This document shows, one piece after another, positions 1-64,000 of a stretch of 64,000 nt of DNA. Numbering within the stretch: the stretch's first letter is position 1; every line of letters begins with the position of its first letter. Under the pieces are notes generated by a model, which saw nothing but the letters and a program-made list of their open reading frames with translations, ran no database searches and was not told the DNA's origin. This stretch comes from Nautilus pompilius (taxonomy: Eukaryota; Mollusca; Cephalopoda; Nautilida; Nautilidae): contig JACATO010001426.1 of NCBI GenBank assembly GCA_018389105.1, positions 959,206 through 1,023,205 of the forward strand, given 5' to 3'. The position numbers were made by a program, and so were the translations under genes.

Positions 1-3000
1 TTAAACTTAAACGGTTTGAGTCACACCTGAGAATTAGGGGATATAACACTTATTTAACTCTTAGAGTCACAGCGAAAAATTTGAGAGAATTTCTTTAGTC
101 TGATAAAAATGAAACATGGTGAAAAAGTGGGGAATTAATCAGAAAATCGAGAGAGAGAATCTTGGCAGTCACAATTTAAAATGGGCTAAAGTTACTTCGT
201 ATCAGTTAATAACATCTTTCTATTTTTCAAAACAGTTTTCCTTTCAACTTCCATCTAGAAATTTCCTTTTTTCCTTTTAATTTTTATATTCTATCATTTA
301 ATTTCATTTAGAAAATCAATCAAATAAAATTCTCACTTTTTTAGTCTCAATGATCAAATCTTCTGCACGACTCTGCTTCGCCGTGTTTTGCCAAATCGTC
401 TTCGATTTATTTTTCCTTTGTTTCAGTAAGGAACTTTAACCTTAGATGTTTCTTTCTTTGGTGCTGCTTCTTTTATAAATGCACGTCCTGAACACCATTT
501 AATATTTTAAACACTTCATAGGAAGATTTACAGAAGGCACCAATTTCCCACAATGCACTGCGCGGGCACTATCCTTAAAGTACACGACCGGAAGACAACA
601 TTGAGAGATCGCGTTAAAAAGAATTTATTTCTGCTGTCTTTCTAATTTTAAATATCTGTTAAGAATAAACAGTTATTATCACTGCTTGATAGTGGGATAT
701 TACAGAAAACTAATTTGTTACGCTAGACGAAGTATGGAAGGCGAGATCGCTACAACTTGACTCTCTACCATTTGCTTACTGTGCCGACAAGTCTGTAACA
801 TGCTACTTGATGAATTTCTGACCTATTCTACATTTTTACACCGGAGGACCTTAGAAATGTCAGAAACCTTTAAAATCTCTTTGTCTGTAACAGCAGCGAG
901 GTTGAATTTTATTGTTTTAAATGATTTATCAGCTGATCGTGAGAATTGCCAACAGTCGGAATGTAAAAGAAACTCATCATCACTCCGTTTTAACAGCCAA
1001 GAAGGGCAGAGAGCGAACAATCTCATCTCTTCATCAACCTTCCGTGCACCTTTCTAGAAGGAAGATAAGTAAGATCAATCTGATGCAATCTTCCTTCGAG
1101 CATCTGTCCTACACATCTGTCAGCAAATTTGTTAACTCTGACTTTTCTCATCTTTCTGTTAGGTAAATTTTCTTTGCCTTTTAAAATTATTGATAAATTT
1201 ATTTCTTTGTGATAGAATATAACATGAAGATGGTGCAGTATTTCTTATTATTCCACAATTCAACAAAAATACATTTGCCATATGATAATGTGAATCACTT
1301 TCAACCTTATTTGTGAACAAATTCTTTATAGATTCTCGTCAATGGTGTTCAGAGATACAGTGATGTGCAAAGTGGCACGAACTCTTTCAGTGTTCCTTCA
1401 AATCATTTATCCAGTGCCCTGTTAAATATATTGGTTGTGGCACAATGAACAACTGCACTGGGCAGACTCTTCTATGTAATCGCATTCTATTACTAAGACA
1501 CACCTTTGGTATCAAGGTTACCACCTATAACTGGGGTTTGTTTACATGCCTGATAAAATGTATCTCTATTAGGTCCCTGTTATATATGCAAGACTAGGAA
1601 GTTTAAATCTTGCTATTTGTTCAGATCATTCATTCACCAAATCAGTCTTTTAGTGTGTTTACCCTCTTTCCAGACCTTCAGCATCCCTAACAAAATTATA
1701 AAACAAAGTCTAGAACGTATACTTTATATTGGATGTAACTAAAGCATTAAATAAAGAAACAAGAATAATTTTGCAACCATTACAATAGCTTTCGTTAACA
1801 GACCTAAATTTTTCTTTTCTTACCCACCGCATAGCAACACAACTCGTCCCAAGGTTGAAGTTCAAAGTTATCCCGAGATTGCTCAATATTGTTATGTTTG
1901 TTGAGACTATTTTCCAAACGGCGAAGACTCGTTTGATCTTCATGACGCATGAATGCATTTGTACTTTAGGTCATGTGATCAGTGTCAAATTTTGACAGGT
2001 GTAACTCCGTAGTTCTCCTCTCTCCCCTTCTGTGCCAACATGATTTTTTATCTTTTCTTTTCCATGGGCATGTGCTTGGTCAGCAGCCAACCATTCTAAT
2101 TTTCTGCAGTCAGTAAACAGAACCTGTCTACTTTCATATTTAGCCAGCGTTCTATGTGTCAATGGTTGCATACTATCCATGCCGATGGTATCCTAGGATT
2201 CTAGATCTACCATTTATGAAACGGTGTGCGTGTCTCAGATTCTATTTTGGATCATGGGTTTTACTTTCACTTTAGGAAGTCGTTTTTTTCTGTTGTGGGC
2301 ATGCTTTTCTTATTGACTGTATTTATATTTCCACGATCCACAAATTTCAATAATGAGCACCTTTTAGAGAAACCTGGCTACACTTGGCTACCTAAAGTGA
2401 ACAGAAAAGCTTAGCACCAGACTCAGGTGAAAAACAATACCCTTTTCTTCCAGTAACAAACAAAAATTTGTTTGTACTAATGAATTCCAAAATAAACCCG
2501 ACCGGATACCATTAGAGCTGTGTTACTTTAGCCAATGGATGCTGATTCAGAGAATATGAGTTGTACGACAACTAGATCCACCACTTTTTTTCTATCCTTT
2601 CTATATCAAACAGTTAGTCATCACCTGAAACACAATCGAAATTACAATGGACAATGTACAAACCAGATATTACAAAAGGACATTATTTTATTGTATATTT
2701 AAAACGGTTATTTGGAGCATCTCTCTGTTAACCTTACAGTTAATATTTAAGTCACTTCGCCGAAATTTCTTCCTGATCCGAGCATCAGTGCACAAAACGT
2801 CATTCAGCCACAGGGCCATCTAAGGATACAGCAGTTAGAATTGATGTCGAAAATCTACTTGCTAAAGTCTCAACAAACAAGGTCGGATGCTTTGCAGGAA
2901 ACAGAGAATGATACCAACATAATAGGCAAAACTTCATAGAAACGTATAAATCTACAAACGGAACCAAACCACTGATAGCAAAAGTGGTGAAGAAAGTTTA

Positions 3001-3298
3001 CACAGACCCTTTATTAAGAATAAAGACTGGCAAAATACATGAAATTCTTTCCCTAGGTGGCAATTACTGATTCTCACTGTAAAAGCATCTATTGTAGTCA
3101 AATATATAACTAGTATTTTTAGTGTTTCACAGAATACGCTGTTTTAATTTAAAAAGAGTTTTTGAATTTTGTTGAAAGTAATTTTAGCGAAGACCAAAGA
3201 TGTAATTCTACTGTCCACTGTTGGTCCGTTGTTCGTTCTGTGTGACTGTCAGTTTTCCTCTGCTACTTAGTTTATATACTTGTGTCTGTTTCCTTCAG
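1..3298 (+). other. Intron of gene 1 (upstream of first visible exon)
   Basis: I found no exon here. The stretch near 281-330 closely matches 50144-50200 in the intron that follows the first FTP domain of gene 2. The window therefore opens inside the equivalent intron of gene 1, and its signal peptide, linker, first EGF and first FTP exons should lie to the left. The short open frames here have no recognisable domain and no splice context. Confidence 0.6.
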
Positions 3299-3436
3299 AC
3301 TGTGAGGAGAATTGGTTTGGTCGTAAATGTGACAAGCAATGTCACTGTAACGGCAGCTGTGACAGAGCTCTAGGTCACTGTACCAGGGGATGTGAGAGCG
3401 GATGGAGCGGAGATTCGTGCCAACGTAGAAATTATG
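3299..3436 (+). CDS. Gene 1 exon: EGF-like module
   Basis: 138 nt, phase 1-1, preceded by ttccttcag and followed by gtttgt. It encodes an EGF-like module of the multiple-EGF (MEGF/laminin-like) type: CEENWFGRKC, then QCHCNGSC, GHCTRGC and GWSGDSC. Its counterpart in gene 2 is at 54238-54375. Confidence 0.85.
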
Positions 3437-6076
3437 GTTTGTACAAATTACCTTTAACCCATTAACCACAAAATCCACTAAAGTAATGTGACATAACAGG
3501 CGTAACTTGTTGAATACCGGTAGTAATATATTTAAAAGGTCTATTCAAGTAAAAACAATGCAGAGAAAGGAAATCTCTTATTTTTAAATCAGATTTTCTT
3601 TATAATGAAATATTTCATATACATCAACTGTATAATTGCAATATTTTAATTTCTAAAAGTATAGAAATCTGTCAACAGTAAGATAGATGGTGGTGGACGG
3701 AGTCTCCCGGTCTTCTTTGAGGAAGAACATCAGTAGCACAATAATGATTTATAATCACAGACTTCAGATCAAAGCAGAAAATTATTTATTTACCTATTTA
3801 TGTGGACATCTTCTACCAACTTGCTTATTAGAAATATGTAGTTAGACAATCTAATTTTCCGATTGTCTATCACCATCATCAGGTTGCAGTCCCGAGAAGA
3901 GCTATTTTTGTTCTGCAATCAGATTAATTTGTCATAGGTGTGTCTAGGTTTTGGTATAGTACAACAGACTGGACCTGGTCTTGAAGCTGCTGCCTGTTGG
4001 TTTCCGAGTCTTTTATATGTATTTTTCAAACCAACGATTTAACCCATCGAACGTCGACTTTCTGCTGGGCTTTCACTAAGGCAATGCTCAGCTGTTATAC
4101 AGTAAAATCATACTGTCTTTATTGTCTAAAAGTTGTAATAAATTGTATTCACCTGGAAATAAATTAAGAAGCAATTTCAACAAAACGTTAAAATAGGAAG
4201 AGACCAAAGATGATAATAAAATGTAACTGGAATACATACCTGGGGATTTCACTCTTGAATACTTTAGTTTGATTGTCTGTTTTTGCAACTGTAACTTCTT
4301 TGGCTGTCCCGGGCGTCTGTTACCATCTTGATACTGAAAACTTTTAATTTACATGAAACTGAATACATTCAGAGAAGTAAAGTCAAATTGAAAATGTTCA
4401 GGTATTTTTCTTAACCATGAAATAGGTAATGAACTTCATTTCTTTGAAACAATTTTTCACGTGAGGATGGAGATGAGGTAGTCTTTGTTGTGATAACTGC
4501 TAAATAGATCAAAATCTGGGTGTAATTGCACGTCGCCACGTATAGAGAAATTATTCCACAGGTTAGACGGAACAAAGTCACTTTGTTCTTGATTTTTAAC
4601 ATAAAAATTAGAAATGTTAAATTATTTAACACCTGATAAAACTCCGGGTAACAGAAAAAAACCAAGGTATTCAGCTGCATTTTGGGAAAAACAAAGCCCA
4701 CACAATGAAGATTTCAGAATCTAATGACATTAAAAACCAAAGACCTCGGCCAGGTTAACATACGAGATGTTCAGACGGTTTGGGGTCTGCAGGAATAGAA
4801 ACTATAAAAGTTTTGTTTACAGCCCGCCTGAATATAAATGGTTGGGGGGGGGGGGTGTTCGTTCCCTAATTCCCTTCCTCTGCAAGAAGGAATCAATCAA
4901 TGATGTACAAAGATATTGATGGGAAATGATGTTGTTCATTCTGAAAATGTAAAAGGAAATAGGACAAGTTCATAGGAAATATTCACAAATATCAACTGTT
5001 ACCTGTTTATAGTCAGACGTAAGAAATGGAATAAATAGAAGACATAAAACTTTTTTGTTGTGAAATCACTCAGCGCTGATAATGTTCACGGTCTGGACAG
5101 ATTCAGAAGTTGAACTGATTGCAGGTTTTGTTGTCATAGCAACGAACAGAGAAGCTTTAGCTTTGTTTCTCATTAATATGTAAATTGTTCTGCAGAGTTT
5201 TCTCCCCTTTCACCGGTGAAGCACCACTCGTAAAATTTATAGTATTTTATTTAGCCTCTTTGACTCTCAACATAAATTTGTAGCGAGGATAAAGTTCCCT
5301 CCTGTGGGGATGCTTACATAAATAAACTTCAGTCAAATTAAGATAAATAGAAAAATGAAATTATTTGTTATTTAAAAGAAAATAATTTTCAATTTCTTTT
5401 CAAATTCATTTTTGTGTTTTTTTTATTTAAACAGAAAACGTAGCCGTGAATAAACCAGCCTGGCAGACTTCTGATTATGTTAATGATCTGCTGTTTAAAA
5501 ATGTCCATAATACAAGTTATCCTGCCCAGCTGGCAGTGGATGGTGATCCAGATGGATATTTTAACCACCTGTCGTGCACTCACACAGCAGCTGTGGATCA
5601 TAATCCAGAGTGGACTGTGGATCTGGGTCCTTACTACACAATCTCCTGGATTCGGATATATAACAGACTGTCATCACGTGAGTTTTCGTGTTGTCACCTT
5701 CACCTGAAATATATAAAACCATACCTGTTTGTAATCCCAGGTGGCGCAGTCAGTCAGCTCGTCTCGTTGTCATGGAAACAAATTTACGTTTTTAAGATTC
5801 GGTGAAAGTCTAGCTGCATATGCACGCTACCAGCAGCTGGAAGTTCAGTTCCATCAACTTTTCCCGCAGCCGTGAAGTTTGAAAATTTACTTTCTTCAGT
5901 TTCTGATGATAAACTTTACCTGACGTGGCCCCTTCAGTCCACAGAATAATTAATTTTAAACCCAAAATATAATTAAATTTTAATTAAGTCATCTTTTAAT
6001 TTTTATATTTGCTGAAAAGCCGATTGGACCTGAATAACCATCTTTCTTTCTACACCGTTATATTATATTATTATTA

Positions 6077-6119
<43 letters not shown>

Positions 6120-9100
6120 ACAACCTCTGCACAACAACTAATTCCAGAGACAGAAACAAAGATGAAGAACTGACCCCTCTGAGGTTGTTTTCCCTCATTT
6201 ATTATGTTTGTTTGTGATGATTTTCAGATAATCGATATCGATTGAAGGGCTTTAAAGTCTATGTAAGTAACAGCAGCAGCAGTTCAGGAGAACTTTGTTT
6301 TGAAGACACATGGAGAAGAACTAAGAGTGGACAGGTGATCATAGACATCCACTGTGAGCCGTCCATCAGGGGTCGATACGTCAAAATAACAAAGACAACA
6401 GAGTTTTTGACTCTGTGTGAAGTTGAAATTATGAGTGAGTAAATATGTTAGACTTCGGTGAGGAATTATTACAATCTGCTCTATTTTCCTGTGTGCATCA
6501 TAAAAACCCAGTTACCTCCCCTTAATTTCTGGTGCTTAAAAAGAACAAGGTCCCTTTTTATAATCTGTTATTTCCTCTACCTTTATTATTGTGCATGTTT
6601 TTGTAGGTCTCCTTATATATTTGTCTACATTGTTGCTGTTATCATAAGATACGGCACTGAAAGGTGGAGAGAGACATAATACATGTCCCCTACCTCAACC
6701 AAATAAGTGGAGGGGACATGTACTTGTTCTCCCTTAATTTTACCCTGCTCTAATGTTGATTAGTAATTTCTGAGAGTAAGTTCATGATCTTTCAGGTCGA
6801 GCTGTTCAGTAGGTAGGAGGTATATTAGGGGAAGGATGAATGTCACATCTGATAGTTCAAACGACAGGTGATTTCAACTTTTCACTCATACTTTCCAAAT
6901 AAAGCAGCGAATAAAAGGGGAGATAATCAATTACATTACCTGTCACTTCATAGACATTACAAAAGAATTAAATATCCAAGGACGAGTGGTTAAGAATCTC
7001 CTTACCTTTGAGACAGTCAGCTCTGGTATCAGTGCAGTGTTTTCTCAGCTTTAATGTGGAAGATCGCTAGTTTTTAGGATTGTTTTAATAAAATTAAAGC
7101 TGTAAACAACATAAAATATGCAGGCCATTGTTGTTGATGAGACTTTTTTTGTTTTAATGTTACCTGCACGAAGTTTAAGAAATGTTTCTCAGTTGATATC
7201 ATGAAGTATTTATCTCAATAAGTAATTGTTTAATCTACAGCAGGAGATAAGGTAAAATCTCCTCAGGTTTAGAATTGTAATTTGATGTAATAAAATGTAA
7301 AATGTTTACCTCAAGTCTCCATTGTCATCTGTGTTAAGTCCAGAACCCAGACAGATGCAGGGAACACAATGGAATGGTGAACCTCAACCTGATACTGGTT
7401 CATCAAATGGAGTTTCTGAGTGATTAACTAGTTTTAACTATTAGAAACTGTTTAACTTATCTGTTGTTTATTAGAACAATCAGTGCAGCAGACTTTAAAT
7501 ACACGGGGTATCATCAGTGGTAAATAGACACCTCAGCATCTACGTCTACTAGTAGACAAACCAATTTGTTTCTGTTTTCTTACAAATTCTTTACACAGAT
7601 CAATACTCACCTGTAGAGTAGGGGGACTGAATTGTGTTGAGGTATCACTGTCTGTGTAATAATATCTATAAATGGATATTAAGACCACATCTACATAGAA
7701 ATATGTGAGAAGTATACATTTTTCCTCATTAAGCAAGAATTGTGAATAAGCTGACAATGAACCTTCACCAAAATTGTTTTGACTTTAAGTGGCCCACAGA
7801 TAATGTGGATCCCTGTCCAGTTGTTAGGAGATTTTATTTAATAATTTAATTTCCATTATAAGTGCAATCAAAATAATAATTCTAATAATAATAAAATATA
7901 TAAATGCTATGTGCTTGATTTTGAGTCCAAATAAGTAAATTTGTGTCAGCCATATAAAAATTAATCTTATAAGTTATGGTATTTCAAAACATTTTATGTC
8001 CACCAGCACAGACTTGATTTGTAGTGTCATCTATTCTGCTGCTGCTGCTGCTGATGATGATCTTTCTTAACTTACATGTTATATTCTCTCTGTTTTGTCA
8101 CAGGATGTAAACCAGGATGGAGAGCTGATTACTGTCATAAAGTAAGGAGATTTTCTGATTAATGACCTTTAGTTAATGTTTAGCTTTGAAAACTGATTTG
8201 GCTTAACAATTAAATATCATTTAATGAAAAGAAAGTGGTAACAGGAAGTGGAAAGATTTTGGTGGGTTGGAGATACTGCTTTTCTTTTTGTTCCTTTTGA
8301 TGGGATTGATAAATTACTTATCTGTATTTGTCACTTCTCAGGATTAAATAAGGATCAAAAATTGTTTGCAGCATCTTTCTATACATTTATGAGATTGTCT
8401 GCTGGTAACTGAGATTACCTCAATACTAAACAAACCGATTATCTACTATGTTCCTTTTATTTAAACTGCTTCTGTGTGTCTGACAATATCACTGCATCAC
8501 CGACAAGATGAAACATGGCTGATACATGGATGGTAATCTTTGAGGAATTACTTGCAGGATTTCTGTGGACTGATAACTGTGGCATCATTTTATGTTAATC
8601 TCCTGTGCTTGGCTATACCATTATACACCAGTGGATGGGCTTCAGTTAACGCAGTGGTCATGTTTGCTCTGCGCTCATCATGAAGTCATTTACTGTGAGA
8701 CTTTTGTCATTTGTAGGTTTGTTCTGTGATATGATTCCACTTATTCTTCTGAACCAACTCTGACAGTCTGTTCATCTCTTTAATCAAATCCTACCACTGA
8801 TTACAGCAGTGCTTCAGACTCCTGAGCCAGAAACATTTGCCTGGAACTTTAACCTGGGTGTCAAATGTTTTTTTTTCATGATTCCAAATCTAGTGTCAGT
8901 GGTTAACTGAGTTATTATGAATGGTTTCTATGTTTCAATTTATTGCATTACTTTGAGGAAACTCATTTCATGAATGATGGTAGAAATGTGAGTTGTCACA
9001 GTTCACCAAATCACCATCCTCAGGTCAGAAAACACAGGGAGTAAGTAGTAGGAGGCCAGAATTGTTACACACATCCATTTCACATTTTGATTTAATGTAC

Positions 9101-12100
9101 CTTTCAAAGATAAATGAAATTTCAATTAATCATTTGATGATCGGAGGACTTTGGATTAGTGCCATCCACATTTTGTAGATTATTGCATCCATCAGCACAA
9201 TAGATTTAATAGTGTAGTAGCATTATATTATGAGCTGCTAGGAACATCAATTATCTCAATCAGCTCATGGTTATGAACCAGAATCTGTTTGTCCAGCCGG
9301 GTACAGACAGTATTTTGCAATCTGTACAATGACTTGGACTGCACCATATATTACAGCAGCACAATATCAAATCATTCACATGTTAATACTGGCTCAAGTT
9401 TAAGACAACTTTGTGAGTGTAGCATCATATCTTTGCAGCCAGGATACAATGCATATACCAGTCTATGAACTGTAGACTTGATGCATATACCATGTAGTTT
9501 CTGGAACTCTGGTGTCAGGTGATGTTACATAATTCAAAGATACGGATGTCAGATAACACTGGACAACAAAATAAAACTTTTTGTCTACCACTGAGCAAAA
9601 TGTGGGTGATCTTAGCTAAATTTTGTGGGGTGATTTCAAATCTGAAGTCAGAATTTGGCTTGGATATCAGGTTCTTGAGATATGCATAAGGAGGAATTTC
9701 ACTACTAACGCTATATTATGACTTATGTTATATGAACTATATAAAGCTTGAACAACAATATTTGGTATTCAAATGTTTAATATGAAACATATTTGCCATG
9801 ATCAGACAACAGATGAATGAGAGAAACTGATAAAAGCAGTATGGAAGATATGGAACGCATTTAACTTACATAGTAGGTACATTCAAAATGTTCAAAAATA
9901 TTTCAGACACTTTTTCTTGCGCTTACATTATGTGAGGTATCAGTCTCCCTTTGGGGGAGCCAACAGTAATCACCCATCATGTTGGGGTTGAATTTGACCT
10001 GATATCTACTTTGCATCACCTTTATGTTTTGGTGGAACCTTTCACCAAACTCATCACTGAAAATCCCTAGATTGGTTGGGAAAAAATCAAGATGCGAATG
10101 CAGAAAATGCATCTTTAAAGGCATCCGGGTCCCCTTTTACTGATACACCATTAGCATGTTTTACACATACTCAGCATAGTTCTCAGCTCTATATTTGCCA
10201 AGAATGTTCTGTACAACTAAAATAGATGCTTCCCATGCTGCAGACTCCAGTGGGTTCATCTTATTTTTGAACTCGTCATCATGCATGACTTCTCGAATTT
10301 CAGGTCACACAAAAGTTCCTTCTTTGAATTTAGCTTCACCTTTGTCAGCACCAAACTTCTCTCTTAGGCAATTGAAGCCATCACCGTCATTATCCATGGC
10401 TTTGACAGATATTTTCATAAGGCCAAGTTTGATATGAAGTGGTGAAAGGTGGACGTTCTGAGGGTCTACCAATGGCATATGTTGTACACTGTACCTGCCA
10501 ACTATAGGTTCCTGTTGCATAGGCCAGTCTTTTCAAGTGTAATGGTTGGCATCATCACTGTTGCTCCAAAGACACAAGAAACATATGTGTTTTGTGTACC
10601 CTAGCTGCAATCTGAGGAGAGAAATAACTTTGAGATCACCACAAATTTTTCATTTATGATCCAAATAACTCATCACTTTCAAAAGGAGTTCCATCAACTC
10701 GTATGTCTCTTTCAAGACAACTTCATGAGCAAGGAACTGAAGGTTTTTGCTTACCATGATGTAACAGCACAGCTTTAAAGCTTAGTTTGATAGATTCTAT
10801 GAATAACCTCCATTCATCAGTCACATGTCATAACTAAAAAATGGGACATCCTAGAAACGGTTTTTAGATTAGATATAAGTATGTGAAATACTACAAAGTA
10901 AGCATAATAGTGTTCCAGTGGCAAAATCATTGTTGTCCAGTGTAATCAATTCTTGTCTTAAATATCCAAACTCCATTTCTGAAAAATTTCACACTTGCAT
11001 CACTAGCTACTGCAATTTTTAAAACAAGAATTAGTAGATAGGTGAGCAGGTGCAATTCAAACAGCCTCATCACCAGAAAAAACAACTGGCCATCCCCCAA
11101 TACAGAATATAATGGAACATTACATAAAACACTTTGATTAATTCATTTTACAGAATCTTTCAAATCATCTTTACTAAATCACAGACATTTTTTTAAAAAA
11201 TCCACAATACATCTGACAACTTTAACTGTCAGGTTCCCATCATGGAATTCATGATTAAGCTTCGATGCAGCTGCTCTTTTTAACTGCTGCCATTTAACCT
11301 TTTACAAAGAAACAGTGTTACATGATGACTTACAACAATTGCTAATTTCCTATTATCCTTTAGTTACACTGATGACTGAATAAAGCTTGATCCATAAAGG
11401 TGTCCATTCCAGTTTCTTTGATGACAATGGATTTCTATTGGAGTGTTGTCTGTGAAGCTGTTTGCCATGAAGCTTGAGGGATCTTTGAGAGTATTTGTCT
11501 TGTCTCTTTCTATATTCAAGGGTTTTGGGACTGGATAAAGGACAAGGAATCCATACAAGTTTCTTGTCTGTCAGAAGAACTAATTAATGGTGTTTACTTT
11601 ACATTCTACAGCCTGTTCATCTGGATATTATGGACTAGACTGTAAATATAAATGTCCCATGGACTGTCAGACTAACAAATGTAATCACATCAGTGGCCAT
11701 TGTACTGAAGGATGTAAACCTGGATTTGTTGGTGACAAATGTTATTCATGTAGGTATTTAGATTTTTAAAAACGTTTTATATTTAAAATAATTAAATGGT
11801 AAATTGCTCTTATAATGTTTATAAAGTAAATTTTAAAATTAATACGATTACATTAAAAGAGAGAGGTAAAAATGTTTATAACAAGCATTTAAATTGTAAG
11901 AAATAATAAAGATGCAGAGTGTAGGAGCTGCTTCCCTGATAACAAGATTATTGAGTATCTGCCATGATCTGTTTACAGCTTGTTCACCTGGGAGCTATGG
12001 AGCCAATTGTACAAGCAGGTGTGAGAATTGTAAAAATGGCAGCTGTAATCACATCAGTGGCCATTGTACTGAGGGATGTATACCTGGATTTGTTGGTGAC

Positions 12101-15100
12101 AAATGTAATTCATGTAGGTATTTAGATTTTTTTGTTTAATTTCAAATTTTAAATCATTAAATAATAAATATTTAATTCCATTATTGTTTCTCTGGAATAA
12201 TGGTGTTTCAAATATAAATTTAAGAAATACTTTGCATGCATTGAAAGATAAGCAAAATTATTGATAACAAGCATTTAAATTGTAAGAAATAATAATGATG
12301 TAGAGTGTAGAACCGTTCTTGATCAAATGATTTTGAGTATCTGCCATGATCTGTTTACAGCTTGTTCACCTGGGAGCTATGGAGCCAATTGTACAAGCAG
12401 GTGTGAGAATTGTAAAAATGGCAGCTGTAATCACATCAGCGGCCATTGTACTGAGGGATGTATACCTGGATTTGTTGGTGACAAATGTAATTCATGTAGG
12501 TATTTAGATTTTTTTGTTTAATTTCAAATTTTAAATCATTAAATAATAAATATTTAATTCCGTTATTGTTTCTCTGGAATAATGGTGTTTCAAATATAAA
12601 TTTAAGAAATACTTTGCATGCATTGAAAGATAAGCAAAATTATTGATAACAAGCATTTAAATTGTTAGAAATAATAAGGATGTAAAGTGTAGAAGCTTTC
12701 TTCATAAGAAGATTTCTGAGTATCTGTCATGATCTGTTTACAGCTTGTTCACCTGGGATCTATGGAGCCAATTGTACAAGCAGGTGTGAGAATTGTAAAA
12801 ATGGCAGCTGTAATCACATCAGTGGGGACTGTAGGGATGGATGTATACCTGGATTTGTTGGTGACAAATGTGATCATTGTAGGTATTTAGATTTTTTTAA
12901 ATGTTTAAAATGTAAAATAATTAAATGGTAAATATTTATTGTTGTTTTCCTTTGCTCTTATAATGTTTATAAAGTAAATTTTAAAATTAATACGATTACA
13001 TTAAAAGAGAGAGGTAAAAATGTTTATAACAAGCATTTAAATTGTAAGAAATAATAATGATGTAGAGTGTAGAACCGTTCTTGATCAGAAGATTTTGAGT
13101 ATTTGTCATCATCTGTTTACAGCTTGTTCACCTGGGAGCTATGGAGCCAATTGTACAAGCAGGTGTGAGAATTGTAAAAATGGCAGCTGTAATCACATCA
13201 TTGGTAACTGTACTGAGGGATGTATACCTGGATTTGTTGGTTACAGATGTAATAAAAGTAGGTATTTAATATTTTAATACTTCAAGTTTAAAATGTACAG
13301 ATGTGAGGAAATTCTGTTAACTTTGCTGTCTCTTGCTCTTTCTCCCCCTAAAATATAAATGTCTAATGATAATAACCACGAGTTTGATAAGCTGACTAAT
13401 ATACATATTACATCCTGCCCAAGTGGTTCATTTGGACAAGAATGTGTCATCAAACTGACAGGTGTGACCACATCACTGGAAGCTGTGATGAGGGCTGTAA
13501 ACCCGGTTTTGTTGATGACAAGTGTATAGTCAGTATGTACCTGGTTTTTTACTTAGTGTCAATGCAGAATTTAACTTAAATGACTAGAAATTAACAGAAA
13601 TTCTACTTGTTGTTCGTGTTTCTCTTATTTAAGATATTTTACAAATTATTATTTATGTACAGCATAATTTATATAATTTTTGATGCTCACTTCGTTCTAA
13701 ACTCACAGTTCCACTGTAGACCGGAGACTGACTTATCAACATACGTCAGTCATCTACTGATGAACGCCATTAGTTTAGAATAAATGTACTTCAATAATGA
13801 TTTTACACTGTTTCCCATTATAACTATGGTGACTGACACCTGCTTACATCCGATACCTAAATTAAAGGTAGAATATTGACTGAGTGAAATAAATGCAAAA
13901 ACTCATAGTGCAGTAGTAATTAACATATATTACATTACTGCCCCAGGAGGAATTATTTATGTCTGCTGTCTGGTCTACTTATCCTTTGATTTTTCTGCTT
14001 CTGTTAAATTTTGACAGATTGAAGAATTTCAGGGCATGATGGCACTATCTGAGCCATACAGGTGTAACAATGGATGGCCTGGCTCCCAGAGAGTCCAGCA
14101 CAAACTAGATCCCTTCATTGCATCTTCACTGCTACAGCTTTCTGAATTTTCTATTTTTCTTTTTGTCCATTAAATAAAGGATAGAAAAACTAAATTCTTG
14201 TCCATGTGTATGGAAAGAAAAAATTAGTTATTAATATTTAAGGCAATTGCTGTGTTTTAATTTCAAAAATGTTCTCGATTTTTCTTTAAATCAGATTATG
14301 AACGACATCGAAGAAAGTCATAAATTTAGTAAGTGTCCCTTTTTGTAACTAAAAATGGCCAATCAGAAATTACATGTGAACAGCTGGGTTTGTTTATACT
14401 GGAGGAGTCACTGGCTGGACATCATTCCAACTTTTATGTAGTGAGCAGTGTAACCTGGTGTCAAGTAATAATATCTGAGGGGACCAGACCCACATTTTAC
14501 AGGTACCCTGAAATCCTAGTATAATCCTTTGTTTTTAGATGTGAGAAGAAGCCAGAAGCCCAGAGGGAACTCATACAGCTGGCTTTTGAAGGAGAGAGAG
14601 AAAGAGGAGAAACCCTGCCAGTGCAGTGCATCAAACTGGCCATCGTAAACTTGCTATAATCAAAGTTGAAACTACAGAGAATCAATGTGAAGATACACAA
14701 CTTATCCTCTCTGCTGGTGTGAAAGAATAGATCCTCCCTAACAGAAGAGTATTTGCATTTAAGTTAAATATGCGATGCATTATAACACAAAGCAGAAGAA
14801 AGTAAATTCCAGAACTCTGCTTTGAACTAATGTTTTCTAAGCTTTGGTAATTGTCTGGAAGGGCAGTTCTGGTCGTTGCTTCACTGGTTGCCAGATAACG
14901 GTAGCATTGTCGTCATTTCAAACCATGGAAAATCTATGCAATTGCAGAAGTTCTAAGAACAAAGAAATTAACTGTTAATATGTAACTTAGCCTCATCAGA
15001 TGTCTTTACATAAGTAATAATTAAAAACTAATTTGGTGTGATCACATAGGGAATAAATCGGTTTATTCTGACACAGGAATAAAGTTATTATAATTTTTCA

Positions 15101-18100
15101 AAATATACATTGTTAGTTTAGTTTTAAACATTTTATAGAAATTGGTCAGGCCTGTACTTTGGAGAACTATGAGAAAAACTTGTTTATGAAAATTGCAGTG
15201 ATCAAAAATATAAACTTTTACCAAAAACTCAAAAATCTTTGAAATTCTCAATCATATTTTATAAATATTGTATAAACTTTCAATCTTTTTGGATTGGTCT
15301 TAAATTGAGGGGCATGGAGTAATATCTACCATAATACAGTATTTTTGGCTGCTTAAAGTCTGAAAAATCATAAGTCTTGACACAAATCAATACAAAGATA
15401 TCACAATAAATACCTAGACATTTACCACAGATATGAGAAGCCACTTTTTAGTTTGTTTGTTTATTTTTTAAAAATTTCAGTTGGATTTTATTGCTATGGT
15501 AACTGCCAATATACAAGAAATATAATTCATGGTGGTATAAATGAACTAGAAGTCCATGTCTTCTTGAACCTTGTCTAAAGTTTGATTAATTTCATACCCA
15601 AGCACATCACCTACCTACACTGACAACCTTAAATGTGGACTCACCAATGAAACACCTCAGGAAGATATATCGATGATGAGATCAGAGTTTTGATTCACTG
15701 TAACCCATTTTATCATGTGCAGATTTTCTAGGTGTCATAAACAAATATAGATGTAAGTAATTTCATTTATAAATTATCTGCCCATGGCTCAGACCCATAC
15801 CAGAGAAATGAATAGTTGAAGTGGTTCCCTGAATTGCCTTTCTCCAAAAATGTGGGAATGCTACTAAGGCCCTACTAGAACTCTTCATTTCCAGATGTGG
15901 GAGGAAGCCCATGTGATCCACTGGTGGAGAAGAGTGAGTAGAATCTATGTGAAAGGGGTGAGCCAAACCAAGCCTGAGCCAACTAGGATTTGAACTTAGG
16001 TTCTCAGACTCAGCAGACTACTACTGGACTACTACACTGTCCACACACAACTGTATTTACTAATAAACTGATTATATCTTAAATATGGGATATTCTATTT
16101 GTGAGTCAACAGTATGACTGCAAGTGTATCAATATGGTTATAATGTGACCAATAGGAACAGTTAGAAGACAGGGAGATAACTGTATGAAGATCTTCCTTA
16201 CAGCATTGGAAAGGCAGTAGTTGCATCCCTTATTTGCTAAACTTATGATATCACTGCAAAAAAAAAAAAAAAAAACGCTCAGAAATTCCCTTTATTTCAG
16301 TTGTACTTCATCTTTGAATCATGGGAAATGTGAGATGTCACAAGAATCTGTAGTAAGTTGAGAATTATGGGTTGTGGTCAGAAGTTTAGTTGTATGTATA
16401 GAGTTGCTATTAAATCAACTAAAAGTTAAGTAAAGGCCAACACTACAAAATTTTTAATAAAAGAAAAAAGGTCTGAAGTGAAAACTGCAAATTTGCAGCA
16501 AAAATTACTACAAGAGTGCACACGTAAAACTTTAAATGAGCACAATCTGTGACTGGAATACTTTTTTTATTGTTCACATATAAATACAGAAAATCTGTAA
16601 ATTCTCATTTTGATGTTGGCTGTTTTGTTCCCCATCATCAAAAGATGGTGTATCTCAAACACTGCAGCTCCATTTGGATCTACTGAAGGATGGCAAAGCT
16701 AAGCCAGGGTTCTGTAGTAACAGAAGAGCAACCAAGATAGTTGTATACACCAAGACCAATACAGCTTTTACAGTCAGCATCTTTCAGAGATTAGGGAAAA
16801 ACTCATCTTGCAGTTCTCTTACAATTTTAACAGCTCAAATCAAAATCTGTAACAAAAACTTAAATTTGATGAAAAAGCAGGACATTTAATATCGTTTATA
16901 AATCTTTAATTTCAGGAAATAACAAATATCTAATGTTAAAGAAACAACAAACTTTCGTCTCTATGACAGTAGGATGAGTCAAGATTCTAGTTATAACATC
17001 TCTCTTAACAAAAGGAATCAATTTTTCTTCCTTTTTTTCAGAGGCAGTTCCAAATTTAAATAAAGATGTCATTGTGAAGATAATAGGGCCTGTTCTGGTC
17101 ATAATTGGATTACTGATTGCTGTTGGTCTGATTCTCTTGTGGAGGTAACAATTTCATGATTTCCCCATAAACTGTACAGTGATGCAGTGCCATCAACAAA
17201 ACTGGGAATCTCTGATTCTGACAGCTGTAGCAGCAGCCCATACATACTGATCAACTGTCAGACTGGACAGGCTTCGTCATACACTAAATCACTATAACAG
17301 AGATTGTATTGTGCCTGAGTATTTGAAGTTTCCAACCAAATAAATCTACCTCCCCTTGGAGCTTTAGAAAGAATTTTGTCTGTATCCCTAACTCATCTTG
17401 CATTACATTCAGTTAAAAGTTCTGAAAATTCCTTCCTGAAGATCCCCTTCATCATCATCATCATCATCATCATGAGGTGCCATTCTTGATCTTAGGGTCA
17501 GTCTAGGATCATTTTAGTTGTTCAAGATAGACTAGGGAGAGAGAATGGTGGACTCCCATAATTCCTCCATGACAGTTGTTGAAGGGGACATTAACTGGGG
17601 CCTCAAGTTTAGTAGACCAGTAGCCTAACCAGCAGCCCACCTGCTGAAGATCCTACAAGGTCAATATCTTTCACTGCCCTTTATACAATACATTTAATGG
17701 TTACTTAGTATTGTGCATTTTTGACTTTATTTCTTTGTTCTCCTCCAGGAAAAAATCCTCAGAAGTTTCTGGAATTAAAGCAACAAAACTTGAAGATGAC
17801 GACTTCAATGGAACTATTCCCTTAAAACCAGGTAATTATTTATCCCTCCCTCTCCCTTTTCTAGTAAAAAAGCTGACACTTTCATGAGTAATGTTGATGA
17901 TTTTAACCCTAATCTTACTCCCAATTTTACCTCAAAAAATTATTTTCCTAGATAAGTCTGAGAACGAACCGACAAAGTAGTAATAGTAGCGGTCATGTCT
18001 AGGGTATGTTTACCTTCTGTTACTTTGTTGAGAGCAGTTGTTTGTTCATCTGAGAATGAAGATAGGTCCAGACATCAGGAAGAGAGCATTTCACCTAAAC

Positions 18101-21100
18101 ACTGATGAAGATAACTAATATCATAGAAGTGGAGATAAAGGGGCAAACATCATCACAACAGCATCACCAATAAATCTCTGCAGATGTAGTAGTAACAGCA
18201 GCTCTGTTCTGTTTGTGCTGCTGAGAATTAACATTAAAGCAGCTCTTCCATCAGCGGTGCTCGTTCATGGGTAATGACTTTCTTTGTTTTCTAACTTTAA
18301 ATCATCTTTTCTTTTTTTTTAATTTAGAAATCTGAGGAAATAAGTTTACAAATGAAACTGTTAGCAAAATATAATGTGGTTCTTAGAGTAAAGGGCTCTC
18401 ACCTTCTGCTTAACCCTCTTTATACCAGACCAGTTTTTACCTTACTCATTACACCACCAGCCTCCAGGTGGTGTTTGTGTTGAACTAGCTGCATATTTAG
18501 ATGAATACAGTCATGATGTAAAATGTGGGATGGGAGGAAGGTACTGTGTTACAGTTCCTATGGCTCATCCTGTGCTGAGGAATATGGCAACATTTTGCAA
18601 TTTTTTATATTCAATCATCAATGGGCCTAAAAATTTGAAAGTATAACCACTTTTATATTTTAACAAATGAAAATTAATTCACACATACCTAGTGGTCATA
18701 AATGCTGGACTCTCCACTGAAATTATCTTTATTTTATGTGAGTAAGTATAATTAGCACTTACCTGTATGACTGTTAAAAGTGTATACATGAAACATCGTT
18801 TCACAGTAAGTTGTTAATGTTGGAGCTTTGATCACACTTACAGCTTGTTTTCATCAAAATATTTTCTGGGATATTCTATTGGAGAGTCCACATTTATGGC
18901 AGCCAGTGTATTTGTATATAGACCATAGTTTTGAAGTGTTTTTTAAATGTTTTTGTTGTTTTGTTTTCAGTTAAATCAGACGATGAGAATATGGATGAAA
19001 ATATATATTCCAATGATACTCTAATTCCTGTTCAGAAATTTGAAGATTATTTTCTCAAGAAAAATGCCATTCCTCAAGCCTTTAGTACTGAATTTGAGGT
19101 ATTTATGACATTTATTATTATTAGCAGTACTGAGTTGTGTTAACTAGTGGTGTAATAACTTACAGCTGAGTTGGCAGTTTCAGAAATGTATTCACTTGAT
19201 GCTGATTTAATGTAAGCATCACAATCGCACCATTACTTTCATTTTTAATACAAGTCACAGCCACTGAGCCGTGATGAGTGACACTCGCTCACCTTAACAG
19301 ACTGGAGGAGTAGAAATGCAACTGAAAATGATACTGCTGCAAAATATAAAAAGTCTAACAAAGAACAGAAAAGTGATTTATCAACAAATTGGCCAAAAGC
19401 CCCCTGATGGCACCAGTTTCTCCTGAGGCAACAAATCTGATTAATATTTTACTGATCTGCAATACTTTGAGAGCCAAAAATGTACCAACTGAAGCTGAAT
19501 GTGCAGACTCGATTGCACTGCTTGTGGAAGATGCAAACAGATGATGATACCTCCAGATGTACTGTAGCAACTATAAACTCAGGTACTGACATCAAAACTG
19601 TAGAGTAGGGATTGAGACAGAGTGGTTGGCTGACCAGTGCACAACCAATTGGTCCTCCCTCTCTCTCTCAAGGAGTCAGCCAGCCATAACCCCACCTCAG
19701 ACACGTCCCTGTATGTACAATCATATCAAAGGTCACTACCAGGAAATTTGAGGATTTCTTTATAAACTGAACAGTTGGATGTTTCAGAACTTACACAAAA
19801 ACATTTTTTTTATCATTCGCGACTTTACTTGTTTCATTCCCCAACTTGTTACCATGGAGATCTAAAAAGGAGCAAACTGCTCTTAGCTGAGTTAGAAAGA
19901 TGCTGGAGGATGTTTCTGGTCCTGGCTTTTGATTTTGTTTTGTTTTCATACAGCAGATTTGCCCTTTAACCCTTCCCCACCAAAACACTGACATCTTCTC
20001 TGTAAATAAAATGGAGAAAACCTTTTCAAACACAGACTTTGTTTTTTATTTTTCTGTTATACTTCTAACCAGAACCTCCCTAAGGGTCTTCTTGCCCCCT
20101 GCAAAGCAGCTTTAAGGGAAGAAAACCTGGTGAAGAACAGATACAAGAACATGTATGCATGTAAGTAAAGTCCTCAGCTTTTGTTTACTGCTCCTGTCGT
20201 CTGTATTCAGACAAAAAGTCTCCAGGATCCACTTAGTCGTGTCACTGGCAGACTAGTAGCTACCTACTGATAACTGTAATCATTAGCGCTGACATTACCT
20301 GCATAATGTCTGCTGCTGTCTTATCTTATATATACGCAGCTCTTTGGTGCGTGAAGTGTGAAGTTATGTTTATTATTTATTTTAAATCAGATGTTTTGTT
20401 TTTTAAGTTTTAATTAATTCATTTTTTAACTTTTAATGTATTAATTTTTACTGCAGCTTAAAGGCTGGAAGAGACTGTGATGAGCTGCATCTCCTGATGT
20501 TGTGATGTCATTATATTATTATTATATTATTATTATTATTTTATTATTATTATTATTATTTATTATATTTATTGTTGTTGGTGTTTTTAAGAAACTTGTG
20601 TTTACCGACTTCCTCCTTTTTCTGTTACCGTAGATGATCACTCCCGAGTTGTCCTGGATACCAGTGACGGCTTCTCCGACTACATCAATGCCTGCTATGT
20701 AGATGTGAGTTATTTTGCTATCGATGAGTGCACGTCTCTGCTGTCAGTGTGCCAGCAAAATTTCCTGTTCATCCAACCATGTGTACAAATCTAACCAGAC
20801 AGGGCAGCAGAAATCTGTTGTTATTTAAATCTACAAGCAAATCTCCTTATTATATTTATTACCTGATGTGTGATACAGACTGACAGTTTCCTAAATCTTT
20901 TTCTCTCCCTATTTTGAAGACTTTTTGGGGTCTATCTGTGGGTAACTTTCATTATTTAGTTTAAAGAAACATCTTTGACAAAAATAAGTTGACTAGTTCT
21001 TCTTTAATTTTCTGTTCATAATAAAAGTATTATTTTGACAGTCGACAGATCTTTTTTTAATAAAATATTTAAATTTAATGCAAGTATGTAATAAAACTGC

Positions 21101-24100
21101 TACAGATACAGTTGATTTGTAGTTTTATCTGGTGTAGAACATTTAAAATATTACTTGATATCCCATATATTTTACGCAACCAATTTAATGCGGTGTCACA
21201 GAGAAAATCTCAATGCCGATAACTTCTTGAACAGCTGTTTACTTACCTTAGTCAAGTCAGGGAGGCAAGGAAAATATAATTTTATATGAAGACTCAAAAT
21301 ATCAGATAACTTTTGGTGTTGAATGAGAACAGAAATACAAAGGTATACAACAATAAGTGCATTTTAATAAAGCATTAGAAACTAACTAATATTTGTAAAA
21401 ACAGTATCATAGTATATTCATCTGATTTTGCAACAAAATACATCTGATTGCAGACATTCTTATTAATGGCTAGGAGGAATAGAGCGCTGCTGTACTATAG
21501 TATATAAACTTGTAGATGCTTCCTGGGAAAAGAAATCAAAATGCATTTGTAGCCATCACCATTCTAAAAACATCTGAAATAGATGAGGCTGTAAAATTAA
21601 GTAGATAATATTATGTAAAGATGGGTTTTAATCTACTTTATTGTCTCAGTATAAAAGACATTCTGATGGTTTTACAGATATCTGGAGTATTCACTTAGGG
21701 AAAAAAGCTACAGAAATTCTCAGCCAACAGTACATAAAGCAGGTCTGTCAAATCTCCCCTACCCCACGTTTTTTAATCTCACAGCGGGCTTATTTTGATG
21801 TTGGCTTGTTTGTTAGTTTTCCCATTTCTCCTTTCTCAACACAGTCAGTCATGTTTAGTAACATCGGAAATTTTAATGCTCACTTGCATGGGATCACAAT
21901 GAATTGTGGATACTGACATATCAGAATTTTTTTGAATGCATAGGCAGTCAGTTCAAACTTAGAACTTTAAACTGGCAAGAAAGCAACTTCTTGGGAAAGA
22001 TAAGGCACTCGTAACATCTGAGAAGTTATCATACAATTTTGAATTTTAAGTATCCTGGCAAAATGGTAAGGACTCTGTTGAGAATGAATTGGAAAGCATA
22101 AAAGAAAGATGTTTATTTCCTTGCTCATGTGTGAAATTTAAATGGCAGCAGATGGCTGGTGGCAAGGACTTGACATTGAACTGAGGGACACCGAGATCTG
22201 ACAAAATGAAGAGACAGGAATCAAAATGAAAATATCTATTATGAGTAAATTATAGATTAGAAATCTCCAGGTTTAGTGTTGCAATGCCATGCCTACAACT
22301 TACTTACTGCCAAGATGTTTGGTGCCATTTAGCAGTTCTTCAACTGGAACTAGGAAGAGGTAAAACTTTAGAATTAAAGCATGTGTTGATGCTGGAAATG
22401 GGTTAATTCATAAACAGTGTCACGGTCTGTCATTGAAGAAGAGGCGAATTTTGTAGAATCACAAACCTGTTGTTTGCTTGTCTGGTCAGTATTGTCTTAT
22501 TTGACATCTCCACGATGCGCATCAGGTAAATTTGTGAGTAAAAATGACAGACTGAAGAACTTTGAGCAAAGGTTTACCTGAGTTGTTCACACACCTACCT
22601 TTTCCTTAGTAATGCTGTCCAAAGTTTTAAAGCTCTGATCATTTTATTGATTTGTTTAAAGTTTATATTTAGTAATTTTTGTGTCTGCATGTACAGTATG
22701 TTTGTGAACTTAAAAAAAATTATTTCAGGGTTACTACAAACCTCGACATTACATTGCATCTCAAGGTAAGAAATTTTCTTTCTTAAGTTTTTATACTTAA
22801 TTTGAAAAAAATTACAAAATCTTGTTGAAGGTTTCTTAATAAGTAGAGAGCACCTGGTGCAACAAAATAGGGTCCAAGCAGCAAAGAGGGTAACTGGCCA
22901 CCCAACCATATTATGTTTTGGTCATATCTAGATGATTCCTGATTAATCATTCTGGCCATCCTCTTTCAAGGAGGGAAGGAAACCTATCATGATGCTGCTG
23001 ATGATGATTGGGCTGACAAATTTAAATTAACTTCATTTTTTTCTTTTTTGTTGTCTCTCAAGATTAATTGCTGTTTGTATTTTGAAAGAGTAGTCCTTTC
23101 TCTGGACCCCATTCAGCAATAGCAGCACTTTCAGCTCCGTAATAAACAAAAAGCTGTGTCTGCCTCAGGTAGATTCATTAAAATCCTTTATATATCTCAT
23201 TCATTAAAACTATCTGTTTACCTGTTTCACCTCTTTCACCTACTGATAACTCTTAATAGTGATGTTTGTATACATTGATAGATCACTATAAGGTGTGTGC
23301 ATATATGTAGTTTTATAAAACTCCATAAACCCCTAATATATGTAAATTGTGTGCTGAAGAGGAAAATACTCCATACATTAATGACCTGCACAAAGATTTA
23401 AGTCACTTTTGTGGTATCCCTCCAAGTAAAGTAGATGATAGAATATATAAATGATTAGACCCCTGAATACATTAAATATTTCAAACACATTAATCTTTTT
23501 TGGATCACCTGCACAGCAGCTTCAATCATTCTGCAAATGATGTCACCCTTTGTTTTGATTTCTAATTTTTATATGAATTTCATCACAGATTTTAAATATT
23601 AGATTTTTTTTTTACTTATGTGTAATAAATCATATTTTTTGATGTGTGTAGCTTATCATCTGTTGACAGGAGCAACAAAGGCCAATATTATTGACTTCTG
23701 GAGAATGATATGGCAGGTGAACTCCAGAAAGATAGTGATGGTAACACACCTCTTTGAATCTGGAAAGGTGAGTTCCTGAGTTCCATTTCGAAGGGTTAAC
23801 TCACACTATAATACCTCACTTATAATGGTATGCCTTGATAAATGAGGTGCCCTCATAAGTGAGGTATTACAGTACTAATGACGTTTTAGGAAAATAATCA
23901 CTTGTCTAGTGTGAAAAAAGCCATTAAAAGGCTTGGATATTCACAGTGGAAGAAACACCATTTAAAATTTTTTTATTGCTGTTAATTAAAACTTCTCTTT
24001 TAAATGATTTGCTTACAGAGAGAAAATTAAATGTTTGTTCTATAAAATTATTTACAGATTTACTACCTTTGAGTTTATACAAAACATGTATGGAATAGTG

Positions 24101-27100
24101 TAATGAAGAGATAAAGACATTTTAAAAATTGGCATCTTCTTGATGGCGCCTTCTTTTAATTCATTCATAACTTACTTCACAAAGCATCTGGGATGTAACA
24201 ATTGAGAATGTTTCAGAGCTACTGGTATAAAGATTCTCTCCAACAGAGCAGAAATATTTCAACAATATCTGGTAACTAAATAGTAGCGGCACTTACATCC
24301 ATAATATCAGGACAGGCAAGATGAAGAACTGGGTTGGTTCATTGTCACAACTTGGAAAAGTTACCTTTGGCTGGGGAGAGAGACTCTCATTTATCAGATA
24401 TTCATACACCAGAGTCAAGTTGGTCTGTTTATGGCTGTTCTGTTGTTTCAGCAAAAATGTCTAAAATACTGGCCGGATGTTGGGCAGGAAAACACATACG
24501 GCTTCTTTGTAGTGCGCTGCCTCCATGAAGAACTTTACGCCAGCTTCGTCATGAGAATTTTAGAAGTCTCCAAGGTAGGTGGTTGTCTTTGGCAGGATGG
24601 TAATTTTCTTCATGGTTTTATAATTCCATTTTCTGTGGACCGATGGAGCAGCTGAGTTAATAACAGCTTTTATCACGAATTTGGAATTCTGCTCAAAAGA
24701 TTTTCAGACCCTCACAAACACAGTGAGGACTACCTCCCCCAATCATCAGCTGAGCTCCGCCCTGGAACTCTCAGGGAGGGGAGTCCACAGCCTTTCACTG
24801 TATCGTTTAGCTATCCTTAACCTTCCGCCAAATCCACACAAAGCTGCCTTCCCCTGCTCACCCTACCCTCTGGAAATAAACTTGTTTCAGCTCCCTTCCA
24901 CTGAGGCCAGCCACTCTCCGCAAGGTGCACAGTGATGCAGCAGGGAAACCTCGATGCCCTAATTCAAATGGCAGTCCCCTACACTCCTATCCATTTTCAC
25001 ATATTCCTGTACTGGCTGCCCATCTTTCATGTACCAGAAGTGTGCCCTCCTTCCAAGCAGCATCCTCTCCACCTCTCCATACACATCCATATTGGGATTG
25101 GGTTGTATATGGACGATGTATGTTGGGTCTTCACTTCTTACTAATCAGCCACCATCTCCTTTCTTTCCCCTACCCTCACTGAAGCTTCTTGTGTAACAAA
25201 CCTCACTCCTCCTTTGGACCCTCTGCCATTGGCTGCTTCTACCGGTTCTCCAGGTAATAAATCAGTAAACTGGGTTTGATTATAAACTAACTTCATATTG
25301 TTGATGATTGTATCTAAAATAACAAGTTCTAGGAAAGCCACCATTTGTCCAAACCTGCAATTTTATTCCTTGAAAATATGGTGTTGGCTTTACATATTAA
25401 CATCAGTAGTGTTGTCATTGTTACTGCACAGGTGAAAAGTGTTCTGCCATGAATAGTGAGCTAAAATAAAGGGTTTTGGCAGAGTTTCTCACAAAGATGA
25501 TGCATGTCTTAGTACAAAGATTTCTCTGTGACTGAAAAACATGGACGGTGAGTCTGAAACCAGGTAGGCTGCACTGGTAGACTTCAGGAGCGGTTGTGTT
25601 GGCTGATGCCTCAACTCTTCTGTCCTTACATCGACTTATGCCGATATTATCTGGTGAGGATTCCCATCTCCTGGTTGAAGAGTTGCCTTTCTTGTCCTCA
25701 ACCCATCAGCGTCATTGTATTTCCAGGAACCTCAGGAAATGGGACTTTAAGGCCCCATTTATTAGGGTTTTCCCCCCTTTACTTGCTAAGGATAACAGAT
25801 TCTACAGAAATAAAACTTCAGGTGTGAGCTGTCCACCTGGTTTAGGTATACGAAGCATCAGTATACAGTGGTCAAGTTCTAACCACAACCTAGATAGCCA
25901 GAGGAATTCTGCTACACAGTGGATGATGGTGGTTCCAGCAAGTAGATAGGAATGTAAATCGTGGCTTACACCAGGCATTCTGTCAACTAAATGATTTCTG
26001 TGGCAGGGGCTCAGAAACTCAAACAGGTCTGAACTTCTAACAAACAAATGGAGTTTGCCAACTGAAACAGCCTAGTCTATAAAAAAAGGTGTTGCTGGAG
26101 AAAGAGATTCTCTGGAAAAGTACTGCACTATTTGTGTGTTTCTGTGCTGGTATTTCTGTAAGTTTAACAATTTGTCAGGATGGTGCTTTTCTTGTTTGCA
26201 TTTTCTCTCATTGTTGCTTCCATGTCTTTCTTTCTTTGCTTCCACTGATCTGTTTTGCCATTGGTACCTGGATTTTAACTAATTACAAATTCCAGCAAGG
26301 AGAAGAAGCCAGCCATCAGATCAAACAGTTCCATTTCATCGCCTGGCCAGATCACGATGTCCCAGAAAATGCCTACAACCTGGTAGATTTCAGAAACAAA
26401 GTCCATAGTGACACAACAACAAGCAATTCAGGACCAGTGGTGGTTCACTGCAGGTACTTCCTCGTTTTATACCTGTATATGTCATATAGGTTCAGTGGTG
26501 GTTCACTGCAGGTGCTCCTTGGATTTATCCTTACATTCAAGTTAATCATGGATTGTTCTTGAGTAGATCAGTTTAATAATTAAAGATAAAATCCTGTCTC
26601 TGAATTTGGCTGATTATTCTCAAAGCTCTAATGGCTGACCACAGGGACAATGGTAAAGAAATCATTTTTTAAATCAGTGCTGTCAAAGTCTTGAGAAATA
26701 TAAATGAGGTTCTAAATGTTTGCAGTTTGTTGTCCTATTCATCCATACAAGACACGGATGTGTGCGATAAATTTACAATTTTTATTTGGTGGAGGTTGGA
26801 TTTTATCTATAGTATTTCTGGTATAAACCTGGAGTACATGTTCAGATTTTTCTCTTTCTTGTCTCTTGGTGAGAAGTTGGTGAAGTTATCTGATGTTGTC
26901 TCGTTAAAACTGCTCTTCTAGTGCTGGTGTGGGCCGTACAGGCACCTTTATATTGGTGGACTATTTGTTGGATCATATTGGGAACGGTGAGCGTTATCTC
27001 GACGTGTTCACTACCGTATCAACGCTGCGAAACCAGCGGGTTCAGTTTGTCCAAACGCAGGTTAGTATTGCATGGATCTGAATATCTGGTCTGAAAGAGG

Positions 27101-30100
27101 TTAAATAAATAAATGGAAGATCATGGTGCTATCAGTGCTGATTGGTCCATCCACAGAATGTATAAACTGAGAGAAAAACAGGGGAAACCACCGTGAACCT
27201 ACAATCGTCCTCTTCTCTCAGCTCGTTTAAGGAAAGAAGAAACTGAAAAGTATTTTGATATCATCATTAAATTAAAATAATATAAAAGTGCATTTTGAAC
27301 CTATATTACAGATATTATTCCTTTTATCAAGCTTATGTTGTCATTATTATCATCTTTATTATCTGCACTTTACTGCTTTTTTGTGGATTATAACATTGAT
27401 ACATTGATCTTCTGATCATTTTTGTTTTTCCTTTCTAGAGAAATTTTATTGACTTTTCTCTCGATTAATTTAGCATCATCTGCAGCTGCTTTTTTCAGTT
27501 TGTACAGGAGAGGATGATTAAGGGAAATAATTCTGTATATTTTTTTTTACTGGATCACTGTAGCACTGTTAATCAGAGATCACTTCAGAGAATCATAAAA
27601 AAAAATACCAGTAATGATGTTTATTTAGTGCAACTTCTATAAGTAAGGTGAGATAATTAACAAATTGTAATAAGCGAAATGAACTAATGTTGTTATTTTA
27701 AGAATTTAAATGTGAAAGCTTTCTACTTCGAATTGCTATGACTTGAACAGCTTGTGTTGCCTTTACAGGAGCAGTATGTATTTATTCACCAGACCTTGGT
27801 GGAAGCCATGAAGATGTCAGAAACAGAAATAGCAGCCCAAGATTTTGTAAAGTATTATCAGAATTTGTGCTCTGTAAATCCAGCTACTAATCAACTGTAC
27901 ATGGTGGAACAGTTCCAGGTAGTAATACTAGATCTAATTTGAAATGTGTTTTTCACCTGTAACCTGATAACCTGCCTGCCATCATTCCTGGTCCGTAATT
28001 GTGCTATTCTTAGATGTAAATAAAATTCTAATTATTTATGAGTGGTTATGACAAAGAGAAGTGATTTGTTGTATTTTATTGTGGTTGGTCTCTCAGAATT
28101 TGCTGAATTCACACTAAACATCTTAATCTTGGGAAATAATCCCTATAGAAATAAAATAGGTTTTGCTATCCATAATTTCCAGTTATAAGACAAATGGATT
28201 AGATTTCCCATTTCACTTAACTCCATTCATAAATAAGACGAACCAGGTTTTGCCACTCCGCCGACTCAAGATTGGTCACGGGTCACAAACCCCTCTGCTC
28301 ATAGATAACGAGTTCCTACCTTATTTAATGAAAGCCGCTCTTGGAATATTTCCCATAAAGGTTAAACTTTTGCAGCTGTGGTAGATTTTTTCAAGTTATC
28401 GTCAATACGTCTTTCTTTAAGTGTCATATGCAATTTATTCTGTATCATTGATTGATTTTACACATTCGGGAAAAAAAACAATTATTTCATGTTTTTAATC
28501 CTCTGATTTACCATACATTACAAAAACTATTATAGTTATTTTAAAAATAAAAAAAAAAAACGTTATGTACGGTAATAATACAGATTGTCTCCCCTTGACA
28601 GACACGGAGCTTGTTTTTACGCTACAGATAGATAATGTTATAATCATTCTCTGTTCCAGTAATTCAAAAGAAAATGTATTTTTTCTGCATCAATACATTT
28701 ATTTATGTTGGGTGATAGTCAGAGCCAGAGAAGTCACAAATATCATTTATTTTGACACGAGAAATTCTCAAAAAAAATGAGAAGTTACCGAGAAATCCAC
28801 CAAATTAGAAACACTGAGCACTGGATTTAGTTTTTAAAAGGAGGAACGTTGACAGCTTATTCTTCTATTAGAATTAAACTTTTTTCTTTTAAAGACTTCA
28901 GCCTGGTGACAGAGGTAGATTTCTGGCTGTTGATAGGTGAAATTGTTTGTTTTAGCATTTTTGTATTTTCTAATTTGCCTATCTGTCAGTTTTACAGCAG
29001 GTATGAACTTTTATAAACATCTAATTCTAATGTTTCTAGTATTTCAGGGAGAGGCAGTGAAGAACGGTCTGTATCCTTATTTATGTGTTGGTTTGTCAAT
29101 TTCATCTTTTTTTTTCCAGACATTACTTTCTTGGGCTTCATTGCATTTTAAGCATCCTATGCATATTCCACCAGCCGCATCAGAACCAGATAACATAGCC
29201 ATAAACAGGTTCAGTGATGTTTTCCCTGGTAAGCAAAACTTCTTCATTTCTCTTAGTATTTACCCCACCTCACACAAGAATTGCTTTGTTTTGTCTTTTG
29301 TTATTTATAGGAAAGAACAATTAGTGATTAGTAGGTTAAAATAAAATTATATTTTGTTGTTGTTTACTTTCAGATTTCATCATTCATTGCACTGAATTAG
29401 GAATCTATTCTTCTGATATAATTTATTCTTGAAGTGAACAGACTCTTAGATAATCATACAAGAGTTGTTCTTTTAGTGTAGAGACTAGATGCAGGACGAC
29501 TGCAGCACTTTATATGACTTGACGGCAAGCTCATTTGCAGTTTGTCTAACAGATATGGGAAAAGGCAAAGACACAAAAGAGGCATGATAGTGGGTGCTTA
29601 TCTAACAGGTGCCACAATGGCCAATAGCTTTGTTGGTGGGCTACTCCAAGACATCGATCATTTGAGTTTACTAGTAATGGCAAAAAGTGAAGGAAATGTC
29701 TCCTGTGAAGGTAATAGTGGCTGCAAACATAAGAATGGAAGGAGGAGAAAAATGGTTAGACAGGATATTTAAGTCCAACTGTCATCAGACAATAGACCAA
29801 CTGACAGAGACTTTTAATGCTGGGCAATCCCCACCCATTTCTGTTTGTACCTTGCAAAGAATGTTTCAATGAATGGACTTTGGCAGTTGGAGAGCATTGT
29901 GTAAACCACCGATCACAGTTACCAACACAAAAGGTGGTAGAAGGTGAACAGACATTGGTCTAAGAACTACTGGTAGAAAGTGATGTGGTCTCACCACTGA
30001 CATCTCACCCTTTTCCTTTCACAAAAGGTAGAAGACAGATTGGGAGAAAGCCACACAGATAACTTAGCCAATCTTGTATGGTACCAAATTTCTAAGCCTC

Positions 30101-33100
30101 TGGTGGTGGAGTCATGGTTTTGGCCATGTTTTGCTAGCATAACCTAAATCCATTGGCCCATTTAGGAGGCACAATGAATGCAAAAGCTTACCACAGCATA
30201 TTTTCTAATCAAGTGTATCCAGTGATGCTTCTTGAGTACTCTGATGGGTATGCCCACATTGTGCATCCTTGGTTTTAGAAACATTATGGAAATTTCAGGA
30301 ATTTTCCATGGCCAGCACAATTCCTGGATTTAATCCAATTGAGCATTTTTAGGATTAATTGAAAGACATTTGCCATGACGGTCCTCTGCTACCTTGCTCC
30401 ATACAATGCATTTTAATATTAATGACTGAATGGGAAAAATATCCCTCAGACTCCTTCCAAAACCTTCTGGATTCTCTGTAAAATGTGCCTGAACCTATTT
30501 TAAGGTGTAGGTCCTAAGGAAAGTAAGGCTCCTCAAAAGAGGGAAATTTACAATTTCTCATCTTTGTCTGTTCCATTCCCCATCCAGTGTTTGCCATATT
30601 GTAACTGGGAATAAACAACAGATGGTTGGCTGAAATTTTAATTATCAAAGAGAAAATGGTCTGCCGTTTCATAACTGACCCAAACTCTTCCATGAGAATC
30701 TATGTATTAAAACTTAATTTGATTATTTTTAAAACAACTGTCCTTTAGGCCGTCTTTAACTTTTATCTTATATTTTTTATTTTCACTGATTCTGACTCGT
30801 TAAATACAAATTAGATGAATGACTTAGAAAAGACTAAACTTGTGCGTTTGTTTAACACCTGATTTCTACAACAGTCTGCTGTTTGTGGCTGAAAGTGAGC
30901 GGTTCAGTATTTGGTAGAAGGGAAGCTACAGACAGACTTGTAATTTTCAGGAAATGAGAGCAGGGTTTTCCTCACTACCCGTGTGAAAGGAAGAAATGAT
31001 TACATCGAGGCTGTTTTCTTACCTGTGAGTACCTGCTTTTTCATGCTTAACGATCCGATTGGTTCAGAAGCTGCTCTTTGTTGAGAAATGCTATTTTCAA
31101 GTTTATTCATCAGTTAGCCAAATACAAAAAGAAGATTATCTGATAATCCTGCCATCAGGGTATAATGTATTAATCTGCTCGCTCTTCCTTGAGAACTATA
31201 AGGTCTCGTGTGTGTGGATAATTTTAGTTGTCTTCCCAACAGGAATAACGTGCACATTCCTTATAATAGCTTCAATTACATGGGAGATAACTCTACTTGG
31301 TTTGTTTTTAAATGCAATGTCATTTCTGTTACTTAATACAGTGGAATTACGGTATTACGATAATCTTTTGGATATAATCTTAGAAAACTCACTTTAGAAA
31401 TGATTATGCGGTCAAAGTTCATTGATTGCAAAGCAAGAAATGTTTAAAATGGCCATTTCAGGTGAGGTAATATTATCAGAGCTTTGTCTGTGGAACAAGA
31501 GGAAGAATAAAACATTTTAAATGAAAGGGGGAAATGGTGCAAAGTCTGGATTATCAGGATAATGTTTTAAGAGGATTTATGTGGATTAATTTTGGTGTAG
31601 AAAAAGTAAGAAATTTGATTACAACTTGATACTACAAATACAATAAACTGTTTTTTTAATTATGTTGGTTTGTCGTATAAGCTTCACTTAATTTTGATAA
31701 CATTTACTGGATTAATAATTGTTCATCTGAATGGGATCACTGGGACTCTGACTGGGACATGGTGGGGCAGGGCTGGGTTGTGTCAGGAAAGTTGGTAAGT
31801 AGAAAACAAGCACATGACTGTTTTTTGAAAACCACAAGCAGCCAGTTGAAATAAATCTTTTTATCGGAATTCATTAACAGACATAAATACATTAACATGT
31901 TTCTGGAATAAGCTCTGCTCACATCTTATTGCCAGCAGATTATGAAATTCTATTGTTATTATTATTGCTATTATTAATAGTAATAATATTGTTGTTGATG
32001 TTGTTGTCGTGGGCATTAGATGAGAATTGTGATTATTTTGTGATCATAACAACAAAAAATAAGTTTTGAGTTGATTTTTCTAATTTAATTTAATTTATAG
32101 GATTTTGTTAACGAGAAAGAATATTTGATCACCCAGACTCCTCTCCTAGACACTGTGATTGACTTCTGGAGGCTAATTTATGACCAGAGAAGCAGATCAA
32201 TAGTAATGATTGATGACTTCACAGACACAGTAATTTTTGTTTTTTATATTTTATCTAAACAAGTTAAAGATTTTGTTGTTTTCATTTGTTTATTTTATCT
32301 CTGTTTTTATAGTTTCCCTGGTTTGTAAAGCATTATTTTTTTAGACAGTCATATGTCCTGTTGTTGTCTTTCATTTAAGTATAGTAAAAATAATTGTAAT
32401 AGTGAAAGAGTTAAAGGGAGCATATCACCGTGTTTGTCCCACGAACAGAGACACCAGGAGGAATTCTGATGCAGATTTGGCTGAGTCCTGGTGGTTTCTC
32501 TGCTTCGTTCTAACACATTTCCCTGTTTACTCCACATCGGCTTCAACATCCATCTGCTGGTTCTTGTGACCTGCAGCAGAGAAGGAAAACAAAACTAGAG
32601 AAATATAGACGTATGCTACAGTATCTTATTGATCCAGGTCCCCTCAAGACAGAAAAGTAAACCCTAACTCTGTTTCTGTGTTTTCAAGTCTAGCGCCATC
32701 TACTGGCCGAAGAAAACCTCTGTTCAGTATGGACCATTTACAGTAGAAGTGACAGATGTAAGCGACCATGGTCAGTACCTGGTGAGGACATTGAAAGTTA
32801 CCAAGACAGATTTACAAAAGGTAATCTTTTATACATCTGTTTTTGTTTTGAAGCTCGAGATTAGTTAGCATTGCTGTCAAAACAGAAGATGGTCTAATGA
32901 TTTCTGTATCACATTAAGGGATCTAAGTTCACTACATACTGCCAAGACAACAGAAATTTAACTTCAATTCTTTTTATAGCAATTTCACTTTTACCATTTT
33001 GACAAACATTGTAGGCAGCAAGGAGCTGGAAATATCTGTGCTTCCTGGCAGGTAACAGTATACTGATTACTGGTGTCAACTTTGAAAATTGTGAGACCCA

Positions 33101-36100
33101 AATAAGATAATAACTTACAGACATTAAAAACTGGTAAGAGGCTGTGAGTTGAAACAATGCTACAAAAATCAAACAGATATTTTATCACCTGCCTTTATTT
33201 CATTACCTGTATTTAGTCTCGTTAAGTAATTGTACTTCAGCTGAGCTTTAGACAATTTACTTTTCAACTGCCCAAGAGAGATAAGTCAGAGATTGTGAAC
33301 AAAATGCTGCTGCTGGGCATTACTACTACTGTCAGATCTCTTAGATGCCTATTCAAAGTATATACCTGGGTGTTATTGCTGTAAAGTGAAAGCTTTAGCA
33401 GTTTACTGTGGTGAACTAACCGGGTCTGGTAGGTTGTGGTATCGATTCTGGGAGGAATTGGAACCACTGCTGATTGTGATTGATTTCATTGATCACCAAG
33501 GTGTTTATTAGTGGTCCTGCTGGAATAACAATTGGCTGGTTATTGGAGGTTATTTGTAAGTGGTAAAGAATCTTGTGATACTTTTTATTCTGTTTTGAGA
33601 ACTCGAGCCCACTGACCTTGAACTTAAGCAGAAAAAGGGATTTTTGTTTTCTTTCTTTTCTGTTTTTATTTCTGCTTAGAAACACAGGCAGCAGCCCACG
33701 GAAATTAGTGGTTAGCACAACTTGGCACGGCTGGATTTATTTGCATGAAATGTTGTTTCCTTGTTCCTCTCTGTATTTCTGGACTATTAGAGGAGGGAAT
33801 TTCAGATATAAATCACCTTAAAATGGAAACGAGGTTAGTTGGTTATCAGTGGAGGGTTATAGTGATGCTAAATAGGGTAGATAATCTATATTGTTTCACA
33901 AGGTTGATTTTTGTATACAAATATCATCAGTCTGTCAATTACATGGTTATTAGGCTTTTCTTCTTAAAAGTTAAATCTTATTTTACTTTAATAGAAACTT
34001 TATCTGAGAAATTTTGCATCTGATTTCTGCTGATCAGCTCCCAATTTACTAATTAGATATTCAAATCAATTAAGCTGATTATAGAGTCCTGTGTGTTCTT
34101 TCCACAATGTAGCGTATGGTTGGGTTCTCAGTTTTAGCTCAACAGCATTCAAAACTAACTGAGAAATATTTAAATAGACTACAAACCACCTGCTAATTGT
34201 TTACTGGATTCTTTTACTGATTCAGGGCGAAGAAAATTCTTTACAGATAAGACAGTTTGTTTGCTCCTTCTGGCCAAACAAAGACAATGTTCCCTTGTCT
34301 GCAGCATCTCTCTTGGGATTCATTCAAGATGTGCAGGACTGTGAGCGTTCACAAAGAAGCCCCATTGTGGTTCATTGCTCGTAAGTACTCCACTGTCTGA
34401 TTTACCTCCAAGCTCTTTAGATAAAAGAATGCATGATGGTGTTTTATTTACTTGAAATAAGGCTGGACAGAAGTGACTGCTGTATGTGAAGAGACATTAT
34501 CAAAGACATTTGTCATTTGGTTAGATAGATAAATAAAATAACTCCTTGACATTTGCTTCATACAGATGTCTAATAGGCAAGGACCTCAAAATTCATCCGA
34601 AATTCTTATTCATATAGATAACAATTTTAAAAAAATTAAGTATTTTAAATTAGATTGGGATGACTTTGTGCCATATTTAATGACCAGCTGGTGGTTTGGT
34701 TTCTCATATTTTTCTGCTGCAGCTCACAATCTGTAGGGGTCTTGCAAGCTCATCTTCTCCCTGAATGGCTCTCAGAGGGCATCCATTTTTCCATGCATAC
34801 AATCTACAATAACAAACACAGTGTACTTACAAATGTGAACATTTTCATGATTGAATTGGTCTCATATTATGGTTTTAAATATAATATAAATCTGAAAGGA
34901 TTTACACTGTTGGATCACCTAAGTGTGGGGTGGTCACTTCTGATACAAACTTTTCTCATTTCTCACTTGTTTTTTTAAAGCACTATTCATTTTTATTAAA
35001 TACTAAAATGTATACTCAGCCAGACTTTGTTGTCAGCTGTTAATTACCTCCCCTTCATCTTTTTGATGCCCTCTAGGGCAGTTAAAAATGCAGGATTTGC
35101 TGTCTTGACCGTAGTAACAATTATTTGTCTTTCCAGTAATGGAGCTGAAAAAAGTGGTTTGTTCTGTGTGGTTTCTTCTCTGATCAGCAAACTGAAAACA
35201 GAATCGACTGTCAACATAGTGCAGACCATCAAACAGATGCAGCAAAATCATCGGCAGATAATTCCAAATATGGTAAGATTTGCATTTTATTTTCCCTCAA
35301 TTGAATGTTTGTTTATGTAGAATAAAAATGTCAGATATTGGCCCTGTTTCCTCGAGCCATGGTTTTGTGATTGAAGATTGAGATACTGGTGTGGGGGGAG
35401 ATGTCCTGTCAGGTGAGATCATGACTAACCATCTTAGATCACCATTAATTACTGAGGAAAGCAAAAATAAGTGTGTGGCTTCATTGAATATCCATCAAAA
35501 GACTGAATGTTTTTATGGTTGCTCTTGAAGCTTGGGACATCTTGAAACTAAGATGTACGTTCATTCTTCAATGCAAGGTGTAAGGAGAGATTTTTAAGTT
35601 CTCAAATTAATTCCTTGTTCCTTCATAATTATTTGCACCCATACATATTTGTGACTACTTCAGTGAATAGAGACAGTTGCATTTTCGTTGCAATTCCTGT
35701 GATCTTTATATCGGGAGTACTTGAAGTCCTTGTCGCAGTGGTGTCCCCTGGTTATTTCTCAGCTACATGGAAATGAAGTATCATGTGAACTAAAGTTGTA
35801 TCTTTCTTGTGGTCTGATTGATAAGCACATGAAGAAAATGTTCTGTTATTTATCTTTTTGCCCTCTGAGAGCGTAAGGACAGGTGACATTTATTTCAGAA
35901 ACGAACCAACAGCATAGAGATAACTGCACGACTTGAGGAAATATCCACAACTGGATGAAACTGATAGTGTCAGGACAAAAGCCTGGTTTTGTTAAAACTC
36001 CCTGCTGGGAGAGAGTGGTTCTGGTGGATGGGCTGGTGGGAATCCAGTGTTTCTGTGATCTGTCTGTGATAGTCCTCTCATTTCTCAAAAGCAGCTGTAC

Positions 36101-37094
36101 AAATAATTAAAAATGTAAAAAGATGGCAAAGAGCAGAGTTAGATTCCATGGATGAGTAGCAGCTAGAAAGATCTTGCTTAGATGTGATAACAAGAAAACG
36201 TGGCTTCACTAAGCTAAACAACAGGGGAACTAGACTTTGGAATATTGTAGTTGGATGAGAACAGGTGTGAAATATATTGCTCTTGTTGATGATGATATGT
36301 TTGGAGAAAGTATAGGGAAAGTTGCATTTGTTCTTAAGTTGAGCATGGTGGTGGAAATGTGATGGTATGTTGGTTGTTTGCTAGTTTTTTTCATTTTTGA
36401 CAATTAAAAAAATTGATATAAGGTCAAAGTATTCCGAAACAACTAGCGGTTTCATTAGGGCATTGTCTGATAAGTGGTTTGTTGATACTGAAACAATAAT
36501 CATTCAAGTTGCACTGCAATGCTTATATACCTTGCTGGAAAAGAATTGGATGATTTCTTAAAACCAAAGTTTGACCTCAAAAATATCCTGATCTGAACCC
36601 CATTGGACTGGTGAACTAGGTGGAAAGTGTCAATGAGATCCCGGCCAGAAAACATCTTGCAAAAGGAATGAAGGATGCTTAAAAGAGATACCGAACATGA
36701 AGCCAAAAATATGTGCAGCAGTCCTTCACATGAAAGATGGCTGTGTTGATGGTAGAAGCTTGAAGTGAATGGTCTATGTTCTGATGTGTGGTTTTTCTGA
36801 TTGTTCATGGTTTCTTTCCTGCTGGAATAATGCATTTTCATAAACAATAAAGTGTTGAAAAGGCAGATAAGTGTTTTTGTATGATGTGCTCAGAATTTTG
36901 ATCACTTATGTACATCTGTTTTATTATTGTAAATTTAAAGTGAGTAAAGTTAAAAGTGAAAAAGTGAAGGAAAATTTGTTTTTCTTTCATGATATTTACA
37001 TATCTACCAATTTACTTTTTTTTAGAAACAATTTCAGTTTTGCTATAAGTCAGTTCATGAATTCATAGAGAACTTTGGAATGTACAACAACTGA
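3299..37094 (+). CDS. Gene 1: receptor-type tyrosine phosphatase with EGF and fucolectin-like ectodomain (5' partial)
   Basis: Single-pass membrane receptor predicted to remove phosphate from protein tyrosines in the cytoplasm. I assembled 28 exons (listed separately) with canonical splice sites; they give about 1081 codons in the window and end at TGA 37092-37094. The order is EGF, FTP domain (two exons), five EGF modules, transmembrane helix, juxtamembrane linker, PTP domain 1 and PTP domain 2. All intron phases match across the chain if the 38-nt exon at 8104 is skipped. Ectodomain introns are all phase 1, which permits exon shuffling. D1 keeps the KNRY, WPD, HCSAGVGRTG and QTQEQY motifs; D2 has lost key residues. 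The family assignment is firm from these motifs. The ligand and the pathway are unknown. The N-terminus lies outside the window and is inferred from gene 2. Confidence 0.88.
3880..4080 (-). repeat. tRNA-derived SINE-like element, copy 1
   Basis: Read on the minus strand this matches the element at 54785-54985. In that better-preserved copy an A-box-like TAGCTCAGTAGTTGG is followed by a B-box-like AGATTCAAGACC. It lies at the same place in the same intron of both genes, so it was inserted before the duplication. The ends are approximate. Confidence 0.5.
4844..4855. repeat. Poly-G run (12 nt)
   Basis: Uninterrupted G run in the intron before the FTP domain. The matching place in gene 2 (near 56160) has only a short G cluster, so the run is specific to this copy. 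Confidence 0.9.
5435..5677 (+). CDS. Gene 1 exon: FTP (F5/8C-like) domain, N-terminal half
   Basis: 243 nt, phase 1-1, acceptor aaacag, donor GTGAGT. It shows the hallmarks of the eel fucolectin/tachylectin-4 domain: NVAVNKPAWQTS at the start, LAVDGD, then EWTVDLG and ISWIRIYNR. Such domains are beta-sandwich, usually calcium-dependent sugar-binding modules. The classical fucose-contact pattern RxDx4R expected after the NR is not evident, so sugar binding is uncertain. Confidence 0.88.
6061..6117. repeat. (ATT)n microsatellite
   Basis: Imperfect TTA/ATT tract in the intron that splits the FTP domain. A longer tract sits at the same place in gene 2 (57311-57414). Confidence 0.95.
6228..6434 (+). 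CDS. Gene 1 exon: FTP domain, C-terminal half
   Basis: 207 nt, phase 1-1, acceptor ttttcag, donor GTGAGT. It encodes RLKGFKVYVSN, a serine run, a central [14 protein letters not shown] and LTLCEVEIM, which is the typical last strand of F5/8C/FTP domains. It completes the domain begun at 5435. Confidence 0.88.
6680..6722. repeat. Intronic inverted repeat (hairpin), copy 1
   Basis: 12-bp perfect arms at 6680-6691 and 6711-6722 around a 19-nt loop (tacatgtcccct and its complement). The gene 2 counterpart at 57971-58013 has 15-bp perfect arms. Confidence 0.75.
8104..8141 (+). CDS. Gene 1: short exon encoding the end of an EGF module, frame-breaking
   Basis: 38 nt between a good acceptor (tttgtcacag) and a strong donor (GTAAGG), encoding CKPGWRADYCHK. 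It enters in phase 1 and leaves in phase 0. The next exon (11612) needs phase 1, so inclusion would put the EGF modules out of frame and hit a stop; skipping it (6434 to 11612) keeps the frame. It could be a decayed EGF exon, a regulated poison exon or a sequence error. The counterpart at 59564 in gene 2 has lost the donor. Confidence 0.45.
9556..10943 (-). mobile_element. TIR element carrying a decayed gene of a repetitive invertebrate family
   Basis: Perfect 14-bp terminal inverted repeats (ACACTGGACAACAA) lie at 9556-9569 and 10930-10943. If the TIR is taken as starting at CACTGG, both sides are flanked by TAA, a possible 3-bp target site duplication. Between them, on the minus strand, runs a broken coding region. 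The corresponding place in gene 2 lacks the element, so it was probably inserted after the duplication. A 3-bp duplication and CACTG ends resemble EnSpm/CACTA or Harbinger-type elements, but I see no recognised transposase. Confidence 0.55.
9903..10860 (-). pseudogene. Broken copy of a dispersed uncharacterised invertebrate gene family
   Basis: Minus-strand translation, spread over two frames and interrupted by stops, shows in order CDDEWRLFIESIKLSFKAVL, PLHIKLGLMKISVKAM, a link with NPLESAAWEA, then HSHLDFFPTNLG, GERFHQNI and MMGDYCW. I recognise this order from a large family of unnamed proteins repeated in cnidarian and arthropod genomes (HSHLDFFPENLG, GERFHQD, DYCW). The function is unknown. 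Its position between TIRs suggests it travels with a DNA transposon. Confidence 0.6.
11612..11749 (+). CDS. Gene 1 exon: EGF module 1 of the amplified block
   Basis: 138 nt, phase 1-1, acceptor ctacag, donor GTAGGT. It encodes an 8-cysteine EGF module ([34 protein letters not shown]). Near-identical to 62854-62991 in gene 2. Confidence 0.88.
11979..12113 (+). CDS. Gene 1 exon: EGF module 2
   Basis: 135 nt, phase 1-1, acceptor tttacag, donor GTAGGT. It encodes [27 protein letters not shown] and GFVGDKC. The protein sequence is identical to the next exon. Confidence 0.9.
12361..12495 (+). CDS. Gene 1 exon: EGF module 3
   Basis: 135 nt, phase 1-1. The only difference I see from exon 11979-12113 is one silent base (agt/agc). 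The first ~190 bp of the following intron also match the previous intron almost exactly, so this is a recent tandem duplication of exon plus intron. Confidence 0.9.
12744..12878 (+). CDS. Gene 1 exon: EGF module 4
   Basis: 135 nt, phase 1-1. Same module with CSPGIYGANC and GDCRDGC replacing GHCTEGC, ending GDKCDH. Donor GTAGGT. Its gene 2 counterpart (63229-63357) is broken. Confidence 0.9.
13123..13257 (+). CDS. Gene 1 exon: EGF module 5, last before the membrane
   Basis: 135 nt, phase 1-1. It encodes [17 protein letters not shown] and GFVGYRCNK. It ends in phase 1 and joins the transmembrane exon at 17042 in frame. Confidence 0.9.
13416..13532 (+). pseudogene. Relic EGF exon
   Basis: Recognisable EGF pieces in two frames: CPSGSFGQEC, then after a frameshift CDHITGSCDEGC and GFVDDKC. 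The donor (GTATGT after phase 1) is intact, but the acceptor position reads ttacat instead of ttacag and the middle cysteines are missing. It cannot be spliced in and is skipped by the frame-consistent model. An even more eroded relative lies at 63870-64000. Confidence 0.7.
15760..16045 (-). repeat. tRNA-derived SINE-like element B
   Basis: On the minus strand an A-box-like stretch (16012-16038) precedes a B-box-like AGTTCAAATCC (15986-15996), followed by a tail that shares a block around 'cagatgnGGAGGAAG' with 60945-61205. The open frame at 15763-15966 is part of this repeat, not a gene. Ends are approximate. Confidence 0.5.
17042..17144 (+). CDS. Gene 1 exon: transmembrane helix
   Basis: 103 nt, phase 1 to 2, acceptor tttttttcag, donor gtaaca. 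It encodes a short stalk (AVPNLNKDVIVK), a hydrophobic helix IIGPVLVIIGLLIAVGLILL and a W-R stop-transfer boundary. The next exon begins with lysines, which sets type I topology: EGF/FTP outside, PTP inside. Confidence 0.88.
17449..17473. repeat. (CAT)n microsatellite
   Basis: About eight CAT units in the intron after the transmembrane exon. Confidence 0.9.
17749..17831 (+). CDS. Gene 1 exon: cytoplasmic juxtamembrane linker
   Basis: 83 nt, phase 2 to 1, acceptor tcctccag. It encodes RKKSSEVSGIKATK followed by the acidic EDDDFNGTIPLKP. The basic start next to the helix supports the topology. Confidence 0.82.
18971..19098 (+). CDS. Gene 1 exon: linker and N-terminal helices before PTP D1
   Basis: 128 nt, phase 1 to 0, acceptor ttgttttcag. 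It begins with acidic SDDENMDENIYSND, which contains a possible phosphotyrosine site (ENIY), and ends with VQKFEDYFLKKN and FSTEFE. This is the amphipathic helix pair that precedes D1 in receptor PTPs (the wedge region). Confidence 0.85.
20073..20160 (+). CDS. Gene 1 exon: PTP D1 start (KNRY loop)
   Basis: 88 nt, phase 0 to 1. It encodes NLPKGLLAPCKAAL, then NLVKNRYKNMYA, the phosphotyrosine recognition loop (KNRY) found in active PTP domains. Acceptor aaccag, donor GTAAGT. Confidence 0.88.
20511..20570. repeat. (ATT)n microsatellite
   Basis: Imperfect TTA/ATT tract just upstream of the exon at 20634. Confidence 0.9.
20634..20704 (+). CDS. Gene 1 exon: PTP D1 (YINA strand)
   Basis: 71 nt, phase 1 to 0. 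It encodes DHSRVVLDTSDGFSDYINAC, the DxxRVxL and DYINA motifs of PTP domains. Donor GTGAGT. Confidence 0.88.
22729..22765 (+). CDS. Gene 1 exon: PTP D1 (short)
   Basis: 37 nt, phase 0 to 1, acceptor atttcag, donor GTAAGA. It encodes GYYKPRHYIASQ, the IA(S/T)Q motif. It is too short to be found by open-frame search and is needed to keep frame. Confidence 0.86.
23670..23767 (+). CDS. Gene 1 exon: PTP D1 (DFWRMIW)
   Basis: 98 nt, phase 1 to 0. It encodes ATKANIIDFWRMIWQ and KIVMVTHLFESGK, both classic PTP motifs. Donor GTGAGT. Confidence 0.88.
23809..23869. repeat. Palindromic MITE-like element
   Basis: Perfect 15-bp arms at 23809-23823 and 23855-23869 (TAATACCTCACTTAT and complement) around a 31-nt spacer. 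The arms begin and end with TA and resemble pogo/Tigger-type termini (ATACCTC). It has no coding content. Confidence 0.55.
24452..24574 (+). CDS. Gene 1 exon: PTP D1 (KCxKYWP)
   Basis: 123 nt, phase 0-0, acceptor tgtttcag, donor GTAGGT. It encodes QKCLKYWPDVGQENTYG and a following beta strand. KC.(R/K)YWP is the standard PTP motif. Confidence 0.88.
26296..26453 (+). CDS. Gene 1 exon: PTP D1 WPD loop and catalytic cysteine
   Basis: 158 nt, phase 0 to 2. It encodes QFHFIAWPDHDVP: the WPD loop is complete, with the general acid Asp at 26350-26352. It ends VVVHC with the nucleophilic Cys codon at 26449-26451. The P-loop is split by the intron. Confidence 0.92.
26922..27060 (+). CDS. Gene 1 exon: PTP D1 P-loop arginine
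   Basis: 139 nt, phase 2 to 0. Joined to the previous exon it gives HCSAGVGRTG, with the phosphate-binding Arg at 26935-26937. It then encodes FILVDYLLDHI and RNQRVQFVQTQ, where the Q-loop glutamine region begins. This supports D1 being catalytically active. Confidence 0.92.
27769..27918 (+). CDS. Gene 1 exon: end of PTP D1
   Basis: 150 nt, phase 0-0, acceptor ctttacag. It encodes EQYVFIHQTLVEAM, the QY.F.H motif that closes PTP domains, then a linker to D2 (MVEQFQ). Confidence 0.88.
29120..29228 (+). CDS. Gene 1 exon: start of PTP D2
   Basis: 109 nt, phase 0 to 1, acceptor tttttttccag, donor GTAAGC. It encodes the linker and INRFSDVFP, the degenerate counterpart of the KNRY loop (Lys replaced by Ile, Tyr by Phe). 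Confidence 0.82.
29555..30540 (+). pseudogene. Tc1/mariner-type transposase relic
   Basis: The conceptual product begins MGKGKDTK, then IVGAYLTGAT, a helix-turn-helix-like region, FKSNCHQTIDQLTETFNAG, later GGGVMV, and near the end WPAQ with FNPIEHF (30309-30355). These are the landmarks of Tc1-like transposases. Several frameshifts and stops break it. It lies in an intron of gene 1 in the same orientation. I could not define terminal repeats. Confidence 0.72.
30951..31024 (+). CDS. Gene 1 exon: PTP D2 (YIEA strand)
   Basis: 74 nt, phase 1 to 0, donor GTGAGT. It encodes ESRVFLTTRVKGRNDYIEAV, the D2 counterpart of the DYINA segment. Confidence 0.85.
32101..32229 (+). CDS. Gene 1 exon: PTP D2 (TQTPL, DFW)
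   Basis: 129 nt, phase 0-0, acceptor aatttatag, donor gtaatt. It encodes YLITQTPLLDTVIDFWRLIY and SIVMIDDF, typical of PTP domains. Confidence 0.86.
32689..32820 (+). CDS. Gene 1 exon: PTP D2 (YWP strand)
   Basis: 132 nt, phase 0-0, acceptor ttttcaag, donor gtaatc. It encodes SSAIYWPKKTSVQYGPFTVE and a strand ending TKTDLQK. The KC before YWP is lost, which is common in D2 domains. Confidence 0.84.
34226..34380 (+). CDS. Gene 1 exon: PTP D2 degenerate WPD loop
   Basis: 155 nt, phase 0 to 2, donor GTAAGT. It encodes RQFVCSFWPNKDNVP: the general acid Asp is Asn (34277-34279). It ends PIVVHC at the catalytic loop. The loss of the acid argues for a non-catalytic D2. Confidence 0.88.
35137..35272 (+). 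CDS. Gene 1 exon: PTP D2 degenerate P-loop
   Basis: 136 nt, phase 2 to 0, acceptor ttccag. Joined to the previous exon it gives HCSNGAEKSG; the catalytic Arg is Lys (35150-35152). Cys is kept. It then encodes VQTIKQMQQNHRQIIPN, the D2 version of the Q-loop helix. Confidence 0.88.
36500..36850 (+). pseudogene. Possible mariner/Tc1-type transposase C-terminal relic
   Basis: A fragment reads YPDLNPIGLVN near 36585-36620 and, in another frame, PKICAAVLHMKDGC near 36690-36750. These resemble the PDLNPIE(L/H)VW motif and the C-terminal RVCAAVI..KGG of these transposases. Stops and frameshifts abound. It lies in the last intron of gene 1. Confidence 0.4.
37026..37094 (+). CDS. Gene 1 terminal exon
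   Basis: 69 nt, phase 0, acceptor tttttttttag. It encodes QFQFCYKSVHEFIENFGMY, matching the QF.FCY...EF helix that ends PTP domains, then TGA at 37092-37094. Confidence 0.86.
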   Translation, partial: KQFQFCYKSVHEFIENFGMYNN

Positions 37095-37540
37095 AGAACA
37101 CCAGCCAGACAGGTGCACAGAACAAACACTGGCACCTTTCAAGATGATTGCAGTAAGTATAAAATTAAAAGAAAAAGCAGGCAATATTTTCTTTGTGCTG
37201 TTGGTCAGTATCTAATTAATATACCTGGTCCTGCAAGCAAATGTGTATATAGATATTTATGTACTTTCAAATTTTAAAGGTGAATCCATGAATGGTGCTT
37301 GATTGTTTCTCTTAGTTTCAAAAAGCACAGGTAAATCATGTCACACTGTTCAGAAATAACGCTTATTCATGCATGCTATATATATATATCAAGAATGTAT
37401 TTTTGAATTTGAAGTCTGTTGCATGTTTCTGTAGATGCTGAACTGGACAACAGACTTGTGGAAGGAAAATTAGTAAAGTTGGTTGAGAAATGAACAACTT
37501 GATTGAAAAATAAACCAGTGTACAATAGGCACAGATACAT
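37095..37540 (+). promoter_or_regulatory. Presumed 3' UTR of gene 1 with poly(A) signal
   Basis: Sequence after the stop codon. AATAAA at 37509-37514 is the nearest clear poly(A) signal and is followed by T/G-rich sequence. A donor-like gcaGTAAGT near 37148 could mark a 3' UTR intron. Both are unconfirmed. Confidence 0.3.
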
Positions 37541-37938
37541 TTGTCTGCTCTGTGCCAGTGTAAGTAGCAACCTCTGCAGGTGGGTGTTGAGACATCTGAC
37601 CTGTCCTGAACCTATCACAGTTTATTTTTGGAGTGCATGGATGTTGTTAAACTTGCTGTTTTAAAAGATGTGGTTTTTCCATGGTACAGCAAAGAAAAAA
37701 AAAACATAATGAGAGGGACAAAATGTTTTAGAAAGTCCTATTTTATTTTAAATGGACATCTAGCAGAATCTTAAAACCATTGATACATTTGGTAAGTGAT
37801 TGTGTGTTTGTCACACGACTGCTAAAAAGGAATTTTGTAATATCTAGAATTATAGTTTCCATTGCTGAATGATAGTGATGATGTCTTCATGGAAACACCA
37901 CAGATTTCCACATCTGAAATCTGAGGATAATGAGATGT

Positions 37939-38115
37939 TCATTGACATGTCTCAAGCATTTCTACTGCAGGTGTGACTGGCTTGTAGTTGCCGAGATCAG
38001 TCACCTCTACAGTGATGGTTACTCTCTCCCAAGATGCAGATTTCTGATAAATCCTAATAGCAGTGGTGTGTACTTGACTGTCTAAACAATCACACAGCTC
38101 TCCTGGATAAACTCC
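37939..38115 (-). CDS. Possible terminal exon of an unidentified minus-strand gene
   Basis: On the minus strand a strong acceptor (pyrimidine tract ending ttcttctctgcag) at 38116-38121 opens a 58-codon frame in phase 0 that ends with a stop at 37939. It contains VYPGELCDCLDSQ, AIRIYQKSASWERVTITVEV and PAVEMLETCQ. I do not recognise the protein. The protein-like composition and splice site support an exon, but no upstream exon could be placed with certainty. Confidence 0.35.
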   Translation of the reverse strand, partial: GVYPGELCDCLDSQVHTTAIRIYQKSASWERVTITVEVTDLGNYKPVTPAVEMLETCQ

Positions 38116-38982
38116 CTGCAGAGAAGAAAAAAGCAAAGGTTGTCGCATGAAACTAAATTATCTTCACACTAATATTTCTCAACCAAGAAATAAATAATTT
38201 TATTTTCAGAGAGTAGATTCCTTCAAATGAAAAACAGTTAATTCCAATAGATAATGTAATATCATGTTTATTTAATGTTAGTTGCGAGAATAATTTCTCA
38301 GACTACATCACGTTGCTGTCTTACCCTGTAATTACTAAATATTCTATGGACGATTTTTAGTGATTTTCCTCCTTAAAGGGTTAATGCAGCAATGGTGACA
38401 AGATTCAAGAAACTTGTGCTTTACCATTATAATTTTTGTGCCTTTTGCATATTTGTTGATAGCGTTAGCACTAGAGAAGTAAAAATCAGTTGTTACTGCT
38501 TCGAATGATTAATCTCTTTTTGTATATATTGATGTATCATTCTATTGTGTATAGGATAGGAAGACCTTTCTTGCTTTTACTGTAGACTGTCTGTCTCTTA
38601 CAATAGCATAAACAGCTTTGAACAACTGTGTACTCTTTATGACACGGCTGGTGACATCAGTGATGTGCAAGCACTAATACTATTACTCGCATTAATTGTT
38701 GAAAATGTGTAACTTTGCATTCTTATTGCTAAACAATTCTGTATAAAAGTGTTTCATTGCTTTGATGTGAATTTTGTTGTTTGCTTGTTTTTAATTAGTG
38801 TAAAGAAGTTTAATGAGAAAAAATGCTCTATTTTTTCTTGTACTTTTAACTAAATCCATTGGATGAATCATTAGAATTTCCATGTAAAGCGAATATTTTT
38901 GCATTTGATCCAATAAATACAATAATGTCACTGAATGATTTATGAAAATTAACTCATTAGCAAGCACCCATAGTTCAATTTA

Positions 38983-39008
38983 AATAATAATAATAATAAT
39001 AATAATAA
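38983..39008. repeat. (ATA)n microsatellite
   Basis: About eight AAT/ATA units in the intergenic interval. Confidence 0.9.
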
Positions 39009-39789
39009 CAATATGTCCAAATAATAGTGAACATGCATATTTATTTTAGGAATTATGTAGTGTATATTCTACTAAGGTATAAATCATCATTGAACTGTCA
39101 TGTGACAGGCTTCACCAGGTGCTAGGGAACTTCAGTTAACCTCCCAATGATCCATGGTGTATATTGATGGATGTAAGTGTTTATAATCAGAACACTAAAA
39201 ATAAATGTAGATGGAATAAAATAAGTGTTTAAAAATAAAACTGTATTATAAAACAGGTCAGATATAAAACTGTGGTATAGCGTACTGACGATCCCTTGTA
39301 CTTTGGAAACAATCAGCTCTGTCATTCAAATACTGCATGACTACAAAGTTTCACGAACATATTTCCAATTAGTATAGTAATATTTAAGTAAATAATTCAG
39401 GTTCCAATCCAGCATTATCAAATTATACATTAATAGTATACTGTGGTGCTTTTACAAATACATTACTGTCTGTCGATGCAAAATAACAAATAAACAAATC
39501 TATCATCGCAATATAATTATGCAAAGTATTCATTGACTAGAATGGGCTGGCCCTACATTTTCCCCACTAAAGACTGGATTAACAATTTGCAGATGATGGG
39601 CAGACAAGCCATGTGATTTTGCTTCTGTAGGAAGAAGTGTTCAGTGAGTTAATAACATTCTAACTGAAATTGTAGATGAAAAAATCATTTTACCAGACAT
39701 CATCTTTATCATTTATAACACAACTTCCAGTAAATGCCTTTAAAATATTATAGAAATATTCACTTTAAATTAGTCATTAGGCAACAAAC

Positions 39790-40560
39790 ACTAAAATTTT
39801 CCCAATTATTAAGACAACTGTGAATTATTTTTATTTTTTACTAAGTCTGTACCGTCAACAGAGATGCTCACTGTAGCAAGCCTGATAGTGAAAACAAGAG
39901 TTCCCTTGATGATTCTACTCCTTTGTTTTAACCTTATATGATTCATGGTTGAGTGGATACCTTCACAACAGAAGAACTTCCAAATATCCAAAGAATTTCC
40001 AACACAAACTCACACAATTCTGGGTAGCAATCTCTGGGAATAGTTTTCCAAAATTCTTCACATGGTATATGCCTTTGTGCTTAGAAAAACAGATGACTCT
40101 CACAGTTCCATTTGGTACTAGCCTGGGTATTACCCTATTTTTACACCGATAGCGCCATTAAACTGATATAAACTTTTGCTTAGTTTCTGAAAGTCTGTGA
40201 ACTCGGTGGTAAATTCAGGTTGAAGTGTAAAAATGATTTGCTCAAACACTTTGAAGCATGCTTCCAGATGTAAAATGCTCAACATTGTTTTCTTGAATGG
40301 ACTGTTCAATGTAGCTAATTTTCAATTGGCACCAACCACACCTGAAGTTCTTTGGTGTTTTACTTGAAGGCAGAGTCTCGGTGTGTTGAGGTGAGCAGTG
40401 ATATTGGTCAGAAAGACCAGTGTACAGAAAAACAATGGGTCTAACAGGATTCTTCAAACTTTGCAGTGTCATCTTTGACCTGATCTCTTGAAAACACGGT
40501 TCTTGTCTTTCCTAAGAGCAAAGAACTTGACAGCTTTCCAAACACTTAGCCATTGAATAT
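39790..40560 (-). pseudogene. Decayed minus-strand coding-like stretch, family unknown
   Basis: Minus-strand frames give protein-like runs in sequence: PIVFLYTGLSDQYH, FRCGWCQLKISYIEQSI, then after a frameshift PEFTTEFTDFQKL, and later IWKFFCCEGIHSTMNHIR. They are broken by stops. It could be a processed pseudogene, a mobile-element gene or exons of the same gene as 37939-38115. I recognise no family. Confidence 0.25.
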
Positions 40561-40619
40561 GGAACAGTTTACTCAGGCCCTGTGTTTAGGGAAGACAGAA
40601 ATGTATTCTTAGCCTGGCA

Positions 40620-43000
40620 CATCCCACGGGGCGGCAAGGCAGCGGTATTCAGTGGGAGATGATCGGGGTAGGAATCGTCCGACCGGGTCGCGAGTGTAAC
40701 AAACTGTGTCACTCTCAGGTAAACCTTTCATGTTTTGAATGCAGCTTCACGTGTTATGATACAAAAGAAATATAATAATCGTATTAGCCTAGCTCTATCT
40801 GGCAGTGGAGGGGCATTAATTCTTAGACTCCTCCAATAAACTGTCGACACCAGCCTGACAGACCCAGGATCCGATCTGGTCCCCAGAGTCCGTCTATTGT
40901 TTCTTGATGCCCGTTCTGGAACAGACAGCTCTGCGACCTTCCTCGGGTTTTGAACAAAGCCGACTGGACGACCAAATCTCCAGGAATCGTGGAATCTGAA
41001 TTTGCTTTCTTCCCGCCTGTTAATCGAAACTTGCGTGAATACTTTTGCTTCAATATATTCTCCCCCCCCCACGGGTTTTCTTCTTATGGCTGCTTGTGTT
41101 GTTCACCTTTGTTTCACCGTTAAAGATGTAACATCTTCAATCGCTCCCCGCTCTCCAAACTCTGAGGCGCCTGAGCCCTGCTGTACGGCTCTGCTCTGTT
41201 ACATCTAAGGCAGGGGCAGCGCAGTTGGGTTTTATAAAGCTGTCAGAACATCTTTTCTCTCTTTTCCCCCGCAGAATAGAGCAGTGACGGCCTTACGAGG
41301 GTTGTCCCTTTGATCATACGCCTCGTATACCACAAGTACAGTGTCAGCTGTCGACATCTAATCCGGTAATAATCGTTCAGCTAACTCAGCTCATCTGCAC
41401 AACCAACCGGCAATTTCTTTTCGAATGTTAACCAGTTGTTTAACTATTCTGGGTTAGGGGTTAAATAATCCAATAGGGAGAGTGTTAATCGATTCAACTC
41501 GCGTGATTAGCCATTTATCTCCCCTGGCAGCCCTTGTATAGGTCGTGACGCACTCGACACTAAACCGCATGGGTACTTCCTTAAAAACCGAAAACCTGAC
41601 GCACGGTTCTCATATCGCGTGCAGCTGGTATTTCCGAACGTGAGGCCGAGCAGCAAACTGTACCCGGATGTTGTAACCCCCTCAGTGTCCGAGGGTTAAA
41701 TGGGCTGTGTTGCTCAGCAGGGACTCGTCCCATCTTTCTAAAGAAGATAGAAAGAAAACCCCGGCTTCAGCTCCAGCATCACTGATGGAAAATTATAAAA
41801 TGTAGGTTCACAGGTGAATGTTACAGACGTTTAGGCCTCGGCTTCTATATCGCAGCCTGACATCATCAGTTTTTCCAAATAACCAACCACTGCAATTTCT
41901 AATTGTGCTGTTTGTGTTTAAAAAAATGCTTTTATCAGATGTTTAGCATCAAATATTCTTTTAGAGATTTATGAGAAGTGAGTTTAATTCCATTCTCATG
42001 TTGCATGAGACAGGAATTATCTGTCCACCTAATAAGAGGATATTCAAGCAGCTCCGAGTAATCGGCCCTGGGCAGCTGATAGCCAGTGACGTAGAGCAGG
42101 ATTGCTGACCTACTGTGTATCGTAAACTACCGACAACCTAAAACATGCTGCCAAATTACATTCCAGGATCATCTCTGTTTACCATCAGGAAAGAAAGAAA
42201 ATACACGCGTCTATAATTTGTCCGAATAGTTCATTTTGTCCGAGCTTTAATAGTAAACGACAGTGAATTTGACGCTATGAAGGAGACGATTTGCCATTGC
42301 AGACAGTACATACGAGATAACTCCCTTTGTAGGGGAAGACAGGGGTGAGCTGGTAAAAAAATATGGCGTCGACGATGCCCTTATTTACTCTTTTAACTAG
42401 GGATTAGTGGTTTTGTAACACCTCTTCCCGGTCTCGAGATAATTTAGGCTCATGAGGCGGAAATCGCCGGGTCCGATTTAAGAATCAGCCACCGGAATCA
42501 CCTGACCAGATTTTCAGCCTGGCGGAAGCAGGTATAGGGGTTATAACGACCCCCTGTCTGAGTCCACTGTCACCAGACATTCTGTATAATTTGTAGGTTT
42601 GCCGATGGGTCGATGGATACACCACCGTGTTTGATTTCCATAGGATCTTCGGGTACAGAAGACATCTGACCTCGGAAGTCTGGGCTCTAAGTGCGCCATC
42701 TATCTGTACCTGTCGGTCGGTCGTCTGCGAGCCTGGAGACTTTCCGAGAAAATTCCAGTATCTTCCACCGGTTTGTCGCAGACTGACCAACAGTAATTAT
42801 TCTCTCCTTCCTTCCGTATGGTACGTGGGCGCCATGAACTGCGAACAGTCCTTAGCGGCCGGCCGAGCCCTTACAATACTTTCATGGGGTCGGAAAGGTT
42901 GCCAAGCGCTCATCATTACCGAACAAAACTCCCTTCTAGAACTCTTCGTATTTAGAGGTGGAGGGAGGCAGGAGAGCCCGGAGAAAGCCCACGTGACCGT
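40620..43000. promoter_or_regulatory. CpG-richer intergenic block upstream of gene 2
   Basis: CG dinucleotides are visibly more frequent here than in the introns, for example about 30 or more in 42420-43000. The block contains no gene I can support; its open frames look incidental. It may be a promoter-associated unmethylated region for gene 2 or for a minus-strand gene, or a young repeat. Confidence 0.3.
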
Positions 43001-43680
43001 TTTAAACAAAATTTGTACAACACAGTATTTTTACGAAAAATCATCATGTTATATCTAAATTGATACTAATGCACAACATATTTATATATACTTTGGAATG
43101 TGGCATTTTGATTTAATGATGTCGGTGTCTGGCTCCACCCTAATGAAACAGGGAAATGTCTATCGATCGATACATTAAGAAGGGTCACCTTGTACTGGGC
43201 CTGCATCAAGGAAACGACACAAGGTGATGATGTATGAACGACTTGTCCTTACCGGTCTTGAAGTGGTTAACGAGTTTCCTGATAGCAGAGCAGGGAGGCA
43301 CTCGTAGAATGATACCCCACCTGAATGGATATAAGACAAACTCTTGACTCTTCTCTGATTCCTTTCAAAAGAGTAACAAATAAAACTGTAAAAATCTAAG
43401 AATCGTCTTTTTTCTGTAAAAGGTACGAAAAGTTAATTACATTTGAATACGGGCCCATCGTTTCTTGTGCTATAACTACCGTTCTGTTATTCTGTTTATT
43501 ATATTGAAAATTTCTGACATCGAATTGTTTTGAAAGGATGGAGTGGGAGAAATTTGAAGAGAAAGTTACAGCAGATTTACAGGAGAACCCGATATCACAG
43601 ACAGAAAACCTGACCAGGAAATAAAAAGAGAAGACTTTTTAATTCTGTTGATTGAGTAAAGAACAGAGTACTTCCTCATC

Positions 43681-43684
43681 GCGC

Positions 43685-43724
<40 letters not shown>
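43681..43724. repeat. (GC/GT)n dinucleotide tract next to the gene 2 start
   Basis: Alternating purine-pyrimidine tract (GCGCGC then about 19 GT units) that ends 12 bp before the ATG at 43737. It would fall in the promoter or 5' UTR. Confidence 0.95.
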
Positions 43725-43726
<2 letters not shown>

Positions 43727-43736
43727 TCCCATCCTG

Positions 43737-43800
43737 ATGGAAATGTCGGTCGCTACCATACTTCTGCTAACCTTCCTCACAGCTCCAAACTTTCTAATCG
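43737..43800 (+). CDS. Gene 2 exon 1: signal peptide
   Basis: ATG at 43737 (second in-frame ATG at 43743) opens [20 protein letters not shown], a typical hydrophobic secretory signal. It ends in phase 1 at 43800. The next bases are GCAAGT, so this intron would use the rare GC donor. The reading is supported by in-frame joining to 45485. Confidence 0.7.
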
Positions 43801-46800
43801 GCAAGTATCCATGTTTGTTCTTTAACTGATCTGTTGTTGTTTGTTGATTCAAATCTCCTCCATCGGCCGTACATTCCTTTATTAAGATTAATTATATCTC
43901 CGCCAACGGAGCATTCTACAGTCGTCACCTGCGTTAGAAGACCCGAGAGATGGGGAGAGGGGGCCTGGAGTAGCCGAAATTAAATGTCGGGATAAGTATT
44001 TCAGGGGATCTCTTTTTATGTAGTGGATGGGCAGCAGGAACGGATCAGGGTCCTGGCTGGTTGTTTAAGGGTCTTGTGTTCAATTCACAAGAATCGTTTG
44101 ATATCTAGGCAGGTGATTGAAGATTATAACAGCATCCTTACCATCTTAGACACCAGGTGTGGTGTTTTAAATAATAACAAATGTTATTAAAAGAAAACGA
44201 GAATTCTGGGGGGAAATGTTGATAAGTTTTATGTTTTGCTGAAATAATCGATATAATAATAACCACTGAGAGGTTAAGGAGAATTGAACAATCAGGTGGA
44301 TATTTAATATTTTAAGAAAATATGACGTCTGTTTCATAAAAGAGAGAATCAAAAAGGAAAGCAACAGGAAGACAAAATGGAACAACAAATTCTGAGAGTT
44401 ACAGGTAATAAACTCACCTACGACATTGGCGATGTTCGAAGATGATTTTAGAGAATCTCTCACTACAGAGACGTGCAAGTTACAGATTGAATTGCTGCTG
44501 AATTACTGGTTTCTTTCTCGAATATTTTCCAGACGATTATTTACCGATTTATTTATTTAGATTGTTAAGTTCAGGTATATTTTATGGAGTTTACTCATCG
44601 TCTGTTTGTACGATCGGATCGTCCCGGCCTCATGTCATTGAAATGACGTTTGTTATTGAAATCAGTAACTATTCTACATCCAGGTAACAAGCCAGTTTGA
44701 AGGGACTGTTGTAGAGGATAGTAAATTAAATGAAATACTTCATTTTTGCCGATTTACACGTTTTAATGTCTATTTATTTATAGGTGGCGAGAGAACCTGA
44801 TACTTGATAGAAGGGAGATAACTCGATGACTAAACTATGTTAGTTAGTTAGTTAATGGCCTGCATGCCAATTCAAACTAAAATCAATTATTTAATTAATG
44901 ATCAGTTTTGCTTCTCTTATTGAAAATGCAACTTATTACGAAGGTTGTATTTGTTAATGTGCCATAGGAGCAAAATTAGCGACTCTTCTGTAAAAAGTCT
45001 GTATTACTATATTCTTTCCCATCTCTTGCCGCCATTTATTATGACCATTATACCTGTACATTATTATTAACGTAAACTTAGATCCTTAAAACTGTTTTTA
45101 AGATGTAACTTTTGAAGCTGACTTTCAAGACTCGTACGTACGAGGACAGCTATAATTCCTGGCGCTGACTGGTTCATTTCAGTGCTCAACACGATCCGCG
45201 GGAAGGGGAGATAACTTGAATAAATACCAACATAATGATCGAGTGGAGGGAGAGCACTCTCACATTCAACGCGTATCAACGCAGGTTTTGTTTAGCTTAA
45301 TAAAAACAGAGTTTATTTAAAATATTCCATTTCGAGTCTTCCACCTGAATTCGCTGACATTTATTTTCTTTGGATATCTGAATTATCCCCATATTTGACT
45401 AAGTCTCTTGTGCTGCCCCCTGTGCGCTTTATCTGAGGTTACATAAATTTATAATTTCAATGTTTTGTGTTTCACTTTTTACAGAATTTACCCAGGGACA
45501 GGAGGGGTCCAGTGGCTGCTATGTATCGAGTAAGTAGAATGAAATCAGATGTGCAAAAATTCTGAAATTTGCACAATAATTAAAACCCACCTGCCCAGGT
45601 GAGATCAATATGTGGAAGGTGAGAGGTTGGGAAGTTTTAAAACTTATTTAAAAACACTTTCACCAGGAGATATGCATCTGGTCTAGTAACTCCTTCAACC
45701 ACCTGATTTGGCAAAGGTTATTTGTCTTTTTGTGTCAATAATCAAAGCTCCTCAGCTCAGTAAAAGAATGTACAGATGTAACATTCTACTGGATAACTGA
45801 AATAACCTTTGTGATGTGGGAAAATATTGCTGCTATCAGCCCTTAATTGCGTTGTTTTAATTTTTAAATTACTAAGATTCCCCTAATTTATCAGAAAATT
45901 GTTTTATATTCTTTCATTTTAAACAAAATAATTGATTAAACAATAATATGAAGTTCTTTCTTTAATATTTTAACATCCTTATGTGGTGTTGCCATTTCGC
46001 AATAGGTAATGATACAACAAGGTGTGTGTTTGTGTGTGTGTGTTCGCTCATCAGTTATTTCCCTTTTTAAAACAACTGGCAAAAACTTTAAAAAGTTGAA
46101 AAAAAAAAAGTATTTAATTCGTTATTTTTGTGTTCTGTATAAATTCAGATGAGGCTCAAATAGTCAAAAGAGAATGGAGTACAGGTGTTTTGGACCAGGA
46201 GGGAGATACGACTGTAACTGCGCTAACAACGGTAGCTGTGATGGTAATGACGGCTCCTGTTTGGATAAACCGTCAAAGTGTAGACGAGGTTGGTCTGGAC
46301 CCAGCTGTCGGCGGAGTAAGATGACCTTTTACTTATTTGCTTTACACGCAATAAGTGTCTCTGTGTTTCCTTTAACGGTCTGGTATCTCAGGAATCGGTA
46401 ACTGAAATTTTGGAGGTACCATTTGCTATATGGATGAAAACAAAAGACTGTTCAATGTTCTATGAGACTGGTATACACTAATTATTGAACCTGTCAAAGC
46501 GATGAAAAGTTAAGAATAATATTTTCTTTCTTTTTATAAAAGACCGTCACAGTCAATGGGAGGGATTCTGTTTAAAACTGACATTTAGGATGAAAGATCA
46601 AATTGGGGACGGACACCAAATGATAATAAAATAGGCATTTTGTCAAAATCACTGCAAAATGTTTATTAAAAAAGTGAATTCAAATATAATTTTGTAAATT
46701 ACTAGGATGATTTTAAATCTAAAAAGGATCAATTTTGGTGTCGTAATGGTTATTATGTCTTTCGTGAGAGAGTTTAATTTGTAATCTGCCGCCACAGTTA

Positions 46801-49800
46801 ATATTGCTAATTAAAATAACTCGAAATTATTTAATGACATCACGAATAATTATATTCTCTGCATTTCTTTCATAAATTCTAGAACCTTTTTCATCAGTGA
46901 ACTCTGCTCTGAGACCTACTGCAACCAGGCGAAATATCAGCTTTCTTAGTGAAGCATTGTGGGAAGGTTTTCTTAATATTGATCAATGTAGTAGGTGGCC
47001 AGATGTCCTCCACTGCATCAGTATAACATATGACAGCTTTCTTGTGCTTATTCTTGTTGCGTTTTGTAGCAAACGACTTATTTACTAAAGACCAGTGTTT
47101 CCAATAAGTTTCAGTTCTCCACACAACATTAGTAGTTTGTCAGAGATGAAGACAACTATAAATGATCTTAGACAGTTGTGAGATGGGTCAGTCAGTCAAT
47201 CCATAGCTGCACTGCACAGTACAGAGCCAGACCTCTGTCCCAGGTTGATGACCTATGACCCCAGCCAGGAGACCTGCTCCACAAACTCTAGTCTGGGTCT
47301 GTTCCCTACTAATGGAGGTCAGTCATTCTGTCTGTGGGATTCCCCTACCATGGTTACTGATTTCATCTATTTTATTGATCACACAGTTTGAAAACTCTTT
47401 GAGGCAAGCGAAAATTAATCTGATGATTAATAGCAGTCTGTTTACTAATAGCATGGAGCATTCTAGAAACAAAGGGATGTCTGTGCTTAAAACCTGATAA
47501 ATCTCTGTCTACTTTATTTAGGGACTATCAGTCCATCATCAGGAGGCCCAAAGAACAGGATTCCCATCATGCATCACTCTGAGGGCTGCTTTCTGCTACT
47601 GGGCTCCCTCAGACTTGTGGCTACAAGAGAATCTTTATCTTAGTCTTGTTCTATCACCCACAAAATAAAGTTTAAATGTCAGATTTAGTGAGTATAAATA
47701 AAATTAAGGATTGAGTTTACAATAAACTAACAACGTCATTGTTAAATACTTTCAATAAAATGAACAATGATTAATTTTAGTTTTGCTGCTGTGACTGAAG
47801 AAATCATAAACTTCTCCCATGGTAGTGAAGCAGAGAGCAGTGTGTACAAATACCTTATGACTGGGTGGATCCGAAATATCTCCATGCTTGCACTCACTGG
47901 ACCGTGTCCGGTTTGATAAATAGTTTTACAAATGTTCAGATTGATTTGGTGGGTAGTTTGATTTCTGTTTCTTTCTCTGTCTTTAGTTTTGTTTGTTTAG
48001 AAAATCAATTATTTTTACTTATTCAATCCAAGTTTTCCACAAACAATCAATCATAAGGTAAATTTACTCATCCAGCACAGAAACCACACGGGAAGCTACC
48101 AGATGATACATTTTAAATACATTTGTTGGGTCTTATTTTGATAGAATTCTGTTGACATTTTATTTATTTTCTTTATTTTTTCTATCCAGAAAATCTTTCT
48201 GCTCGATCCAACAATCTACTGACTGACGGCAACAATTCCACCTGTTATTTAACCAGTCAAAGAAATGTAGCTGTGGATGTTGGGACCTTGACCATTTCTA
48301 CTGTGATAGTTACTGCAGATAAAGGTAAGCCTCATCTTTTGTACATTTATGCAAGTAGTTCGATAAGTAGATAAATGTATAATCAGAGATAAAATAACTC
48401 CATTGTTTCTCCCACTTGTTCCTGTGTTTACTATAGAGGGTTTCAAACTGTAGACCAATTCTTTTATTCTTCAGTGCAGCAGACACTTTGTTTAGGACCT
48501 GATTAAAGTAACTTTTAGTAAAGTTCTGGTAAAAGCTAGTGAGTAGAGGGAATGATGCTGGAACAAACAACCAGATGTAGCTCATGGATAAATAATTTCT
48601 TGGAAGTAGGTGGTTTAAGGGAGATAATATTTTTAAACAAATTTTATTTCATTTCACCCAACATCCATCCTCTCACAATTGAATATTTTATTAAATGATA
48701 GATGTGTGAGGAAATGTTACATTAATAGAGATTATGAGTAATGATGATTACTGCTGCTGAATGAATCAGGTGAGACACCGTCATTCAATGAAGAAAATCA
48801 TGGTTCATGATTCACTCTTCAGATGCTGTGAATGAGCCATTTCCATTTATGAAGTAATTGATGATATTTAAAGTTCGAAAATGTTTGTGATGTTCCATCC
48901 TTTGTTGTTACCTAATCATCTGTGAGGTTTTAATTGCTCTCAGTTCGTTTTCACGCCCAAAGTTGATGAATAATTGAAGAAACAGCTTCGTTCATATGGT
49001 CAGTTTCACACAGGTACCTGACATTATTTCCAGCGCTGGATGTTATTTTCGCATCTGTGATGGAGTCTGCTTCAGAGTAGATCTGTTCTATGCATGCACA
49101 CCTTTATTTAATTTTGTTTTAATAATTAATCTCTAATTACCTCTATGATTCAGTTTACCATAAAACAGGGGAAGGGAAGGTAAAATCATCTGAAATCAAT
49201 TTATTATAACGATTGATGCTTACATTTCCAAGGAAGTAAAATTGTACTTGTAAGGTGAACACCCTGATTCATACATATGAAGTAAACATCTGGCACACAC
49301 GAGGTTTCTGTCAGGTGTTTAATTAATGTTTGCATATTTACAGGCTTTTGATTCACGTAAAAGTCATGATTCCGTCTCCATCCCTGAGCTTCAAAGAAAA
49401 TATAAAACAGGTATTGTGTAAAACACATTTAAATATCACATGATAAAATAGTAGTGGTGTATTCATAACAACAGAAACTGTCAATCAAATTCATTTTTAA
49501 TTCAATAAAATAATTGTAAACACTAGTGTTTAACTCTTTTCATTCTGGTCAGTTCTAGTATTAACAAAAAGTAACAATCAATATATCACAGTAGCATCAT
49601 TAATACTGAGAAACTATTTCCTTTTAAGGTAATTTTAGTTTGGAACTAAGGAGTCCACATAACCCAGGAAAAATGGTGAAATGGGTAAAGAAATTGTCTG
49701 CCAACAGATATTGGTTTCCAGTTCAAGAAAACAACAATTTTCGTTACCTCTCTTTCCGCTCTTCAGCTGGACAGGTTTCCATATGTGAAGTTCGTCTGCA

Positions 49801-52800
49801 TGGTGAGGAAATGACTTATTTTTTTTGTTTTATAAATCTAAATCTGGTCTTTGCAACATTTAGACTTTGATACATTGAGCCATAACTGAGAATCAGCAGA
49901 TAAAGATGGATACAAAATTCATTTCACTCCTAAAGGTACAAAGAAAAGTTTGTGAGTTAATTTCTTTGATCTGAGGAAATGGAAAGACAATGGCGAAGAC
50001 TGGAGACTTATTCAGAGGAATCAGATGGACAGGGAGACAAAGGGGTTTCAGGAAAATTAGGCAGCCACAGTTAAAAGGAGGAAAGTTACTTTGTGTTAGT
50101 TAATAAATGTCTTTGTACTTTAAACATCCCTTTTATTTCTTTGTATTGTCACATTCTCTCATTTAATTCTATTTAGAAAATCAATCAAATAAATTTTTTC
50201 TTTATGATTCTTTCCTCCTCCAAGTCCTGACTAAGCAGATTTAACTCCCCTTTGTTGTAGAAAGAGACTCTCAGAGGTTTAGATGTTTGGAGGCTGTAAC
50301 CATCAATAAAAGATATTTTCCAAAGTTAGACAATTGTTCCTTTAACACTGTTTCTTTCATAAATGCACTTGAAGCAGTGCTGCCCCCTGTAGCTTCCTTA
50401 TTCTTTAATTGCCCTTTAATTGAAACATGGACATGCGCAGTAGTCATCTTTAATTACCCGCAGTCGACCCACGGAATCTGTCCACGTTCTATTTTTGACT
50501 GTCTCTCAGAGTCAGTACATCACGTGGTCCTGTATTCTTCCCGGCCGCATCTCTGGACTGTAGGGGGCAGATCTAACATTTATCGAGCAGTTTACGAGGT
50601 CCTTATTCTCTCTTTGGATGGAAGCCGTTTCAAATTCACCCTGTTTTCCAAACAGACTCTGTTTATGGTCCTTCCCTGATCCACAGATTCTCCCCGTGGA
50701 AACATCTTTAGAACAATGTGTCCGCCATAGTAAAGAGAAGCAGATGGACACCAATCCCCTGTTACAAACAAGAAGAATTTCCAGCAGAGAAACCCAGGAA
50801 ATTGTTTGCCAATAAAATATCGTATGTTTAAGAGGCCTCCCATAGCGAGCAGCTCTATTGGAACTGAGGTCGATTCTGCTTTGAGTACTTACACGGTTTC
50901 TGAAAGGAAGGGCCAAATGAAGTCCTTCATATAGCATCCTGCCAGACCCGACCATGAAGTCTGGGGCTGTCACCTTTAGAGGGCCAGGAACAAAGGGAGC
51001 TGCTAGCAAGGGTCGCTAATCAAACTGAATCTTTCTAATTTAAAGTCGCCTTCCTACCGGGTGGTTAGGGAAAAATGGGCTGCTGCTGCTGTTTTAGGTA
51101 TTTAGGGCTTCCTGTGGTACTCTTGGGCTGTTTGTGTATCTCTCGGATGACATATTCAGGCTGAATACTCTTCATGGACAGATCTTCTACCTGTTCAGAG
51201 CATCAGTGGAGACAGAGACAGCTCATCTAGTGAGAGGGACAGGTGTCGGGGTTGATGGAGAACCTCTCTTTACAAAGGTCTCAACAAACAAAGTCTAATG
51301 GTTCACGGGAACCAGGCTCGAAGATTTCAGCGAAAAGAAGAACTTACCTGGAGGGTGTGACAAAGTCTGGCGAGAGGAGCTCATTTTCACTTCATTGTCT
51401 ACGGGCTTACCAAGAAAGATGGGCCGTTGGATTTTCAACTTCCTGTCCAACCGGCGGGCCCGAGTCCAGATAAATGGGCAATTAGGACAGTTCCTTGCCC
51501 TCTGACAGGGACTCCCCCAAGGCTCCGTCCTCGCCCCCCTACTGTTCCTTCTTTACATCAATGACCTCCACAAGGTGCTACCTTCCAGGGTTGATACTTC
51601 CATGTACGCTGATGACGTGGCCATCCTCAGCAGTCACCCTATCTAGGAGCAAGCTGAGAAGGCGGTCCAAGAGGCCGTCACAGCGGTCTCAGAATGGAGC
51701 TGTAGGAAAAAGTTGGTCCTGAACACCAAGAAATCGGAAGTCTGCTTCATTTCCACCGACACACACGAAGCCAATTGGTCACCGACGATAACCCTTGGCA
51801 ACTCATCTCTCCGACACAACCCTACACCCAAATTTCTAGGCGTCATCCGAGATCGGAGCCTCTCCTTCGAGTTACCAGCATGGTAGCGGCTCGTTGCCGC
51901 ATCCTGGCCTCCCTAACATCTCAAACTTGGGGCTGGCGAAAAAACAGTCTCCGCAAGGTTTACCGCTCCCTCCAACTTTCACTTCTCAACTATGCAGCCC
52001 CAGCATGGCAACCCTGGCTTTCCCTTCCCGACTCGACCAACTGGACCGCGCTCAGAACAAGGCCCTTCGAATAATAACTGGGCAATCGCGGTCTACTCCC
52101 TTAGATGCTCTTCGCCTAGAGGCCGGCACCCGCAGCTACCACATCACCTCTAAAATCCTAATTGCAACCTCTGCCGGAAAAGCTGCACGTCTACCTCCTG
52201 AGCACCCTCGATCTCAAACCCTTGCATCCAACTGTCCTCACAGACTTCAACGGCCAAGCCGGCGCTCCACATCCCAAGCGATTGCCTCGTCCCTCCCTGA
52301 AAACTTCTCCATCCGAGCCCCAGTACCCAACCCCATACACTGCCCTTGGGACTATGGACCTACTCATTGGCGTATCTCCCCATCTCTCACGAATCCACCT
52401 TCCTCTCCTACCCCCGCCTCCCTTTGCGAGGCAGCTCTCGTGGCCATCCGCCAATCATCATCCAACCTTACCATCTACACGGACGGCTCTGCCTCCAATG
52501 GCCGACTCAACGGGGATGCCGCAATGGTCATCACAAGCGGAGACCCAGCCCATCCCTCCCTCATTCTCTCCAGATCTGAAAAAGGAGCTCCCTTCACGTC
52601 TTCCTTCTGTGAAGAGAAAGCAACCCTCCGACTCGCTCTGCTATCGCTTCTCTCTGACGGTCCCGCCGAGCCTGCCACTATCTGCACCGATAGCCGCTCC
52701 CTCCTACACCATTCCACCGACACCCGAGACCTCCAGTCCCTCCTCTCCTTCCCCACCCACATCATGTGGATCCCGGACACTGCGGTATACCCGGCAATGA

Positions 52801-55800
52801 ATGGGCAGATACCGCTGCCAAGTCTGCTACCTCCCAACCAGACCCTCCCAGACCTACCGACTACCAGTCCGCCAAGGCTGCCGTCCAACACCTCATCCCG
52901 GACCCACCACCCGTAAACTGCTTATCGGCTGAAGTCGACTCTGACTACAATTGGATGACTGACAGCAACGAGACGACCAACCGGCGGGACGCAGTGCTAC
53001 TGAGCCGGCTCCGGTCTGGACACTGACCTCGTCTTCAGTCATATCAACTCAGAGTCAACCAATCAGCCGACCCCACCCGCCCCACCTGCGGAGAGGAGCC
53101 TCAAACGGTGTCCCACTGGCTACAGCGGTGCCCCGGTCTTATCTCCCTCCCCCAACAAATTTTCGGTGAAGTGACTCCGCCGCTCAAGGCACTTGTCTCG
53201 CTCGCAGCCAGCGGGGGTGATATCGCTCGCCATGAAGTCCCTTTAAGGATACTCTGGGGCGCTATGTCTCTACAACAACAACAACAACATATACGGTGTA
53301 AGCCGGGGCACCGTCCCCAGTAAATATTACTCCCCTCTCTCTGAACAGATGATCGTTAACAAGAAGCCTTTCTCGGAGAATGTTGATGGACCTTAATCGT
53401 AAACCAGCCGCTGTAACCATCCACAAGAAACCAACCCTCACACAATCATAGTCCGACCACCATAGTTTGTCGTGGCTTGCTGGCGCTCCAGAGGACATTT
53501 AGTACTGGATGCCGCCACATCCATGACGACCAATATCTGGTAACTCTGAAAACCTGGATCCATCGTTAAAATTTTTAATGTTCTAGAGATCAGGAGGGGG
53601 ATGAGGAATCTGTGCTACCCACTGCAGCGAACGGGCGAGTGACATCTCGTGTGCAGGGAGGAATGGTTTACGTCCGTCGGCTCTTCTGTTACATCTGTTG
53701 CTGTGGAGATAACATCTGAAGTTTCTTGTGGAGCCTGAAAATGTTCTGCCACATTTGCAGCCAATTGTCGTAGAGTTCGTTTCCATACTGTTATTTGTAG
53801 CAGAGATTTCTCTTCTCTTGAATTGGTCAGTCCCCCTGCTAACATTCAACACAAGAATGTCCTGTGCTGTAGAGGTTTGCTTCTGACTTGTGCCATTGTC
53901 CTGCACCTGAACCGTCTGTTGTCTAAGAGTTCCCCTTGGGGATGTGGCTGTCTGTCCTCTCAACTTGTCCTGATGTGTGGATGAAATGGCTTTTCAGCCT
54001 TGTCAAGTGCCTGTATATCTAGCATCTCCTTTAGAATGTTTGACATATAATACAATATACTTATATATGTGCTAGATGATTATTTTTAGTGCCATTTGAC
54101 AAAAGTCCAATCAAACATTCGATAAATACGGATCAGGAGATGTAAGTTTGCTCCACACTGTTGGTGCTTTGTTCGTTGTGTGTGATGTCTGTGTTTCTCT
54201 GCTACTTAGTTTATAGACTTGTGTCTGTTTCCTTCAGACTGTGAGGAGAATTGGTTTGGCCCCAAGTGTGACAAGCAATGTCACTGTACTGGTAGCTGTG
54301 ACAGAGCTCTAGGTCACTGTACCGGGGGATGTGAGAGCGGATGGATTGGAGATTCATGCCAACATAGAAATTATGGTTTGTACAAATTATGTTTACTCTC
54401 TTATCCACAAAATCCACCAAAGGAATGTGAGATAATAGGTGAAACATGCTGAATAACAGTAGCAATATATTTAGAAGATTGCAGTTAAAAACAAAAATGC
54501 AGAAAAAGCAAATCTCTTATTTTTATACCAAATTTTCTCTATCAGTAAATATTTCTTGTAGACCAACTGTAGGAACTTATTTCAATTTTTGATTTCTAGA
54601 GGCCAACTTGTAGATGTCAGAGTCCCTCGGTCTTCTGTGAGATAGAAGACTGATAGCTCAATAATGCTGGTGTAATCACTGTAATTCAAGATGAGCTCAA
54701 AAATTTATTCTGTTATCTACTAGATTGGACATTTCTCTCAACCTTGTTGGTAGATCTTCATAATTAGAGAATCTTCTTTTCTAGTGGCTTTCCCATGCAG
54801 TCCAAAGAAGGGCTGTTTTTGGAGTGGATTGATGTTAATTTTCCATAGATGTATGTATTTTTTGCTATAGTACAAGAGACTGGTCTTGAATCTACCACCT
54901 GCTGGTTGTGGAGTCTTTATTGATGTACTTTCCAAACCAACTACTGAGCTACCTGACCGCTGAGTTTCTGCTGTATGTTCATTAATTGAATACACTGCTA
55001 TTATACAGTAAAATCATACGATGCCTTTGCTATCTAAATATTGTAATAAATGCATTCACCTAGAAATAAAGTAAGGAACAATTTTAACAATACATGGAAG
55101 AACCAAAAATAGCAATTAAAAGTATCTGGAGTACATACCTGGGGATTTTACACCTGACTTCTTTAGTGTGGTTGTCTGGTTTTGCAGCTGTAACTTCTTT
55201 GGCTGTTCCAGGTGTCTGTTCTCCTTTTGTTATTGAAAACAATAATTTACATGAAACTGAATCCATTCAGTTGAAGTAAACTTAAAATTTTAAATGTTTG
55301 GGTGTTTTTCATAACCATGAAATATGTGGTGGACTTCATTTTCTTGAAACTGTTTTTTATGTGAGGATGGAGATGAGGTGGTCTGACTGTGCAGTGATAG
55401 CTGCTAAATTGTCTTTACTTTAGTCAGAAGTCCAAACTGTGGCTGTAATTACAGTTGTCCACGTAAAGTGAAATTAGTTCCCATGTTAGGAGCAAAGTCG
55501 CTTTGTTCTTGGCTTTTAACATAAAAATTAGAAATATTAAATTATTTAGCCCCTGATAAAAGTTAAAACAATGATAGCTTGATTTACATTTGGGTAAGTC
55601 TCCTTAGTTTTGAATAATAATAATTAGCAAAATGTTTTATAATGTTTAATCTTCTGGGAGTTCAATGTAAAATATATGCAAATGTGAATCTACATCTGTT
55701 CAAACTAGATTAAAACAATATTCAATTGCTTCTCTGCTTGAAATTTGAATAACTTCAGAGGCAGGTAAATCTTAAAGCTGAGTTAGTTTTATAGTTTTAT

Positions 55801-57353
55801 TTTTTATTTCTTTTTTGTCACCTTCTCTTGTTTTATTGTTCTTTCTTATTCTTATTTAGTTCAGACTGAGATCCAAACATTCAAACCAAACGATGTTTGG
55901 ACAGTTAAAAATCTCTCATTATCAGTCTTTTTAACATCAGTCACATGTCTGAAAATTGTACTTCTGGGGAACAGAAAACCTGAGGTAATCAACTGCATTC
56001 TTGGAGAAACAGAGCCGACAGAATGGAGATTTCAGAGTCCAAATGTCATTAAAAAACAAAGTCCTCATTCAAGTTAACATACAAGATGTTCAGATGGTTT
56101 GTGGTTTGCACAAGTAGAAACTATAAATGCCTTGTTTACAGCCCGTTCGAATATATATGGTGGAAGGGGCAGTGTTCGTCCCCTATTTCCTTTCCTCTGA
56201 TCAATCATTGATGGTCTGATGTACAAAGATACTGATGGGAGACGATGCTGTTCGCTGTTTTATCAGCTGTTACCTGTTTGTGGTCAGACATAAGAACTGA
56301 GAATAAATAGAAGACATGAAACTTTGTTGTTGGGAAATCATTCAGCACTGATGATGTTCCTGATCTGGATAGATTCAGGTTAACTGATTGCTGGTTTTGT
56401 TGTCATAGCACTGATCAGGGTAGCTTCAGATTTTGTTTCTCATTAATATTCAAAACTGTTCCATGGAGTTTTCTCCCCTTCGATGTGTTGAAACACCCTT
56501 TGGAGATATATATATTTTAAACTCGTAGAATATCAACATAAACTTGTATCAGAAGTAATAGCAAGGATAAAGTTCCTTTCTGTGGAGTTGTTTACATAAT
56601 AAAGTTCAGTAAAGTTATGACATACAGAAAATGAAATTTGTTATTTAAAAAAATTTCATTTCATTTCTATTAATTTCCTTATTTTTGAGAACAGAAAACG
56701 TAGCCGTGAATAAATCAGCCTGGCAGACTTCTGATTATGTTAATGATCTGCTGTTTAAAAATGTCCGTAATACAAGTTATCCTGCCCAGCTGGCAGTGGA
56801 TGGTGATCCAGATGGATATTTTAACCACCTCTCATGTGCTCACACAGCAGCTGGGGATTCTAATCCAGAGTGGACTGTGGATCTGGGTTGTTGCTTCACA
56901 ATCTCCTGGATACGGATATATAACAGACTGTCACGTGAGTCTTCTCATTCAACCTTTACCTGAAATATTTAACACCACACCTGTTTTTTACTCCCAGGTG
57001 GCTCAGTCAGTCAGCTTGTCTCGTTGTCATGGAAACAAATTACGTTTTAAGATTCGTGTGAAAGTCTAGCTGCATATGCACGCTACCAGCAGCTGCAAGT
57101 TCAGTTCCATCAACTTTTCCCGCAGCCGTGAAGTTTGAAAATTACTTTCTTCAGTTTCTGATGATAAACTTTACCTGATGTGGCCCCTTCAGTCAGTAGA
57201 ATAATTAATTTTTAACCCCAAATATAATTACATTTGAATAAGTCACCTTTTTATTATCATAATATTTGATGAAAAGTTTGGACCAGAATAACCATATTTT
57301 TTCTTCACCATTATTATTATTATTATTATCATTATTATTATTATATATTATTA

Positions 57354-57399
<46 letters not shown>

Positions 57400-60300
57400 T
57401 ATATTATTATTATTAACATAACCTCTGCACACCAACTAATTCCAGAGAGAGAAACAAGATGAAGAACTGACCCCTCTGAGGTTGTTTTCCCTCATTTATT
57501 ATGTTTATTTGTGATGATTTTCAGATCTTCGATATCGATTGACGGGGTTTAAAGTCTACGTAAAGTAACAGCAGCAGCAGTTCAGGAGAACTTTGTTTTG
57601 AAGACACATGGAGAAATAAGGGTGGACAGGTGATCATAGACATCCACTGTGAGCCATCCATCAGGGGTCAATACGTCAAAATAAAGAAGACAACAGAGTT
57701 TTTGACTCTGTGTGAAGTTGAAATTATGCGTGAGTAAATATGTAGACTTTGGTGAGGAATTATTTCAATCTGCCCTATTTTTCTGTGTGGATCATTAAAA
57801 CCAAGTTACCTCCCCTTAATTTCTGATGTTTAGAAAGAACAGGGTCCCTTTTATAATCTGTTATTCCTCTACCTTTATTATTGTGCATGTTTTTGTAGGT
57901 CTCCTTATATATTTGTCTACATTGTTGCTGTTATCATAAATACGGCACTGAAAGGTGGAGAGAGACATAATACATGTCCCCTCCATCAACCAAATAAGTG
58001 GAGGGGACATGTACTTGTTCTCCCTTAATTTTACCCTGCTCTAATGTTGATCTGTAATTTCTGAGAGTAAGTTGACGATCTGTCAGGTCGAGCTGTTCAG
58101 TAGGTAGGAGGTATATTAGGGAAAGGATGAATGTCACACCTGATATTTTAAATGTCAGATGTGTCCACCAAATTTACACACAAATATTTTCTAAATAAAG
58201 CAGCGAATAAAAGGGGAGATAATCAATTACATTACCTGTCACTTCATAGACATTACAAAAGAATTAAATATCCAAGGACGAGTGGTTCAGAATCTCTTCC
58301 TTACCTTTGAGACAGTCAGCTCTGGTATCAGTGCAGTGTTTTCTCAGCTTTAATGTGGAAGATCACTAGTTTTAGTAAAATTAAAGCTGTAAACGACATA
58401 AAATATGCAGGCCATTGTTGTTGATGAGACTTTTTTTGTTTTACTGTTACCTGCATAAAGTTTAAGAAATATTTCTCAGTGGACATCATGAAGTATTTAT
58501 CTCAGTAAGTAATTGTTTAATCTACGGCAGGTGATAAGGTAAAAGCTCCTCAGGTTTAGAATTGTTATTTGATGTAATAAAATGTAAAATGTTTACCTCA
58601 AGTCTCCATTGTCATCTGTGTTAAGTCCAGAACCCAGACAGATGCAGGGAACACAATGGAATGGTGAACCTCAACCTGATACCGGTTCATCAAGTGAAGT
58701 TTCTGAGTGATTAAGTAATTTTAACTATTAGAAACTGTTTAACTTATCTGTTGTTTAGTAGAACAATTTATTGATGAACAATCAGTGCAGCAGACTTTAA
58801 ATACACAGGGTGTCATCAGTGGTAAATAGACACCTCAGCATCTACGTCTACTAGTAGACAAACCAATTTGTTTCTGTTTTCTTACAAATTCTTTACACAG
58901 ATCAATACTCACCTGTAGAGTAGGGGGACTGAATTGTGTTGAGGTATCTCTCTCTGTGTGATAACATCTATAAATGGATATTAAGACCACATCTACATAG
59001 AATATGTGAGAAATATACATTTTTCCTCATTAAGCAAGAATTGTGAATAGGCTGACAATGAACCTTCAGCAAACTTGTTTTGTCTTTAAGTGGCCCACAA
59101 GAACTAGCACAGATAATATGGATCCCTGTACTGTTGTTAGGAGATTTTACTTAATATTTTATTTTTAACTGGTCTCCAGCTGTACCCCTTCTTTTATTAG
59201 AAAATAGTCTGAGAATTTAAATCCTGTATGTTTGTTTTTGTGTTTCTAGAAATACATGTTAGAAATAATTGCATTTCACATGACTCCTCCTCTAGTCAAT
59301 AAATACATATTTAGGTAGCATCTACTGAAATTCATTCAAAATAATGAGATTGTGTATATCAACCATAGTGAAAGTAATCTCTCATGAGTTATGGCGTGTT
59401 AGAACTATCAGAGACCCACCTCTCCTTGCCTGGTTTGTTTTATGTCCACCAGCACAGACTTAACCATATTAACTTCCTGATCAGAATAACTGCCATCCAT
59501 CTGTTGCTGATGATGATGATGATCTCTCTCAACTTACACTTTGTTCTGTTTTTCTTGTTACAGAATGTAAACGAGGATGGAGGGGTGATTACTGCCAAGA
59601 GAATAAGCAAATATTTACGATTTATGATCTTTAGTTACCATATATTTATCACTGTTTGTTGGAACTCAAATAAAATGAAAAGTTAAAGATTCTTGGGAAC
59701 AACTGGGAGATATGTGCAGCGCTTTGTTTAAAAGCTACGTATTTACAATTTTCTTTCCTTTATGTTGTTACTTCCAGAATGTTCCAAGGGAAAATATGGA
59801 GCAGGTTGTTTAAAAAACTGTAGTGATAACTGTCAAGAAAATGTCTGTGATCATATCAGTGGCACCTGTGGAAACGGGTGTAAACCTGGATACAAAGGTG
59901 ACAAATGCATAAAAGTGAGTCATACTGTTATAAATTAAACTGACTGACATTCTTCATGTTGTCTTTTGAATAAAATTCAGTCTTGCAGAAACTGTTTCAT
60001 GTAGTAAGTGGACATAGAACAAAGATGTTAGTGTCTGTATCGCATATGGCTCAGGTGGTATCCTGTTTGTACAAATGTTTTAGTTATCAGTAGGTGGAGG
60101 CTGTAAACCAGGATATCATAGGATATCAGTCTGATCAATGTAACAATGATAGTTTTTGTCAAAAATTTCAGCTCTTGGAGTTTTGATGCCTAACGGTGAA
60201 TTCTTCTCTTTTACTTAATTTGTTAGAATTCTCTGTAGTAGTAAAGATACAGAGAGAGCCATATTGAAATATTCCAGGAGGGGCTGCATGACTGTTGTCA

Positions 60301-63300
60301 TCAACAAGATTCTTTGATCACAAATCAGCTAAAGAGATAAAAGACTACCTGTCTACTAAGGAAACTCTTGTGCCTGTATTGATCATTAACCAGATCAATG
60401 GGGTTTATATCAGAAACATTAAACTGGGATGACATTAGGCAAAATTTTCACTTTTAAATCCCAATTTTCTGTATTATTTAGCTAAGACAAAAGTAGTAAA
60501 CAGAAATAAAATAAACTTGTGGATATTTTAAGAAATTCATTTTTTAAAAAGGATTTTTAGCTCATATTGGAGATTTTCCTTGTTGTTTAACAGAATGTGA
60601 GAAGGGAAAATTTGGACCCGGCTGTGGCTACAGCTGTAATACAAACTGCAAAAGTGGAGAATGTGATCATGTGACTGGTCAGTGTGCAGGTGGATGTAAA
60701 GCAGGATATCAAGCTGATCACTGTAACATAAGTAAGCATATATTTGTCATTCTATGTGGTTTTTTCAGTGCACTGGGGTGTCTAGGTTATTTAGTGTAGT
60801 TGAGACTGAGCACCATCAGTGGTAGAATAATGGGCTCAGGTAAACAGGGTGGATCTGTAAAAAATAATTTCTATCACATACCTTAACATCCACACCTGTC
60901 AGTTTCCAGTAGTTGTTGAAATGTACCAACATCAACAAGGTAAACAACCTCGCCACATTTTCCTGCCAGGAAGTGTTGCCATTTTTTTTACTATAATGGC
61001 CTACACTTCCATCTTTGCCAGGGAAAACCTGCAGTCTTCATCTTCAGATGGGAGGAAGACCAGATTACTGCCCAGAGGAAACCTTCATGACCAGCTGGGG
61101 AAAATGAGCAAGAAGAAACCAAGCCACTGATACAGGAAAAGAACTCGAATCCCTTCACCTTAACAGATCAGCAGACTAACCATTGGACTACCCCACCACA
61201 CATTTCAAAGAATGAAGGAAAGAGAATCTGACACATGTTCAACGAGTTTTGAAGATATCATTGGTTATGCAGAGAGTGCCACATGCAAAGTTTGTTGTGT
61301 TCTTTTAGTTTTACCATGTAACATTACCATCATCAGCAACATTGTCTGTGAAATCATTACCTAAAAACAAAGTAATTGCATCATTGATTGTAGAAATGCG
61401 AGTGTTGCAGTTCAGTCTATCATCATCATCTTCATCAGAAAGATTGGGTCAGGAAACGTAAGGTGTAGGAGGCCAGAATTGTTGCACACATTTGTATTAT
61501 TCTCAGACAAATCACATTTCAATTTATCATATGATGATGGCAGGACTCTGGTTTACTGCCATCCACACTTTGCATATTGTTGCATCCATCAGCATGATAG
61601 ATTTAGTGGTGTAGTGACATATCTAATCAGCTGCAGTGTACACCAACTACTCAATTAGCTTCTGGTTCTGAATGTCTAGCAGCAAACACCCACTTTTGAA
61701 CTTCTCTCTTTCTTGTTCAATGCCACGAATGCTGTTTTTAGATTTCAGAAAGACAGAGGTTCTTCATGGGAACAGGGAAACATCACCAATGTAACATACA
61801 TCACATCAATACGACAAGAGTGGATCATCTTTGCAACCAGAATACAATGCTTGAAGCACAGATGTCAAATGATGAAAATTTGTCTGAGATGTTCAAACTA
61901 AAATTTCCACATGTAACTGATTTTTTATATCATAGCCAATATAACATAGGAAGTGCACCTTTAAAAAAGAAGAAGAAACAGATAGATGAACAGGTACAAT
62001 ATCAACAGCTTCATTACCAGAATAAACAGTTGATTCCCCATCCATACAGAGAAGATGGATCATTACATAAAACACTTAGATTCACTTTGCATGATTTCTT
62101 TTGGCATCATCTTTACTAAATCGTGGCTTAAAGGAAAACGTTAACAAAACATCACAACCTCATCAACAAATGTACGCAGAATTTAATTTAAGCTGCTATA
62201 TTATTGCTTTTATGTCATAGATGATGGCGTCTTGTGTTAAATATTCAAGCTCCATTTATGAATATCACACTTGCTTCACTAGCTACTGCATTTTATGAAG
62301 TATAAAAATTAGTAAATAGGTGAGCAGGTGCAATTCAAACAGCCTCATCACCAGAAAAGACAACTGACCATCCCCAATACAGAATATAATGGAACATTAC
62401 ATAAAACACTTTGATCGATTCACTTTACACAATCTTTCAAATCATCATTTCCTAAATCAAGACATTTCTAAAAATTCACAATACATCTGACAACTTCAAC
62501 TGTCAGGTTCCCATCATGGAAATCATCATTAAGCTTTCGATGCAGCTGCCATTTAACCTTTACAAAGAAACAGTGTTACATGATGACTTACAACAATTGC
62601 TAATCCCTGTTATCCTTTAGTTACACTGATGACTGAATAAAGCTTGATCCATAAAGGTGTCCATTCAAGTTTTTTCATGTGATGGATTTCTATTGGAGTG
62701 TTGTCTGTGAAGCTGTTTGCCATGAAGCTTGAGGGATCTTTGAGAGTATTTGTTTTGTCTCTTTCTATATTCAAAGTTTTGGGAACTGGAGTCCATACAT
62801 TTTTCTGCTGTCAAAAGAAAGAATAATAATGTTGTTTACCTTACATTCTACAGCCTGTTCATCTGGATATTATGGACCAGACTGTAAATATAAATGTTCC
62901 ATGGACTGTCAGACTAACAAATGTAATCACATCAGTGGCCATTGTACTGAAGGATGTAAACCTGGATTTGTTGGTGACAAATGTGATAAATGTAGGTATT
63001 TAGATTTTTTATAATGTTTAAAATGTTAAAATAATAAATGCTAAATATTTATTGTTGTTTTCCTTTGCTCTTATAATGTTTATAAGTAAATTTTAAAATT
63101 GGATTACATTGAAAGAGAGGTAAAATTTTGATAACAAGCATTTAAATTGTAAGAAATAATAATGATGTAGAGTGTAGAACCCTTCTTGATCAGAAGATTT
63201 TTGAGTATTTGTCATCAACTGTTTACAGCTTTCACCTGGGAGCTATGGAGCCAATTGTACAGCAGGTGTTGGAATTGTAAAAATGGCAGCTGTAATCACA

Positions 63301-63357
63301 TCAGTGGGACCTAGAGATGGATTTATCCTGGATTTGTTGGTGACAAATGTGATCATT
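43737..63357 (+). CDS. Gene 2: paralogous EGF/fucolectin-like receptor, 3' partial, with lesions
   Basis: Tandem paralogue of gene 1, head-to-tail. In order: signal peptide (43737), linker (45485), EGF-like (46154), FTP-1 in three exons (46883, 48190, 49629), EGF (54238), FTP-2 (56695, 57525), EGF modules (59778, 60594, 62854) and broken EGF exons (63229, 63595). The transmembrane and phosphatase exons expected from gene 1 would lie beyond the right edge. From 46883 through 56934 the phases chain in frame. A 1-nt insertion in FTP-2 creates a stop at 57566-57568, the exon at 59778 ends out of phase, and the last EGF exons are frameshifted. Either gene 2 is becoming a pseudogene, or it makes a shorter secreted product, or there are assembly errors. 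Confidence 0.7.
44025..44110 (+). repeat. Possible tRNA-like SINE fragment
   Basis: It contains a B-box-like GTGTTCAATTCAC preceded by TAGTGGATGGGCAGC, reminiscent of an A box. It is short and weakly supported. Confidence 0.25.
45485..45529 (+). CDS. Gene 2 exon 2: short linker
   Basis: 45 nt, phase 1-1, acceptor ttttacag, donor GTAAGT. It encodes [15 protein letters not shown], the start of the mature protein. Too short for open-frame search. Confidence 0.6.
46154..46315 (+). CDS. Gene 2 exon 3: EGF-like module (start uncertain)
   Basis: It encodes [35 protein letters not shown], then donor GTAAGA in phase 1. The best-looking acceptor (aaattcag, exon from 46149) puts the EGF out of frame with phase 1. 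An AG five bases further (exon from 46154) restores the frame. Either the weaker site is used or a 1-nt indel is present. Confidence 0.6.
46883..46966 (+). CDS. Gene 2 exon 4: FTP-1 domain, first part
   Basis: 84 nt, phase 1-1. It encodes [18 protein letters not shown], matching the NVAVNKPAWQTS start of FTP-2. Joined to 48190, the distance from this start to the DGN motif equals that in FTP-2 (37 residues), which supports the exon. The donor gttttc is weak. Confidence 0.62.
48190..48324 (+). CDS. Gene 2 exon 5: FTP-1 domain, middle
   Basis: 135 nt, phase 1-1, acceptor tatccag, donor GTAAGC. It encodes [26 protein letters not shown], the DGN and VDxG...I..V strands of F5/8C-like domains. Confidence 0.78.
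49629..49802 (+). CDS. Gene 2 exon 6: FTP-1 domain, C-terminal part
   Basis: 174 nt, phase 1-1, acceptor cttttaag, donor GTGAGG. It encodes [12 protein letters not shown] and ends [20 protein letters not shown], the closing RY...CEV strand of FTP domains. It joins the EGF exon at 54238 in frame. Confidence 0.8.
49803..51300 (+). other. Intron of gene 2, left of LINE insertion
   Basis: No exon seen. 50144-50200 matches 281-330 of the window and sets the alignment of the two genes. The open frames at 50287-51009 on both strands have no recognisable domain. Confidence 0.5.
51300..53292 (+). mobile_element. 5'-truncated non-LTR retrotransposon with RNase H (I-like LINE)
   Basis: Sense to gene 2, inside the intron between FTP-1 and the EGF exon. 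The reverse transcriptase reads [24 protein letters not shown] and YADD (51605-51616), with in-frame stops at 51503 and 51644. The RNase H domain follows in another frame (YTDGSA at 52476, TDSRS, then after a shift [15 protein letters not shown]), then CGEE...HWLQRCP. It ends in a (CAA)n tail (53271-53289). Endonuclease and ORF1 are missing. GC- and CpG-rich compared with the intron, so relatively young. Absent from gene 1. Confidence 0.8.
53293..54237 (+). other. Intron of gene 2, right of LINE insertion
   Basis: Moderately GC-rich until about 53990 and without a match in gene 1. A 126-codon minus-strand frame (53583-53963) contains CKCGRTF but no domain I recognise; it may be part of another inserted element. 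From about 54139 the sequence realigns with gene 1 (3200). Confidence 0.4.
54238..54375 (+). CDS. Gene 2 exon 7: EGF-like module
   Basis: 138 nt, phase 1-1. Nearly identical to gene 1 3299-3436: [32 protein letters not shown]. Same acceptor and gtttgt donor. Confidence 0.85.
54785..54985 (-). repeat. tRNA-derived SINE-like element, copy 2
   Basis: On the minus strand: TAGCTCAGTAGTTGG (A box) followed by GTAGATTCAAGACC (B box), then an unrelated tail. Same site as 3880-4080 in gene 1. Confidence 0.55.
56695..56934 (+). CDS. Gene 2 exon 8: FTP-2 domain, N-terminal half
   Basis: 240 nt, phase 1-1. Nearly identical to gene 1 5435-5677 (one codon shorter at the end). It encodes [25 protein letters not shown] and ISWIRIYNR. 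Donor GTGAGT. Confidence 0.85.
57311..57414. repeat. (ATT)n microsatellite
   Basis: Long imperfect TTA/ATT tract in the FTP-2 intron. The minus-strand frame of many asparagines here is an artefact of it. Confidence 0.95.
57525..57729 (+). pseudogene. Gene 2 exon 9: FTP-2 domain, C-terminal half, frameshifted
   Basis: Homologous to gene 1 6228-6434 with intact splice sites. An extra A in 57561-57564 (gtaaagtaac against gtaagtaac) shifts the frame and gives TAA at 57566-57568, before the conserved RYVKI and LCEVEIM. A 3-nt in-frame deletion lies further on. Taken at face value the protein ends here. Confidence 0.75.
57971..58013. repeat. Intronic inverted repeat (hairpin), copy 2
   Basis: Perfect 15-bp arms (tacatgtcccctcca and complement) around a 13-nt loop. 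Counterpart of 6680-6722. Confidence 0.8.
59564..59601 (+). pseudogene. Gene 2: counterpart of the 38-nt EGF-end exon, donor lost
   Basis: Acceptor ttgttacag is present and [12 protein letters not shown] is encoded, but the GTAAGG donor of gene 1 reads GAATAAG. If not spliced, the frame runs to a stop at 59632-59634. Confidence 0.5.
59778..59914 (+). CDS. Gene 2 exon: EGF module, out of phase at its end
   Basis: 137 nt, acceptor cttccag, donor GTGAGT. It encodes [29 protein letters not shown] and GYKGDKCIK. Sister exons have 135 or 138 nt; this one is one base short at its end (phase 1 to 0), so it does not join the next exon in frame. No counterpart was found in gene 1. Confidence 0.65.
60594..60731 (+). 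CDS. Gene 2 exon: EGF module
   Basis: 138 nt, phase 1-1, acceptor tttaacag, donor GTAAGC. It encodes [29 protein letters not shown] and GYQADHC. All eight cysteines are present. No counterpart was found in gene 1. Confidence 0.78.
60945..61205 (-). repeat. tRNA-derived SINE-like element B, second copy
   Basis: On the minus strand: TAGTCCAATGGTTAGTC (A-box-like, about 61178-61195), then GGGATTCGAGTTC (B box, 61141-61153), then a body sharing the 'cagatgGGAGGAAG' block with 15760-16045. The 69-codon plus-strand frame here is not a gene. Confidence 0.5.
61393..62850 (+). other. Intron of gene 2, homologous to gene 1 intron
   Basis: Segments 61393-61660 and 62225-62850 match gene 1 8983-9240 and 10945-11611. 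The TIR element of gene 1 is missing between them. No exon seen. Confidence 0.55.
62854..62991 (+). CDS. Gene 2 exon: EGF module (counterpart of 11612)
   Basis: 138 nt, phase 1-1, intact. [34 protein letters not shown]. Donor GTAGGT. Confidence 0.85.
63229..63357 (+). pseudogene. Gene 2: broken EGF exon
   Basis: Counterpart of gene 1 12744-12878. A 2-nt deletion removes the first cysteine (ctTTCACC for ctTGTTCACC), another base is lost in aca-gc-agg, and the cysteine pair after CNHISG is lost. Splice sites remain. Confidence 0.75.
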
Positions 63358-63594
63358 GTAGGTATTTAGATTTTATTAAATGTTTAAAATGTAAACTAAT
63401 TAAATGGTAAAATTTATTGTTGTTTTCTTTGCTCTTATAATGTTTATAAAGTAAAATTTAAAATTGGATTACATTGAAAGAGAGGTAAAATTATTGATAT
63501 CAAGCATTTAAATTGTAAGAAATAATAATGATGTAGAGTGTAGAACCGTTCTTGATCAGAAGATTTTTGAGTATTTGTCATCAACTGTTTACAG

Positions 63595-63728
63595 CTTGTT
63601 CACCTGGGAGCTATGGAGCCAGTTGTACAAGCAGGTGTGCGAATTGTAAAAATGGCAGCTGTCATCATCAGTGGCCATTGTAATGAAGGATTTAACCTGG
63701 CTTTGTTTGGTGACAATTGTAATAAGGA
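63595..63728 (+). pseudogene. Gene 2: broken EGF exon
   Basis: It starts well (CSPGSYGASC, RCANCKNGSC), but a 2-nt deletion at about 63662 (tgtcatcatcag for tgtaatcacatcag) shifts the frame and introduces stops. The donor region is also changed (aataaGGAGGT). Confidence 0.72.
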
Positions 63729-63869
63729 GGTATTATTATTTTTTTATGGGTGTTTATTAGAAAGCTTGGAGCAAAACAAATTTTCATTTCTTCTGTAAAT
63801 ATAAATCATAAGGATGTAAACCATCAGTTTGATAACTGACGATGCAATAGCCTTGTGGCTATTATTACA

Positions 63870-64000
63870 TGCTGCCTACATGGGTCATTGGAGAAGAATT
63901 TTTAAACAGCTGCCAGCATCAGCTATCGAACCAACAGGTGTTGTGACCACCTCAGGAAGCATTAATGGGAGATGTAAATTCAGTTTTTGCTGACTAAAAG
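63870..64000 (+). pseudogene. Gene 2: heavily eroded relic EGF exon
   Basis: Aligns by eye to the gene 1 relic at 13416-13532 (shared blocks around aggtgt-gaccacntca, ggaagc and agatgtaaa). It has no usable frame. The window ends inside it. Confidence 0.5.

Follow-up and report, generated by a model that had tools for sequence, protein, structure and literature searches.

Receptor tyrosine phosphatases (receptor PTPs, RPTPs) of the R2B group (PTPRK, PTPRM, PTPRT) carry ectodomains of MAM, Ig and FN3 domains, and few well-defined ligands are known for human receptor PTPs. We know of no human receptor PTP with an F-type lectin domain or a MEGF-like EGF domain. MEGF10, PEAR1 and Draper end in a short signalling tail that lacks an enzyme domain. 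Receptor PTPs with EGF and F5/8C domains are present in mollusc genome annotations, and Byrum and colleagues reportedly described a lectin-bearing RPTP of sea urchin. In PTPRK, as described in an excerpt of one paper (PMC9640194), the first PTP domain (D1) is active and the second (D2) inactive, and D2 recruits Afadin for D1. The type IIa RPTPs (LAR, PTP-sigma, PTP-delta) combine an Ig and FN3 ectodomain with glycosaminoglycan ligands and are regulated by glycans, which switch PTP-sigma through mono- or oligomerisation (excerpts of PMC8197235). In molluscs, the passages of two papers are relevant: hemocyte comparisons in Crassostrea virginica include a PTP class with RPTPs alpha-, mu-, kappa-, eta-, epsilon- and T-like as well as EGF-like proteins (PMC13070813), and the legend of an expanded-family figure for Gigantopelta aegis gives MEGF and fucolectin as expanded, with PTPRK among its abbreviations (PMC7895826). 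These passages give no domain order, and the annotated mollusc RPTPs may include receptors of the EGF-FTP-EGF build described below. An excerpt of a further paper (PMC10815196) names no EGF or invertebrate ectodomain. Among the literature matches listed, no title or abstract opening described a receptor PTP with F-type lectin/FTP and EGF domains.

The window (the whole stretch of DNA analysed, 64,000 bases, G+C 36.7%) holds on its plus strand, at 3299-37094, 26 exons that splice into a single open frame of 1082 residues (Table 1). The order of domains is EGF, F-type lectin/FTP, five MEGF/PEAR1-like EGFs, one transmembrane helix, D1 and D2. The exon chain and the Pfam and PDB matches agree on one receptor PTP with a lectin-like FTP domain, EGFs, a transmembrane helix and two PTP domains, as the original prediction had it, and on the sequence evidence it is highly probable that this anatomy belongs to a single gene. 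The receptor PTP kind is known, and its ectodomain is a variant that, to our knowledge, is absent from human RPTPs.

Table 1. Exons of the receptor PTP gene model and the second ectodomain copy (positions in the window)
Feature	Position	Strand	Content
Exon 1	3299..3436	+	EGF module, N-terminal to FTP; phase 1 in, phase 1 out
Exon 2	5435..5677	+	F-type lectin/FTP domain, first half
Exon 3	6228..6434	+	F-type lectin/FTP domain, second half
Exon 4	11612..11749	+	MEGF/PEAR1-like EGF
Exon 5	11979..12113	+	EGF; in tandem-unit array, ~382 nt spacing
Exon 6	12361..12495	+	EGF; unit 99% identical to exon 5 unit over 300 nt
Exon 7	12744..12878	+	EGF
Exon 8	13123..13257	+	EGF
Exon 9	17042..17144	+	Transmembrane helix
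Exon 10	17749..17831	+	Juxtamembrane
Exon 11	18971..19098	+	Juxtamembrane, PTP region begins
Exon 12	20073..20160	+	PTP D1, KNRY motif
Exon 13	20634..20704	+	PTP D1
Exon 14	22729..22765	+	PTP D1; 37 nt, weak acceptor
Exon 15	23670..23767	+	PTP D1
Exon 16	24452..24574	+	PTP D1, KYWP motif
Exon 17	26296..26453	+	PTP D1: WPD loop, signature HC
Exon 18	26922..27060	+	PTP D1: signature remainder SAGVGRTG, VQTQ
Exon 19	27769..27918	+	D1 end, D1-D2 linker
Exon 20	29120..29228	+	PTP D2 start
Exon 21	30951..31024	+	PTP D2
Exon 22	32101..32229	+	PTP D2; weakest donor of the model
Exon 23	32689..32820	+	PTP D2, IYWP
Exon 24	34226..34380	+	PTP D2: WPN replaces WPD; signature HC
Exon 25	35137..35272	+	PTP D2: NGAEKSG, signature Arg to Lys
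Exon 26	37026..37094	+	D2 end and stop codon
Second ectodomain copy	54138..63745	+	EGF, FTP, EGFs; decayed; gapped pieces 72-88% identical

Exons were located by frame reading and splice scanning and then by a phase-guided exon search; residue 1 of the 1082-residue frame relies on one assumed upstream base. All 25 junctions are in phase, no stop or frameshift lies inside the 26 exons, and the single stop codon (37092-37094) is at the chain end. The in-phase chain had been claimed beforehand, with 28 exons in place of the 26 of our model. GT-AG borders at every intron are by construction, and because the exons were chosen to fit, the preserved phase does not by itself count as independent evidence. 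The model is further supported by profile and sequence matches extending across many junctions and by the mirrored order of D1 and D2. With a simple splice scoring, 23 of the 26 acceptors reached the 85th percentile or better among all AGs in the window, those of exons 14, 17 and 18 being at percentiles 34, 55 and 75, and all 25 donors ranked no lower than the 77th percentile among all GTs, that of exon 22 being the lowest. The exon 22/23 junction leaves a 3-residue gap relative to RPTP D2 domains, and this border may be slightly off. An exon 1 donor at 3424 was dropped for that at 3436, which scores better and is kept in the second copy (3424 reads AT there); an earlier variant with the other exon 1 donor, of 1078 residues, was used for the Pfam run and the hydrophobicity scan.

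The 5' end of the model is open. A crude scan for a signal-peptide exon found no start codon or signal peptide in 1-3250, and the start of the gene lies beyond the left edge of the window. The FTP domain with which the chain had been said to begin is present, but the EGF of exon 1 comes before it. The six frames of the window contained the strict EGF motif 4 times, and none of 20 first-order Markov sequences contained it. The loose PTP signature motif was found twice in the window, but 7 of the 20 random sequences also had it, 2 of them twice; it arises by chance and is thus uninformative alone, and the profile matches carry the case. Rfam at the gathering threshold gave 0 matches in the window.

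In the Pfam search of the spliced protein, Y_phosphatase matched in two stretches (4.3e-134), and the remaining rows apart from the ectodomain matches discussed below were phosphatase-superfamily cross-matches over D1 and an EGF model. The best chain for the intracellular part was RPTP-S (1.5e-126), with D1 used in both alignments, one against each PTP domain of RPTP-S, whereas the PTPR zeta and gamma chains aligned in one stretch across both PTP domains. A tandem PTP region is shared with the type IIa RPTPs, whose solved structures are among the best matches. D1 aligned with RPTP-S over its full length, and it keeps KNRY, WPDHDVP, VHCSAGVGRTG and FVQTQ, including the WPD loop and the HCSAGVGRTG signature; this WPD loop, the HCX5R signature and the one transmembrane helix that separates the ectodomain from the PTP region fit a classical receptor-type PTP. 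As these D1 motifs are intact, D1 is predicted to be active. The corresponding D2 motifs are SFWPNKDNVP and VHCSNGAEKSG; since Asn replaces the general acid and Lys the signature Arg, D2 is predicted to be inactive, very probably a pseudophosphatase. Taken together, an active D1 with a dead D2 is very likely. Of the D1 pattern matches in prokaryote genome contigs (15), 0 were confirmed.

The two PTP domains also resemble each other in their introns. The exon phases are 0-1, 1-0, 0-1, 1-0, 0-0, 0-2, 2-0 and 0-0 in D1, and 0-1, 1-0, 0-0, 0-0, 0-2, 2-0 and 0-end in D2. When translations and alignments were compared, all six introns inside D2 had a D1 counterpart of equal phase and position. Four of these pairs precede SRV, YWP, QGEE/GEEN and EQYVF/KQFQF, respectively, one follows YINACYVD/YIEAVFLP, and one splits the Ser codon behind VVHC. 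An extra intron of D1 is in the ASQG segment. This mirror is only partly independent, because the borders of exon 17, exon 25 and exons 22/23 were set partly by the likeness of D1 and D2. A D2 signature exon near 34737 (read as NGSQRASIF) was replaced by 35137-35272, which has an acceptor, a donor and the proper phase.

The lectin-like part of the ectodomain matched F5_F8_type_C_2 (2.6e-14) and F5_F8_type_C (4.2e-11) in the spliced protein. Against solved sequences (phmmer), the FTP domain was best matched, among 7 matches at E<=0.1, by striped bass FBP32 (3cqo, 1.5e-18) and eel agglutinin (1k12, 7.1e-13), both of which are fucose lectins. It shares with these F-type lectins the His-Arg-Arg triad (H50/R78/R86, facing H52/R79/R86 of eel agglutinin in the printed alignment), the cation motif (h2DGx, here AVDGD) and four cysteines (48, 105, 124, 145), presumably compatible with the pair of long-range disulfides in eel agglutinin. 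It differs from them in that the domain sits in a membrane receptor and in that the fucose motif HX24RXDX4(R/K) is absent in both its strict and its relaxed pattern: Asp81 of eel agglutinin is replaced by Ser and Cys82-Cys83 by Ser-His, and 27 residues separate His and Arg, versus 26 by the same count in eel agglutinin (H52-R79). According to excerpts of a paper on F-type lectins (PMC5712786), departures from the motif may reflect other specificities or lost binding, and among oyster isoforms the triad is kept in some and missing in others. The same excerpts name the oyster bindins as further F-type lectins. Judged from its residues, sugar binding by the FTP domain is possible. The original prediction tied a lectin-type ectodomain to tyrosine dephosphorylation; this is fair from the anatomy, but its glycan-binding part did not hold up to the same degree, the fucose motif being absent.

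The same gene might instead encode an adhesion phosphatase that works as PTPRK, PTPRM and PTPRT do, with an ectodomain that binds a protein or itself and an FTP domain that serves only as an adhesive jelly roll, as in F5/8C domains. We consider this a serious contender whose chances are somewhat short of even. The absence of the fucose motif is in its favor, and so are the scores of D1, which among the single-domain chains listed (E<=1e-60) were highest with PTPRM (258 bits), PTPRK (255) and PTPRT (253) and lower with PTPRU (221), 2nv5 (218) and PTPRA (210); the RPTP-S D1 domain gave 223 bits. Like these R2B receptors, the protein is of type I and has an active D1 and an inactive D2 (predicted here). 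However, it keeps the basic triad, the cation motif and the cysteines of F-type lectins, fucose lectins supply its two best matches among solved structures, and in place of the R2B ectodomain it has FTP and EGF domains, with no Pfam match to MAM, Ig or FN3 (E<=0.01) in the ectodomain part within the window. D2 differs as well: alone, it was best matched by PTPRA D2 (1p15, 155 bits), it also matched RPTP-S D2 (127.5 bits), and no R2B D2 was recognized among the best 60 of 242 matches.

The explanation that we prefer, and regard as probable, is one gene for a ligand-controlled type I receptor PTP with an ectodomain of EGF, FTP and five EGFs, a transmembrane helix, an active D1 and a pseudophosphatase D2. 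In this receptor, the FTP domain would bind a glycan or a glycoprotein displayed by another cell, the matrix or a microbe, and the EGF stalk would set its reach from the membrane. Ligand binding could gather or separate receptors and thereby alter where, or how strongly, D1 dephosphorylates tyrosines, and D2 may hold or recruit substrates, as PTPRK D2 does with Afadin. That a glycan is the physiological ligand is a tentative proposal, which we rate as somewhat doubtful. The identity of the ligand and a role in immunity or self-recognition are things that we infer, and the window shows no sign of such a role. The receptor offers a testable case of a lectin-type domain wired to a phosphatase, and its importance would be greatest if the ectodomain proves to bind glycans.

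The EGF modules resemble those of MEGF10, PEAR1 and Draper, which differ in that the cytoplasmic part here is a tandem PTP. The five-EGF block alone matched EGF_PEAR1L (PF23301) in 4 stretches with 47.8 bits (cut-off 37.5), and EGF_laminin with 33.8 bits (cut-off 21), no single stretch of the latter passing alone. In the whole protein, EGF_PEAR1L was below its cut-off (23.1 vs 37.5 bits). Thus, in the HMM search that had been proposed as a check, F5/8C and PTP models passed on the spliced protein and EGF_PEAR1L on the five-EGF block only. The N-terminal EGF of exon 1 was below all cut-offs when searched alone (best DSL, 20.2 vs 24.2) and its assignment as EGF is based on the cysteine pattern and on resemblance to the other EGFs. 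Five EGF modules had been predicted; there are indeed five after the FTP domain, but six in all. No EMI domain was found by Pfam in the ectodomain within the window, the very N-terminus lying outside.

Exons 5-8 form a tandem array (11951-13394) of four units spaced by 382, 383 and 379 bases. In ungapped comparison, the identity of units 1 and 2 over 300 bases includes the intron, with one synonymous change in 44 codons between exons 5 and 6, and the other two units are 69 and 65% identical. A candidate sixth, membrane-proximal EGF (13409..13540, plus strand) was rejected as a relic: its halves are in different frames and it has no AG acceptor. Another relic EGF lies at about 8100. Together with the near-identical units, these relics suggest that EGF exons have been gained and lost, or reflect in part an assembly artefact.

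Exons 1-8, which are extracellular, are all of phase 1-1. Between them, the 5.2-kb intron from the FTP domain to exon 4 (6435-11611) is bridged by phase and order only, and the same is true of the 3.8-kb intron between the last EGF and the transmembrane exon (13258-17041). The length of the latter, and the decayed EGF exon that follows the last good EGF, would fit two adjoining genes, of which the first (3.3-13.3 kb) would be MEGF/Draper-like with FTP and EGF domains and the second (17-37 kb) a receptor PTP whose ectodomain is elsewhere or lacking; the second copy, which has FTP-EGF exons without PTP exons in the window, points the same way, although the end of the window cuts this copy. Such a split is nevertheless very unlikely. 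The last EGF exits in phase 1 and the transmembrane exon enters in phase 1; the only strongly hydrophobic stretch of the chain (Kyte-Doolittle >1.6, residues 424-456 of the 1078-residue model) is in the exon leading into the PTP part; and no other ectodomain exon was recognized by eye in 13.3-17 kb.

The second ectodomain copy was detected by Blast of 1-37500 against 37501-64000, and a repeat search gave ungapped stretches of up to 88-97% identity. The reading frame of its FTP exon 2 is interrupted near 57565, two of its EGFs (63.2 and 63.6 kb) are broken, and the best donor of its EGF at 59.8 kb is in phase 0. The AT at 54363, the position of the discarded exon 1 donor, was not scored as decay because the donor of our model is intact in this copy (54375). 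In four segments that the two copies share, 221 codons in all, they differ by 14 synonymous and 26 nonsynonymous changes (dS 0.112, dN 0.051). By segment, dS/dN was 0.414/0.041 for the exon 1 EGF, 0.096/0.068 for the first and 0.065/0.039 for the second half of the FTP domain, and 0/0.047 for the exon 4 EGF. The least probable alternative is that the gene is itself a pseudogene or decaying family member, dying like its neighbor, to which the breaks in the second copy, the relic EGF at 13409 and dN near or above dS in FTP exon 2 and EGF exon 4 might point, but its 26 exons are without stop or frameshift, the D1 motifs are intact, and the overall values indicate mild constraint, in part shared with the decayed copy.

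For the receptor that we favor, the tandem duplication and the signs of EGF-exon turnover would fit recognition under changing demand. A bolder version is a family of glycan-gated phosphatase receptors sensing self or microbes, with F-type-lectin ectodomains on MEGF-like stalks, in which sugar binding directly switches dephosphorylation and which diversified by tandem duplication and gain and loss of EGF exons; we regard it as unlikely.

Several other features were observed around the second copy. Two of its EGF exons (59777-60731) are without a counterpart found in the first copy. Long overlapping frames resembling a retroelement remnant are at 51647-53320, between matched parts of the duplication; their RNase H match is weak (E 0.013, below the cut-off). 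Upstream of the second copy are an EGF-like exon (46189-46315) and an FTP-like two-exon unit (48190-48324 and 49629-49802), the latter labeled from reading alone, with no Pfam match and no PDB match at E<=5. Four short collinear matches (E 1e-14 to 0.003) connect 39-484 with 49908-50368. These traces suggest that an EGF/FTP-like unit may also adjoin the receptor gene just left of the window, and its true ectodomain is probably longer than the window shows.
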